DNA of 64,000 nucleotides from Euborellia annulipes (Eukaryota > Arthropoda > Insecta > Dermaptera > Anisolabididae), in assembly GCA_023213315.1 (NCBI GenBank), contig JAKCPI010016767.1, positions 1 through 64,000 on the forward strand, in the 5' to 3' direction. Below the pieces are notes generated by a model. That model saw nothing but the letters and a program-made list of their open reading frames with translations, was not told the DNA's origin and did not search any database. How positions within the stretch are numbered: position 1 is the stretch's first letter; every line of letters begins with the position of its first letter. Both the position numbers and the translations under genes were made by a program. Below, in pieces: positions 1 to 64,000 of this stretch.

Positions 1-599
1 ATAAACTTAATACCTATTTTTTACACTGATGTGTGAAATGATTGAGATGAGATCCTTGGTATACCACACGAAGGGTAAACCTTCCTTCTTCAGGACTCTA
101 AACATATAAATTTTCACATATAGATTCGTTAAAAATAGATAAAGGTTTTTGCAATTCCTACAATTTTTCATTTTAATCCCCGCCCTTTCTCCGCACCTTT
201 TCTTTATTTAAATTTTTTATCTCAAATTCACCATTTTTTATTTTTATTTTCCACACAGACATCATTAAATTTGAAACCAATGTATTTAATTTAGCAGCCA
301 AAGTAAGCAAGTTTTTATTGTGTTGCAATTCAACACTTACAAAGGTCCAGAGAGAGAAATTCTATTTGGAATAAAAAAAAGAGCTCAAGTTTTATAGCAT
401 CTTCGTCAGCAAACATAAATAATAGGAAATTAAAAAAAAAAATATATATAAATTAGAAACCAGTCCACGGTTGCAACATTCACTCTATCCCTTCCTGTGC
501 AGTCTCGAAGGAATTTTTATGCTTTCTGACTAGACTGGAAGCCACTAAGCAAAAGAAAAAAAAACAAGCTGTTATTTATTATAAATAATAATATATATA
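1..599. other. AT-rich non-coding sequence, nothing recognised
   Basis: The stretch is AT-rich with A and T homopolymers. I see no coding frame, tRNA shape or clear inverted repeat. Confidence 0.5.
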
Positions 600-1500
600 T
601 TGATATTCATGTATCTTTTTTAGGGAGGCTGGATAAATCCTTATCCCTCACCGCACCTTCGGGTCAAAAACTTCCCAGAGCCTATATTTTTTTTCTAAAT
701 GGAGAATCTAAACCCTAAATCCAAAAAATTCCATTTCCTCTGAATTCGTTCTTTTAACTCTTAAGTTAATTCGATTTTAAAAAATTAAAAAAAAATTTTT
801 ACAATCGAAAAATAACTTTGTTACACTCAGCCGCTACTGGGTTATTTTCGAACCATCGTCTTTACGTCCAGAAATACCGGCCCTATCTCGGTTAATACAT
901 GATCTATAAATTCGTTTTTGTACCAAGTTTTAGGAAATTTAATGCTTTAAAACTTTACATTGGTGTAAAGGTGAACAAAATATGCTTAGTTTTCGAAATA
1001 TAAGTACAAAACTGAAAAATCTCCAAAACTAGTCTAATTTCGACTGGCCGTGTCTACTTGGGTCTACAAATTCGTATTATGTTCCAAATTTTAGCAAATA
1101 TAATGCTCTACAACTTGGTATAGGATTATGGTGAACATAGGCTTGGTTTACGAAATATAAGCGAAAAAGTTCAAAATTTGTGTCCCCCACCCCCCTCCAA
1201 GTTAGTACAGGAACCTCGAGGTCGAAAACTTAGAATAAATAGAGTCCTAGAGTATCCCTAAATAACCTGTAAAAATTTCATTAACTTCGGAATACTTTCC
1301 AGGTAAAAAGTGGATATCGACATGACTATTCGTTTTTCGGCTATTTTTTACATTTCGAGAAAATTTTTTTAACTTTGATCGGCCGTATACAAATTCGTTT
1401 TATTCACCAAACTTTAGCAAATTTAATACTCTATCTCAATATTTATATTTTTACAATAATAGAATAGTGTAATATGGGACAGCCTAGTTAGTAGAAGTGT
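600..1500 (+). repeat. Dispersed repeat, family Q (single-arm copy)
   Basis: Contains repeated phrases such as 'aaattcg..tt..caaattttag.aaat.taatgctc.acaactt' and ends with 'agagtatccctaaataacctgtaaaaatttc' in diverged form. The same phrases occur in the right arm of the foldback element at 2812-3592, so the two are related. This copy has no matching inverted arm. Boundaries are approximate. Confidence 0.5.
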
Positions 1501-1640
1501 ATTCGGATAATAATACCATGAAATCTAAACACTTCCTTCCTCAGGACTCTAAACATATTTAAATTTTCAAATTCTGTAAAAAAAAAGTATATAAAAAATT
1601 TTGTCATTACTACAATAATTTAACAAATGAATCTTCCCTT

Positions 1641-1873
1641 CAGGAGCGTATATAGAAATTTTTTTCGGGGGGAGTTTTTTTTTTAGAGACAGAAAATTTT
1701 GCTGCTCCTCGGAACATTCCCTCTTTTTGCGGAATCTAAATCTTCGTGCTGCGGGGCCGTGCAAACATTTCGGAGGGGGGAGGCGAGACCCTCTACAGAA
1801 TATCTGTATATCCCTATATTTGTATATGCATTTGGAAAATTTCTGGGGGGCCCTCGTCTTATATACGGCCCTG
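1641..1873. mobile_element. Non-autonomous hAT-type MITE with 8-bp target duplication
   Basis: The ends are inverted: CAGGAGCGTATATAG at the left, and CAGGGCCGTATATAA when the right end is read on the minus strand. The element is flanked by a perfect 8-bp duplication CTTCCCTT (1633-1640 and 1874-1881). Eight-bp duplications and CAGNG-type termini are typical of hAT transposons. It encodes nothing. A related left end lies at 25289. Confidence 0.8.
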
Positions 1874-1881
1874 CTTCCCTT

Positions 1882-2811
1882 TTGATTTTGTTTAAAGTCC
1901 TGAGGAAGAAAGCGTTTCCGGTAATTCTTAAATTCAGTTGCTAATGTCATCAATAAGGAATTGAAATTCTTCAAACTCTTTAAAAAAAAAAAAAAAAAAA
2001 AAAACCTATCCTTTGGCTTTTTCTGCACCTTAAGACATTTTTCCCTATTAACGTAAATCATTCTAAAAAAAAAAAATAAAATTTTTTTTTCTGATTTTTT
2101 TTTTAATTTTATTAACTACCACTTTACTCTGCAAATGTTCTCATTTTCCATTCAAAGTGAAGCCTTTTTATACTTACCTGTCCACCCACACCTTATTATA
2201 GGCCAAACAAATATAACATTTACATTTATTCCACGTAACGAGTTAATTTCTATTAAGCAGCCGTTTTATTGGATTATTTATTAAATGAATCATACTAATA
2301 AGATATGGAGTCAAGGTCGTTATATTCAAAAGGTGTGGTGATATTTTATTATTACGTATCGCTGCTTGAAAAATGTACTTTTCAACATTGATTTTTGACT
2401 TGAATTAATATCCACCCTATAAATATAAATGGTTTATGTATTAATAACGAAAAAATAAATAAATAAATGACAAATAGATTCATTAATAATAATTTTAAAT
2501 GGTAGTTAAATAAATAAAGATGAAATAAGAGAAGGAAATTCAAGTCAACAACAACAACAACATGGAGGACATTTTTCAAAGCAGTAAGGAAAAAAAAATT
2601 GCCATTTTGTAGAGAGAGAGAAAAAAAAAAAGATCATCGAATATGCATTAGTCTCTTTTTTTTCCTTCTCTGACGAAGCGTTAGAAATATCGTCTGAGTC
2701 AGAAATGATTTAATAGAAAAGAAAATAACACCTGTCGCTGAGAGTGATCATTTTATTAACTATGTTTAATTGAAAAAAAATTTATTAGTAATTTTTACGT
2801 TTTTCAAGAGG
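1882..2811. other. Low-complexity non-coding sequence
   Basis: Holds long A/T runs (for example 1982-2004), a short CAA repeat near 2550 and GA-rich patches. No gene or mobile element is recognised. Confidence 0.45.
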
Positions 2812-3592
2812 TTTAATATGTTGAGCCACCATTTACTTGTAGAAATGTTTATAGGTTATTTCGGGGTACTCTAGGATGCCTCAAGGACTCTGTGCTAACT
2901 TAAGGGGGGGGGGGGGCAAAAATTTCAAAATTTTAGGACTTTTTTTCATTTTTTAATTTTTTTTTTTATTATATCCAGTAAACTAAGCAAAGTATATTTA
3001 TTTCATGCATCATACATCAATAGAAAGTTAGAGAGCATTAAATTTGGTTGATAAAATGAATTTGTAGACCCAAAACTGAGATACCGTAGATCAAAGTTAG
3101 ACAAAGTTTCTCAAAATGTAAAAAATAAATAGAAAATTTGATCAGCCTTATCTCGGTTAATAATCTACAAATTCATTTTACCAACCAAATTTTGTATTGA
3201 TGTATGATGCATAAAAAAAAAATATGCCTAGTTTACTAGATATTTGCAAAAAACTGAAAAAAAGTCCAAAATTTCTCGAAATTTAAAAAAAAATAGAGAC
3301 TTTGATCTGCCGTATCTCGGTTAATAATTGCGCATACAAATTTGTTTTATCAACCAAATTTTAGAAAATGTAATGCTCTACAACTTTGTATTTTACTATG
3401 GTACATAAAATATGCTTAGATATAAGCGAAAAACTGAAAAAAAGTTTAAAAACTTGTGGTTTTTGCATCCCCTCTCGCCCCCCCCCTCCCCCCCAAATTA
3501 GCACAGGGTCCTCGAGGCCAATAGACATCCTAGAGTACCCCCAAATAACCTGTAAAAATTTCTACAAGCAAATGGTGGCTCAACACATTATT
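2812..3592. mobile_element. Foldback element, family Q
   Basis: The outer arms are inverted copies: 2812-2925 (TTGAGCCACCATTTACTTGT, then a G run) matches the reverse complement of 3478-3592 (C run, then ACAAGCAAATGGTGGCTCAA). The inner part repeats a unit with 'tctcggttaata' in both orientations. No coding capacity is visible. This is probably a non-autonomous long-TIR element of unknown superfamily; I saw no clear target duplication. Confidence 0.65.
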
Positions 3593-3689
3593 AATAAATA
3601 AATATTTTCTATATGCCAGGCTTTTGTCTATCCCCTGTATATACACAACTAATGATTACTAACAAAAAACACAAAATTTTAACAATTGT

Positions 3690-3925
3690 ATGTATACTAG
3701 CCGCTCGGCCCGCCTTTAGCGGACATCGCTCTCCTACGGCAGACCCTCACCTTGTTTTAATTATGAGAAGAAAATTATTAGTATTCCCATGCAGTGCCTG
3801 CTTGAGGATTTATTTACATTCATAGAATACATAAATGCAAAGAATACATAAATATTTCTCTATAGAATTCCTATGGGAGAAATCGTCAACAATTAACTCA
3901 AAAAGTTATAGGAATATATAAAAAA
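3690..3925 (+). repeat. Dispersed repeat, family R (relic)
   Basis: Starts with ACTAGCCGCTCGGCCCGCC, continues with GCAGACCCTCACC, then 'cagtgcctgcttgaggattta' and 'aaatatttctctata'. The same order occurs at 45687-47160 and 54800-55160, defining a dispersed family R. Class unknown; no protein remnant seen. Confidence 0.55.
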
Positions 3926-3972
3926 AAATAAATAAAAATATTGCAAAGTAGTTTGCTTCTAACTTATTCTTG

Positions 3973-4056
3973 ACTTTAATTAATTAATTGTTCTCTTTTG
4001 TTTCAGGTAAGCATCTGATACTTATACAAAAAAATACAACTTTATAATCTGTAAGT
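3973..4056 (+). other. Candidate recursive splice site 1 (zero-length exon) with RS-exon
   Basis: A pyrimidine-rich tract ends in TTTTGTTTCAG (AG at 4005-4006) and is followed at once by the 5' splice site GTAAGCATC (from 4007). A plausible branch A lies at 3979, 27 nt upstream of the junction. A second, consensus 5' splice site GTAAGT begins at 4051, which would define a 44-nt RS-exon (4007-4050). This 3'ss-5'ss fusion plus downstream donor is the known architecture of recursive splice sites in fly and vertebrate long introns. Sites at 25783 and 52115 share the core but not the flanks. An ordinary 44-nt cassette exon is the alternative. Confidence 0.75.
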
Positions 4057-4770
4057 AAAAATAATTTCTATGGTTTTATTTATTTATTTATTTTTTTACT
4101 CATTTAATATTCAATTTTTTTTTTTTTAATGATTTATACCTACAAAACCAGTTTTATATGATTTAACCAAGTTTAAATTAACTGAAATAACATAGAGAGA
4201 GAGTTCTCATTTAAATTAACGAAATCGCTTTTATAATATTAAATGAATAATAGCAGATTTTTTTGTTTTATTTCCCTTTTGTTGTCTCGGACACTTGAGC
4301 CCCCTTTACCAGAGAACCTATCATTAGCTATTCTTTTCTATTATTAAATAATAGGTAGGGGGAAAAAATGGAAAAGCTAAAAGAGGATTCAATTTAATTT
4401 TTGTAAATGTATACTTTCTATAATAACTGGCTCTCTTTTATTAAATCCCCATCCGTTGAAAATAAAATAAAAACTTTTTACCTTTCTATGAAATTCTTCT
4501 CCCCCTTGGACCCCTCTAAGTTGGGCAGACCCTCACCTTCCCTAATCATATGCTGCAATTGTTCACATATTACCTCGTTATAAATATACATTTCAGGCTT
4601 GTTACGAAATATTTCTTTTATCTTTAAAAAATAAAATTTGTATTATTTTAATAAATATCAAAGGCTAAACAAAAAATAAAATTTAATTATATAAGAATTT
4701 TTATTATTTTTTAATTTAGAGATTTAATTATTATAATTAATTGATTTTGATTTTTTATAAGGAAAAATAA
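4057..4770. other. Intronic AT-rich sequence
   Basis: No gene is recognised. A small family-R-like phrase (GGGCAGACCCTCACCTT) occurs near 4522. Confidence 0.4.
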
Positions 4771-5030
4771 TTAGCGTGCTAACCTCGTATACCAAAAGTC
4801 GCGGGTTCGGACCCCAGGCAGTCCGATGATTTTATTTAAGCCATTTGGATACCAAATGGCCTAAATAAGAACGCCTGGGCCCTTAATATGAATATTAATC
4901 TCTATAATGGATATCGTCAAAGTCTTAGATGGCCTAATTTGCCGAAAAGACTGTGTGTATGTGTGTGAGTGTGAATGAGAAAAAGTGTCAGTGTTAAAAA
5001 AAAAATAAAAAATAAAACACAATGCATTGC
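4771..5030 (+). mobile_element. tRNA-derived SINE, family S1 (5'-truncated)
   Basis: Contains the S1 signature: TTAGCGTGCTAACCTCGTAT, the Pol III B-box-like GGGTTCGGACCCC, GCAGTCCGATGATTTTATTT, and a tail CCGAAAAGACTGTGTGTATG ending in an A-rich run. The first bases of the tRNA-like head, present in other copies, are missing. Related copies lie at 37554, 41185, 45762 (minus), 46025 and 49430. Confidence 0.8.
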
Positions 5031-5042
5031 AATGTGAAAATT

Positions 5043-5078
5043 GCCCGCGGGCTTGGTGTATGGGTTAGCGTCCTGGCC
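5043..5078 (+). mobile_element. S1 SINE head fragment
   Basis: GCGGGCTTGGTGTATGGGTT followed by AGCGTCCTGGCC resembles the tRNA-like head of S1, including an A-box-like stretch. It breaks off before the B box. Confidence 0.5.
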
Positions 5079-5786
5079 TCAGTGAAATTTTTCGTGAAAA
5101 TCGTTTGAAATACACTTTATGCTAATTTCGGCACGGTTTAAACGCTTTGAGGACTTTTACCATTGCAATCTTATATTTTTGTGATTATTGAATGATCTGA
5201 GAGGCGAACCGTTCAGAATTTTAAGTTTGGTAAATACCACCCTAATAATTATACAAAATAAACTAGACATTTTGTCGCCAGACAAAATTCACCTCAAAAA
5301 TGATTATTTCCAAAACCACACCTATATAAAATGCTAATTCTAAAGATATATAAAACTTTTGAGTGGAAGAATTTGAGGTAATAAATAGAAAAATAAAAGG
5401 TTAATAATTCATAAATAATAATAGGCCAATGTTAATCTTATGACCCAACTGTGAGTGCTCTCTTTCATTAAAAGGCAAACTCTAGAAAATGGTCGTAAAA
5501 GCAGTAATTGAATATGCAGCACCTGCCATGCTCTCTCCCTACACACCTCCCTATACCATCACAACCGAGAACTTTAAGTGAATAGTAGGCCTAGTAGTAT
5601 AATAAAAAGAAAAAAAAAGAAAAAATGTTATTAATTGCATTAAATATGGAAACGAATGAAATATTTTTTTTTTACTTTTTTGAAGAATTTTAAAGTTTAA
5701 AAGAGTAAACTTATTAATTAGACAAATACTAGCCGGAGCGCCTGCCTTCGGCCTCCAAATGACTCCTGCTGTTCTCGCCATCTTAA

Positions 5787-6207
5787 AGCGGCTATCCACG
5801 TAACTGCGCACTTGACAAGCATGCATGTGCAATCTTTTTGTACCAGTATGCATAAATTCCTCATGGAACAAGCATACTTGTGCAAGGAACAGTTTATGCC
5901 AAAAATTAACCTAAAAAATGTCATACTCAGAAGGTTATTTATTTGAAGAAATACTTGCTTTAAACAGAGACACAATAAATATTAATATTTAAATTGGATT
6001 TTTAAATGAATTAATATGTATTAAATAAATATCAAATATCAAGACGTCTATAAAATTGCTGAGAGTTTTGCTTGCTCAAATATGCTTGTGCATGATTAAA
6101 ATTCAATCGATCATCAAGCGGCTTGCACAATTAAAATGCTTGAGCAAAACAGTTTGCTTGTAGAAAAAGATTGCACGTGCTTGCTTATCAAGTTTGAAGT
6201 TATATCC
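5787..6207. mobile_element. TIR element, family P (copy 1)
   Basis: The left end holds CACTTGACAAGCATGCATGT and GCAATCTTTTTGTA; the right end holds the inverted counterpart (AGATTGCACGTGCTTGCTTA, TCAAGTTTGAA). The second copy at 52524-52964 has the same ends and a similar interior. No transposase is present. Superfamily not identified. Confidence 0.65.
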
Positions 6208-6365
6208 AAAAAACACACAGAAACAAACATTTAACGTTGTATAGGCCTAAATACAACACAGATTTTTCTATGATAAAAGAAAAAAAATTTAATTTACAAT
6301 TTTTATAAATTTTCATTTTAGAGATTTTATTATTACAATGAATTGACTTAATTTTTCAAAAGAGA

Positions 6366-6500
6366 CGATGCTTTTCAATGGGGAAATCTTCAACAAATAT
6401 TTTGGGGACTCGTCTACTTTCTTTAACATCCTCTATAAGGGTTCAAAAACTCATTTCGACGGGAAGTTGTTCAAACAGAGAATGACAGTGTTTATGCATT
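6366..6500 (+). repeat. Family R-like relic
   Basis: Shares 'acatcctctataag' and 'cgacgggaagttgttcaaacagag' with family R copies near 47050 and 55070. It lies directly upstream of a hammerhead-like motif. Confidence 0.4.
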
Positions 6501-6537
6501 TACGAAAAACATTTATATTCACTAAATTTCACGTTAT

Positions 6538-6577
6538 AGCTCTGATGATGGTTCAAACGAGAACCGAAACGTCAGCT
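6538..6577 (+). ncRNA. Minimal hammerhead-ribozyme motif (a)
   Basis: Box CTGATGA (6542-6548), stem II GGTTC/GAACC (6550-6554 with 6561-6565), box GAAA (6566-6569), then CGTC with cleavage expected after C6573. Stem I can form from AGCT (6538-6541) with AGCT (6574-6577). Stem III is only the palindrome ACGT, as in the dimer-cleaving hammerhead variants known from Penelope-like elements. All core bases are intact. Confidence 0.7.
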
Positions 6578-6814
6578 TTTGATTAATTTTTTTTATTAGG
6601 CTAATTTAATGAATTTAGATGTCTTTCTGCGGGAATATTTATTTTGGAATTAATCATCCTCAAATTTTATTAAAATCTCATATGGGCAAGAAAAAATAAA
6701 TTTATCTGACTCTACAGAATCCAGTGCCTCTACTATTTAAAAAACAAAACTCTTCTTTGAAATTAGGCCTAAGAAATTTTTTAAATGAATTTTTCTTCTC
6801 AAAAATATAAAAAT

Positions 6815-7276
6815 TTACTCTTTTTAAACTTTTATTTGATCCTCTCAAATTTTTTCGCTCTTCTATCAGCATGTCGCGTTACAAGCCGTGACGTCAAAGG
6901 CCGTGACGCTACAAGCCACGACCTCACAAGCCGTGACGACAAAATTCGGAAAGTTGAAATTTAATATATATGATGAAAATAATTATGAATATAAAAAAAA
7001 ATAATTGTGAGATTTAATTATTCAATTTTTAAATTGATAAAATATAATTTTTAAAATAATTTAAAATGATTCAAACCTTCAATTACTAAATATATATTGT
7101 TCTCAGTTTTTAGCATGCGTCTATTGATTTCCCATTTTCCAATTATTATGTTAAGATTATAAACCCGATTTTAATTCCCTTAATTGAATAATTTTCTGAA
7201 AATTTTCAGTTAAACGCCTACGATCCGAAAAAAAAAGTTTCACTTGCATCGTGGTTTCATAAAACCACACAATGAT
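6815..7276 (+). mobile_element. Non-autonomous element, family D (copy 1)
   Basis: Begins near TTTTATTTGATCCTCTCAAA, then a short tandem 'acaagccgtgacgtcaaaggc', a central AT-rich part and an end with CCTACGATCCGAAAAAAAAA and CTTGCATCGTGG. Copies lie at 10383 (minus), 29691 (plus) and 42846 (minus). The CRE-like TGACGTCA lies at 6889-6896. No transposase. Confidence 0.65.
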
Positions 7277-7329
7277 TTATTTAATATAGTATTTAATAAC
7301 CAATGAAGTACGTGGCTGTTGATTTATAT

Positions 7330-7475
7330 AGTTTACAAGGAAAGGAGCAGGAGCAGCTAAAAATTAAAGCCTCCGATTTTTGACAATTTTCCCGAAACGT
7401 CTCGTTAATTGTCAAAAATCGGAGGCTTTAATTTTTGCCTACTTCTGCTCCCTTTAATAATTTTGTAAATAAATG
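7330..7475. repeat. Palindrome with hammerhead half-motif in its loop
   Basis: Arms carrying AAAGCCTCCGATTTTTGACA and its reverse complement (about 7350-7390 and 7407-7449) flank a short loop with CCCGAAACGTCTCG; GAAACGTC is at 7394-7401. The 3' half of the hammerhead core is present but no CTGANGA box. It looks like two head-to-head copies of a hammerhead-bearing retroelement tail. Confidence 0.65.
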
Positions 7476-8392
7476 AAAAAAGGCTTAATAGCGAAAGGTT
7501 GAATATTTGAATCCTTTCTGAAAAAAAAAAAACATGACGAAAAAGAAAATGCGCGCTTTTTATAATTTCTTTCTTTCCAAATTATTCAAAAAAAATAAAA
7601 TAATTTTCAAATTAGTACTAAATGAAAAGAGATTTGCCCCTTCTGGTTTAGAACGCCCGTTCTTAATTGAGATTTTTTTCAATGGTTTATTCTCTCTCTC
7701 TCTATTTTTTTCCTTTCTCTCTCTCAATTCACAAAATCACCATCATCGTTATCCTTATCCTTTAAAAATGGAAAGCTCATTTTTTTTTCCTTTTCTTTCC
7801 TTTGAGGGTTGTTATTCCGCTTTTTATCCCAGAGAGAAATATCGAAGGGTATTATTTTTATTAAAATAAAATGAGTGGCTAATCAGGATGCGATGTAAAG
7901 GTAATAAAATAACCAAGACTTGCCCCTGGACCACCAGAGTGTGTATTAATATCATTAAAAATTTTAAGGACAAAAAAAGAGGATTAATCTACGAAAAGGA
8001 AATTAATTTATCACAAATATTAAAACTAAGTTGCAGGTTTTTAAGTTGCTTACGAAGCATTAGAACCTGACAGGATAGCAAAACTTGAAACACCGGGTAT
8101 TTGTGTTTTACTAAGTGGGCGCATTAATTATTTATTCACTTTCCTTGTACTTTTTGAAACAAGTGATATTATTATTATATTGGCCTTCATCAATCGCCCA
8201 GGAATAAATAAAAGAAAGCTAAACACTAAATAAATTAAATAAAATTTTTTAATACAATTTTTTTTTTAGCTCTAGACTTATGTCAAAAACAGAAATTTAA
8301 TTTTTACAGGTGGATTGGGAGTCATTTTTTATTTTTTTGATTTTTTTTTTTTTTTTAATCTTTATAAAGATGGAAAATGAATTTAAAAATAT
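7476..8392. other. AT-rich non-coding sequence
   Basis: Contains CT-rich runs (7690-7730) and A/T homopolymers. The open frame at 7534-7869 is Phe/Ser/Lys-rich translation of these tracts and is not supported as a gene. Confidence 0.4.
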
Positions 8393-8531
8393 ACTGTAGA
8401 ACCTTGCTTAGCGAGCACCTCTCATAAGGAGTAATTCGCAAAACGAGCAAAACAATTTATAAAAGATTGCCTTACTTAACGAGCAACGTTTCGCATAACG
8501 AGCATAAAGAGGGAAAATCCCGGTACCACTC
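8393..8531 (+). mobile_element. Tigger/pogo-like terminus (relic)
   Basis: TACTGTAGAACCTTGCTTAG followed by CGAGCACCTCTCATAAGG resembles pogo/Tigger ends (CAGTAGAACCTCG..). 'Taacgagca' phrases recur. No right terminus was found; the 0.96-kb palindrome starts directly after. Confidence 0.35.
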
Positions 8532-9488
8532 ACAAGGAGAGTACACGGTTGACTCGTCACCGATTTTGATCTCCTTTTATATGGTGAATCTATACTGAAA
8601 AATATTTGTATCCTGATCGAACTTTTCGTCCAATGCGCCCTGTAACAATTTTTTTTTTTTCATCTGAAATTTTAAAATCTGAAAAGGATTGTTATAAGGC
8701 TCAAAGAAAAGCATATCAACAACAACAACTGATAGCGTAACGGGTAGAGGAGAGGATTAGTAATCCAGGGATCCCAAGTTCAAAACTTGGGTTGTCATTA
8801 TTTTTTTTTTTTTTTTAGAATTATTTATAGTATAAAAAATAAATATTATATTTATATTATAAAAATATTTTATTTATATTTGCGACATATTTATTACATA
8901 TTACATATTTATACAGAAAACAAATAATATTATACAATCAATTAGATATCTAAACTAACTAACTAAACTGACACTTCCTGTTGACAGCAAATGTATTGGC
9001 GAAATATTTCTTTTGATATTTCATAAAAAAAAACATTAATTTTCTATATCTTACTACCTTATTTTATATTTTAATTATTCATTTATATATCTAATTGATT
9101 GTATAATATTCATTGTTTTCTGTATAAATATGTAATAAATACGCAAATATAAATAAAATATTTTTATAATATAAATATAATATTTATTTTTTATACTATA
9201 AATAATTCTAAAAAAAAAAAAAATGACAACCCAAGTTTTGAACTTGGGATCCCTGGATTTCTAACCCTCTCCTCTACCCGTTACGCTATCAGTTGTTGTT
9301 GTTGATATGCTTTTCTTTGAGCCTTATAACAATCCTTTTCAGATTTTAAAATTTCAGATGAAAAAAAAAAATTGTTACAGGGCGCATTGGACGAAAAGTT
9401 CGATCAGGATACAAATATTTTTCAGTATAGATTCACCATATAAAAGGAGATCAAAATCGGTGACGAGTCAACCGTGTACTCTCCTTGT
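8532..9488. repeat. Large near-perfect palindrome (0.96 kb) carrying tRNA-like sequence
   Basis: Arms 8532-8953 and 9085-9488 are inverted copies with few differences, starting ACAAGGAGAGTACACGGTTG. The spacer is about 130 bp of AT-rich sequence. Each arm holds a tRNA-like stretch (8729-8798 and the inverted copy at about 9219-9290). No ORF fits a transposase. Probably a foldback transposon or an inverted SINE dimer. Confidence 0.8.
8729..8798 (+). repeat. tRNA-like sequence with A and B boxes
   Basis: TAGCGTAACGGGTAGAGG resembles a tRNA A-box region. CCAAGTTCAAAACTTGG forms a 5-bp T-arm stem with a B-box-like loop (GTTCAAAAC). A GGA/TCC stem with a seven-base loop could stand for the anticodon arm. 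Acceptor pairing is poor, so a tRNA-derived relic is more likely than a gene. An inverted copy sits in the other arm. Confidence 0.45.
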
Positions 9489-9504
9489 CAGTGTCATGGG
9501 AGGG

Positions 9505-9720
9505 AAAGCTCTATAGGGAAATTATTTCATTATTTTTGACACTAATTTCACCAACTTTGCATTCTTGTAGAGGATGTTATGGAGGATCCTGGAAAAATAG
9601 GCCTGTTCCCATATCCCTAAATAGTGAGGCTCAAAAAAAAACAAAATTTCCCCATAGGAAACCATTGGGTTCTATCGCTCCTTAGGAAAAATTATAGCTA
9701 ATTAATTTTAATAATTAAAT
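9505..9720 (-). repeat. Dispersed repeat relic (family R-related)
   Basis: 'tagaggatgttatggaggatcctgg' and 'aggctcaaaaaaaaacaaaatttcccca' recur at 16200-16330 and 29540-29690. No coding content. Confidence 0.4.
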
Positions 9721-9904
9721 CTCTTGTATGTAAAATAATAAAAAAATTTATATAATTAAATTTTCTTTTATTTTTTTTAATTGGATATTTATTAAATGTA
9801 TTAAATATTAAATGTATTAATAATTTTTAATCGAAATATTTTTTTAACAAAAACCTTAAATAATTTATTTTTTAAACGATATTGAGCAAAAACCCTAAAA
9901 TGGT

Positions 9905-10382
9905 TAGGGATGAAAGGATACCATTGACGTAACGATACTTTTACTCGATACAGTATGGGTAGGGATGTGGTATCGAAAAAAGTATAGATACTTGTACAGT
10001 GAGCGCCACAATTAAGTCCCCACCTGATAGCTTTAGCTTTAAGTATATGGTATAGTATATGGTGAAATAATTTGAAATTTGAAAAGGTAAAATAAAATCA
10101 GCTGTACCAGATTTTACTTTTTACCTTTTCGGTCATTAAAATTATTTCATTATACACCATATACTCTACAAGGCTCTAGCTATCAGGTGGGGACTTACTG
10201 GTGGCGCTCACTGTACTTGGTATCGTATCGAAAGTAAAGTATCGATACCAAAAAGTATCGAGTTAAAAAAAAAAAAAAAAAAAAAAACGTTCTAGTATCG
10301 ACATTTTTTTAGTGTTCCTATGTATGGGTCCCCAAGTATCGATACCAATTCGATTGAAAAATATCGATACTTATTAGTATCG
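9905..10382. mobile_element. hAT-like relic with GTATCGATAC repeats, split by a Tc1-type MITE
   Basis: Starts near TTAGGGATG and contains many copies of GTATCGATAC-like words, a pattern common in non-autonomous hAT elements. It is interrupted by the MITE at 9998-10213. Target duplication not resolved. Similar words occur at 42510-42620. Confidence 0.45.
9998..10213. mobile_element. Tc1/mariner-like MITE (216 bp)
   Basis: Terminal inverted repeats CAGTGAGCGCCAC..TTAAGTCCCCACCTG match between the ends, flanked by TA on both sides (9996-9997 and 10214-10215). The CAGTG-type TIR and TA duplication are typical of Tc1/mariner. It splits a hAT-like relic and so inserted later. Confidence 0.8.
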
Positions 10383-10695
10383 GAATTGGTAAATCAATAG
10401 ACGCATGTTAAAAACTGAGAACAATATTTATTTAGTATTTGAATCATTTTAAATTATTTTAAAAATTATATTTTATCAATTTAAAAATTGGATAATTAAA
10501 TCTCACAATTATTTTTTTATAATTCGTCATATATATTAAATTTCAAATTTCTTATTTTTGTCGTCACGGCTTGTTTGATCTGTGGCTTGTGACGTCATGG
10601 CTTGCAGCGTCAGGGCCTTTGACGTCGCGCCATGTAAAGCGACATGCTGATAGAGCAAAAAATTTGAGCCATTAAATAAAAGTTCCACTTTAAAA
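10383..10695 (-). mobile_element. Family D element (copy 2, truncated)
   Basis: Reverse-oriented copy of family D: AAATCAATAGACGCATGTTA, later CGTCACGGCTTG and TGACGTCATGGCTTG, ending near GTTCCACTTT. The end with CTACGATCCGAAA is missing. Confidence 0.6.
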
Positions 10696-11500
10696 AAAAA
10701 TTGAATCTTTTTGTAGATTTAAGGATAAAATCATCAGATTGGGAAGTGTCTAAGTTAGTGAATCTCGTAAATGGACACGCGTATTAGAAATAAATAATTT
10801 ATTATTATCTCTTCTTCTTCTTCTTCTATTGAATGATTTAAAAGAGTTTGACAATAAAAAATTTCAATTGGATTTTCAAGCAATTACAATTGGAAAACGA
10901 ATGAATTTAAAAGAATTCTGGCTTATTGCCAACGAAACGTTGTCTCAGATCGAACAGCTAGTCTTTCGAAATTGATTCGTGAAAAGTAGAATTTGATTTC
11001 GCAATACCCACACACACATAGAGAGATTGAGATGTGTGACAAGATAACAAGAAAAAAAAAAGGAGTGATGGACATCCTCACGGCTCCAATTATATCTGAC
11101 ATCAAGATAAATTAATGAAAAAGAATTTGAAATTCAATTCAGGTTTAACGTTACTTGATTTGTTATGTGAGTGAGCTAAAAAAGAAATAATCCGTCGGTT
11201 TTTAATTCATCATTATAAGAAGGATCGACAGATATTTCAACAATGCGAAGCTGATTAATCGAGGGGATTAAAGCAGCCAGCGAATATTCAAATGTTAATC
11301 GCATCGCCCTTTATTTCGCTGCAAATTTCAATAACTAAACTTTAAACTGGAATCCCTATTAATTAAGAGAGGCCCCAAGGGAATTAATTCGCTTATCTAT
11401 GGGCCTAATTCAAGTATTTTAGTAAACACTATTTTAAATTCTCTATTTAGATGAATTAAATATGCTGGGATGATTCAATAACGTTATTAGAGAATATTTA
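10696..11500. other. Unique, less repetitive intronic sequence
   Basis: Little repeat similarity to the rest of the window. Around 11245-11330 there are clustered GATTA/TAATC words (GCTGATTAATCGAGGGGATT) resembling K50-homeodomain sites. A cis-regulatory role is possible but only inferred. Confidence 0.3.
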
Positions 11501-12736
11501 TATTGGGATCTTTAGCATTTCAATACTCTATCTGGTGGCTTAAAGTCGAACTAGCGATTGTAGGATAAACCTTCATACGTTTAACGTGATATAAGGGACA
11601 AGAACATTTAAACATCTGATATAATTGTATTATTTAAAAAAAAGTTATAACCCACGAGTAAACATTATTGTTAGATTAATAAATAATACATACATACACT
11701 AATATATTCACAAATATGAAATTTTCTCCTTATAAAAATAAAAGCAATGTTATTGGGATCTATGGGAGAGGCGTGGCTTCACCTGGTGGCAAAAAATGAA
11801 CTAGCCATTGTAGGATTGAATGGCTGAGCTGATACGCAAGTACTCGTGTTTTATGAGAAAAAAGTTTAATTAAAAATAAAAAATGGGTGTGACGGTACAG
11901 GAAATTTGTAGGTTTTCTTCTGCCACACTTACTAATAGAAATTTTATTTGTGGAGACAATATTATTGATCCTGGTGATGTTTTAAAGGGAGTAATAGTAA
12001 TGACAGTTTCAATGACAGACCAAATTCTTGCTTTCTGTTTACAAACAACAAGTTTACGAGAAGAATTTCATGCAGTGGCGTCATTGGGGGGGGGGAGGCA
12101 TTTGCCCCCCCCAAGAGCTCTGATTTTTATAAAATTTTATATTATTCAAAATAAAATGCTCCAAAATACATCTAGGAGTATACAAACTGTACAAATTTTA
12201 TAATAATAATAACAAAAAATGTGTTTGGAGTGCACCACATAAATCAGCTCTTAAAAAAATACGATATGAGACGCCTTGGCTCGAGCACAATTGTTTTAGA
12301 GAAAAACAAGAAAAAGATAGAGGCAAAAATTAAAAAGAAGGTTTCTAAATCTGATAGATTGATTCTTCTACAATAAAATTATTTATAATTTTCACTATAG
12401 CTACTGTCTTTTTTTGGAAAAGAATGAAATCGAACTGTTTCATGCTTAGATGCATGACTTTTACACCCATAAACACAAAGTAGATACACATTGCTTTTAT
12501 TTTTATAAGGAGAAAATTTCATATTTGTGAATATATTAGTGTATGTATGTATTATTTATTAATCTAACAATAATGTTTACTCGTGGGTTATAACTTTTTT
12601 TAAATAATACAATTATATCAGATGTTTAAATGTTCTTGTCCCTTATATCACGTTAAACGTATGAAGGTTTATCCTACAATCGCTAGTTCGACTTTAAGCC
12701 ACCAGGTAGCGTATTGAAATGCTAAAGATCCCAATA
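11501..12736. mobile_element. Long-TIR element A, interlocked with element B
   Basis: The left arm (11501-11748) starts TATTGGGATCTTTAGCATTT and is matched in reverse at 12488-12736. Inside lie the left end of element B and segment C (12216-12487), whose inverted copy C' follows at 12735-13010. The order is A-B-C-A'-C'-B'. No transposase. Confidence 0.7.
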
Positions 12737-13626
12737 TCTACTTTGTGTTTATGGGTGTAAAAGTCATGCATCTAAGCATGAAACAGTTCGATTTCATTCT
12801 TTTCCAAAAAAAGTCAGTATAGTGAAAATTATAAATAATTTTATTGTAGAAGAATCAATCTATCAGATTTAGAAGCCTTCTTTTTAATTTTTGCCTCTAT
12901 CTTTTTCTTGTTTTTCACCAAAACAATTGTGCTCCAGCAAAGGAATCTGATATCGTATTTTTTTAAGAGCTGATTTATGTGGTGCACTCAAAACACATTT
13001 TTTGTCTGTACACGTGATATTTTTTAAATCTTCTAAATTATTTTTGTAAGTACAAAAAAAAATTATTAATTTTATATTTAATTACCGGTATTAATTTTTT
13101 AGTTAATTTATCATTTAATTATCTTGTATTTATTATTACAATAAAATATTTCAAACACTTTTTGGCTAACATCATATCAGATATCATAAATAGCGGTTAC
13201 AGAATAAAAGTACAGCCCCAAATGTGCTTGCAGGTACTTCCTAATCCAGCCTTATACGAGCATCCATCCCAATTGTTATTATTATTATAAAATTTGATCA
13301 TTTATTTCATGAAATTCTTCTCGTAAACTTGTTGTTTGTAAACAGAAAGCAAGAATTTGGTCTGTCATTGAAACTGTCATTACTATTACTCCTTTAAAAC
13401 ATCACCAGGATCAATAATATTGTCTCCACAAATAAAATTTCTATTAGTAAGTGTGGCGAAGAAAACCTACAAATTTCCTGTACCGTCACACCCATTTTTT
13501 ATTTTTAATTAAACTTTTTATCTCATAAAACACGAGTACTTGCGTATCAGCTCAGCCATTCAATCCTACAATGGCTAGTTCATTTTGCCACCAGGTGAAG
13601 CCACGCCTCTCCCATAGATCCCAATA
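11751..13626. mobile_element. Long-TIR element B, interlocked with element A
   Basis: Left arm (11751-12075) starting TATTGGGATCTATGGGAGAG is inverted at about 13312-13626. A and B share their first 11 bases and a similar stretch containing GAACTAGC.ATTGTAGGAT, so they are subfamilies of one element. The B arm carries a 106-codon open frame (11883-12203) whose inverted copy is frameshifted. Confidence 0.7.
12075..12195 (+). mobile_element. hAT-type fragment inside the left arm of element B
   Basis: CAGTGGCGTCATTGGGGG followed by a C-rich block interrupts sequence that is continuous in the inverted arm (near 13300). The CAGTGGCG start is hAT-like. The right end is unclear. Confidence 0.4.
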
Positions 13627-13791
13627 ATAAATAAATTATTTTGCTGTGAAAAGCAATCGGTGGTTTATTTATGCCCTGTTGCACCAACACATCTTAAATC
13701 TTAAGTCTGTTGAAGGTGGGAAGATTTATTTGTATTAAGGCCAAGGTAGTGATGGCGTATTGAAACAATATTTATTATATTATTTTGATTT

Positions 13792-13850
13792 TATTTTTGG
13801 CTGCGCAGTTTCGATGGCATCCCACCATCATCGTCAGGCCTAAAAATAAA
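13792..13850 (-). ncRNA. Hammerhead-like motif (c)
   Basis: On the minus strand: CTGACGA (13831-13837), stem II GATGG/CCATC, GAAAC (13808-13812). Flanks TATTTTTAGGC and GCCAAAAATA can form a long stem I with one bulge. After GAAAC the sequence reads TGCGCAG, not CGTC, so the cleavage site has diverged. Confidence 0.45.
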
Positions 13851-14037
13851 AATACAGAAAATGTACAAAATATTTTTCTCACTAGGAACTAGTTATTTAA
13901 ATCTATATTATCTTTCTTAATAAAGAATTTGTTATTGTAATTATCTGTTCCCTAAATTAAATTTCTAATACGGTAGTATACTAGTTCCTAGAGAGAAGAC
14001 AAAGAAAATTTTTTTGTACATTTTCTGTATTCTTATA

Positions 14038-14085
14038 CTTAGGCCTGAAGATGATGGTGGGATGCCATCGAAACTACTAGCTCGT
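14038..14085 (+). ncRNA. Hammerhead-like motif (c')
   Basis: CTGAAGA (14045-14051), stem II GATGG/CCATC and GAAAC (14070-14074) are present. TACTAG follows in place of CGTC. Inverted partner of motif (c). Confidence 0.45.
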
Positions 14086-14100
14086 GTATATAGATTATAA

Positions 14101-14934
14101 ATTTTTTTGAAATAAATATATCTTTTTGTTTTTAATTGTTTTTAATGCAAATAGAGGATCTTAAGACCCGATTTCCTGTTGGTAAATTCAATTGTAAGAT
14201 GTAAGACGAACTTAAAATCTAAGAAGTGTTGGTGCAACCGTCCATTACTCCAGTAATCAATATTATTTATTATAAAAGCTTACTGGTGGTCTGAAGGAGT
14301 TAATGTAAGATCACCAAGCTGATCAGCCTAGATTAAAACAGTCAATTGGGACCTGGGGAAATATGAAGACCATAATAAAGGGCTGTTAAAGTATAAAGTA
14401 AGCAACCAATGAGGGTAATACATTTGCTGTCAATAGGGATTAATGGGGAGGGGGGGGGTTAATCAATTATTTATTAAACATTTTTAGAAGAAAAAAATCA
14501 TTTTTCCCCAAAAAAAGTCGATCAAAAATAAATGAAATGATAACGTAAGCAAGGCTGCTTGCAAGGGGATGTGAGATCTAAAATAACTTGCGTAAATCTT
14601 TAATAGCTTCTTAAGAGTGAAACAAAAAATTGTATTAATAATAGAAGTGAATTGTAGCTAAATTAAATTAAAATATACAATTAAAACACTCTTTGTTACA
14701 AATTATTTATTTATTTATTTCTTGAACCAGGGATGACCAATCTTTGGTGGGCCAAATTTCAGAAATAATATTTCTTAAATTTTCGAGATCTATATATTTG
14801 AGTAAGATATCGATTCGGACTTAACTAGTCATAGATATATTTTATGCCTGGTTAAAAATAGGATATGTAATTTCACTGAGTGCCGGTAGATGGCTACGGC
14901 CAGAGACCGGTTGGGTTTGAGGTGTGTGTCTACG
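14101..14934. other. Non-coding sequence
   Basis: Moderately unique, with a G-run near 14450. No gene, tRNA or mobile element recognised. Confidence 0.4.
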
Positions 14935-14936
14935 TA

Positions 14937-15146
14937 CAGTGAGGGACAATATTAAGTCCCACCCATGCGTTTTATACTTATAATTATTTCATTGTTTTTA
15001 AACAAATATTATTTATTTTTTAATGGAAACTTTCATGGTTCAAACCTAGAAAATTTCCAATAAAGATTTTCATTTTCTTTTATAAAAACAATGAAATAAT
15101 CACAAGTAGAAAACGCATGGGTGGGACTTAATATTGACCTTCACTG
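14937..15146. mobile_element. Tc1/mariner-like MITE (210 bp)
   Basis: Inverted ends CAGTGAGGGACAATATTAAG / CTTAATATTGACCTTCACTG, with CCCACCCATGCG continuing inward, flanked by TA on both sides. A half copy lies at 44855-44918. Confidence 0.8.
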
Positions 15147-15148
15147 TA

Positions 15149-15376
15149 CATTCAAATAACCTGAGGAATTTTTCGAAACTTTTTTTTTAATAATAAATAT
15201 ATTAGTGCGTTAAAAAGCTGAATGGTATTTGAGGAAAATAAAAATTAAAATATGAGACCTCAATACTTGTGGAAATTTTATATTATTAATCTCTTTAAAT
15301 ATGATAATTGAGAACGGATTTTTTTTCTGAGTAAATAATTAACCTAATTCGAGTGTTTGTGTCTCGCCAGAGGCTG

Positions 15377-15409
<33 letters not shown>

Positions 15410-15814
15410 GCGATATTACAATTACGAATTAAGGGCTTCTTTCTTCCATTCGTAGGCTTAAATTTCGCTAACGTCAGACCCTGAATTAGGGGGTGCAAAG
15501 TAATACCCTGGACAAAGCCGAACCAAACCACCCTCCCCTTTCCATCTATTAGCGAGACCACAAAGACGATGGGGGAGGGGAGGGCATATAAAAATAATTA
15601 AGAGAAAATCAATGAATGATGACGTCATAGGGCTTTTGCAAAATTTGTAAATGTGAGAAAATGTACAGATGACGTTGATATTAATAATACGTATTTAAAA
15701 CATTTAATAATTTTAAAAAACAAGTTTGATAAAGATGATTAAATAGCAATTTATTAAATGAAAAAAAAAAAAAAAAAAAATTGTTTTTTTTCAAGAGTGA
15801 ATTTGATAAAGTGA

Positions 15815-15854
<40 letters not shown>

Positions 15855-17460
15855 AGGCTTTTCTAAATAAACATCGTTAAAAGTTTTGAAAACAAAATTC
15901 ATAAACAACGAAAAGAAAACTTGGAAAAATTTTTAAAAAATCGCATATGTAACCAGATATGTAAAATGATTTATTTTTAATTAGCCTTGGTAGGCTTAGA
16001 GGTAGAGATTTCGCCATTTGTCAAGAAAATTTTTTCAGCAACGATGCATTTAACTGCCGACGTTTCGGATCTCAATCTCGACCTTTTTTAGGACAATTAT
16101 ATTTAATAAATAAAATTGTCTGTATTTATAATTGAGAACTGACGCTATCTGTTACGCTCTGTTTGATCCGTTGGAATTTCAAAATGAAATTTTATTCTCT
16201 TTATAGAGGACATTAAGAGGCTCCCGAATCCCCAAATGGGTAGGCTCAAAAAAATCCAGAATTTCCCAATAGGAAATGCATTGAGTTCTATCAAAGCTAC
16301 TTAATTGAAATAATTAAATCTTCCAAATTAATAATAAATTAATTTTTTTTTTTAAATTAACGAGCACCAGGAAAAGGGCAGCGTTCAAATTAGCCCCACT
16401 TCCCTCATTCACAGTTATCCATTAATAGCCGCAAAACCCTCCTAGTCAGGACCGCCCCGCTCGCCCCCGGCGGCCAAGCTTATTGTCAATTTGGGATATT
16501 TCTTCTTGCAATGCAAGGATTAAGATCAGTTCAGAAAGGATCTTGAATTCAAGCGAGGGTACCGACTGGGCACAGTACAAAAGGGCTATTTACATACGTG
16601 CTCTCCCTTTTTTCAAATGCTGCGTAGCTACTGAAAAGCTGACTCACAGAGCAACTAACTGCCTCTCTAATTTCCAAATCAACTTGTAGTTTTTGTGTTC
16701 ATAAATTGAAGAAATTTGATTATAATTAATGTTTCCAAAATATTTAAGAGATTCAAATTATTACTAAGTTACTCCCTGGTCCATGCACTATATGTCTTAA
16801 AGGGTTAATTTCAAATAGATTCATTGAAAATTGTGGATTTCTATATGGGGAACATATAGGTCTACATACATACGTTAGAAGAAAGATATTTACATTCAAT
16901 CGATACAAATATTGAGCCTTTATGAAAAGAGAAGAAAATTTCCTTCAGGTGTAAAGAAGTAATTTTGTATGTTGCTTAGAATGTGGACGAGCACAAAACG
17001 AGTAGCTAGCTATATATAAAATTCACCCATTTGAATTAATTGAATAACCAGCAGCAGTCTGTGAATAAGTTAACAGCAGAAAGAGAGAGGGAGAGAAGTA
17101 TAATCCTAGGGTTTAAATGAGTAGAATGGAATTATAAAATTATAATTTAATTATTTAAAGTAATTAAGAATTTCAATTTCGTTAAATAAAATTGAAAAAA
17201 AAAATTTTAGTCACCATATTTGGTACATCAGTTAAAATCTAAGTAATAGTCACTTTTAAAATAATTGTGGAAAACTTGCCAATAAGCTTACAACTATCTT
17301 AAATTACTTTTTTTATTCTAAAGAACGTATTTACAGGCCCGTTAAATGCAATTACTTCTTTAAACCTTCCAAGAAACTAGTTATCGGTTCATTTAAACTA
17401 AAGATAAAAATTTAATCCTTTGAACTAAAAAGAATCTCGTCAATAGAAACAGCCCAAGTA
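15149..17460. other. Mostly unique non-coding stretch with microsatellite and relics
   Basis: Contains a T run (15379-15404), a (GA)16 microsatellite (15819-15850) and a diverged hammerhead-like relic on the minus strand (GACGTTTC at 16059-16066, first box lost). A family-R relic occupies about 16150-16340. No exon-like frame is supported. Confidence 0.4.
15819..15850. repeat. (GA)n microsatellite
   Basis: Sixteen uninterrupted GA dinucleotides. Confidence 0.95.
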
Positions 17461-17467
17461 GGATATT

Positions 17468-17852
17468 GTAAAAGGTGCAGGAGGTTTACTCGATTCTGTT
17501 GCAGATGGAGGTGCAGAGAAGAAATAATTTACGAGAAATTATATCGAGGATTTTTAATGACAAGACGACTGTAATTGCAATTTAACAGTTTCGGTATGAA
17601 AAGACCATCATCAGGCCTGCGAAAAATTACAGAAAAAGTGAGTCAGTACACAGCAATACAAAAAATTAATCACATCACTAATTTTCATTTTCAAGAACAT
17701 TACATTAAATTCTAGTTTATTTAAATACAGTCGGACCGAAACTGTTAAATTGCAATCACAGTCGTCTTGTCATTAAAAACGATATAATTTCTCGTAAATT
17801 ATTTCTTCTCTGCACCTCCATCAGAATCGAGTAAACCTCCTGCTCCTTTAAC
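17468..17852. repeat. Inverted repeat with hammerhead-like tail
   Basis: Arms 17468-17600 and about 17730-17852 are inverted copies (GGAGGTTTACTCGATTCTG; ATTTACGAGAAATTATATCG; CAATTTAACAGTTTCGGT). The inner side of the left arm continues into hammerhead-like motif (d). The right arm begins at ACCGAAACTG and lacks the CTGATGA box. Confidence 0.65.
17588..17620 (-). ncRNA. Hammerhead-like motif (d)
   Basis: Minus strand: CTGATGA (17608-17614), weak stem II GGT/ACC, GAAAC (17588-17592), followed by TGTTAA. Core boxes are intact but the cleavage triplet differs from CGTC. Confidence 0.45.
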
Positions 17853-18570
17853 AATAAAAAGAATCTTTTAACGTTACCGGTAGTTTTTTATTTTTTCATA
17901 ACCTGAAATTCAGGAAATGCATTAAATGATTTAATTATGGATAACTTTCAATATTTATCGATATGAAAGTAAAACAAATAAATTAAATTGCTTTGGAAAC
18001 CTCCGACTACGGTGTCCCAGTCGTTTTGTATTTTAAACGAGTTAACTGATCGTTAAAACCCAGTAAATTTAAAGCATCGTTAACTAAGAGAACTATTTCT
18101 TGCAATCCGGCATTAATTAATTGGTAGAATTTGAATAAGTTTTTGTCGTTTAAAAGGAAAGCGAAACTCTGATCCCTAGAACAAGTGTTTAGCACCCATG
18201 TTAGTTGAGATAAAATAAGAGTTAAAACTGTTCTCTTATTATTGCCAAGAGATGGCGTTAAGATCGTGCTTGCCGGGAAGAAATCTTGTTTTGAACTGTC
18301 ATTGGCAACGTCAGGGGCTTACTACCAAACTCATATATGAAAGTAAAGAAACCAAGAGCTCGAGTTCAAACCTCTCTGAGGGCCAGAGTTTTTTTCTCTG
18401 TCTCGTGCCAAATTTCTTTCTAAAATTACAACACATTTACACTCTAATTTTCAAACGGCTTTTGTAAATTACAATATATGCCTATTTGTAAATGGTTTTT
18501 GCAAAACTTGTATGTTTTTGTTTAGGTAATTTACTTCCTAAACAAAAATTGTAAACATTTTTTTTTACAA
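17853..18570. other. Non-coding, mostly unique
   Basis: Includes a small hairpin (about 18513-18549, TTTTTGTTTAGG paired with CCTAAACAAAAA). The open frame at 18252-18467 has no recognisable domain. Confidence 0.35.
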
Positions 18571-20126
18571 TATACCGGGTGGGCCAATAGTGGTGGACGG
18601 AAGATTGTGGGCTTATTAACCGACATTTTAAAATTTTCTCGATGGTGCATAATGTGGGGCCTTTAGAGCTACAAATTAAAAATATTTTTGTTCCAATAGC
18701 ACTTCATATACAGGGTGGTCCATATCAAACTTATGTTTTTTTAAATGGAACGCCCTGTATATTATTGCATATTTGGTTTCTACGGACAATTTTAGTATGA
18801 CTTTATGTCATGCAATGTATTCTAAAACAAACCGTTTAGCCACAAATCGGGCTTTTGTGAAAAAACTGCTGTCTGAAAAAATTGAATATCTCGCGAACCA
18901 TAAAACTTAGGAGACTGTTCATTTGGGGAGGTTACTAACCATGAATTGTACTAATGTAGGCCAGATGGGTAACCTGGAATTATTCTTGTGTTGGGAGATA
19001 TGACTATGCCAATTTGGAAAATTTCAATCATGGATAACTTCCTTATTTCAAATGGAACATGCTACTTTTTTTTATGCCATAGGACGTAGAATTTAATTAG
19101 CTTTCAGATGGTATAGGGTTGTCTATATCTATCTTTGGTATTTTTATTTTTATTTCAAAATATCTGATTAATTTGACTTACGAATGGAGAAAACAATTAA
19201 AATAACAATCCAAATGCAAAATAAAATGGTAATAAATGGAAAATATATGCTAAATATTCGAAAATGTATTTAAATTTCCTTTAAAATCATTTATTTGAAC
19301 TTCTAGAAAAAGAAATTAGGGTTATGATCAGGTTATGAGGTGCGCCATCTTGTTGAAAAATCATAACCCTAATTCGAGCAAGCGGGGCTTCTTCGAAGAG
19401 TTCAAATAAATGATTTTAAAGGAAATTTAAATACATTTTCGAATATTTAGCATATATTTTCCATTTATTACCATTTTATTTTGCATTTGGATTGTTATTT
19501 TAATTGTTTTCTCCATTCGTAAGTCGAATTAATCAGATATTTTGAAATAAAAATAAAAATACCAAAGATAGATATAGACAACCCTATACCATCTGAAAGC
19601 TAATTAAATTCTACGTCCTATGGCATAAAAAAAGTAGCATGTTCCATTTGAAATAAGGAAGTTATCCATGATTGAAATTTTCCAAATTGGCATAGTCATA
19701 TCTCCCAACACAAGAATAATTCCAGGTTACCCATCTGGCCTACATTAGTACAATTCATGGTTAGTAACCTCCCAAATGAACAGTCTCCTAAGTTTTATGG
19801 TTCGCGAGATATTCAATTTTTTCAGACAGCAGTTTTTTCACAAAGCCCGATTTGTGGCTAAACGGTTTGTTTTAGAATACATTGCATGACATAAAGTCAT
19901 ACTAAAATTGTCCGTAGAAACCAAATATGCAATAATATACAGGGCGTTCCATTTAAAAAACATAAGTTTGATATGGACCACCCTGTATATGAAGTGCTAT
20001 TGGAACAAAAATATTTTTAATTTGTAGCTCTAAAGGCCCCACATTATGCACCATCGAGAAAATTTTAAAATGTCGGTTAATAAGCCCACAATCTTCCGTC
20101 CACGCACTATTGGCCCACCCGGTATA
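18571..20126. repeat. Near-perfect 1.56-kb palindrome (foldback element)
   Basis: Arms 18571-19300 and 19400-20126 are inverted copies differing by only a few single-base indels that I could find. The ends read TATACCGGGTGGGCCAATAG. Inside each arm, ACAGGGTGGTCCA- and ACAGGGCGTTCCA-type words recur. The 99-bp loop contains a second hairpin (ATTAGGGTTATGAT/ATCATAACCCTAAT). No frame of note in either arm. Superfamily not identified. Confidence 0.85.
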
Positions 20127-21478
20127 GCCTACTGAACAAACAAATTTTATTATTTATATATTAATGCCGTAGGTGTATATATCTTACAAAAATTAAAAAG
20201 AAATGATAAAAAAAAAAAACGTAGGCGTTCATTGAATATTTTATTTGATATCCCTTTAATGCTATTTTGATTTTGAATGAGAGCCCACGCTTTTTTAAAA
20301 AACATATTCATTTTATTTACCTTCTAATATTTAAAGGTAAATAAAAATTCACAAATAAGTCTCATGATATCAAAAATATATTTGAAATAAATATTCTTAG
20401 TTTAGCCAACTTATTTCTCAAGAACTAATCTAGAAATCTAGAAAATGATAAATTTACAGTCTTTAATTAAAAAAGAAATTTATTCTTAAAAAAAAAAAAA
20501 AAAAAAAAAAAACGGATATCAGATTAATGGCTAAGATATGCAAAAAAAATCGACTCTAACGGTGAAGATTTTAATCAAAAAAAAAAAAAAAATAAAAGCA
20601 CTTTTGAATTTGTTAACTAAAATATTTATGTTTGCCTTGAAAATTTATTTATTTATTCAAACTAATTATTCATCAAATAAGTACATAAATGGATAATTTA
20701 TAAAAACAATTAAAGTTCTTTTTTTTCTCTCTTGAGGATGATAATTTTTCAAAAAAAAAAAAATTGTTTGCATTAAAAAGGCAAGAGAGAAAAGAAAAAT
20801 GATTGAAGGCATCAAAGAGAAATAAAAAGTAAAAAAGTTCATATCAAACAAATTTATTTATTTATACACTAATAATAGGCCTACTATTAGAAAATATAAA
20901 AGACGCAGAGACTCCAAAACTAGTTTTTTTTTATTAAGTAGAAATTTTTTCGGAAGTTTTAGAGATAGGGGACCAAGTTTTAAGGGGCTCACAGAATTTT
21001 CCCTTTGGAAAGGATTGTATTCTATCTCCCGATTTTTTTTTTTTTTTTAATTTTGCCCTTTCAACTATCCGGGGCCGTTCCACCCACCCGAAATTTCGCC
21101 ACACTTGGCATCCCTTAATCGCTACGATTGTGCTGTTGCTCAACTCCTGGTCCTGGGTTATCTATCCAAATGATAACTTGCAGGGGTCCCGAACTAATTG
21201 TTTCAGTCCGGCGCAGTTAGGTTTTCCTTTAGATAAAAAATCTACTGAATCGTTAGTGATAAATCAAATAGCGCGCGCGAAAGAAAAGAACGAAAGAATC
21301 ATGAACGAAGAGCTAATGTCAAAAAAAGAACTAGTCAAATGTAAGCCAGCGCTCTCTGGTGGGATCGAACTTTATAATAAAGATTAACCAGCCAATTATT
21401 TAAAATATTATAAATAAATCTCCCAATCGAAAAATAATAAAAAAAAGTTATATAATTTTATGTTTTTCCTCCTATATG
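20127..21478. other. AT-rich non-coding sequence
   Basis: Long A runs (20488-20512, 20579-20591) and TTTATTTATT tracts. The frame at 21130-21387 shows no family I recognise. Confidence 0.35.
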
Positions 21479-22080
21479 GGCTCGCTGAGTAGCGGGCTAG
21501 GGTTCGGCTTCCACAAAGGGACCCCCCGTGCTCAAATCATGGGCGTGAGAGATTCCTTCATCAAATAAAAATAATTTACTTAATGTAAACAAATCCTCAA
21601 GCAGGCTCTGGATTGAAATATTGGATCCCTCCACAATAATCCCCAGGAAACTCTACAAGAGGCCGGGGGGTCCGGCAACTGAGAAGAGCAACGGTCACCA
21701 CAATCGAAGGGCCATTGATGCCAAGCGGCGGAAGCTCGGGATTGGGTGACCCCAAGCAATCAGCGCCCCGAACGCCCCCCGGTAGCCATCGATAATATGC
21801 ATTTAACCCCCTATATAATAAAGTTAAACCGCTAAATAGCTCCAGTAGCCGAAAAGGGTTAAAAAAAAAAAAACTCTACGAGTGCTGTGACATTCCCGTC
21901 CTATAGAAGGGACGTAAAGATGGCTTCCTCTCAGTGATGCATTCTTCGAAAGGAGTCGTTGCTGAGGGAGTCCCTCTTCAACTAGGACATCCTCCCTAGC
22001 ATAGAAGAGGTTGGATAAAAGGAACCGGGTGACAACTAGAAACAAGGATCAGCTCGTTAACTAGAAATGAACACAGGAGT
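21479..22080. other. GC-richer block, possible retroelement or low-copy relic
   Basis: Noticeably higher GC than its surroundings, with GGCCGGGGGGTCCGGCAAC and GGAAGCTCGGGATTGGGTGA. The texture resembles decayed coding sequence of a retroelement, but no frame stays open and no motif is visible. Origin uncertain. Confidence 0.25.
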
Positions 22081-22975
22081 AGTTTGCGATAGGAAATAAA
22101 GCACCGGGCAAATAATAGCTTTAATCTTGTTTTCTCTAACCGTTAGAATCGAATGCAATAGCGTATACTTTTCAAATAGTAATTTTAAGACAGATATCTA
22201 TTGACATCTTAATTGTGTGAAACGGGTTGTCTAAAAAATTGCGGTATATGATTAATCATAGGCAAAGACTGCTAGTATTTAATTATATCCTCCGATCCTT
22301 TTCTATTTTTAACAACATTCGACGAATTCCTGATTTTTTTTTGACAATTCTATCATCTGTAATATTAATATGAACAGTAGAGAGAGAGACAGTTGGATTG
22401 CTGGCCCTCAGCCAGATCATCAAATGATGATGATGGTGCAAACAAACCAAGAGGTGGCTTTGAACCAGTCAGCATCTTCTATTTGTTCAAGATTAGGGCA
22501 TAGGATAGAGGAGAGAGAACCCTTTCCCTGATGAAAGCATCCATTGTACCCACCAGCCACCTTTTTAATTATATCTCCACCTTCTTCTCTACGTAATACG
22601 TGCATTATACTTCGTACATCTTATCTCTCTCTGAATTCTTGGAATAAAGTAACAAGTTCTTCTTTTCCCATCCTCCACTCCCTACTGAATATAACTTTTC
22701 TGCTGAGATTTCTAACTTTGCAATAAGTATTTTTTTTTTTTTTTTTTACTTGTTAAATAATAACTTTGTTAAGAATTAAATTATAGAAATAAAATATTTT
22801 TTATCTTGAATAAAGAAAGGACGGTTCAAGGCTATTTTAATATTATAAAAGACATTTGTATTATGTATTGGTAAAAAAAAAAATGGCGACTGAGAATTTG
22901 AGTGATCGTCAAAATAAAATTTGAACAACGAATTGCAAATAATATAGATCGAAAGAAGATAAATTTATAAACACT
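22081..22975. other. Unique non-coding sequence
   Basis: No repeat family or gene recognised. Confidence 0.35.
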
Positions 22976-23356
22976 GGTGTAACTGGTCGCACAGCACACA
23001 ACTTTTCCTTAACTTTATTAAGAGAAAGTTGTATTCTGTGCTTCTCACATCAGATTTTTTTGTGTCGAGATATACTTTTTGGCCGATTTTGTTCAAAAGC
23101 TTCATGTCACGTCCCAGGAGGGTACCTAACTTATTAATAAATATACAATTTCAAAACTCTTTTCGTTCTTGAGATATTTTGTTCACCGACACACAGACAG
23201 ACAGACCATGTTGCGAAAACCACTTTTTTGGATTCCAGGGACCTAAAAACGTGCATATCCATCAAAATCTCGACATCGAATTTTTGAAATGAATCCAATA
23301 CTTTCGGTTCTCTCTATATACTGTATATAAACATATATAGAGGTAAGAGAAAGTAA
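22976..23356 (-). mobile_element. Family E element, internally deleted
   Basis: Minus-oriented copy: head hairpin with GTCGCACAGCACACAACTTT and its inverted partner, then a jump to TTTGGCCGATTTTGTTCAAA and the tail GGTAAGAGAAAGTAAAA. The central part with the GTTACCATGGCAAC word is deleted. Confidence 0.6.
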
Positions 23357-23606
23357 AATAATATGAATTTTCAATCGTTTTTCATATACTGTCGTGCTTG
23401 AATCTGTATATACCCAAAATAAAAGGCCGAGCAGCTATGTTTATTTCTTTATATAAGAACCCACAGCGACGTTTCGGTCGTATAGTCGACCGAAACGTCG
23501 CTGTGGGTTCCAAGGGGGAGGTAATTACCCCCCCCCCCTCTCCGAGACTTGAGAAAAATATATTTTTTGGAAAAAAAATTGTATTTTTAATATAAAATTT
23601 TAAAAA

Positions 23607-23905
23607 CTAATTAGGAGAGGACGGGAGCCTTTCCTGGACGCAGCATTCAAGTAAAAATATAAAACGTTATATTCGAGCGCTAGTCGCACTCATATTCAGG
23701 TCCTATAGTAACAAACTTTATTTAGTTAATTGATCATTTTACAAAATACGTAAAATGATCAATTTGTTATGATGATCAGTTTGTTACTATAGGCGCTGAA
23801 GATAAGTGTGACTAGCGCTCGAAACGTCGGCGACAGAATTTAATGTTTTTTATTTTTACTTGGCTGCTGCGTTCCGGGAAGGCTCCCGTCCTCTCCTAAT
23901 TGATT
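23607..23905. repeat. Inner palindrome with hammerhead-like motifs
   Basis: Arms starting TAGGAGAGGACGGGAGCC are inverted at the right end (GGCTCCCGTCCTCTCCTA). Each arm has AGCGCTCGAA; a smaller hairpin of AAAATGATCAA words sits in the centre. Nested inside the hAT element. Confidence 0.7.
23796..23832 (+). ncRNA. Hammerhead-like motif (f)
   Basis: CTGAAGA (23796-23802), stem II AGTGT/GCGCT with wobble pairs, GAAACGTC (23821-23828). Stem I pairing is weak here. The inverted partner near 23669-23699 has mutated boxes (CTGAATA, GAATAT). Confidence 0.5.
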
Positions 23906-24132
23906 ATCTACAGCCATCAAACTCAACAATTAAAAACTAATACTTAAAAATTGTATATATATTCTAGTAAACAAGTACAGAATGCACCTTTAAATTACCG
24001 ATAATAAGAAAAAATTGTGTTCTGTGCGACCAGTCACACCAAATTACTCCCCCCCCTCTCAAGAAACTCCTCTGGATCCGCCACTGGTGGGTTCTTAAAT
24101 AAAGAAATAAACATAGCTGCTCGGCCTTTTAT

Positions 24133-24810
24133 TTTTCTACTACTAATTTGATTCAGCTATTCACCTCGTTAACATAGTTTATTAAGAAAAAAAAAAAAAA
24201 AATGAATCAAATTTAAGTAGCTTAAAAAAGACTTGATATACAAGTTATGAATATCCCTTTAAAAATTTTAACAGTATAACTTATTTCTCAGCCGCCATTG
24301 ACCAACGATGTGAATCAAAGAATTATTAAAATATTTAAATTTATTAACCAGGCTATTAAAAGCACAAATCCTCGCTGACTAAGTGCAAACAAATACAAAA
24401 CAAACCAACATACATTTTTAGAGTGTAAATAAAATACACTCTCTTCGTTAAATACTGACCGATCTTTCAATTAATTCTCTTAACCTATAACCAAGGATTG
24501 TTTATTTTTATTTTTTGACGAAATAATTTAAAATTCAAATGTAAATGCAAAGTACTATATGTATAATATAATAAAATACTTGCGCAATATTTTTTTTTTT
24601 TTTGTCATCATCATCTTTGCACGCAAATTAAAGACCTTGAATTTTTATTTGAATCATATTGATTAAGAATTTATCTTAATTTACATATTACTTTTAGATT
24701 TGTGAAATCCGCCTGACTAATTATTAATCGTTATAATAATAATAATCAGGAATGATTAGTAGGGAAAGTCACAGGAAGGAGGAATTTCTATTCATTGGAA
24801 TGTGTCTGTG

Positions 24811-24841
<31 letters not shown>

Positions 24842-25104
24842 GTCAGCATTGATTGAGAAATTTCTTCAAAGGGAAAGGGAAAATAAAATGATTTTTTTTT
24901 ATTTATATCCAACTAACGAGTGGATTTCGCTCTCTCTCTTTGGACCTTCTTTTAGAGCATAGTTTCTCAACCTTATTTTGCTCTCCGGCCCCTTTGGGAA
25001 TTTGTTTTTTTTTTTTCTAGAGCCCCCCTCCTCCATCTTAATTTTACTTACCACTCTCTTGTGTGTGTGATGTCCCCAGGTTGCCATCGATACAATAAAA
25101 TTTA
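24133..25104. other. Non-coding sequence with homopolymers
   Basis: Includes a T run (24811-24838) and a C-rich/T-rich stretch near 25000-25030. No gene recognised. Confidence 0.35.
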
Positions 25105-25288
25105 AAAAAATCTGGTGTGACTGGCGCACAACTTTCTCTTACCTTCGGTAATCGAAAGTTGTGTTCTGTGCTTGTCACACCAGATTTTTTGTGTCGACAT
25201 GTATTTAGTTTCCGACAGCACACGGTAATCATTCGATTTTTAAGAAAATTTTAAAGTATGTGAAAATATTTATATTTTGTTACCATGG
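25105..25288 (-). mobile_element. Family E element, head part
   Basis: Head hairpin AAAAAATCTGGTGTGACTGG with its partner TCACACCAGATTTTTT, then ATGTATTTAGTTTCCGACAG. The copy ends at GTTACCATGGCA, where a hAT-like terminus begins. Confidence 0.65.
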
Positions 25289-25600
25289 CAGGGGCGTATA
25301 TAGAAATTTTTTTCGGGGGGGGGGGGAGGCTCAACTCAAAAATTTTTCTGCAAAAATTTTTTTTTAAAGAAACTAAATTTTTTATGCCCCTGCGGAACAT
25401 TTCTCCTTTTGCGGAACCAAAGTTTTTTCTCCCTTAAATGCAAATAATTTGACCCTTTTTTTTGCGTACGAGTCATCTTTTTCAGACTCAGGTTTCGACC
25501 GGCCGAAAGTTTCGGCTACTTTTTGGCCGAAACCGAAACCAGGATTTTTGGCTGAAACCGAATATTCGGTCGGTTCCTAATAGAAATACACTTTTTAAGC
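25289..25600 (+). mobile_element. hAT-like fragment
   Basis: Left end CAGGGGCGTATATAGAAATT matches the element at 1641. Further right, GGCCGAAACCGAAACC and GAATATTCGGTCGGTT match words at 38040-38340 and 54690-54760. No right terminus or duplication was found. Confidence 0.45.
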
Positions 25601-25753
25601 CCTCTGACTCTTAAATTGATTGTGAACTAAAATCTCAAGAACGAAAAGAGCTACAAGTTTGAAATTTGATATTTAAATTAGTTACCTCCGTAGGTTTCGA
25701 AAAGGCCTTCTATTAAGTTACTGTATAATTTTACACTATTTCCGTATATTATT

Positions 25754-25829
25754 CTAACTTTTTTTTATTTTTTTTGTTTCAGGTAAGCATCTTGGAATTC
25801 CATCTATTGCATCTCTCCTATATGTGAGT
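25754..25829 (+). other. Candidate recursive splice site 2 with RS-exon
   Basis: Branch-point consensus TTCTAAC with A at 25757, 25 nt before the junction; long T-rich tract; TTTTGTTTCAG ending at 25782 fused to GTAAGCATC (25783 onward). A downstream 5' splice site GTGAGTG begins at 25824, giving a 41-nt RS-exon (25783-25823). The RS-exon and its downstream flank show no match to sites 1 and 3 beyond the GTAAGCATC motif, which argues for selection rather than a shared repeat. Confidence 0.78.
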
Positions 25830-26394
25830 GCTGAAGCAAAAATGCCTTTAATCTTTCATTTAAATATTGGATCACATGTATAGTTAAAAAGTCTATATAG
25901 CCTCAGATGCCGAAGGCATTACTCACTTATTAGAAAAATAAATTAATTTCAATTAGAAACTATTTAATCGTCATTCAATCATTTTCTAGAAACTCAATTA
26001 AAAGTGATTTATATATATTTTTTTTCTATTCTATTATTTAAGAATGAGGAAAAAATTGCAAAATATCTGATTGAAATCATGAGAAAAGAATGAAAATTGC
26101 ATGAAAGAACAAACGAACACCTGTGGGGCAAATCTTATAAATCGTTCAAGTGTACGTATTTAATAACAAAAACATTTGAATTTTTTTTTTTATTTTCCGT
26201 CTCGGCTGCTGAGGCCATTTAAGGTTTCACTTTTATTTGTTGATAAATACCGATGGGTACCGGGGGACGTTCCACACGGTGATTCCTCGGTGCCACCCAA
26301 ACGAAGTTCCGACGCGGTTAACTGCAATGAAATTTTGTTTTTAATGTAATTTTTGTGGTATTTATCTAATAAAGTAGTTTTCGCAACATGGCCT
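25830..26394. other. Unique intronic sequence
   Basis: No repeat family or gene recognised. The minus frame at 26190-26414 is not convincing. Confidence 0.35.
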
Positions 26395-26862
26395 GTCTGT
26401 GTGTGTTTGTTCAATTTAAAGAATGAAGGAATGACCTAGGATGTTGAAATTTTATATTTAAGTTAGGCACACCCTTGAGGCGTGAAAAAAAAGCTTTTAA
26501 TCAAAATCGGCCAAAAAGTACTAGTACTTTACTGATGTACTTTTTTAGTTATTGTCGTTTTTCTCAAAATTCGCTCTAACAATTTTGATTAAAATTCAAA
26601 AATCAATTATTTTTTAGATGACCTTTAAAATGTATATTCCCATTTTGCCATTGAAATCTTTTGAAGACCACTTTACTGTTGTACCTCATAGGAAAGATGA
26701 GAAATAATTGCTAAAATATAAATATTTTCTCAAGTTTAGAGGTATACATCTTGGATTTTAATATACTAGTATTGACAGAAACTAAATATATCTAGACACA
26801 AACTGGTGTGACAAGGACAGCACACAACTTTGCGGCAAGTCACACCAGATTTTTTTTTTTTA
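26395..26862 (+). mobile_element. Family E element, middle and end
   Basis: TGTCTGTGTGTGTTTGTTCA, then GAAATTTTATATTTAAGTTA, AAAATCGGCCAAAAAGTACT and ACCACTTTACT; the terminal hairpin is shortened to GGTGTGACAAGGACAGCACAC..AGTCACACCAGA. Confidence 0.65.
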
Positions 26863-27359
26863 ATTCTGGGTCAGAGGTCATATAAATAGGGATACACAAA
26901 ATACATAAATACAAAAGATGGAAATTTGCATGACTAAATTACAATAAAAAAATTGCTATAATTATTTGTTTATTTATTTTAATAACGATTTTTTTTTTTA
27001 GTCTTGTATGCCATGCCAACCAATTAGAAGCGTAATTTTCCAACTCGTAATTATTCATATTTTAATTAGAGATATTAATCAATACATCCACAATTATATG
27101 TTAATTTAATGAGAAAGTAGATCTGATCCGGGACTACAAAAAAAAAAAACTTGTAATTATATAATTGGGACTCTAAAATCTTTTAGCAAATTTCTTTTAG
27201 TATTTAATCGTTTCTCTATACTATTTTTTTGACCCCTCCCGCCCTTCTCAAGTGATATTGATGTAGATAATAGGAACACGTTGAACAAAAAATCTTTAAG
27301 CCATAGAAAAGGATTGATAAAACAGGCGATATTGGTGTCAGTATCAAAAGATGTACCTA
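26863..27359. other. AT-rich non-coding sequence
   Basis: Nothing recognised. Confidence 0.35.
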
Positions 27360-27580
27360 GACAAAAATTCTGAGATGTTTGTCACAGTATTGTAAAATAT
27401 ATAGAATCCATGGGCTACGTGTTGTTTTTTTATCAGTATATATCCAGTAAAACATGACCAGACACGTATCCCATGCACTCTATACATTTTCTAAAGTATT
27501 TCATAATTTTTGACAGCCAACTCTCAGAATTTCTCATATATGCACTGAAGATGGTCCCTGTAAAGGAACCGAAATTTTTG
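27360..27580 (+). ncRNA. Imperfect inverted repeat ending in hammerhead-like motif (o)
   Basis: Inverted words (GAATCCATGGGCTACGTG against CACGTATCCCATGCACTC) precede CTGAAGA (27545-27551), stem II GGT/ACC with additional CC/GG pairs and a bulge, and GAAA (27571-27574). TTTTTG follows, so the cleavage triplet is not recognisable. A diverged Penelope-type tail is likely. Confidence 0.4.
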
Positions 27581-27924
27581 AATTAATAATAATCCGCGTA
27601 TTGTGACTTTGAAAATAAGAAACTATTTTTCACTAATTTGTTTATTCTTCTGATGAAAGATGCGTTTGGACTCAAAAACGTCATAGAAAATTTAATATTT
27701 AGAAAAATTGAGTTTAATTTATACTTTTTTTTACCTATATATGAAATACCGTATATAGAGAGAGTATTGTCCAGATTTTGATGGAAATACACTTTTGAAG
27801 GTCCCTGACTTCAAAAAATCTGAAAAAAAAAGACCCCTTTTCTTATACAAACCACATTTTACTCGAAATTTTTTGTTTCTTCAAGTCTCTTGTCTCTATT
27901 GAAAATTTGCACCCTCTTCTGGTT

Positions 27925-28485
27925 TAAGGATTGAAAAGTTGACTCTGACTTTAGTCAAGAATCGAACTTTTACTGAAAATAATCGACTTTTTAGAATCGA
28001 GTTGAAACTCTTTTAAGTCGATTAGAATCGATTCTCACTGGACGACTTCGACTTTTTTTCTTACATTGGTTAATATAGTTTGAAACGTTTTAATTGATTG
28101 ACTTTCATCTTTGTTTTAAAACCTACACATAACACACCAATCAACACGCTTTCTAAGATCGGTTAGTGAACATATGTGGCATTCTTAATTCCTCAATTTT
28201 AATATTTTATTTTAAAGTTGGGTGCCATATCACGTGCAATTTCTGGAGAGATTGAAAACAATATTTATGTGTGTTGTATTTAATAAAATGTTTAAATACT
28301 TAATAAATTATATTATAAATAAATAAATATATTTAATATTTACTGAGTAATCATCTCCTAAGCACGAGTTAGAGAGTTTTTAAAAAGTCGACTTTCAGAA
28401 ATGATTAATCGATTCCGAGAATCGAAGAATATAAAGTCGATTCCAAAATTGAAAATCGACTTTTCGAGCGCCTTTTCCATCCCTA
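27925..28485 (-). mobile_element. Non-autonomous hAT, family C (copy 1)
   Basis: Reverse-oriented relative of 39204-39814, rich in TCGA-type words (AATCGACTTT, GAATCGATT). Ends TAAGGATTGAAAAG and CTTTTCCATCCCTA; imperfect 8-bp duplication TTCTGGTT/TTCTGATC. Interior includes TTGCACGTGATATGGC-type sequence on the opposite strand. Confidence 0.7.
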
Positions 28486-28493
28486 TTCTGATC

Positions 28494-29275
28494 TCGTTTA
28501 TTAAACTTATTAATTCTTACAGTACCTCTAACTTTTACAACTATCGCAATGGCTGAAAAACAAGAATTTTGGTTTAAAATAATTTCGTTTACCCCCTCAA
28601 ACGAGGCAAATGTTTACCCATTGATATGCCACTGCATTTATTGTTATAATCTCATATATTTACATACCACTTGAGAATTTTTTTGTCCTCTCATATTATA
28701 ATCAAAAAATCTCTTGAATGGGATTTTTTTTTCCAACGTAATAATAAAAGTTTCTCAATTAACTCGCTCTTTATTTTCTTCATTAAATTAATCCCCCTTT
28801 TATTTGTTTGTTTGAATTTTTGTTTAAAGTTTTATAATAAATGTCATTTTAAATATGATGATGATTGTCAAGAGGGAGTAAAATATAAAAAGAGAATTTA
28901 AAAAAAAAAAAAATCAAAGAAACATATGGGAAAATTCTTCATGTTGGTTTCCAATTAAAAAGTCCCGTTGGTCCAGAGAGAGAGATAGAGAGATGGCCTT
29001 TGCGATAAGTCGGCGTTCTCATCTTTTAAGAAAAAAAAAACAACTTGAAGAAAAAAAATAATAATACGCAAACTAAAATTATAACAAATTATCTATTTGA
29101 TAAATTTTGCAACATGTTAAAAGATAATTGACGTCCATTTTATACTCGTTTTTTAATAAATGAGTACGTGGAGTGAGAGACGAGAGACGTGGGCGTGACC
29201 AAGGGGAGTTAAAAAGTAGATTTAATAAAATTTTGGTTCGAAATAAAATTTTTACACTCTTATAGAGAATATTTT
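28494..29275. other. AT-rich non-coding sequence
   Basis: A/T runs and a GAGA patch near 28975. Nothing else recognised. Confidence 0.35.
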
Positions 29276-29515
29276 GCTCAGGGGCCCACATCTTGTGGGT
29301 ACGTGGATGGCGACCACGAGCTGCCCTAGCTGGGACTGACAGTACGTCTGTTCTTTTCATGACAGTCTCTTCCCTTCTATATTTTCAACAGGCGTCAGAC
29401 CGTGCGATAGGCCGGCCTGTTATATTACTTCTCAGTCACAAAAACCCATGAATGCCAAATCCGCCAACCCCGCACCGCGGGAATAATCAAGCGAAGAAAG
29501 AAGACACTCTTATAG
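29276..29515 (+). mobile_element. SINE-like element, family S3 (copy 1)
   Basis: Begins GGGGCCCACATCTTGTGGG, continues GACCACGAGCTGCCC, 'caacaggcgtcag', 'ggccggcctg' and CCCCGCACCGCGGGAATAA, ending in a GAAGAAAGAAGA-type tail. Copies at 40705 (plus) and 54415 (minus) share the order. GC-richer than its surroundings. The purine-rich short-repeat tail suggests a retroposon. Promoter origin unclear. Confidence 0.6.
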
Positions 29516-29519
29516 AAAA

Positions 29520-29690
29520 CTAGTGAGAGTAAATACTCGGGGCTCTAAATTCTCAAAAGGGGAGGCTCAAAATATTTCTGGAAATTACCCATAGGAAACA
29601 TTGGGCTCTATCAAAAATTAAAGCCAATTAATTTTAATAATTAAATCTCTCAAATGAAAAATAATAAAAATTATTATTTTTTTTTTTTAA
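29520..29690. repeat. Dispersed repeat relic (family R-related)
   Basis: 'ggggaggctcaaaatatttc' and 'cccataggaaacattgggctctatc' match 9560-9690 and 16230-16310. Confidence 0.4.
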
Positions 29691-30090
29691 GTGAAACTTT
29701 AATTTGATCCCTTCAAATGTTTTCGCTCTTCTATCAGGATGTCGCGTTACAAGCCGTGACGTCAAAGGCCGTGACGTTACAAGCCATGACGTCAAAAATA
29801 GGAAAGTTGGACTTATATGACGAATTATAAAAAAATAATTCTGAGATTTAATTATTCAATTTTTAAATTGATAAAATATAAATTTTAAAATGATTCAAAT
29901 CTTCATAAATATTGTTCTCAGTTTTTGACATGCGTCTATTGATTTCCCATTATCATTCCCATTTTCTAATTATTAAGTTAAGATCAAAAACACGAGTTTA
30001 ATACCCTTAATTGAATAATTTTCAATTAAACGCCTACGATCCGAAAAAAAAGTTTCACTTGCATCGTGGTTTCATAAAACCACACAATGA
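29691..30090 (+). mobile_element. Family D element (copy 3)
   Basis: Near-complete copy: GTGAAACTTTAATTTGATCC at the left, tandem 'acaagccgtgacgtcaaaggc' with CRE-like TGACGTCA, and CCTACGATCCGAAAAAAAAG with CTTGCATCGTGG at the right. Confidence 0.7.
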
Positions 30091-30980
30091 TTTTTTTTGG
30101 ATGTGGATCTACTCAGAAGGCGTCATACGATTAAATATTTTTAAGGGAGGCATTCCAATATAAACGCTGTCTTAGAGCATGATCAAAAAGTCAGTGGTTT
30201 ACTTGCGGGAATTAAATTAAATAATAGAAAGAATATTGTCTGCCATTTGTTAAAAGAAAAAATTCCAAATCATATGTGATGTGTGAAAATAAAAAGAAAA
30301 TCTGTTTTGGTAATTATTAGAGTTTAAAATAACGAGAAGATTTTAATCTCCGATAATATCATGGACATCACGAATCTTGCAAGTTATTATATAACCCCAA
30401 GAGCATGAGTCACGTTGTTAAATATGCCGGTGTTGGTCCATCTCCAGGGAGAGAGAAAGAAATAAAGAACCTGTAGAAAGAAAGAATTCATTCGTTCGAA
30501 TGAAAGAGGGGGGGTCATCGACCGACCGACCGACCGACGACGGCGTCGAGAGTAGCAAATCCACAAAGCAAATGCAAGAGAGAGAGAACTAGTTGGAATT
30601 GTTATCGGGGCTATGGATTCTAGCTGAAATGAGCTCTCTCTCGGTTAGGTCACGAAGAAGAGTTCAACACCAACGGAATTCCGTTGCAAAACTATGCGAG
30701 AGACTTAACTGTGAGATTAAAAAAAAAAAAATTTAATTGATAAATAATCAAGGGAGTATAAAAGTTGCAAATTCTTTAGAGGCACCGGTTTTTGGGTTTC
30801 CAAAAAGGAACCTCATAGGAAGGACTTTAATTTGCCCTTAATGTCCTGCCTAGAAGAGGCAACCCCCTCCATAGGCAACCCTAGTCTCAAGCAAACATTC
30901 ACAAATTTTCCCAATACCTCCCCCCCACTCCTACCCAAGCCTGCTTGGTAGCATCTATTCTCTTTTATTCACTCAGTCAC
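30091..30980. other. Unique block with GAGA-rich and CG-bearing patches
   Basis: Around 30430-30720 lie several GAGAGAGA tracts, a (GACC)n run (30515-30539) and CGTCGAGAG-type words, unlike the surrounding AT-rich DNA. A regulatory element is possible; the evidence is compositional only. Confidence 0.3.
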
Positions 30981-30984
30981 ATGT

Positions 30985-31023
30985 ACTCCTGAAGATGGGT
31001 TAATAGCCCGAAATATATCGAGT
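30985..31023 (+). ncRNA. Minimal hammerhead-ribozyme motif (m)
   Basis: Stem I ACTC (30985-30988) with GAGT (31020-31023); box CTGAAGA (30989-30995); stem II GGGT (30997-31000) with GCCC (31006-31009); GAAA (31010-31013); then TATATC with predicted cleavage after C31019. Stem III is the palindrome ATATAT, which would pair between two RNA copies. All core positions fit. Confidence 0.7.
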
Positions 31024-31227
31024 TAGAAATTCAATATTTCTTTCATTTACAACTTAAACTTGTTAGTGAAACCTCACATATACTAAATAATTTTATTTAT
31101 AAATTTGTGTGCTGTGCAATCAGTCACACCCGGATTTTTAAAATTTTTACAACCAATATTCTGTCATTATAATGAAATGAAAAATATAACTCTAGCCAAA
31201 CGCAGCGCAGATGAGATTGTAGGCTAC

Positions 31228-31265
31228 AAAAAAGACCTGATGAAGACAAGAAACGTCTTCAATTG
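31228..31265 (+). ncRNA. Hammerhead-like motif (n), stem II reduced
   Basis: CTGATGA (31237-31243) and GAAACGTC (31250-31257) are present but only six bases lie between them, so stem II is almost absent. The sequence can instead fold as GAAGAC/GTCTTC. Probably a decayed copy. Confidence 0.4.
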
Positions 31266-32025
31266 TAATCAACTTAATCCTAACGCAATTATTAGAGCCT
31301 CAATCTAAACTCCCGCATATTTTCATCTAATTAAAAAACATGATGTTCTCGGCACTGCCTACTTCCATCATAATAATTCCGTTATTAGTTGAGCTATTAA
31401 ACTAGGTGTCGGAGAGTTTGTTATGAATGAATGGACCATTTGATTCCAGGCTGGCTGCTGCCATAATATTTATCCCTGAGGGGCCCTTGACCCCGGGGGA
31501 GGGGACTCCGCCCTCTTCCTCCGCCTTTTATAGACAAACGTTGGCATTAAACAGACGACCTCAATTCCTAACATTTATTTATAGTATCTAGGCAAAACTT
31601 TATCTCTTTGATGATGATGATGATGATGATGATGAATCCAGTATGACAAATGGACAGGAAAATTATATGCATTTTTTTTTCTTCTATTTATTTACAAATC
31701 CAAAGGAAGTTATTATTATTATTAATATTATAGATCGGAAAACAGGAAGTTGAGCTTTTAAAAAACTTTCTTTCTATGAATGAATGAATGTCATAGTAAA
31801 TAAAATTAAAAAAAATATCTGATTTCCTTTTCGTAATATAAAACCGTTTTGATAATTCGAGATTTCAAATCTATCTCAAAGTTTGAAGGTTATATTAAAA
31901 AAAAAAAAAAAAAAAACTCACAATGGCCTTTTTTTATATAAAGAAATTTAATCTTTAATTCATAATGGAGGCAGTTTTTTAGAGAAAATATTGATTTGAA
32001 AAAATATAACTAAAGTTTAGACCAA
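31266..32025. other. Non-coding with (GAT)n microsatellite
   Basis: A (GAT)n run occupies 31609-31634; an A run is at 31899-31916. No gene recognised. Confidence 0.4.
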
Positions 32026-32204
32026 AGTGTTTACAAGGGCGGATCCAGAGGTGTTTCTCGGGGGGGGGGGGGTAATCTGGTGTGACTCGTCGAAAAGCAC
32101 ACTATTTTTTTTTAATTTCGGTAATTTAAAAGCGCATTTTGTACTTGTTTGCCAGAATATAAATATACATCAAATTTTTAAGTATTAATTTTAAAAATTT
32201 TACA

Positions 32205-32516
32205 TTAAAAAATAAAATAAAAAAAAAGATTTTAAAAAAATGCTTTTATTTAAATTGAACTAAAAAGAGAGAAATAAGGGAGAAATAATTTAATTGTTCT
32301 TGTTAAAATTTTTTAATATTTGACTTAAAATAAAAGCGTGGGGCGCTTCGAAGTGATTCCGAGGCTCGCGCCCCACGCTTTTATTTTAAGTCATAAATAT
32401 TAAAAAATTTTAACAAGAACAATTAAATTATTTCTCCCTTATTTCTCTCTTTTTAGTTCAATTTAAATAAAAGCATTTTTTTAAAAATCTTTTTTTTTAT
32501 TTTATTTTTATTTTAA
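32205..32516. repeat. Palindrome inside the hAT element
   Basis: Arms of about 143 bp meet at a GC-richer loop. The inner ends are AAAATAAAAGCGTGGGGCG and CGCCCCACGCTTTTATTTT. Confidence 0.8.
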
Positions 32517-32539
32517 GCTTTTTAGTCTTTTAGTCTTAT

Positions 32540-33660
32540 CAAAAATCATCAATATGATAAAGTAACACATTAGTTTGGCCTGTATTGATTTGGTTCAATT
32601 GAAAAATTATTCATTATGATAAAAAAATGACTCGTAAATATCAAAATTCAAAACTATAGTTAATAGGGCCTTATTTGCGTGAGGCTTCAAATAAAGTACC
32701 ACATTAGTTTGGTCTATTTTGATCAAAACCACCATATAGTGGCGTCATCAAAAATGACTCTTAAGTATTACATTTCACACCTCTAGCCCATCGGGAAGTC
32801 TTTTGAAATTACATTAATTCGCGAAGGGTTTCAAATAAAGTACCACATTAGTTTGGTCTATTTTGATTAAAACCACCATATAGTGGCGTCATCAAAAATG
32901 ACTCTTAAGTATTACATTTCACATCTCTAGCCCATCGGGAAGTCTTTTGAAATTACATTAATTCGCGAAGGGTTTCAAATAAAGTACCACATTAGTTTGG
33001 TCTATTTTGATCAAAACCACCATATAGTGGCGTCATCAAAAATGACTCTTAAGTATTACATTTCACATCTCTAGCCCATCGGGAAGTCTTTTGAAATTAC
33101 ATTAATTCACGAAGGGTTTCAAATAAAGTACCACATTAGTTTAGTCTATTTTGATCAAAACCACCATATAGTGGCGTCATCAAAAATGACTCTTAAGTAT
33201 TACATTTCACATCTCTAGCCCATCGGGAAGTCTTTTGAAATTACATTAATTCGCGAAGGGTTTCAAATAAAGTACCACATTAGTTTGGTCTATTTTGATC
33301 AAAACCACCATATAGTGGCGTCATCAAAAATGACTCTTAAGTATTACATTTCACACCTCTAGCCCATCGGGAAGTCTTTTGAAATTACATTAATTCACGA
33401 AGGGTTTCAAATAAAGTACCACATTAGTTTGGTCTATTTTGAACAAAACCACCATATAGTGGCGTCATCAAAAATGACTCTTAAGTATTACATTTCACAT
33501 CTCTAGCCCATCGGGAAGTCTTTTGAAATTACATTAATTCACGAAGGGTTTCAAATAAAGTACCACATTAATTTGGTCCATTTTGGTAAAACCAAACTCA
33601 CAATTTGCGTCATCAAAAATGACTCTTAAATATCAAATTTCACACCTCTAGCTCATCGGG
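32540..33660 (+). repeat. 144-bp tandem repeat array
   Basis: Units begin at 32821, 32965, 33109, 33253, 33397 and 33541 with exact 144-bp spacing (GCGAAGGGTTTCAAATAAAG). Central units are almost identical; the first (about 32669) and last are diverged, and a more distant unit precedes them. Each contains CACCATATAGTGGCGTCATC. Confidence 0.9.
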
Positions 33661-33901
33661 AAGTGTCCCTAACAAAGCCATAAAGTTGGTGACCTTGAAA
33701 GAGTAAGTTAAATAAAAGCATTTAAAAATAAATTTTTTGCCAAAAAAAGGTATTTTTTCGAATCTCGGGGGGGGGGGGGGTAATTACCCCCTTTACCCCC
33801 CCCCCTTGTATCCGCCCTTGAGTGTTTACCTGCCTGATTACAATTCGTAAAGGAACTTGTCTGTAATTCTTGAAATTTTACAAGAATGGTTCACTTATAA
33901 T

Positions 33902-34581
33902 TAGGGCTCGGATTTATAGGCACTAAAAATCTTTAAAATAGGCAGGCAACTAAGCACTAAAAATTATTAAAATAGGCACTTAAAAAGGCATTTATTGTAA
34001 AAATAGGCATTTAAAAAGGCACTTAAAAGGCATTATTTAAGAAATAATATAAAAAAATTTAAAAAATTGATGTCTTATTTTTGGTAATCTGGTGTGACTG
34101 GTCGCACAGCACACAATTTTTTCTTAATTTCGGTAATTTAAAGGCGCATTCTGTACTTGTTTGCCAGAATATAAATACAAATCTAATTTTTAAGTACTAA
34201 TTTTTAAAATTTTACATTAAAAATAATTTTTTTTTTTTTTCAAAATGTATTTTTTTCAAATCTCGGGGGGGGGGGGGTATTTACCCCCTTTACCCCCTCC
34301 CCTTGAAATATTTTCTTGATAATTCAAAAAAATTTTAAATTTAGGCTATGTATAGCTCGTAAAAAATTGAAATTGGCTATTTGAACTTAAAATAGGCACT
34401 AAAAAAGGCATTTATAGATGAAATAGGCACTAAAACCCAGAATCGGCCAAAATAGGCATTATAGGCACTAACAAATGCCTGTTATTTTATTCAGAATTTC
34501 ATGAAACGTATATATATCATATTGGCCTAAATTTTAAGCCATAAATTAAAAAAAGGCAAATAGGGCGAAATCCGAGCCCTA
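33902..34581. mobile_element. hAT-type element with AGGCACTAAAAA repeats
   Basis: Inverted ends TAGGGCTCGGATTT and AAATCCGAGCCCTA, perfect 8-bp duplication CTTATAAT (33894-33901 and 34582-34589). The subterminal regions repeat 'taggcactaaaa' and 'aaaaaggcattta'. A fragment of the CAAGGGCGGATCC family is embedded at about 34080-34312. Confidence 0.85.
34080..34312 (+). mobile_element. Fragment of the CAAGGGCGGATCC hAT family
   Basis: GGTAATCTGGTGTGACTGGT, GTACTTGTTTGCCAGAATAT and a G-run/C-run pair match 32080-32220 and 35310-35520. Both outer termini are missing. Confidence 0.6.
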
Positions 34582-34974
34582 CTTATAATATACTGTAATA
34601 GAGTTTAAATTCATTAATAGTATAATATAAGAGTTTGCCAACCCCACGCGTTCAATTCAATATTTTTTAAAGGTCTTTTTCGGCATCTAACATTTAGATC
34701 CCATTCCTATTTATTCAAAATGATTGGTACCGGTAGCTAAGTCAAACCCGAATAAAAATGATTAAAAATGATCGAGGGATACACAATATTTTAAAAGTCG
34801 TTTATCAAGTCTTTATTCAAATGAGAGGAGTGCTGAGCAATGATATTTAATTTTTTTCTTTTCCACAAATGAAAATCTTAATGTGGGTGTAGTTTTTTAT
34901 TTTGCTTAAAATTATTAATTGGATAAGATTTGTTAAATTTATAATATTAAGTTGTCGTAACTATTTTGATAACG

Positions 34975-35642
34975 ATTTGGTAATGATTTTGGAATCGATT
35001 TGATATTTTTCGATTCTCGGAATCGATTAATCATTTCTGAAAGTCGAATTTTCGACTTTTTAAAAACTCTTTAACTCGTGCTTAGGAGACACTCAATATA
35101 AATATTAAATATATTTATAAATATAAGATTTATTAAGTATTTAAACATTTTATTAAATACAACACACACAAATATTGTTTTCAATATTTTTATAAAAGAA
35201 CATTCTATCCAGAAATTGCACGTGATATGGCACCGAACATTAAAATAAAATATGAAACTGGAGTATTATCAATAAAACATTCAAGGGCGGATCCAGAGGT
35301 GTTTCTAGGGGGGAATGCCTGGAGTGACTCGTTGCACTAGCACACTATTTTTTTTTAATTTCGGTAATTGATAAGCGCATTCTGTATTGGTTTGCCAGAA
35401 TATAAATACACATCAAATTTTTAAGTATTAATTTTAAAACGTTACAAACTAAATTACTTTCGCGAATACAAGGTATTTTTTTCGAATCGAGGTAAGTACC
35501 CCCGATACCCCCCTTGTATCCGCCCTTGAAAACATTAAAATTGAGGAATAAGACTGCCACATAAGAGTTTCAACTCGATTCTAAAAAGTCGATTATTTTC
35601 AGTAAATTCTTGACTAAAGTCAGAGTCGATTTTCCCATCCAT
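34975..35642 (+). mobile_element. Non-autonomous hAT, family C (copy 3), interrupted
   Basis: Matches 39204-39814 in order and orientation (TTTCGATTCTCGGAATCGAT; TTGCACGTGATATGGC; GACTAAAGTCAGAGTCGA). The left terminus is missing. The element at 35282-35528 splits it. Confidence 0.7.
35282..35528. mobile_element. hAT-type MITE (247 bp), CAAGGGCGGATCC family
   Basis: Ends CAAGGGCGGATCCAGAGG and CTTGTATCCGCCCTTG, 8-bp duplication AAAACATT (35274-35281 and 35529-35536). The intact family C copy at 39204 has a single AAAACATT at the same place, which confirms an insertion. Confidence 0.9.
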
Positions 35643-37439
35643 AGGTCTTAGAGAATTCTTTTTTCTTACGAAAAGAAACTTTTGTTACCTGCCTTCATAT
35701 TTATTCAAATTTTTAAAATTAAATGAGAAATTACAGCTACATTTCTCGTATTCTCTTAATAATATTAACTTACATTGAGATGTCATTGACAGAGATGGAA
35801 AAAAAACAACCAGATTTTTTTTTCTCCGACTCTTATTAATTATTCAAATATCATTTTACACATGACAAAAGAGAATGTTATCTTTTTTTCTAATTATTAT
35901 TTTTCTCTGTTTAAAAGATTAATTCGATGGTTGGTTGTCATTATATCATTCTTTTCTTGTTACTTAATCTGATATCTCTCTCTGACTTCTTACTTTCAAA
36001 TTAATAAACCCTAGCACACTTCAAAAAAAAAAAAACTTGCTTTCTCTCCTAAAATGTTGACAGCTCTAAATATGAAAAGAAACATGATAATTTATTCTGA
36101 ATAATTTTATTAAAAGAATTAAAGGATTGTCCAAATAAAAAAAAAAAAAAAAAATTGAATTACCATCTTCTATTATAACTTATATAAAAATTCATTTTAT
36201 AGCAATTTTTATTATTTGTCATTTGAATTAGCTACCAATCATTTGAAATAAATAGGGATCTAAATGGCCTTAGATGCTGGCCAATTTTATTCAAAAGCTT
36301 ATTTTTTTTTAGTTTTTAAGATATTTTGTTCCGCTTTTTTTAAGCCTCAAAACGTGTATTTCCATTTTATTAAGAACACAATATATTAACATTTAAAGAT
36401 ACGAGAAAGTAAAAAAATCCAAGTTTTTTTTTTTAACCCATTTAAATTTTTTGGTTGAGAAACTTTTTTTTTTCTTTATTAACATCATCATAATAACAAA
36501 AAGTGATTTTTTTTTTTTTTTTTAAGCTCATTAATTCATTCTCTCATGTTTTTATATATATACAGTAGTATATAATTGATTGTATGTGTAAGTGCTCGTC
36601 CATCCCTCAAGCCCTTAACATTTTTTTTTTAAATTTTTAAGCTGTCCGTTTTTATGAGGACGCCATTTTATTATTATTATTATTATCTATTTTATATATC
36701 TGGCGAGATGATTTATTGAGTCATTTATTTAAATAAAATATCCGTCTGTATAATAATCCGAAGCGTTTTACACACTTGAAGCATGTTATCTGCACGCCAC
36801 TATTTTGCTTGAATATCTCTGTGTGTTAGTGAGGGGGTGGAAAAAAAAATTATCCCGACTTGTTGAGTCATTTATCAAAATAAAATATATTAGTTTTTTT
36901 TTTTTCACTCTTTTTATCCCAGCGCTGCTGCTGTTTCCATGTTTCAAAGTTCAAGTTGAGAATTCCAGAAGAAAAAAAAAAGAAAAAATCTTTTAGGATA
37001 GAGATGGATTCCTTGCTTCACACACACACACACACACATACATATATCCGTATCAAGCAACCCCTTCTCTTGTCGTCTCTAAGATAAAACTTAAAGTGAT
37101 GTGGCTATCAATTTCTTTTTTTTTTTATACAAAAACTTTTTGAAAAATAAAAAAAATAAAAAAATTGGTGGTTTTATTACTATTTCTATTTGAGTTTAAT
37201 AAACCTTCTTCTGTCAGGTATCAATGTTTATAAACATAATTTGATTTATGATAAATGATTCATAATCCAAGGTGAGTGAGATAAGATTATGTAATAAATT
37301 TAATAAATCAAATTATTTAAGAAAAAAAAACATTATAAAATAATAATAATCTGGCGTATTGGTAGATAAAATTTTATAAATATCTCAATCGATTGAGTAA
37401 CAAAGAAAAACATTAGAGAAGCGAAACTTGTATGCAATT
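35643..37439. other. AT-rich non-coding stretch with relics
   Basis: Holds an S2 SINE tail relic (about 36215-36290, CAATCATTTGAAATAAATAG), a family E tail relic (36290-36415, ending GAGAAAGTAAAA), a TTA repeat (36671-36688) and a CA repeat (37018-37038). No exon recognised. Confidence 0.4.
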
Positions 37440-37935
37440 TTTTTTTTTTAACACTTACACTTTTTTTTCATTCACATTTACACAGTCTTTTCGGCAACTT
37501 AGGCCATATAAGACATACGATAACCGTTATTAAATATATATAACTATTGGGGGGGGTTTCGCGTAGAGGTTAGCGTGCTAACCTCGTATACCAAACGTCG
37601 CGGGTTCGGACCCCAGGCAGTCCGATGATTTTATTTAAGCCATTTGGATACCAGATGGCTTAAATAAGAATGCCTGGACCACAATATAGACAAATTCATA
37701 AATAACGGTTATCGTAAAAGTCTTATATGGCGTAAGTTGCCGAAAATACTGTGTGAATGTGAGTGTGAGTGTTAAAAAAAAAATAAAAAACTATTGGGGT
37801 CCAAGCATTCCTATTTAATCCATTTGGTATCCAAATGGCTTAAATAAAATCATCGGACTGCCTGGGGTCCGAACCCGCGACGTTTGGTATACGAGGTTAG
37901 TAAGCTAGCCACTAAACCAAGCCCGAGGGCTACCC
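37440..37935 (-). mobile_element. S1 SINE (minus) interrupted by another S1 SINE
   Basis: The tail part (37440-37553, AGTCTTTTCGGCAACTTAGG) and head part (37785-37935, GGACTGCCTGGGGTCCGAAC) of a minus-strand S1 flank a plus-strand S1. AACTATTGGGG occurs on both sides of the insert as a target duplication. Confidence 0.85.
37554..37784 (+). mobile_element. tRNA-derived SINE S1 (nearly full length)
   Basis: tRNA-like head with GTAGAGGTTAGCGTGCTAAC (A-box region) and GGGTTCGGACCCC (B box), body GCAGTCCGATGATTTTATTT, tail CCGAAAATACTGTGTGAATG, then GAGTGTTAAAAAAAAAATAA. Inserted into an older S1 with an 11-bp duplication. Confidence 0.88.
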
Positions 37936-37998
37936 AAATTCAGATCTGTTTTCAATGAGACTGTATATTAAATTTTTTATTCATTAAGTAGTATAAAT

Positions 37999-38345
37999 GT
38001 GTTGATTAGGGTCCGAGCGAATCAAGATTTTCAACCGAAACCGAATTTTAATTTATTTCGGTCCGAAACCGAATCGAAATCGAAACTTGTATTTCCTATA
38101 AAAAAATTCAATATCATTTTACCTTTTTTTTATTTTTTGAAATTTTTTCCGCCTTGCCGAAAATTTTTCCCCCTCCCGTGAAAATCATTTTACCTTTTTT
38201 TTTAGAGAGACTAAATTTTTCCCGCACCTTTTCCGCTTTTGCAAATCATTTAACCTTTTTTTTTTGCATGCGAGTCTCATCCCATCTTTTCAGACTCAGG
38301 TTTTGGCCGAAACCGAATATTAGGTCTGTTCCTATTGTTGAGTTT
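37999..38345. mobile_element. hAT-like relic with CCGAAACCGAA words
   Basis: GTCCGAGCGAATCA at the left, repeated CCGAAACCGAA words, GGCCGAAACCGAATATTAGG at the right. Shared with 25480-25600 and 54690-54760. Termini not resolved. Confidence 0.4.
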
Positions 38346-39195
38346 GGACGAGTCGATAGCTGTCTTTTTCTTGTCCCTGGGTGACATAGATAATACTGGA
38401 TGACATCATTGTCCAAGAAAGCTCTGAAGTTCTGAAGCGCTGTGTTAGATCATGTGGATTTTAGGGTGAAGAGATGCAGGCTAACAGCTGAATCGGATGA
38501 ATGTTACTATTTCCTTACATATTAGGTTAGGAATGGACTATTTTTTTTATTTATTTACCCGTAGGTTAGGAATGGACTAGTACCATGATAGTATAATATT
38601 GTTGTTTACATAATAAGTTGTTTCTAATAAGCCCAGCTTACACATAACTTGAGAACAGACGAAGATATCCGCTTGGGGATTTTTTCATTGTTACCTCTCT
38701 ATGAAGGTTTTATCTTTGAATTCTTTGGAAGGTGTTTATCTTTTAAAATTCCTATTACACTCTATCCTCTTAAACGAAGCATACATTTATAATATCTGAA
38801 TTAATTCCTCTTCAATTAATCAATATGATTCTATTCTATTGTGTTTGACTTTATAATTTGTTAATAGCGTTTTGTGAATTTCATATTTATTTATATATTT
38901 AAAAAAAAAAAGTAGAATATGGAATTATGTATTCTAATAAACATACAGCTATTAGTATACAATTCAATCGATAAATCAAAATGGAAATTTTCTTTTCATG
39001 ATATAATAAATAAAAGTAGGATTTGATGATAATGATGATTAAAGTCATTTAAAAGATATTCCTAAAAACACAAAACAACAACAAAAGAGAGACAATTTTT
39101 TTTATAAGCTTATTAAATAAATAAATCCTTTCATTCACTTGGCATTATACTAATGAATAAAATTCACTGGATGACATTTTGATTTCGATTCCATG
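38346..39195. other. Mostly unique non-coding sequence
   Basis: A 15-base word TTAGGAATGGACTA is repeated near 38525 and 38566. No gene recognised. Confidence 0.35.
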
Positions 39196-39203
39196 ACTGA
39201 CTC

Positions 39204-39814
39204 TAGGGATGGAAAAGACGCTTGAAAAGTCGATTTTTGATTTTGGAATCGACTTGATATTTTTCGATTCTCGGAATCGATTGATCCTTTACGAAAGTCG
39301 ACTTTTTAATAACTATAACTCGTGCTTAGGAGATACTCAGTAAATATTAAATATATTTATTAAAAATATATGATTTATTAAGTATTTAAACATTTTATTA
39401 AATACAACCCACACAAATATTGTTTTCAATATTTTTATAAAAGAATATTCTATCCAGAAATTGCACGTGATATGGCAACGAACATTAAAATAAAATATGA
39501 AAGTTGAGTATCAAAATAAAACATTAAAATTGAGGAATTAAGAATGCCACATATCTTCACTAGCCGATCTTAGAAAGCGTGTTGATTGGGGTGTTATGTG
39601 TAGGTTTTAAAAGAAACATGAAAATCAATCAATGTAAACGTTACAAACTATATTACCATCGGATAATAAGTATGGTAAGAAAAAAGTCGAAGTCGACCAG
39701 TGAGAATCGATTCTAATCGACTTGAAAGAGTTTCAACTCGATTCTAAAAAGTCGATTATTTTCAGATAAAAGATCGATTCTTGACTAAAGTCAGAATCGA
39801 CTTTTCCATCCCTA
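39204..39814 (+). mobile_element. Non-autonomous hAT, family C (intact copy, 611 bp)
   Basis: Termini TAGGGATGGAAAAG and CTTTTCCATCCCTA, perfect 8-bp duplication ACTGACTC (39196-39203 and 39815-39822). Subterminal regions are packed with TCGA-containing words. No transposase, so it must have been mobilised in trans. Confidence 0.92.
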
Positions 39815-39822
39815 ACTGACTC

Positions 39823-40335
39823 CTGTCTATTTATATAATTTTTAATTGTCGAAATTTATATAAACATATTTTTTTGTTCTTGAGTCGATTTTGAAGAGGT
39901 GCCTCTCACTCCTTTAGTCTTCGTATATGATGACATTTGATGGCACTTATATTCAAATGTCAAACGAAAATTGTTTGTGATTTAATCAATTTTCTTGATA
40001 ATAAAATATGAATAAGAGCATGACGATATATTGCTCTGACCCTTGGTATAAAAGCAGAGAGAGAGGTCTAAGGGTCAGTCAGTGGTTCATTTAAATTAAT
40101 ATATGCCGAAAAAGTCTTGAATGCGACCACGAACGAGGTTGACATTTATTTTCTTCATCCCCCTTTCCCTTACGAGTATGAGTTAGGCGGATCTTCGTTG
40201 ACGAAATGTCAGACCTGTTTTTGATTCCTCTGTCATTCTAAGAAAAAATGACAGGTTGTTTGATGACTATCGTCAGTTTTTGTGACCTTCGGACACTAAC
40301 ATCCTAAGTGGAATTAAATTCACTACGAATGTATA
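39823..40335. other. Unique non-coding sequence
   Basis: No repeat or gene recognised. Confidence 0.35.
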
Positions 40336-40640
40336 AATGACCATTCAAGTACTCTTTGGCCGATTTTGTTGAATAGACAGTAGCACCACTTTTTTGGACT
40401 CAGGGGACCTCAAAACTTGTATTCCCATTAAAAGCTCGACATGAATCCAATACTTTCTCTAATATAGGTAAGAGAAAATAAGAGGATATAAGAACTTGGA
40501 AAGTAAGAGCTTTATCTCGCTTTTAATTAAAAAACTGGTGTGACTGGTCGCACAGCACACAACTTTCTCTTATCTTCGCTATTCGAAAGTTGTGTTCTGT
40601 GCTTGCCACATCAGAATTTTTGTGTTGACATATATTTAGT
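40336..40640 (-). mobile_element. Family E fragments (tail and head)
   Basis: Tail part (40360-40500: TTTGGCCGATTTTGTTGAAT to GGTAAGAGAAAATAAG) and a separate head hairpin (40532-40625: CTGGTGTGACTGGTCGCACA with its partner). Confidence 0.55.
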
Positions 40641-40704
40641 GGATATACATTTTCAAAGCCTAAAAATAACACGCAAAATTATAATCTAATTTCTTTAAAT
40701 CAAC

Positions 40705-40955
40705 TTTTGCTCAGGGGCCCACATCTTGTGGGCACGTGGATGGCCACCACGAGCTGCCCGAGCTCTGGGACAGGCAGTCCTTCAGTTCTTTAAATGTCTG
40801 TCTCTTCCTTCCTCTTTTGAACAGGCGTCAGTCCGTACGACGGGCCGGCCTGACCTATTTCTTCCTGTCGCAAAAACGAATGATAGGGTTAGAGGGAGAA
40901 AGTCCACCGACCCCGCATTGCGAGAATAAGGCGAGGATAGAAGAAGAAGAATATT
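40705..40955 (+). mobile_element. SINE-like element, family S3 (copy 2)
   Basis: GGGGCCCACATCTTGTGGG, GACAGGCAGTCCTTCAG, GGGCCGGCCTGACC, CCCCGCATTGCGAGAATAAG and a tail with GAAGAAGAAGAA. Parallel frames here are translations of the repeat. Confidence 0.65.
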
Positions 40956-41129
40956 TCTTTAAATCAACTTGCATTATAAATATTGCATACGTCAGCTCCT
41001 AAACGTTTCATAATATGAGTCACTATATAAATAATATAATGCGTCTTATACATATATAAGATTACAAATTACCATAAGCCTAAGGCGTTAATTAAAAACA
41101 TGAGAAATGTTTCGGGTGGGTATGGATAC

Positions 41130-41405
41130 GCTAATCCATACACCAAGCCCGAGAACATTTTCCATGTTTTAAATTAACGCCTTAGCGAGCACCATATCTC
41201 GCTTTGTATACCAAGGTTCGCGGGTTCGGATCCCAGGTAATCCGATGATTTTATTTAAACCTTTTGGGTACCAAATGGCTTAAATAAGAATGCCTGGACC
41301 CCAAATAAATATATATTATAAAATACTGTTATCGTTTAAAGTCATATATGGCCTAAGTTGCCGAAAAGACTGTGTGTATGTGTGTTAATGTGAGTGTGAA
41401 AAAAA
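41130..41405 (+). mobile_element. S1 SINE copy with an inverted head fragment
   Basis: CCATACACCAAGCCCGAG near 41139-41156 is a minus-strand S1 head. The plus copy follows: GCGGGTTCGGATCCCAGG, CCGATGATTTTATTTAAAC, tail CCGAAAAGACTGTGTGTATG. Confidence 0.7.
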
Positions 41406-41690
41406 CTCCGGAAATATTTATATTTTGTTACCATGGCAACCATTTCTCTTATCTTTCCTATGAAGTACAAGAAATTAAAGTGTGCTTCAAACAATTTCAA
41501 TATTATATAATTGCTTTTTGATCAAAAACGTTTGAGCCAATTTTGAGAAAATCGAGAAAAAGTGCATCAGTAAAGTACTAGTACTTTGTGGCCGATTTTG
41601 TTCAAAAGTTTATTTCAACTGTGCGGGAGGGTACCTAACTTAAATATGAAATTCCAACCAATATAGGTAAGAGAAAGTAAAACAAAAACT
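41406..41690 (-). mobile_element. Family E element, head missing
   Basis: ATATTTTGTTACCATGGCAA, CAAAAACGTTTGAGCC, TTTGTGGCCGATTTTGTTCA, tail GGTAAGAGAAAGTAAAAC; shortened relative to 46166-46862. Confidence 0.6.
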
Positions 41691-42179
41691 CAGGCGGTTG
41701 CCTAAGTGTATAATTAACATTTAAAGAAGTTTTTCTTTTGTTTCTGGCTAAACTAAGGCGAAGGAGGTAATCGTTGTTATCTATTGACATTTTAGTCTTT
41801 CAGTCAATATTAGCCTCTATTTATATTCCCTCTCTCCTTTCTCTTTCTTTGTGACCATTCGTCTTATCGTTCGAATGTTTTTTTTTTTTTCTCTCTCTCG
41901 TCTCATGAATGACTGATAAACATAGATAGGTAAAAAGAAATAAAATTGAGGTTAAATTCTAAAAAAAAAAATTCATTTATGTCATGAATGACACGATACT
42001 CTCTTTTATTCAACACGCAAAGTCACAAATTTTTTTTTTTTTGTTTTTTTTTCTCTATTCAATATTCATACGAAAAAGTTTTTTTTTTTGTTTTTAGATT
42101 TTCAAAAGATAATTGTTAAATATTTTTAGCGTATGAATTTAAATATGATATTAATGTTCAATAAATACCTCGATTCGGT
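41691..42179. other. Low-complexity non-coding sequence
   Basis: CT-rich and T-rich runs; nothing else recognised. Confidence 0.35.
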
Positions 42180-42345
42180 AAAATATATATGTAGATAAGA
42201 GAAAGTAAAAACTTTACCTCGCTTATAACAAAAAAATCTGGTGTGACTGATCTCACACAACTTTCTCTTATCTTCGGTAATCAAAAGTTGTGTTCTGTGC
42301 TTTTCACACCAGATTTTTTGTGTTGACATATATTTAGTTAAATTA
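42180..42345 (-). mobile_element. Family E head hairpin plus short tail
   Basis: AAGAGAAAGTAAAA precedes ATCTGGTGTGACTGATCTCA and its partner TCACACCAGATTTTTTGTG. Confidence 0.6.
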
Positions 42346-42499
42346 GTCTTAACTAGTCATATATGTATTACATAGATATTTAGGTAATTTTAGAATTCCC
42401 AAACTGCTTCAAAAAATTACAATTTTCAAAGAAAATTACTATACAATGTACAATACTAATAATCTATTTTTTGAAGGAAATTATAATTTTAAAATGTAA

Positions 42500-42725
42500 G
42501 TAGGCAGTATTGGTTGGTAGGTAGGGACTTACCAGTATCAATACTTTTGTTCCGATATTAGTACTTTTTGTACTCGATACTTTTTTTCGATACTTTACTC
42601 ATATGAGTACCTGTTTGCCGGTATTAAATGAAAAGTATTTATTTAAATCATAGGCGTAGCCAGGGTGGAGGTGTTTGGGGGTTCACCCCCCTGGGACCCA
42701 AGCCATGACTAGATATTTAATACAA
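42500..42725. mobile_element. hAT-like relics (TACTCGATAC words; CATAGGCGTAGCCAGG terminus)
   Basis: 42520-42620 resembles 9905-10380. CATAGGCGTAGCCAGGGTGG at 42650 resembles a hAT terminus, followed by a G/C-run hairpin. No duplication found. Confidence 0.35.
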
Positions 42726-42845
42726 ATTATATTTTATATAGTGTAGAGAAAGTAAAATATAATAATTTCTAACTAAAAAAAAAACCAAAATGATTTATAA
42801 ATACCCTAAAATAATCCTAAATTTTTGAAAAAAAAAAAAAGAAAA

Positions 42846-43172
42846 TTATTCAATTAAGGGTATTAAAATCGCGTTTTTAATCTTAACTTAATAATTGGAA
42901 AATGGGAATGATAATGGGAAATCAATAGACTTATGTTAAAAACTGAGAACAATATTTATTTAGTAATTGAAGATTTGAATCATTTTAAATTTATTTAAAA
43001 AATTATTTTTTATCAATTTAAAAAGTGTATAATTAAATCTCACAATTATTTTTTTTATAATTCGTCATATATATTAAATTTAAACTTTCCAATTTTTGCC
43101 GTCACGGTTTGTAACGCGACATGTTGATAGAAGAGCGAAAAAATTTAAGGCCATCAAATAAAAGTCCCACTT
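42846..43172 (-). mobile_element. Family D element (copy 4)
   Basis: Reverse copy: AATTAAGGGTATTAAAATCG, AAATCAATAGACTTATGTTA, CCGTCACGGTTTGTAACGCG, AAAAGTCCCACTT. The internal CRE-like tandem is reduced to one unit. Confidence 0.65.
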
Positions 43173-43758
43173 AAAAAAACTACTTTATAATGAATTTGAC
43201 TTAAATTTTAATTATATGATTAAAGTTGATTGCTTGATTTTATTTAATCACATAAACTCACAATTTATTTAGATTAATCGTAGTTTTTTTTTTTTTTTTT
43301 GTATTTCTCTTCTAAATAATAATAATAATAAATTATACGATACACACGAATTTAAAATCTCAATTTACATTGTTAAAGAGAACGAGGAGGGGATGCTAAT
43401 TAATTCGTTGGGATCATTAATTATTTAAATGAGTCCCCTCCACCACTCATTCGTTATTCCTTCATTCCTTTTTGGAGCAAGTGATCCTCATCATCCATGA
43501 GAATAAAAAGGAGAGAGAGAGAAAAAGAAAGAAAAAAGTTTATATAAATAAAATAAATCGAATCTGAAACAAACAAAGACTTAAGTTGGTTTTGGAATAT
43601 ATCGGAATAAGTTTCAGACTGTCTCTCTTTTATTTTTTTGAGAAGAGTCCCTAAGGATTTTAGAAATACTTGGAAAGAAATAGAGAAATTGAGAGAGAAG
43701 AAATTTAGTTAATTATTAAAATGTTGTCTAAATATTCCGAATGTTTTTGAATTTGACA
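43173..43758. other. Unique non-coding sequence
   Basis: Contains TAATTAATTCG and ATCATTAATTATTTAAATGA words near 43395-43430 and CTCC-rich patches. No gene recognised. Confidence 0.35.
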
Positions 43759-43762
43759 TTAA

Positions 43763-44147
43763 GGTGCGCGTCTCGGGGTGCTAATTTTGGGACTTTCCAG
43801 CTGCCACAATTTTGAAGCTATCGACTTCAAATTTTTTTTAAATTAAAGCTTTTTAAAATATCTACAAATAATAGAAGCCCTTTTTTTGATTTTCGAAAAA
43901 ATTTTTTTTTTTTTAGATTAATCGCATTAAATAAAAGATATTTTAAAAAAAGGAGCTCTATAAGTTGTAGATAATTATATTAGTAATCATTGTGTTAAAA
44001 AATAATTAATTTTTTGCCTTTAATTAATTAGCTGGAAAGTCTAGAATTAAATGGAACAAGTTACGTGTATTCCAATAGGGGAACACTAACGCCATCTCGT
44101 GCCGCCTCGAGTCAATCGTGCTTTAACGGTTTTTCGAGACGCGCACC
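43763..44147. mobile_element. piggyBac-like MITE (385 bp) in TTAA
   Basis: Inverted ends GGTGCGCGTCTCG and CGAGACGCGCACC are flanked on both sides by TTAA (43759-43762 and 44148-44151). TTAA duplication is the hallmark of piggyBac. No transposase. Confidence 0.8.
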
Positions 44148-44297
44148 TTAAATAAATGTGGAACTCTGATGCAAAACTGCCCTTATCCTAAAAAATTTCG
44201 AAATTCAGTTAGAAGTCGTGTCCTACTAATTCGGTGGCCGGGAATATGATTTTAAAATTATTTTATTTCCAAATTGTAGGCTTATATATACCATAAA

Positions 44298-44830
44298 AAA
44301 ATCTGGTGTGCCTGGTCGCACAGCACACAACTTTCTCTTACCTTCGGTAATCGAAAGTTGTGTTCTGTGCTTGTCACACCAGATTTTTTGTTTCGACATA
44401 TGTATACAGTAGAGTCCCGTTAATACGAACTAATTCGTTCGGATTATCGGGAAGTTCGGATTAACCGGAATTGTAAGCTTTAATTAGTAAATTTTGATAA
44501 TAAAGTCGTATTTATAAAGTTGTAAACCGTGAAACTTGTCGGTGATATTATACTCAAATTTTTTTACGTTTAATTAAGAGAAAAAGAAACTCATCAATTT
44601 GCGTGATGTGTGAACGCGGTTATTTAAAAAAAAAAAAAAAAAAAATCGTACCGCAAAAAGAACAGTTCGGATTACCGGGACATCGGGGACCTCTTAACTC
44701 TTTTCGTTCTTGAGATATTTTGTTCCCAGACAGACAGACCGACCATATCGCGAAAACCACTTTTTATGGATACAGGGGCCCTCAAAACGTGTATATCCAT
44801 CAAAATCTCAACATCGAATTTTTGACAAAT
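44298..44830 (-). mobile_element. Family E element split by a Tigger/pogo-like insertion
   Basis: Head hairpin at 44298-44390, tail words at 44697-44825 (CTCTTTTCGTTCTTGAGATA, CACAAAACGTG-type, CATCAAAATCTCAACATCGA). The middle is replaced by 44407-44694. Confidence 0.65.
44407..44694 (+). mobile_element. Tigger/pogo-like non-autonomous element
   Basis: Left end CAGTAGAGTCCCGTTAATAC follows TA; TTCGGATTATCGGGAAGTTC and GTTCGGATTACCGGGACATC recur. This matches pogo/Tigger-type termini (CAGTAGAGTCCCG..). The right terminus is degenerate. Confidence 0.5.
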
Positions 44831-44854
44831 AAAAAAAAAAAAAAAAAAAAAAAA

Positions 44855-44970
44855 ACAATGAAATAATCACAAGTAGAAAACGCATGGGTGGGACTTAATA
44901 TTGACCCTTACTGTACAAAAAGATTGCACATGCATGATTATCAAGTTTGAATTTCCGTGGGTAACCGCCT
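44855..44970 (+). mobile_element. Half MITE plus family P fragment
   Basis: 44855-44918 equals the right half of the MITE at 14937 (AAACGCATGGGTGGGACTTA). 44919-44970 (AAAAAGATTGCACATGCATG, GGGTAACCGCC) is a family P terminus. Confidence 0.6.
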
Positions 44971-45680
44971 TAATCAATAAAAATATTTTTCAATCAAAAC
45001 TGTTAATGAAGAAGTTTTCCAACTTTTTATTATTTATTCTATTACACATAATTTACTGAATTGCAAGTTGTCAGTGAGATGAATAACCAAAAGACGTTTG
45101 CCTTTTTTTTTTTTTTTTTTTTGTAATTTTTGCTGTTTATGAATTCCGTCTTGCACTGACTGTGTGATTTATTTCCTCCCTCCACTCTCTTTGTGGTCTC
45201 TCGTATATTCTCTCTCTCTCTTTGGAACTCTCCAGGGTGGCTTTATATATTATTTAAATGAAAAGCAAAGAAAATGGCGGGCAGAAAAGAGAGAGAGAGA
45301 GTTTAGAAAGCAGATAAGCCTGTTTGGAATCCAAGATGAACAACAACTATTAAACTTAAGAAAAAAAAAATAAAATAAAAACACTGAAGAAAAGTGGTGA
45401 AGAGGTTTTTTTTTTGGAATATTAAATTATTATAAATTTCTCGCCCTAATTTCTATTAATATACATGTATGCCCTAAGGCACAAAATACATGTAGGCCTA
45501 TATATAAAAACAATTGAAGATATGAGTGCAAGAGGCAGATAATAAACAAATGTAAACTTTTAAGAAAAACTCTTTACATTACTTTAAATTTGTATTTTGT
45601 AGATTATTTGATTATAATATGAAAGTATTAATGGATATGCATTTACAAATTGATTTTCAAGCTTATACCTTATCAAGAAA
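44971..45680. other. Non-coding with T and CT runs
   Basis: Nothing recognised beyond low complexity. Confidence 0.35.
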
Positions 45681-45761
45681 TATATAAAAACTAGCCGCTC
45701 CGCCCGCCTGCGGCGGACCCTCGCCTTTTCTTCATTATGAAAAGAAAATTATTTTTTTTTT

Positions 45762-45993
45762 TTTAAACACTCACACTTTTTTCTCATTCACTCTCACATA
45801 CACACAGTCTTTTCGGCAACTTAGGCCATTTAAGACTTTTACGATAACCTTTATTTAATAATATATATTTATTTGGGGTCCAGGCATTCTTATTTAAGCC
45901 ATTTGGTATAAAATCATCGGACTGCCTGGGGTCCGAACCCGCAACTTTTGGTATACGAGCTTAGCACGCTAACCTCTACGCCAAACCCCGAGG
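45762..45993 (-). mobile_element. tRNA-derived SINE S1 (nearly full length)
   Basis: Reverse copy from the A-rich tail (TTTTTAAACACTCACAC) to the head (CTAACCTCTACGCCAAACCC). Contains GGACTGCCTGGGGTCCGAAC, the B box in reverse. AGAAAATTATT flanks both sides as a target duplication. Confidence 0.85.
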
Positions 45994-46024
45994 GAAGAAA
46001 ATTATTATTACTATGTATTCCAAA

Positions 46025-46165
46025 TGCCCTCGGTGCTTGGTGTAGAGGTTAGCGTGCTAACCTCGTATACCAAACCTCGCGGGTTCGGACCCCAGGCAGT
46101 CCGATGATTTTATTTAAGCCAGTGTTACCTGTGAATGAGAAAAAAGTGTGAGTGTTTAAAAAAAA
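46025..46165 (+). mobile_element. tRNA-derived SINE S1 with internal deletion
   Basis: Intact head (GGTGTAGAGGTTAGCGTGCT and GGGTTCGGACCCC) joined early to the tail (GTGAATGAGAAAAAAGTGTG). Confidence 0.8.
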
Positions 46166-46862
46166 AAATCTGGTGTGACTGGCGCACAGCACACAACTTT
46201 CTCTTACCTTCGGTAATCGAAAGTTGTGTACTGTGCTTGTCTCACCAGATTTTTTGTGTCGACATGTATTTAGTTTCCGACAGTACGGTACATTCGATTT
46301 TCAAGATGTAAAATTTATAAGTATGGCGAAATATTTATATGTTGTTACCATGGCAACCATTTCTCCTATCTTTTCTATGTAGTACAAGAGTAAAGTGGTC
46401 TTCAGAAGATTTCAATCACAAAATAAGAATATACATTTTAAAGAGCATCTAAAAAATAATTGATTTTTGAATTTTAAAAAAAATCGTTGGAGCGAATTTT
46501 GAGAAAATCGAAAAAAAATGAAAAAGTGCATCAGTAAAGTACTAGTACTCTTTGGCCGATTTTGTTCAAAAGCTTCGTGTCACGTCCCATGGGGGTGTCT
46601 AACTTAAATATAAAATTTCAACCTCCTAGCTCTTTTCGTTCTTGAGATATTTTGTTCACAGACACACACACACACACACAGACACACGGACACACAGACA
46701 CACAGACACACAGACAGACCATGTCGCGAAAACCACTTTTTTGGATTCAGGGGACCTCAAAACGTGAAGATCCATCAAAATCTCGACATCGAATTTTTGA
46801 CATGAATCCAATACTTTCTCTCTATATATATATTACATATATACATAGGTAAGAGAAAGTAA
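46166..46862 (-). mobile_element. Family E element, full length
   Basis: Read along the plus strand: head hairpin (46168-46255) with ATCTGGTGTGACTGGCGCAC / TGTCTCACCAGAT, CATGTATTTAGTTTCCGACA, GTTACCATGGCAAC, AAAGTACTAGTACTCTTTGG, a CA/CACAGA microsatellite (46663-46718), ACCATGTCGCGAAAACCAC, and a closing hairpin (TACTTTCTCTCTATATATA / GGTAAGAGAAAGTA). No protein-coding frame is conserved between copies, so it is non-autonomous. Class unknown. Confidence 0.75.
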
Positions 46863-47205
46863 AAATGTATTCCAATCCAGTGATTGCTTGAAGATTTGTT
46901 TACATTCAAAGAATACACCACTGCAAAGAATACTTAAATATTTCTCTATACATTTCCTATGAGAGAAATCGTCAATTTAGGAATTAATAACTCAAAAAGT
47001 TTTAGGAATTTCGGGACCCGAGTAATTTTCCGGGACTCTCCATAACGTCCTCTATAAGACTGCAAAATTTCGTTTCAAAATTCCAACGGGAAGTTGGTCG
47101 AACAGAGCGTGACAGACGGACAAACCGACACTCCGCTATTATTATATATAGAAGAGAGAAATATGTGTTGGAATTAACTATTACTTGCACTCAGTTAAAC
47201 AAAAA

Positions 47206-47297
47206 ATCTGGTGTGACAAGCACAGTACACAACTCTCTCTTGCCGAAAGGGTAAGAGAAAGTTGTGTACTGTGCGCCAGTCACACCAGATTTTTTAA
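47206..47297. repeat. Solo family E head hairpin
   Basis: AAAAAATCTGGTGTGACAAG pairs with CAGTCACACCAGATTTTTT around a short centre. No other E sequence is attached, so the hairpin exists on its own here. Confidence 0.75.
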
Positions 47298-48060
47298 AAG
47301 TACTTACAGTATCTTCACTGACCGATAGAGGACAGAAGTGGTTACATGTTTATGTAAAAAAACTCAATTTCACCAAAAGTGGTCATTTACCTAACTCTTG
47401 CACATATCTTCATTTAATACCAACAAAATGATAATACAAAACAAATTGGATTCATTCATACAAACATTATTTTTTGTAAAATGTGTATTTGGTTTTTACA
47501 CATTGTTTCTTTTGTCTTAAATTGATAGCAGGCTATCATCATCATCAATCGCCTCCGGGCTAAGGAAATTTTGTATGCACTAGTTAGCAATCCATCATCA
47601 TGGTTTTCCTTTGATCAAGCAAAAGACCTTGAACCTCACAAGGCGAGTCTCCATTTATATGTTAATTAAGCGATTTAATAAATTACTCTCCTTAATAATA
47701 ACTCTAAGAGGATAACTTATTTCCTACTTGCCCTCTGAGAAGTCATTTTTTCTTCTTAGCTTTAATCTTTAAAGAAAAAAAAAAAATTTTCAAAGAAACA
47801 AGTGCCTGTTATACCTTTCAAGTTTTTTTTTTTTGTTCGTTCGTTGTTATTAATCTTACTATTATTATTTCAAATAGATATAAAAAAAAAGCTATTTGAT
47901 ATACCAACAGGTGAATTAAAGCTATTGAACTTTCTTTCTTTATCTATTAATGTCCGTCTATAATCTTATTATCTAATAAAAATTCTGGTGTGACTTGTCG
48001 TACAGCAAAATAACAAATTTCTCAAGAATGAGAAGAGCTATGCGGTTGACATTTTATATT
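47298..48060. other. Unique non-coding sequence
   Basis: CATCATCATCAATCGCC-type words near 47537; a small E-like start (ATTCTGGTGTGACTTGTCG) near 47983. No gene recognised. Confidence 0.35.
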
Positions 48061-48071
48061 TAACTTATGTA

Positions 48072-48614
48072 CAGTGGGCGCCACAAGTGACTGATCTGCT
48101 CGTTGGTGGAGCTTTGAGCTTAGGCAACCAAAATGCTTAGTATTAAGGTTATGGAGAAGAAAAAACCAGCGAATGCTTTGCACGTTAAAACAATTTATTT
48201 GCAGATATTTCGATATACCCAACGCAAACCATCCTCAGTGATCAAATTATATGATTGTGGAGCGTTTTATAAACTCATAAAATGCTTGAGAAGCCATTCT
48301 ATATATGAATGGGACAACATCTGATGAAGCAAGTCACTGAGAGAAAAATAGTATCTATATACATATGACACAATTGTATTTTTGTATGCTTTAAGACAAT
48401 TTCTCAGAGTGACCCGCCAAGCGCGTGTACTTTCTAATACTTCGATTACTTCAAAATGCTTAGTTTTCAGCAGTGTTAGCTTAAATATAGCTTTTGCCCT
48501 TTAGTTGCATTAAAAAAAGATGATTTATTTTTTTTTTTTTTAATATTAATTTGGTTAACTAAGCTCAAGGCTCACCTCTCGGGCAGATCAGGCACTTGTG
48601 GCTGGACCCCACTG
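48072..48614. mobile_element. Tc1/mariner-like TIR element carrying a hammerhead
   Basis: Left CAGTGGGCGCCACAAGTGAC and right CAAGTGCCTGATCTGCCCG (read in reverse) form about 60-bp inverted ends, flanked by TA. The interior has a minus-strand hammerhead-like motif (q). No transposase frame. Confidence 0.7.
48196..48245 (-). ncRNA. Hammerhead-like motif (q)
   Basis: Minus strand: CTGAGGA (48232-48238), then GAAATATC (48204-48211) with a palindromic ATAT stem III and cleavage expected after C. Stem II is poor. TGCAAATAAATTG follows as the tail. Confidence 0.5.
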
Positions 48615-48739
48615 TACCCTCTTGATAGTAGGCAAAATTCACTTTTTAATAAAATCAGCCAAAGAGTAATATTTTTTTTTAAAGTTTTTTCAGCATCTTA
48701 GCTACATAGAGCTTAAACAATACAAATTATTGCCAAACG

Positions 48740-48885
48740 ATATATATTAGGATGTCCAGGCACATTTATTTATACCAAATGATTTAAATAAATTAATCGG
48801 ACTGCTTGGGATCAGGGGGGGGGGGGGGGGGGGGGGAAAAAAAAAAAAAGGGGGGGGGCGAACCCGCGCCCCGTGCTTTCCACTC
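48740..48885 (-). mobile_element. Degenerate S1 SINE with a G/A homopolymer block
   Basis: GGATGTCCAGGCACATTTAT and AATCGGACTGCTTGGGATC are S1 on the minus strand. Then a run of about 24 G, 14 A and 8 G (48815-48858) replaces the expected few bases before CGAACCCGCG. See findings. Confidence 0.55.
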
Positions 48886-49019
48886 TATAATTATTGACAT
48901 TTGTCAACAACTTTTGCCGTCTCGGCCACGGGGGGGGTTATCTTTTGATCAAAATTCCTTTTAACGATTTTGATTAAAATTCATAATTTATTAAGATATT
49001 TATTTTTAAAAAAAGTGCC

Positions 49020-49198
49020 CGGGAGCCGTGGCTCAGAGAGAAGACACCAGCCTCTTGCGCCGGAGTCCCGGGTTCGCTTCCCGTCCCAAGCGAGAAAAAA
49101 TTATTTCATTTGATTTGACTGCAAATCATTTGAAATAAATAGGGATGGGGTCTAAATGGCCATAGTTGTCGAAAAAGACCTTAAAAAAACAAACAAAC
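49020..49198 (+). mobile_element. tRNA-derived SINE, family S2
   Basis: Head GAGCCGTGGCTCAGAGAGAA (A-box region), GTCCCGGGTTCGCTTCC (B box), body CAAATCATTTGAAATAAATA, tail ending in ACAAACAAACAA. Flanked by AAAAAAGTGCC on both sides (target duplication ending 49019 and 49209). Different from S1 in body and tail. Confidence 0.88.
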
Positions 49199-49335
49199 AA
49201 AAAAGTGCCTCAATTTTTCAGTCAGAAAGTTTCAGGCTATTAATATTAAAAATACATATTCAATGAAGAAAGAAATGGCTGTGGTGATGATTGAAATAAG
49301 GAACACAATGAGCCACAACTTTTATATTATATCGT

Positions 49336-49389
49336 CGACGTTTCGGGAACGCGTCCTGAAGATAAGAGAGACGGGTTCCCGAAACGTCG
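49336..49389 (+). ncRNA. Hammerhead-like motif (g) within a palindrome
   Basis: CGACGTTTCGGGAAC (49336-49350) is inverted at 49375-49389, so a GAAACGTC core faces each way. CTGAAGA (49356-49362) lies before the plus-strand GAAACGTC (49381-49388). Stem II is not obvious, suggesting decay of an inverted pair. Confidence 0.5.
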
Positions 49390-49429
49390 AAAAATATTAA
49401 TACTTTTTTTTTATAATTTTATATTTGCA

Positions 49430-49545
49430 TGGCCCTCGGGGCTTGGTGTAGAGGTTAGCGTGCTAACCTCGTATACCAAACGTCGCGGGTTCGGACCCCA
49501 GGCAGTCCGTTGATTTTATTTAAGCCATTTGGATACCAATATAAA
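49430..49545 (+). mobile_element. tRNA-derived SINE S1, 3'-truncated
   Basis: Best preserved head: CTTGGTGTAGAGGTTAGCGT, TCGCGGGTTCGGACCCC, GCAGTCCGTTGATTTTATTT; ends after GCCATTTGGATACCAA. Confidence 0.82.
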
Positions 49546-49671
49546 GAAGATTTTGAACTTTGCTCATAATTTGTGTAATCTGGAGAAATCGGTGAATCAA
49601 TACCAATTTTTATTTTTTTATAATTATGACTCAATTTTTTGATTAGTACAAAATATTAGACAGTCACGTGA

Positions 49672-49735
49672 CCCAGTAGCTCAGAGAAAAGATTAGCTTC
49701 TCGTCCCTAGAGAGAGAAAATTTCGCTGATTATTG
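49672..49735 (+). repeat. tRNA-like SINE head relic
   Basis: GACCCAGTAGCTCAGAGAAA and GATTAGCTTCTCGTCCC resemble the 5' half of S2; no B box follows. Confidence 0.35.
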
Positions 49736-50799
49736 AATAAAAATATTAATAAAAGAATCAGAAGAAAACAAAAAAACAAGGTTCATAAATATTCAAAGAG
49801 TGAGGGGTGGGTATCATTCACTACCAATGGATTTCGGTCAGTATTTGGACTAATCAGACGCATCTCAAAACGAAATCTTCCACTTAAATTGTCGAATTTT
49901 TGTTATCAAAAGGTCTAGCTTTTTTGAATTTAGAATGCAGGTAACTAATGTACGTAATACATAACATTAGTCATGTTCCTTCCCCCATGCAAATTTATTT
50001 ATTGAAAACCCTCCTTATTTAAAGATTTATGAATTGATTATTATTTAAAAAGAATAGGGGTGGGGGAGGGGGGCTTGTGTAAAATATAATCCCTCAAGTT
50101 GAGTCATTATTTAAAGCTAAACCCTCAGGAGGTCTTTCCCTTACCTGTGACCCTTAAAAAAAAATAAAAGCTAAGGTCCCTTGGATCAAAACGACCAGCC
50201 GAACCGGAAACGAAAACAAATCATTCCACCGGTAGGGAGGAGAGAGAGAGAGAGAGATCCCTTGTACGACATCAGAGGGTCGGTCGCCTGCTTTGCATGT
50301 AACACGATATGACACCGGGGGAGGGGGAGGGAAAAGTAAAAACAAGTCCATTACACACGTGCAAGTGGTTAATCGACAGAATGAGGGGTGTACAAACCTC
50401 CCAACCTGGTTGTTAATAAATAAGCTTTGTCGCGTGCCGACCAGGGGAACCAACGCAATCGACAGTCACTATCGCTCACATTGGTGGGTGGGGGAGAAAA
50501 TTTTTTTGTTTTTAATTTATAGCTCTCGGGGGGTGGTTCACCCTTTAATAGTTTTATATCACAAATTCACTCGCTTTTGCAAATCACCTTTTATTTAAGT
50601 CTATAAATAAAACAAACGTATACCTGTTATTTTGTACAATTGTGGATATGGAGTGATAGCACATCACGTGACGTTCGAGAAAGTTGTATGCTGTGCGGTC
50701 ACTCACATCATTTTTAGAAATTCTTTGCAAACCACCATCGTATTAATTTGTATCACAACAAGCTTAGTGAACAATAAAAATATGGAATTTTAAAAAAAA
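49736..50799. other. Unique, GC-richer non-coding block
   Basis: 50150-50500 is richer in GC than the rest of the window and has no repeat matches here. It contains CACACGTGCAAGTGG (E-box plus NK2-like word), a (GA)n run (50239-50256) and G-rich runs. Overlapping open frames on both strands look like chance in a stop-poor region. Confidence 0.35.
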
Positions 50800-51055
50800 T
50801 TTTTTTTCTTTTTTCTCTTTATTATATTTAATAATAAAAAGGGGTTGGTTATCTTAAAAATCGGGCCGGGGGGTTGTTTGGGTTTGGGGGTCCAAAAAAA
50901 TGAGTTTACCAGGGGCTTTGTTTGTTGTGTGTGTGTTTTAAAAAATATTTCAAAAAAAAAGAATAGAATAAAATTTTTTTTTTTTTGCCCCCCCCCGGGA
51001 AAAAAAAAATTTTAATAAAAAACAAAAAAAATATATTTTTTTTTTTTTTTTTTAA
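50800..51055. other. Suspect low-quality consensus over a family E copy
   Basis: Homopolymer-dominated text, yet GGTCCAAAAAAATGAGTTT..GGGGCTTTGTTTGTTGTGTG still aligns with the E phrase ATCCAAAAAAGTGGTTTTCG..GGTCTGTCTGTGTGTG. It precedes the clean second half of an E copy. Confidence 0.5.
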
Positions 51056-51345
51056 TAAAAAAAATTTAAATGTATATTCTCATTTAGCCATTGAAATATT
51101 CTGAAGACCACTTTACTCTTGTACTTCATAGGAAAGATAGGAGAAATGGTTGTCATGGTAAAAAAATATAAATATTTTCCTATGTTTATCAATTTTATAT
51201 CTTGAATTCTAATATATCGGCGGAAACTAAATATATCTCGACACAAAAATATCTGGTGTGACAAGCACAGAACACAACTTTCTTTTACCAAAGATAAGAA
51301 AAAGTTGTGTGCTGTGCGATCAGTCACACCATATTTTTAAAATTT
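51056..51345 (+). mobile_element. Family E element, second half
   Basis: AAATGTATATTCTCATTTAG, GAAGACCACTTTACTCTTGT, ATATATCTCGACACAAAAA and the terminal hairpin GGTGTGACAAGCACAGAACA / GCGATCAGTCACACC. Confidence 0.75.
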
Positions 51346-52085
51346 AATTTTTATTGAATCACTTTCTTTGTAGGTGAAACAATTTAAGAAATAAATAAAT
51401 AAATAAAATAGTTGAATTTTGGAGGTTGTAAAAAAACGATTGTATTTTTGCCAATTTTATTTGAGCTTCAAGGCATTGAAGGCTCTTCTTCATCTAAGGT
51501 TTACCTCTAAAACATTGACTGTATATTGGAGTTAATGTTTTAGAGTGGTTAATGATGAATTTCTTTCCTAACCTATATATTTCATTGTAGGCATTGTCAA
51601 ATATCAATATATTTTCTACAATTTTTATTTTAATCCCCATTTAAGGATTTAGTGAATTTTCTAAGGAATTCTCTCTTCTCGTTTGGTTCTTCTCAAATTC
51701 CTTTCTCGATTTCATTTCATCAATTAATTAACGCCAGATGCTCTTACGACTGGCACCAGTAGCACCAGATCTCTCCCTCTCTCTGGTGTTGATTGATATT
51801 TTATTGGATGTGTCATCCTTCATCAGATTTTTTCGAAATTGATTCAAACAAACACCGAGAGTGTTGCGTGGGAATCTTAATAATTAAAACTATAAACTTA
51901 TAAAGAAATAAAAGTTATCTTTTAAAGAATTTATATCTTGTATTTTCTTCTACTAGTACGCACTGTACATTATATTACAAATGTGACAACAAATAAGAAT
52001 GGGATAAGGGGGCTATCTGGCCCGTAAATAAAAATAATAATATTCTGAAAAGAAGACTTTCAGCGATTTTAATTTGAAATTTTAT
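51346..52085. other. Unique intronic sequence upstream of splice site 3
   Basis: No repeat family recognised apart from a doubtful hammerhead-tail-like word on the minus strand near 51485. Contains TTAATTAACGCCAGATGC and a CTCTC-rich run near 51770. Confidence 0.35.
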
Positions 52086-52153
52086 TCTAATTTCGTTTTT
52101 TTATTTTGTTTCAGGTAAGCATCATGCCTGAATTCTTTTGCCTAATCGTAAGT
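52086..52153 (+). other. Candidate recursive splice site 3 with RS-exon
   Basis: TTCTAAT with a plausible branch A at 52090, 24 nt before the junction; pyrimidine tract; TTTTGTTTCAG ending at 52114 fused to GTAAGCATC. A consensus 5' splice site GTAAGTG begins at 52148, giving a 33-nt RS-exon (52115-52147). Surrounding sequence is unique. Same core as sites 1 and 2. Confidence 0.78.
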
Positions 52154-52199
52154 GAAATATGTTAATTTAAAATATGCAGAAAATTTAATATTCTTCTTC

Positions 52200-52445
52200 T
52201 TTCTTCGCCTATTATTATTCCCGCGGTGCGGGGTCGGCTGACTTTACTTTTCAGAAAATTTATTATTTTATTCTAATTTTTTTTTATTTTTTGTTATAGT
52301 TTATTTTTTGAACTTTAGTAAATTCATTTATTGAATCTTGATAGTTTATTTATTTTTTGATTAGCCGCGAAGGTCCCTCTCGGCTCCCTCCAACTCACTC
52401 GGGCCCGCCTGCGACGGACCCTCGTCTTTTCTTAATAAAAATGTA
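52200..52445. repeat. Fragments of families S3 and R
   Basis: TTCCCGCGGTGCGGGGTCGG near 52219 is the reverse of the S3 3' part. TAGCCGCGAAGG..GCGACGGACCCTCGTCTT (52360-52430) is a family R start. Confidence 0.45.
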
Positions 52446-52523
52446 ATTATATAACAATTTTTATTATTTTTCATTCTGGAGGAGTTTATTATTATAAATT
52501 TTTGATTTAAATTTTTTCATAAA

Positions 52524-52964
52524 TGTGGCTACACCCGTAACTGCACACTTGACAATCATGCATGTGCAATCTTTTTGTAACAGCATTCACACATTCCATT
52601 CGGCACCACACGGCACAAGCAGCAAGAAACAGTTTATGTCGAAAATTAACCTACTAAAAATGTCAACCCTATTTACAATTTTTTTCGAAGATAACAAGAA
52701 ATACTCACTTGCTTTAAACAGAGACACAATAAATATTAATATTTAAATGAATTAATATATATTAAATAAATATCAAATGTCAAGACGGTGATCAAAATGG
52801 CGGAGAGTTTTGCTTGCGCAAATATGCTTGTGTATGATTAATATTTAACCGAGCAGTTGCTTGCACTATTAAAAACCTTTGCGCAAAATTCTCGCTACAG
52901 TTTGCTTGTACAAAAAGATTGCACGTGCATGCTTGTCAAGTTTGCATTTACGTGTGTTGCCGCC
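52524..52964. mobile_element. TIR element, family P (copy 2)
   Basis: GGCTACACCCGTAACTGCAC and ACTTGACAATCATGCATGTG at the left are matched inverted at the right (GCACGTGCATGCTTGTCAAG, TTACGTGTGTTGCCGCC). Interior resembles 5850-6130, including TTTATGTCGAAAATTAACCT. Confidence 0.7.
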
Positions 52965-53497
52965 TGAAGTCAGTGGAGGGGGGGGGGGGGGATATATACT
53001 GGTATATATACCATATTAAATTCTAATTATTTTTTTCTAACCTGAAGATTTCTGCTAGCCTTAACTAAATGAAGATAAACTTTCCTTTATTAATCTATAA
53101 ATTCAAATTATATAATTAAAATTTTATAAATCATTACGTTTATATATTTATGATCTCGTAAAATAGAGAATACGTGAAAGAAATTACCATCCAAGAGAGA
53201 GAGATTTTAATAGGCGTTTTATATTTCCCCTTTACAAAGTAGAGTACTGTACTCTATAAATTTAAAAAAATAAAGCCCAGGATCAGATTATATAATAGAA
53301 TAGGATTATAATTTGATTTCCAATCTGATAATGATTAAAACAAAATCTTTATTTCAACTCGGCATGAGAGTTAATTTAATGATATCAACATCAGGCAGAC
53401 CAGAGAAGGGAGCTAACTGGCCAAATGCATGATAATTTGCATGTTATGACTCCACATATAAAACCGTAATTGAATTAAAACATGTTTTATTATTTTT
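52965..53497. other. Non-coding sequence
   Basis: G run at 52977-52991; otherwise nothing recognised. Confidence 0.35.
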
Positions 53498-54157
53498 ACT
53501 TTCTCTTATCTATATATATAAAGAGAGAGAAAGTATTGGATTCATGTCAAAAATTCAATGTCGAGATTTTGATGGATCTTCACGTTTTGAGGTCCCCTGA
53601 ATCCAAAAAAGTGGTTTTCGCGACATGGTCTGTCTGTCTGTGTGTCTGTGTGTGTGTCTGTGTGTGTTCAATTTTAAGCATGAAGGAATTGAGCTAGGAG
53701 GTTGAAATTTTATATTTAAGTTAGGCACTCTCCTAGGGCGTGAAAATAAGCTTTTAATCAAAATCGGCCAAAGAGTACTAGTACTTTACTGATGTACTTT
53801 TTCAGTTTTTTTTCGGTTTTCTCAAAATTCGCTCCAACGATTTTGATTAAAATTCAAAAATCAATTATTTTTTAGATGCTCTTTCAAATGTATATTCTGA
53901 TTTTGCTCTCAAAATTGTTTGAAGACCACTTTACTCTTGTACTTCATAGAGAAGATAGGAGAAATGGTTGCCATGGTAACAAAATATAAATATTTTCCCA
54001 TGTTTATAATTTTGACATCTTAAATTTCTAATATATTGGCGGAAACTAAATATATTTTGACACAAAAAATCTGGTGTGACAAGCACAGAACACAACTTTC
54101 GATTACCGAAGGTAAGAGAAAGTTGTGTGCTGTGCGCCAGTCCCACCAGATTTTTAC
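53498..54157 (+). mobile_element. Family E element, full length
   Basis: From TTACTTTCTCTTATC through GATTTTGATGGATCTTCACG, a TGTG microsatellite, GTTGCCATGGTAAC (53967-53980) and the terminal hairpin to CCACCAGATTTTT. A shorter E fragment (54155-54370) follows. Confidence 0.78.
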
Positions 54158-54414
54158 TTTCTCTTATCTATATATAAAAAGAGAAAGAATTGGATCCATG
54201 TCAAAAATTCAATATCGAGATTTTGATGGAAATATGTATTAATGTTCTCTGAGTCCAAAATTGTCTATCTGTTTAAAATATCTCAAGAACGAAAAGCGTT
54301 AGGATCTTTAAATATGATATTTAAGTTTGAGTCCAACTTTCAATTACGGGAGTGCGACCAGTTACACCAGATTCTTTTTATAAATAGTAATAAAATTGTT
54401 CTTTTTAAATTCAA

Positions 54415-54650
54415 TATGTAGCAATCCCACTCTTCTTCTTCTTTCTTGGCCTTCCCGGAGTGCGGGGTTGACGGAATGGGTTTTTGTGACCGGAAGAAAT
54501 AGAACAGACCGGCCCGTAGCATGGTCTGACACCTGTTGAAAATATAGAAGAAAGGGACAGACATGTAAAGAACAGAAGCACTGCCTGTTCCAGCTCGGGT
54601 AGCTCGTGGTCCCAGTACCCACATGATGTGGCAATCCCAGTACAATTACT
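54415..54650 (-). mobile_element. SINE-like element, family S3 (copy 3)
   Basis: Reverse copy: CTTCTTCTTCTTTCTTGGCC, GGAGTGCGGGGTTGACGG, ACAGACCGGCCCGTAGC, AGCTCGTGGTCCC, ACCCACATGATGTGG. Confidence 0.65.
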
Positions 54651-54689
54651 GATTTGGCCGATTTCATTCAAAAGCTTCTTTCGGCTAAT

Positions 54690-55170
54690 TTTTGGCCGAA
54701 ACCGAAACCAGGATTTTGTCCGAAACTGCCCGAAACCGAATATTCGGTCGGTTTCAAGTTTATAGATTTTAAATTAGTAGGGGACACCCCTAATTTGAAA
54801 TACTAGCGGCGCGCACCCGGTGCTTTGACCTCCTGACCCCCCTCGCCTGCTTCCAATCCAGTGCCTGCTTGAAGATTTGTTTATATTCATAGAATATGTA
54901 AATGCAAAGAATACATAAATATTTCTCTATACATTTCCTATAGGAGAAATTGTATCTTTAAGAATTAATAACTCAAAAAGTTATAAGAATTTCGGGATGC
55001 AAATAATTTTCATGTAGTCTCTAAAAGGTCCTCTATCCTTATAAAATTTCATTTGAAAATTCCAACGGGAAGTTGCCTAAATAGAGAGTGACAAACAGAC
55101 AGACAAACGGACATTAGGGAATTATATATATAAATTAGAGCGTGACAGACAGACTCTGTCTCTTTTCTTA
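54690..55170 (+). repeat. hAT-like words followed by a family R copy
   Basis: GGCCGAAACCGAAACCAGG and GAATATTCGGTCGGTT at 54690-54760, then TACTAGCGGCGCGCACCCGG, CAGTGCCTGCTTGAAGATTT and GGGAAGTTGCCTAAATAGAG through 55170. Confidence 0.5.
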
Positions 55171-55257
55171 ATTAATTTCTCTTAGAGAAAGTAATGCATT
55201 CATGTCAAAAATATAATATAGCAACACATTTTGAGTTGAAAAAAGAGTCTGTCTGTC

Positions 55258-55552
55258 CATGGGCGTACCCAGCGAGGGGCAGGGGGGCAGCTGCCCCCCT
55301 AGAAGCAACAAAAAAAAAAAAATTAAATGTTTATAAAGTGATGAAACGAAACAAAATTGGTGGTTGGCGACGGGGAATGATTCTTTTTGTTAGGACTTGA
55401 GGGTTTTTAGGCCTTTAATTCGAAGGCTTTACCCCTCTATATAAAAAATAGCTATGTCACAATCTGGACGACCATGATCTGCCCCCCCCCCCCCCTGGAC
55501 GACCATGATCTGACCATGCCCACCTCTAGATTTGATCCTGGGTACTCCCATG
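55258..55552. mobile_element. hAT-type element with 8-bp target duplication
   Basis: Inverted ends CATGGGCGTACCCAG and CTGGGTACTCCCATG, duplication TGTCTGTC (55250-55257 and 55553-55560). The interior has a G/C-run hairpin and a repeated CTGGACGACCATGATCTG. The duplication falls in the TGTC-rich part of a family E copy. Confidence 0.82.
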
Positions 55553-55685
55553 TGTCTGTCTGTGTGTTTTGATGAACATAGAACAATAAAATTAAAAGAT
55601 TATCCAATAATTCATAATCACACACAGTCGCTGCTAAATGGAGTTGTCTTTGTATGTGTGTGAGCCTCACACACACAGCCACCTT

Positions 55686-56384
55686 TTTTACTTTCTCTTA
55701 CCTATGTATATATGTAATATATATATAGAGAGAAAGTATTGGATTCATGTCAAAAATTCGATGTCGAGATTTTGATGGATCTTCACGTTTTGAGGTCCCC
55801 TGAATCCAAAAAAGTGGTTTTCGCGACATGGTCTGTCTGTGTGTGTGTGGGTGGGTGGGTGGGTGGGTGGGTGGGTGTGTGTGTGTGTGTGTGTTCAATT
55901 TTAAGCATGAAGGAATTGAGCTAGGAGGTTGAAATTTTATATTTAAGTTAAACACCCCCGGGACCGGAAAAATAAGCTTTTAATCAAAATCGGCCAAAGA
56001 GTACTAGTACTTTACTGATGTACTTTTTTCAGTTTTTTTCGATTTTCTCAAAATTCGCTCTAACGATTTTGATTAAAATTCAAAAATCAATTATTTTTTA
56101 GATGATCTTTCAAATGTATATTCTCGTTTTGCCCTCAAAATTGTTTGAAGGACACTTTACTCTTGTGTTTCATAGGAAAGATAGGAGGAATGGTTGCCAT
56201 GGTTACAAAATATAAATATTTTCCCATACTTATAAATTTTACATCTGAATTCAAATATTCCCTACGTCCGGGAACTAAATACATGTCGACACAAAAAATC
56301 TGGTGTGACAAGCACAGAACACAACTTTCGATTACCGAAGGTAAGAGAAAGTTGTGTGCTGTGCGCCAGTCACACCAGATTTTT
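55686..56384 (+). mobile_element. Family E element, full length
   Basis: Complete order from TTTTACTTTCTCTTACC to the terminal hairpin. The (GGGT)n/(GT)n tract is at 55846-55894, the X-box-like GTTGCCATGGTTAC near 56192, the hairpin at 56290-56384. Confidence 0.82.
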
Positions 56385-56411
56385 TTTAGTGACATGACAT
56401 TTATAATTTTC

Positions 56412-56584
56412 TTTTTTACTTTCTCTTACCTATGTATATATGTAATATATATATAGAGAGAAAGTATTGGATTCATGTCAAAAATTCGATGTCGAGATTT
56501 TGATGGATCTTCACGTTTTGAGGTCCCCTGAATCCAAAAAAGTGGTTTTCGCGACATGGTCTGTCTGTGTGTGGGTGGGTGGGT

Positions 56585-56617
<33 letters not shown>

Positions 56618-57105
56618 CAATTTTAAGCACGAAGGAATTGAGCTAGGAGGTTGAAATTTTATATTTAAGTTAAACACCCCCCGGGACCGGAAAAATAAGC
56701 TTTTAATCAAAATCGGCCAAAGAGTACTAGTACTTTACTGATGTACTATTTCAGTTTTTTTCGATTTTCTCAAAATTTGCTCCAACGATTTTTTTTTTAA
56801 ATTCAAAAATCAATTACTTTTTAGATGCTCTTTAAAATGTATATTCTCATTTTGCGATTGAAATCTTCTGAAGACCACTTTACTCTTGTATTTCATAGGG
56901 AAGATAGGAGAAATGGTTGCCATGGTAACAAAATATAAATATTTTCCCATACTTATAAATTTTTCATCTGAATTCATATGTTCTGTACTGTCGGGAACTA
57001 AATATATTTCGACACGAAAAATCTGGTGTGACAAGCACAGAACACAACTTTCGATTACCGAAGGTAAGAGAAAGTTGTGTGCTGTGCGCCAGTCACACCA
57101 GATTT
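56412..57105 (+). mobile_element. Family E element, full length (adjacent copy)
   Basis: Follows the previous copy in the same orientation after about 30 bp. Contains a (GGGT)/(GT)n tract at 56564-56615, GTTGCCATGGTAAC near 56917, and a terminal hairpin ending GTCACACCAGATTTTT. Confidence 0.82.
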
Positions 57106-57849
57106 TTTTTTTTTCTTTTATATTCAATAATAAATCCAATGAATAAATTAACAGATTCTTTCTCTATAATTTTTAATATTCTTTTGATGTTATATACATT
57201 TTATTTTTATGATGACGATTTCTCTGACCTGATAAGATAAGAGTTAAAAATTCAATTTAATTAAGCCCATATTAGGTGAATTTCCCTACTACCACATACA
57301 CCTCTCAGTCAGGTTAATTAATTAAGTGCAAATGGACGGGCGGGCGGATGATCCGAAATAATTAAGAATAGAATAATAGAGAGCGTAATTAGAGGGCAAT
57401 TACTGACTGGCATTGACCGACTAATGAAGAATCGTTTAATTGTTTCGCGCATTCCCACTTATATTCAATTATTTATTAGGCTACTCTCTCTGACCTATGA
57501 AGGGAACAATTTTTATTTGAATTATTCAAATGACAAGAAAAGATCAAACGAGAATAAAGAATTGAGTTTAAATATGAAAAATTCATATTTTATTTAGAAA
57601 ATTTCTTTTTATACGTAGGTGGAGATATATAGAGTAGGTTAATAAAAATATAAGTTAGCCCCTTGGAGTAGAGACAAGGCTCTTGTTTCTTGGTATCGCT
57701 CATATCACAAAATTTGAATTTCGTGTCAGATTGTATGTAGGGGCGCTGCGATCGCTCATATGTAGATGGCGTGCATGTCGAGAAGCGGCAGCCATCTTGT
57801 TATTTCTCAACTAATTCATTTGAGATTGTCACCTTTATAATCTTAGCTA
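57106..57849. other. Unique, homeobox-site-rich non-coding block
   Basis: 57240-57480 has several TAATTA words and CGGGCGGGCGGATGATCC, with no repeat match in the window. A regulatory role is speculative. Confidence 0.3.
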
Positions 57850-57852
57850 AAT

Positions 57853-57905
57853 TGTACCTGAAGAAGACCACAGAATGAGTGGCTGAAACGTTGTAATTTT
57901 TACAA
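57853..57905 (+). ncRNA. Hammerhead-like motif (h)
   Basis: CTGAAGA (57858-57864), stem II with CCAC/GTGG, GAAACGTT (57885-57892). Stem I can form TAC/GTA. The cleavage triplet is GTT rather than GTC, which still fits the NUH rule less well than GTC. Confidence 0.5.
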
Positions 57906-58139
57906 AACCACAGTTAAACCGAAAATAAAATTCTTTCACTTATGATAACAACTGTGAAAGCCTAAACTCCAAAAATCGCTCGCTTTCCAAATAGTATTAT
58001 AATTTGATTTAAAAAAAAAAAAGAAATTTTTATTTTTTGAATTATGGCTTAATCAGTATTTAAAAATTTTATAATCTAACAAAATAATAATAATAACAGA
58101 GAAATAATATTCATTTGAAAATGACATAACTTTTTTATG

Positions 58140-58200
58140 ACTTTTACTTGTTGTCCCAAGTTGGCTTGGAGATCCCGGGTTCGACTTGATCAACTCGATA
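58140..58200 (+). repeat. tRNA-like B-box relic
   Basis: GATCCCGGGTTCGACTTGAT carries a B-box-like GGGTTCGACT. Upstream A-box resemblance is weak. Confidence 0.3.
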
Positions 58201-58316
58201 AAATAATAACTTGATCCTACATGTAAGAATTAATTGTGAGGTATGTCTTTGTAGCTGAATGTATGATTAAAAAATCTCAAGACCTATGCAGCCAAAATAT
58301 TTCTTTTATTATGCCG

Positions 58317-58362
58317 TTTGCTGACCTTTCGGCCACAGTTTAGCCCATCTTCAGAGCTAAAA
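58317..58362 (-). ncRNA. Hammerhead-like motif (i)
   Basis: Minus strand: CTGAAGA (58348-58354), weak stem II, GAAAGGTC (58323-58330); stem I GCT/AGC. Core boxes intact, stems short. Confidence 0.45.
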
Positions 58363-59033
58363 TATTTTCGTACATATATTACATGTTATTATAGAATTAA
58401 TAATTGCATTTTACGAAAAACCAGTCAGCTGGGTTAATCAAATAATCCGAGCCTTCGCCATTTAAGGCCACCTCACCTTTTTGCCTGTGGGTGGGATTTT
58501 CTCCCATTTTCCTTCCCTACTAGGAGATTTCGGCAATGTTGAATTATTTGCGGCAATCTGAACTTGAACTCGAGTTGTGATGAAACTTCACATCCGTAAT
58601 CCCTTGCAGCTTAGCCACTTTCCTCCTCAAGAACTATTAATTAATAATATCTTTGATCAAAAAATCCGGGAAATTCATTCATTCATTTTATTGTATATTA
58701 CAATATTTCTATAACATTTTTAAATATTTTATTTAAGGTATTTTTCCGCATCTATTGTATATTTATTATAAAGATTCAAATTAAAATCAAAACAGATGTT
58801 TCTGTATAATTTGAGAACATCTCTTCAGAGACAATCTTATTGTTAATTTGATTGTTTATTTTGGACATTTTTCAGCACTATCAAAAAAATATTTGAAAAA
58901 AATAATTTGGAAAATTTTTTACAAGCGCCTATCTATCCCTTGTAGCATCCCTGATCATTTCAAGAACAAAGCTTTGAAGGTGCCCGAACATTTGTTGTGA
59001 AGGGCTAAAACAGAAGTTTACTCAATAAAGCCT

Positions 59034-59076
<43 letters not shown>

Positions 59077-60670
59077 TTTGTATTGAACCAATATCGCCCA
59101 ATAAAATTATTCCCGGGGAGATAGAACTTCAAAAGCTGTTTAGCTATTTAGATACTCTTTGTAGCCCTTTGTATAATGATCGATAATACAATTAATACTG
59201 AGGAAAAAATAATATTATCCAGGAAATTTTATAGAATTTGCTTAATCAAAAGGGTCGTTAACTAAAACTGATGTGTGTATATTGCAAAATGTATCAAATT
59301 GGAAGTGTCAATATTATAATATTTTGCAAACCAAAGATAAAATTTCTAATGTCTTCAGAATTTGTTTAATATTCAGGGGGATGACAATATTTTGTTTATA
59401 AAGAAATTGTTAAGGGGGAACGGGAGCGAAGTGGTTACGCATGTTTTTCCCGTAGTGTGTCATAAAAAGTATGCCCAAAATAGCAAGTAATTCAAAAATT
59501 TGCCAAGAGATGTCAGAATGGTAGCTAATAATATTTAATGCATTTGATTGATTTTCATTGATCTTTTAACAATAAATACTTTATAAATGTTATTATATAT
59601 TATGTATCTTTTATAAAAGCATCAAAATATATAAATATAGGCCAGATATAGGCTAATACTATATCGGCTGTTAGACTAGCCTGCCATCTATTGCAAGAAT
59701 GCTGAACTAATTTTATAGTTGGTTTTTAAATAAATCATCTAAGCTTATTTTAAAAATTTCTTATTTAATATGTGATTAATAATAACAATAAATTCATTTT
59801 TAAATTTAAAAAAAATTAAAGATTATTGGGACAGATTGTTTTTTTGTATTTGCTTGATAACAAAAAAATTAATAACGATAATTTTTTAATAAGACATTAC
59901 AAAAATTATAGCTCGATGTCCCAATAATCTCTTATGAATTTAATTCATTAAAAAAAAAAAAACCGCATTGAAAAATTCCTTATAATAGTCTAGTTTTTTT
60001 TTTTTTTTTAAGTACGTTTAGACGTCGCTCCTGAACCCCCTTATTTTAGTTTATAAACAAAATACCTTCTTTTTTTTTGAAATTCGTTAATTTGGAGGTA
60101 TATTATTTGATTAGGACGGAAGACTTCGTCCTGTCTTCATTGAATAGATTAACTAGATTATTAGATGTTTTTATAAATATAGGTATATATTTTTTTAAAT
60201 AAATCTCCAGGTTATTAAATAAAAAAAAAAAAAAAAAACGAAAGAGAAGTAGGTAATTATTTGTGAAGAGGTGGTAAAGTACAAATCAATTTGAAAACAC
60301 TCAAAGTAGAGAGAGAAAGAGAAAAAAAAAACTAATTTTATTGGAGAAACTTTTCTAATTACATCCCATTATGCAGGTTAAAAGGGAATATATAAATATT
60401 TATTAAGGTACACCAAAAAAAAGGGGGGGGGGTGGGAATAATGTTTAAGTTCTAGTGGGGATAATCGCCTATTCATTTATAGATTACGTCTTCAAAGTTT
60501 TCTAATTTATTGATTAAAAATTATCATTTTTTGATTCCTAAAATATTATTAAATCCTTTTGACAATTTATTAATATGAAAGATTTATTTCTTCAACCCCC
60601 CCCCCCCCTCCCCCCCCCCCCCTGAGGCATTGATAGAGCTAGTCATTATAATATTCTTAACTTATAATAG
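58363..60670. other. AT-rich non-coding stretch with microsatellites and a small MITE
   Basis: Contains a (TC)n run (59036-59068), a TIR hairpin element at 59819-59931, A/T runs and a C-rich run (60594-60633). No exon-like sequence recognised. Confidence 0.4.
59819..59931. mobile_element. Small MITE-like hairpin element
   Basis: AGATTATTGGGACA and TGTCCCAATAATCT form 14-bp inverted ends 113 bp apart. No clear target duplication. Confidence 0.5.
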
Positions 60671-60673
60671 CTT

Positions 60674-61492
60674 GTTACTTTCTCTTACCTCTATATATGT
60701 AATATATAGAAGAGAAAGTATTGAATTCATGTCAATAAATTCGATGTCGAGATTTTGATGGATATACACGTTTTGAAATCTAGGAAGTTGAAATTTTATA
60801 TTTAAGTTAGGCACACCCATGGGACGTGACCCGAAGCTTTTAAACAAAATCGGCCAAAGTGTACTAATACTTTATTAATGTACTTCATTTCAGTTTTTTT
60901 TTTTTTTTTTTTTTTTTTCGATTTTCTCAAAATTCCCTCCAAACGATTTTGATTAGATATTAAAAAATCAATCATTTTTTAGATGCTCTTTAAAGTGTAT
61001 ATTCTCAGACCGAAACTGCTCAACTACGCTGATTTTTCGGCAAGGGTGTAGGAAGGGAAAAACAAAAATGAATTTTTTTTTTTTATTTTCCCCAATGAGT
61101 TTATTTCCTGATATAACAATAAACTCATTGGTGAAAAAATAAAAAAAAAAAAATTCATTTTTGTTTTCCCTTCCTACACCCTTGCCGAAAAATCAGCGTA
61201 GTTGAGCAGTTTCGGTCTACAATTTCTCTCGGCATCGCTCATTAAGCTTCAATCAGTGTATATTCTCATTTTGCCCTTGAAATCTTTTGAAGCACACTTT
61301 ACTCTTGTACTCCATAAAAAAGATAAGAGAAATGGTTGCCATGGTAACAAAAGATAAATATTTACCCATCTTTATAAATTTGACATCTTGAATTCTAATA
61401 TATCGGCGGAAACTAAATATATCTCGACACAAAAAAATCTGGTGTGACAAGCACAGAACACAACTTTCTCTTACCTTCAGTCACACCAGATT
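60674..61492 (+). mobile_element. Family E element interrupted by a palindromic insertion
   Basis: Start TACTTTCTCTTACCTC, GATTTTGATGGATATACACG, AAAATCGGCCAAAGTGTACT, break at 61007, resumption at 61256, GTTGCCATGGTAAC (near 61335) and a shortened terminal hairpin to TCACACCAGATTTT. Confidence 0.75.
61008..61255. mobile_element. Palindromic insertion with 13-bp target duplication
   Basis: Arms GACCGAAACTGCTCAACTAC and its reverse complement (61008-61100 and 61124-61218), then a 37-bp unpaired tail. GTGTATATTCTCA occurs at 60995-61007 and 61256-61268, once in other E copies. GACCGAAACTG resembles the end of the hammerhead-tail repeats. Confidence 0.78.
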
Positions 61493-62430
61493 TTGTGGTT
61501 AGGAGTCTTTCTTTGTTCTCATGGCATACCCTATTTTTGCAAACCTCCAATCCCCAATCATTCAAAGTTGAGTGCTTAATCTCCTCTCCGAGATGCGTCA
61601 TTCTTTTCTGATTGTATTTTGACCATTGGTCAACATTTAAGTCTTCTACCTCTGCTCCAAAGGTCATCTTATTCCCTATAAATAATTTTCAACCCTCTAG
61701 CCAAGCAAGTATTTAATTCAAAATATAATCTATTTTATTAATAATAAAATTGTTTGTAGTGGCTTTTGTTGATCTTTGTTGAACTTTAGGTCTAGTATTA
61801 ATAAATAAATTTATTTATTCCTCCCCTGGCTGTTTGCAGTTACAATCCGTTAAATATTAAACTTCTTGTTTGGTTTATATTTTATTATAATCAATATTTT
61901 TTCATTTTTAAATTAATAAGTTGAATTATATTAATATAACTTGTATTTAAAAAACAAAAGACCTGAGGAAGGATGCTACACGGGTCCGGGACATCGAGAA
62001 TCAAATAATTTTTCTGATTTAATCGATTCAATTTTCATCACATTACTAAAATAAAATTTGATTACGATGAGCATTTTGCAAAGAGAAAATAATAGAATTT
62101 TTTTTATGAAATATCCAAAAAAGGTCTAGGGTAATACACTTTCAAAATGGATCTCTTTCTCTGCATGCAAAAATAGTGAATATAACAGTTAATTGTTGCT
62201 ATTTATTATTCGGGTAATCATTGCAAACGCCTAACTATTATTATAAAATAAAATAATTTTTAAAAGAATAAAAAGCCCTATCGTGTAATTTTGCAATTTT
62301 TGTGGATTTCTCTGTTTACAGTTGTTATTTTTTTTTTTTTTATAGATATTCATATTATTTTGATGTATCATCAGTATTTAATTGTATATCTCTAAATGAC
62401 AAGCTATATCAATCTAAGCTTATGACTTTT
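61493..62430. other. Non-coding, mostly unique
   Basis: A decayed hammerhead-like word (CTGAGGA at 61963, GGGACATC at 61988) is present but its second box is lost. Confidence 0.35.
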
Positions 62431-62433
62431 CTA

Positions 62434-62478
62434 TCTGTCCTGATGATGGGCGCGATGAGCTTTCGAAACGTCGACAGA
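62434..62478 (+). ncRNA. Minimal hammerhead-ribozyme motif (l)
   Basis: Stem I TCTGTC (62434-62439) with GACAGA (62473-62478), six Watson-Crick pairs; box CTGATGA (62440-62446); stem II GGGC/GCTT-type with wobble; GAAACGTC (62465-62472). Stem III only as the ACGT palindrome. Best stem I in the window. Confidence 0.65.
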
Positions 62479-62602
62479 GAAAATTAAAAAATTTTGTTTT
62501 TTTGCTGACTGCCCATTCATCATCTTTTAAATATTGACATTTTATCTTATTCAACACAATTTTCCGCATTTTATTGGGGAAGCTTATAGGCCTATTCATC
62601 TT

Positions 62603-63293
62603 CTTTTTTACATTCTCTTACCTATGTATATATGTAATATATATATATATAGAGAGAAAGTATTGGTTTCATGTCATAAATTCGATGTCGAGATTTTGAC
62701 GGATCTTCACGTTTTGAGGTCCTCTGAATCCAGAGAAGTGATTTCCGCGACATGGTCTGTGTTTGTCTGGGTGTTGTGTGTGTGTTGTGTGTGTTTGGCA
62801 ATTTAAAGCATGAAGGAATTGAGCTACGAGGTTGAAATTTTATATTTAAGTTGTATACCCTCCTGGACCGTGAAAATAAGCTTTTAAACAAAATCGGCCA
62901 AAGAGTACTAATACTTTACTGAAGTACTTCTCCAGTTTTTTTTTTTAGATTTTCTCAAAATTCACCCCAAAGATTTTGATTAAAATTCAAAAATCAATTA
63001 TTTTTTAGATGCTCTTTAAAATGTATGTTCTCATTTTGCCATTGAAATATTTTGAAGACCACTTTACTCTTATACTTCATAGGAAAGATAAGAGAACTAT
63101 GGTTGCCATAGTAACAAAATATAAATATTTTCCCATACTTATAAATTTTACATCTTGAATACTAATATATCGTAGCGGAAACTAAATACATGTCGACACA
63201 AAAATCTGGTGTGACAAGCACAGAACACAACTTTCATTTATCGAAGGTAAGAGAAAGTTGTGTGCTGTGCGACAGTCACACCACATTTTTTAT
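62603..63293 (+). mobile_element. Family E element, full length
   Basis: From TTACATTCTCTTACC to the terminal hairpin GGTGTGACAAGCACAGAACA / CAGTCACACCACATTTTT. The X-box-like word is mutated (GTTGCCATAGTAAC). Confidence 0.8.
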
Positions 63294-64000
63294 ATTATTT
63301 GGATGCTTATTAATTTCTATATACTGCACTCTGACTTTTCTTTTCCACCAATCATTTTCAACATGGAGTGTTTTTATTAATACATTGTCTAAATTATGTC
63401 CAGCAGCTAGGGCATGTTCTGCAATTGCAGACTAATTTGAATGTTTCGATTTGATGGCTCTCTCACTTTCTTGTTGAGAATGAAATTTTAGAAAATATTA
63501 AACATCTTAAAATTTATTAACTCGGTTAATTTAAAAAAAATCCTAAATTGAGTGAATTCATTAAGACGCGACCCTCCACCTCGTCTACCTTTCCCAATTA
63601 GGCATTTCTATATTATAATGACTAATAAAATAATAAAACCCTCTTCATCTTTTTATAGGCATATAAAATTCGCTCGTTATGCCTCGGGTCCAGACTCCCA
63701 TCCCCCTCCGATGATGACTCAGAGAGTGCATGAGAAAAGGGACAAGACAAAAGCCGAGCCCGGAAGTCTGTTCCGGTTAGGGGTGGTTGGTTGGCTGGAT
63801 GGATTGCCTTTGTCCTTTTCAAATCTCTCTCACGCATCGACATTATTTATTCGCTTGAAGGCTAATTAGCGATCGTCTCTCCCCTCTCTCTGATCATGAC
63901 AGACTATTAATATTTATTATATATCGAATATGATAATCGTGCCAATTTGTGTACAAGCCCATTTATTCGATTGGGAATGCATTGAAGGATTGTTTATATA
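63294..64000. other. Unique non-coding sequence
   Basis: 63560-63900 is richer in GC with CT-rich runs. Two antiparallel open frames overlap here without recognisable domains. Confidence 0.35.

Follow-up and report, generated by a model that had tools for sequence, protein, structure and literature searches.

Three predicted ratchet points of recursive splicing with an extended donor signature in a 64-kb stretch of DNA

The three acceptor-donor fusions of the window (the whole stretch of 64,000 nucleotides that was analysed) are most probably intronic ratchet points of the Drosophila kind within a giant intron that belongs to a gene on the plus strand, and on the basis of the letters this reading is given a probability of about 0.88. 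The motif occurs far above chance, keeps to a single strand, is not a repeat, recurs in 41 distinct places of the genome and is followed by the donor of a short exon on the sense strand at 31 of these 41 sites, and therefore ratchet points are the best explanation of the sites, as had been proposed in the sequence-only reading. What is new here is a longer ratchet signature, whose donor GTAAGCATC departs from the fly consensus GTAAGT. Recursive splicing, which is rarer in vertebrates, is a well-established process in Drosophila; the intronic ratchet points of Drosophila, with their cryptic RS-exons, were reportedly described in the work of Hatton in 1998, Burnette in 2005, Duff in 2015 and Joseph in 2018.

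At each of the three sites a 3' splice site and a 5' splice site adjoin directly at an AG|GT, and the same 20-mer TTTTGTTTCAG|GTAAGCATC is matched exactly on the plus strand at 3996..4015 (junction 4006/4007), 25772..25791 (junction 25782/25783) and 52104..52123 (junction 52114/52115), precisely where three plus-strand fusions had been placed before; the intervals between the sites are 21.8 kb and then 26.3 kb. When AGGT[AG][AT]G was listed on both strands, the junction AGs were located at 4005, 25781 and 52113, and the preceding 17 nt were 88% pyrimidine at all three sites versus at most 65% at the other matches on both strands. A looser fusion rule applied to both strands of the window returned the same three sites and none further, in agreement with the earlier statement that the minus strand carries no such fusion. 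The branch-like motif and the pyrimidine tract claimed ahead of the fusions were likewise found, the tract being interrupted by G at all three sites. The candidate branch motifs, each of them a motif match only, are the plus-strand CTAAC at 3959..3963 for site 1 (A 45 nt before the junction), CTAAC at 25754..25758 for site 2 (A 26 nt before) and CTAAT at 52087..52091 for site 3 (A 25 nt before), and site 1 also has TTGAC/TTAAT motifs 34, 28, 24, and 20 nt before the junction.

In the 903-Mb genome 58 exact copies of the 20-mer were found, which represent 41 distinct places, and the reversed-pattern control gave 0. Because the query was the window's own exact 20-mer, the letter invariance of the 58 copies is by construction, and the count covers exact matches to this 20-mer. 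On the contigs with several sites all sites lie on one strand in 4 of 4 cases (chance 1/32), at distances of 21.8 to 61.6 kb, and in contig C11106 the 7 kb midway between two exact sites (an interval of about 61.6 kb) contained no further ratchet-like site. The branch-like YTRAY is present within 40 nt of the junction at 32 of the 41 sites and absent at 9 by raw count.

The strongest evidence for the ratchet-point reading is the second donor behind each site. At site 1 a putative cryptic RS-exon of 44 nt (4007..4050) is followed by the donor GTAAGT at 4051..4056, which is identical in the allelic copy on contig C23442 (locus L061 compared with the window); at site 2 the putative RS-exon of 41 nt (25783..25823) ends at the donor GTGAGT at 25824..25829, and at site 3 the putative RS-exon of 33 nt (52115..52147) ends at GTAAGT at 52148..52153, all on the plus strand. 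Across the genome GTRAGT was found at +9..+80 on the sense strand of 31 of the 41 distinct sites and on the antisense strand of 3, while the control intervals gave 1 of 41 at -130..-60 and 0 of 41 at +80..+150, and distant same-strand 71-mers (200–2900 nt away) gave 30 of 2436. Such an excess on the sense strand is the ratchet-point and RS-exon anatomy of Drosophila, and the reading is therefore well supported. Ten of the 41 sites have no GTRAGT within 80 nt, and L036, L049, and L063 have only poor donors within this distance; the best downstream donor lies 31–64 nt from the junction, with a median of 45 over the 41 sites. Which of the two donors is the stronger depends on the letters counted ahead of it: according to a weight matrix that includes the CAG of the acceptor, the ratchet donor scores 8.67 bits and the RS-exon donors at most 8.15 at all 41 sites, but when the score is confined to letters inside the intron, GTAAGC falls slightly below GTAAGT, the RS-exon donor of 16 of the 41 sites.

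The sequence-only reading had reported neither the recurrence of the 20-mer across the genome nor the second donors, which start at 4051, 25824, and 52148.

An acceptor with a downstream donor at each window site would also suit expressed alternative microexons, that is, cassettes of 33–44 nt headed by GTAAGCATC and kept in mRNA instead of serving as zero-nucleotide stepping stones. In line with this, 20 of the 41 lengths genome-wide are divisible by 3 (binomial P 0.046, uncorrected), and by intron letters alone the tail donor GTAAGT is at least equal to the head donor in 16 of 41 cases. However, the lengths 44 and 41 (two of the three in the window) would shift the frame, RS-exon 1 is stopped in all three frames, the sequence behind the motif is unrelated among the 41 sites, and an ordinary microexon offers no reason for retaining a head donor of the GTAAG type, so that retained microexons are considered improbable.

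Far less probable still, despite the 58 exact copies, is that the 20-mer represents a piece of some repeat, such as a dispersed transposable element. The masked flanks (up to 280 nt) of the 41 distinct sites are unrelated in register outside the motif, with only 4 weak off-register blastn pairs among them, and the extra copies resemble local haplotype copies, with a similarity of about 93–98% across the longest match of each of 10 pairs examined and of about 98% for the C23442 copy. As the 41 places are distinct and their flanks are unrelated in register, the signature is not a repeat, which bears out the earlier claim that sequence outside the splice signals is unrelated; a high-copy repeat, which had been named as a finding that would refute the ratchet reading, was looked for and not found. 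A chance meeting of splice-like words is the least credible account although the window is rich in GTAAG and TTTCAG words, since a Markov-1 model with base steps derived from the window expects 4.5e-7 copies of the 20-mer per 64 kb and 0.0064 genome-wide versus 3 and 58 seen, a Markov-5 model trained on the window and the other loci analysed (the 20-mer sites themselves included) expects 0.43 genome-wide, and the second donor occurs mainly on the sense strand.

On the ratchet-point reading the whole window would lie inside a single giant intron, that of a gene on the plus strand. A Pfam scan of 10 of the 19 window ORFs of at least 100 aa gave no matches at E up to 1, so that no host-gene exon was identified among them, and Rfam gave none at the gathering score. 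The contig ends at 67,851, and the ends of the predicted intron would lie outside it. Beyond the window, the final 3.85 kb carry an ORF for a DDE_1 transposase, which is not a host exon, and no host-gene exon was identified there besides.

By analogy with the fly, U2AF and U2 would read the branch point, the tract, and the AG jointly with the donor 33–44 nt downstream, a recognition that would amount to exon definition of the cryptic RS-exon, and the upstream exon would then be joined to the ratchet site. The GTAAGCATC heading the RS-exon could thereafter be reused as a donor, by which the RS-exon would be removed along with the intron segment that follows it, and the cycle would be repeated after 21.8 kb and then after 26.3 kb. 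The juxtaposed sites, their strand, their non-repeat nature, their recurrence, and the downstream donors can be read directly in the DNA; transcription, splicing, the host gene, and this order of events are what we infer.

All three window sites have the donor GTAAGCATC, in which the core GTAAG is retained and +6 is C, unlike in gtaagt, and therefore they are regarded as a variant and not as the fly form. The terminal T of gtaagt is a preference of fly ratchet sites and lies outside their definition. Among the 41 neighbouring RS-exon donors +6 is T in 35 and the continuation CATC is found in 0, and the lineage appears to favour an extended ratchet signature with GTAAGCATC over GTAAGT. A tentative proposal, to which we assign somewhat less than even odds, is that ratchet points of this lineage have evolved a dedicated and near-fixed 20-nt TTTTGTTTCAG|GTAAGCATC which, unlike ordinary donors, is read by something beyond canonical U1/U2AF pairing; if true, ratchet points would form a class of splice sites in its own right, served by a dedicated reader. 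The CATC ending brings no gain in pairing with canonical U1. A compensating U1 variant was considered, as CAG|GUAAGCAUC would fully pair with a U1 5' end AUGCUUACCUG, and none was present in the 20 of 42 U1 matches that were read: their 5' ends were the canonical ATACTTACCTG in 17, ATGCTTACCTG in 0, and neither in 3 (L081, L083, and L086). The U1 matches number at least 42 (42 were scored among 9543 first-look candidates), at least 36 of them over the cut-off, and 20 of the 22 outside the set read have a score equal to that of a read one.

If the predicted function is borne out, recursive splicing is in wide use in this large and probably arthropod genome, and ratchet points can be mined from DNA alone, which is feasible because the signature combined with the RS-exon donor leaves very little background. 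The question is also raised of what sets ratchet donors apart from ordinary ones, and a CATC ending without benefit to canonical U1 pairing makes this discrimination testable.

Recursive splicing outside Drosophila has already been proposed: according to PMC2773006, the large introns are enriched in RP-sites on the gene strand in mosquito, bee, beetle, and sea urchin, in a count scored with the human consensus, with similar results from the fly, chicken, and zebrafish consensuses. Among the literature titles and abstract openings no ratchet points outside flies and vertebrates were found beyond that study, and a search for the letters GTAAGCATC gave only unrelated subjects, as judged by title. 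The RS-exon donors and the lineage-specific extended motif are features of the present sites that the available part of the invertebrate count in PMC2773006 does not describe. Vertebrate RS-exons, as described in PMC8605326 and PMC6110457, have the exon-definition mechanism that is proposed here, whereas large vertebrate introns show little RP enrichment (PMC2773006) and many sites with one signature occur here. There is a close likeness with the ratchet points of Drosophila, where the same AG|GT juxtaposition of acceptor and donor is accompanied by a cryptic RS-exon that is about 50 nt long (Joseph 2021, PMC8605326) and ends in a donor of its own, and several sites likewise lie tens of kb apart on one strand; unlike the fly consensus (y)nncag|gtaagt, as given in PMC2773006, the signature here extends over 20 nt and has the donor GTAAGCATC.

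An exact 20-mer in which the 3' splice site TTTTGTTTCAG directly abuts the 5' splice site GTAAGCATC is present on the plus strand of the window at 3996-4015 (site 1), 25772-25791 (site 2) and 52104-52123 (site 3), with spacings of 21,776 nt and 26,332 nt, respectively, and its copies lie where the sequence-only reading had placed three recursive splice sites (ratchet points). When all AGGT[AG][AT]G words of the window were listed on both strands, pyrimidines made up 88% of the preceding 17 nt at sites 1-3 and at most 65% at all other matches, many of which are repeat copies with GTAAGAGAAAGT; thus the claim that the minus strand holds no comparable fusion was also confirmed. A looser scan of 317,166 nt of read sequence (duplicate loci L001-L008 excluded) returned sites 1-3 and nothing further in the window, while outside it exact sites, including an allelic copy of site 1 (locus L066), and two GTGTG fusions on minus strands (loci L025 and L035) were found. 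A scan under another rule (295,625 nt) added one fusion, which is the downstream second donor of the L035 site itself. As to the AGGTAAG words outside ratchet sites, 8 of 19 belong to a dispersed inverted-repeat element (AAAAATCTGGTGTGAC ... GAAGGTAAGAGAAAGTTGTGTGCTGTGCG ... CACACCAGATTTTT) located at 54110, 56339, 57062 and 63245 on the plus strand and at 61476, 46209, 44343 and 25144 on the minus strand, and about an equal number to another repeat with GTAAGAGAAAGTA.

In the genome assembly (903,471,066 bases, 25,949 contigs) the 20-mer occurs 58 times (35 forward, 23 reverse; reversed-pattern control 0), three copies being the window's own. All copies were examined with their flanks and grouped by similarity into 40 groups, one of which was a lumped group split by hand, giving 41 distinct sites and 17 duplicates. 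Chance origin is rejected by the expected counts, which are 4.5e-7 per window and 0.0064 per genome under a Markov-1 model, and 0.43 per genome under a Markov-5 model whose training includes the sites themselves. Origin from a repeat was tested by motif-masked blastn among the flanks of the 41 sites (up to 280 nt), which gave four weak pairs, all off-register. Counts above expectation together with unrelated flanks indicate that neither chance nor a repeat accounts for the 20-mer, and the earlier statement that it is not a repeat stands. The duplicates appear haplotype-like: in the 10 pairs compared the longest match was about 93-98% identical, and contig C23442 is about 98% identical to window positions 1192-8656. 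Near-identical copies of one ratchet site were also observed on neighbouring contig numbers (C14276/C14277/C14278/C14280, the group covered by a longer comparison, and C15574/C15575/C15576), which are probably unmerged haplotypes or local duplicates.

A feature absent from the sequence-only reading is a donor-like GTAAGT or GTGAGT shortly 3' of most of the 58 sites, which lies 44, 41 and 33 nt past the junction at sites 1, 2 and 3, respectively. Of the 41 distinct sites, 31 have GTRAGT between +9 and +80 on the sense strand and 3 on the antisense strand, with one occurrence at -130..-60, none at +80..+150, and 30 in 2436 same-strand stretches 200-2900 nt away, to which the 301-base loci contribute few or none. 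Some of the 10 sites lacking GTRAGT carry weaker donors (GTGAGC, GTAAGC, GTCAGT), and loci L036, L049 and L063 have poor downstream donors only. The cryptic exon implied by the best-scoring donor (RS-exon) is 31-64 nt long (median 45); its length is divisible by three in 20 of 41 sites (binomial P 0.046, uncorrected), and some RS-exons are perhaps expressed. The second donor is identical in all 17 duplicate copies, which is weak evidence because changes among duplicates are few (exon interior 13/583, further downstream 8/437, upstream 43/1003 positions).

When the acceptor's CAG is included in a weight-matrix score, the ratchet donor comes out stronger than its second donor at every one of the 41 sites; judged by the letters of the intron only, GTAAGC ranks slightly below GTAAGT, the form of 16 of the 41 second donors. 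All three window donors read GTAAGCATC; the 58 copies were retrieved with a word containing it, and their invariance is no proof by itself. By our arithmetic from base composition, a free +6..+9 would read CATC at about 0.3% of sites. The 41 exact sites would then have to be drawn from over ten thousand ratchet points sharing the prefix. Since this number far exceeds the more than 500 of flies given in PMC8605326, CATC is very probably preferred in ratchet donors. The second donors have T at +6 in 35 of 41 cases and the CATC continuation in none.

C at +6 reduces base pairing with canonical U1. No compensating U1 variant was found among the 20 sequences read of at least 42 U1 matches, 17 of which have a canonical 5' end and 3 one that is neither canonical nor compensating. 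Two loci (L076 and L077 on contigs C14926 and C20931) form a U1-like subfamily with a canonical 5' end and letters altered at two places (GGGG to AAAA-type, CCC to ATT-type), which resemble both sides of one stem, and it may represent a compensated U1 variant.

The window's contig (C12804) is 67,851 bases long, and no known domain was found in the 10 of 19 window ORFs tested. Just past the window, on the minus strand at about 65403-67247 (1102-2946 of locus L065), lies an intact ORF for a 614 aa DDE_1/HTH_psq transposase of the Tigger/pogo kind. Its best relative (unnamed) is 78% identical, and among the 120 of 1536 matches listed the named relatives are mostly insects, including leafhopper, damselfly, firefly, stick insect and butterfly.

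As far as sequence can tell, the window sites are very probably ratchet points of an established type whose consensus is a variant worth following up, and the original interpretation is to this extent borne out, with Drosophila-type anatomy. PMC8605326 describes the Drosophila ratchet point as a tandem acceptor and donor concealing a cryptic exon of ~50 nt with its own donor, required for recognition and later discarded; PMC6110457 also considers the second donor as an indication of exon definition. Similarly, the window sites and most of the sites in the genome combine a fused acceptor-donor with a putative short exon and its second donor. According to PMC2773006, such sites are enriched on the gene strand in large introns of fly, mosquito, bee, beetle and sea urchin, with little such enrichment in those of vertebrates. 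In agreement with this gene-strand enrichment, exact sites lie on one strand in each multi-site contig (C3674, C9244 and C11106 with two each, C12804 with three; chance 1 in 32). The donors, in contrast, depart from the gtaagt of the fly consensus (y)nncag|gtaagt reported there, reading GTAAGCATC in the window.
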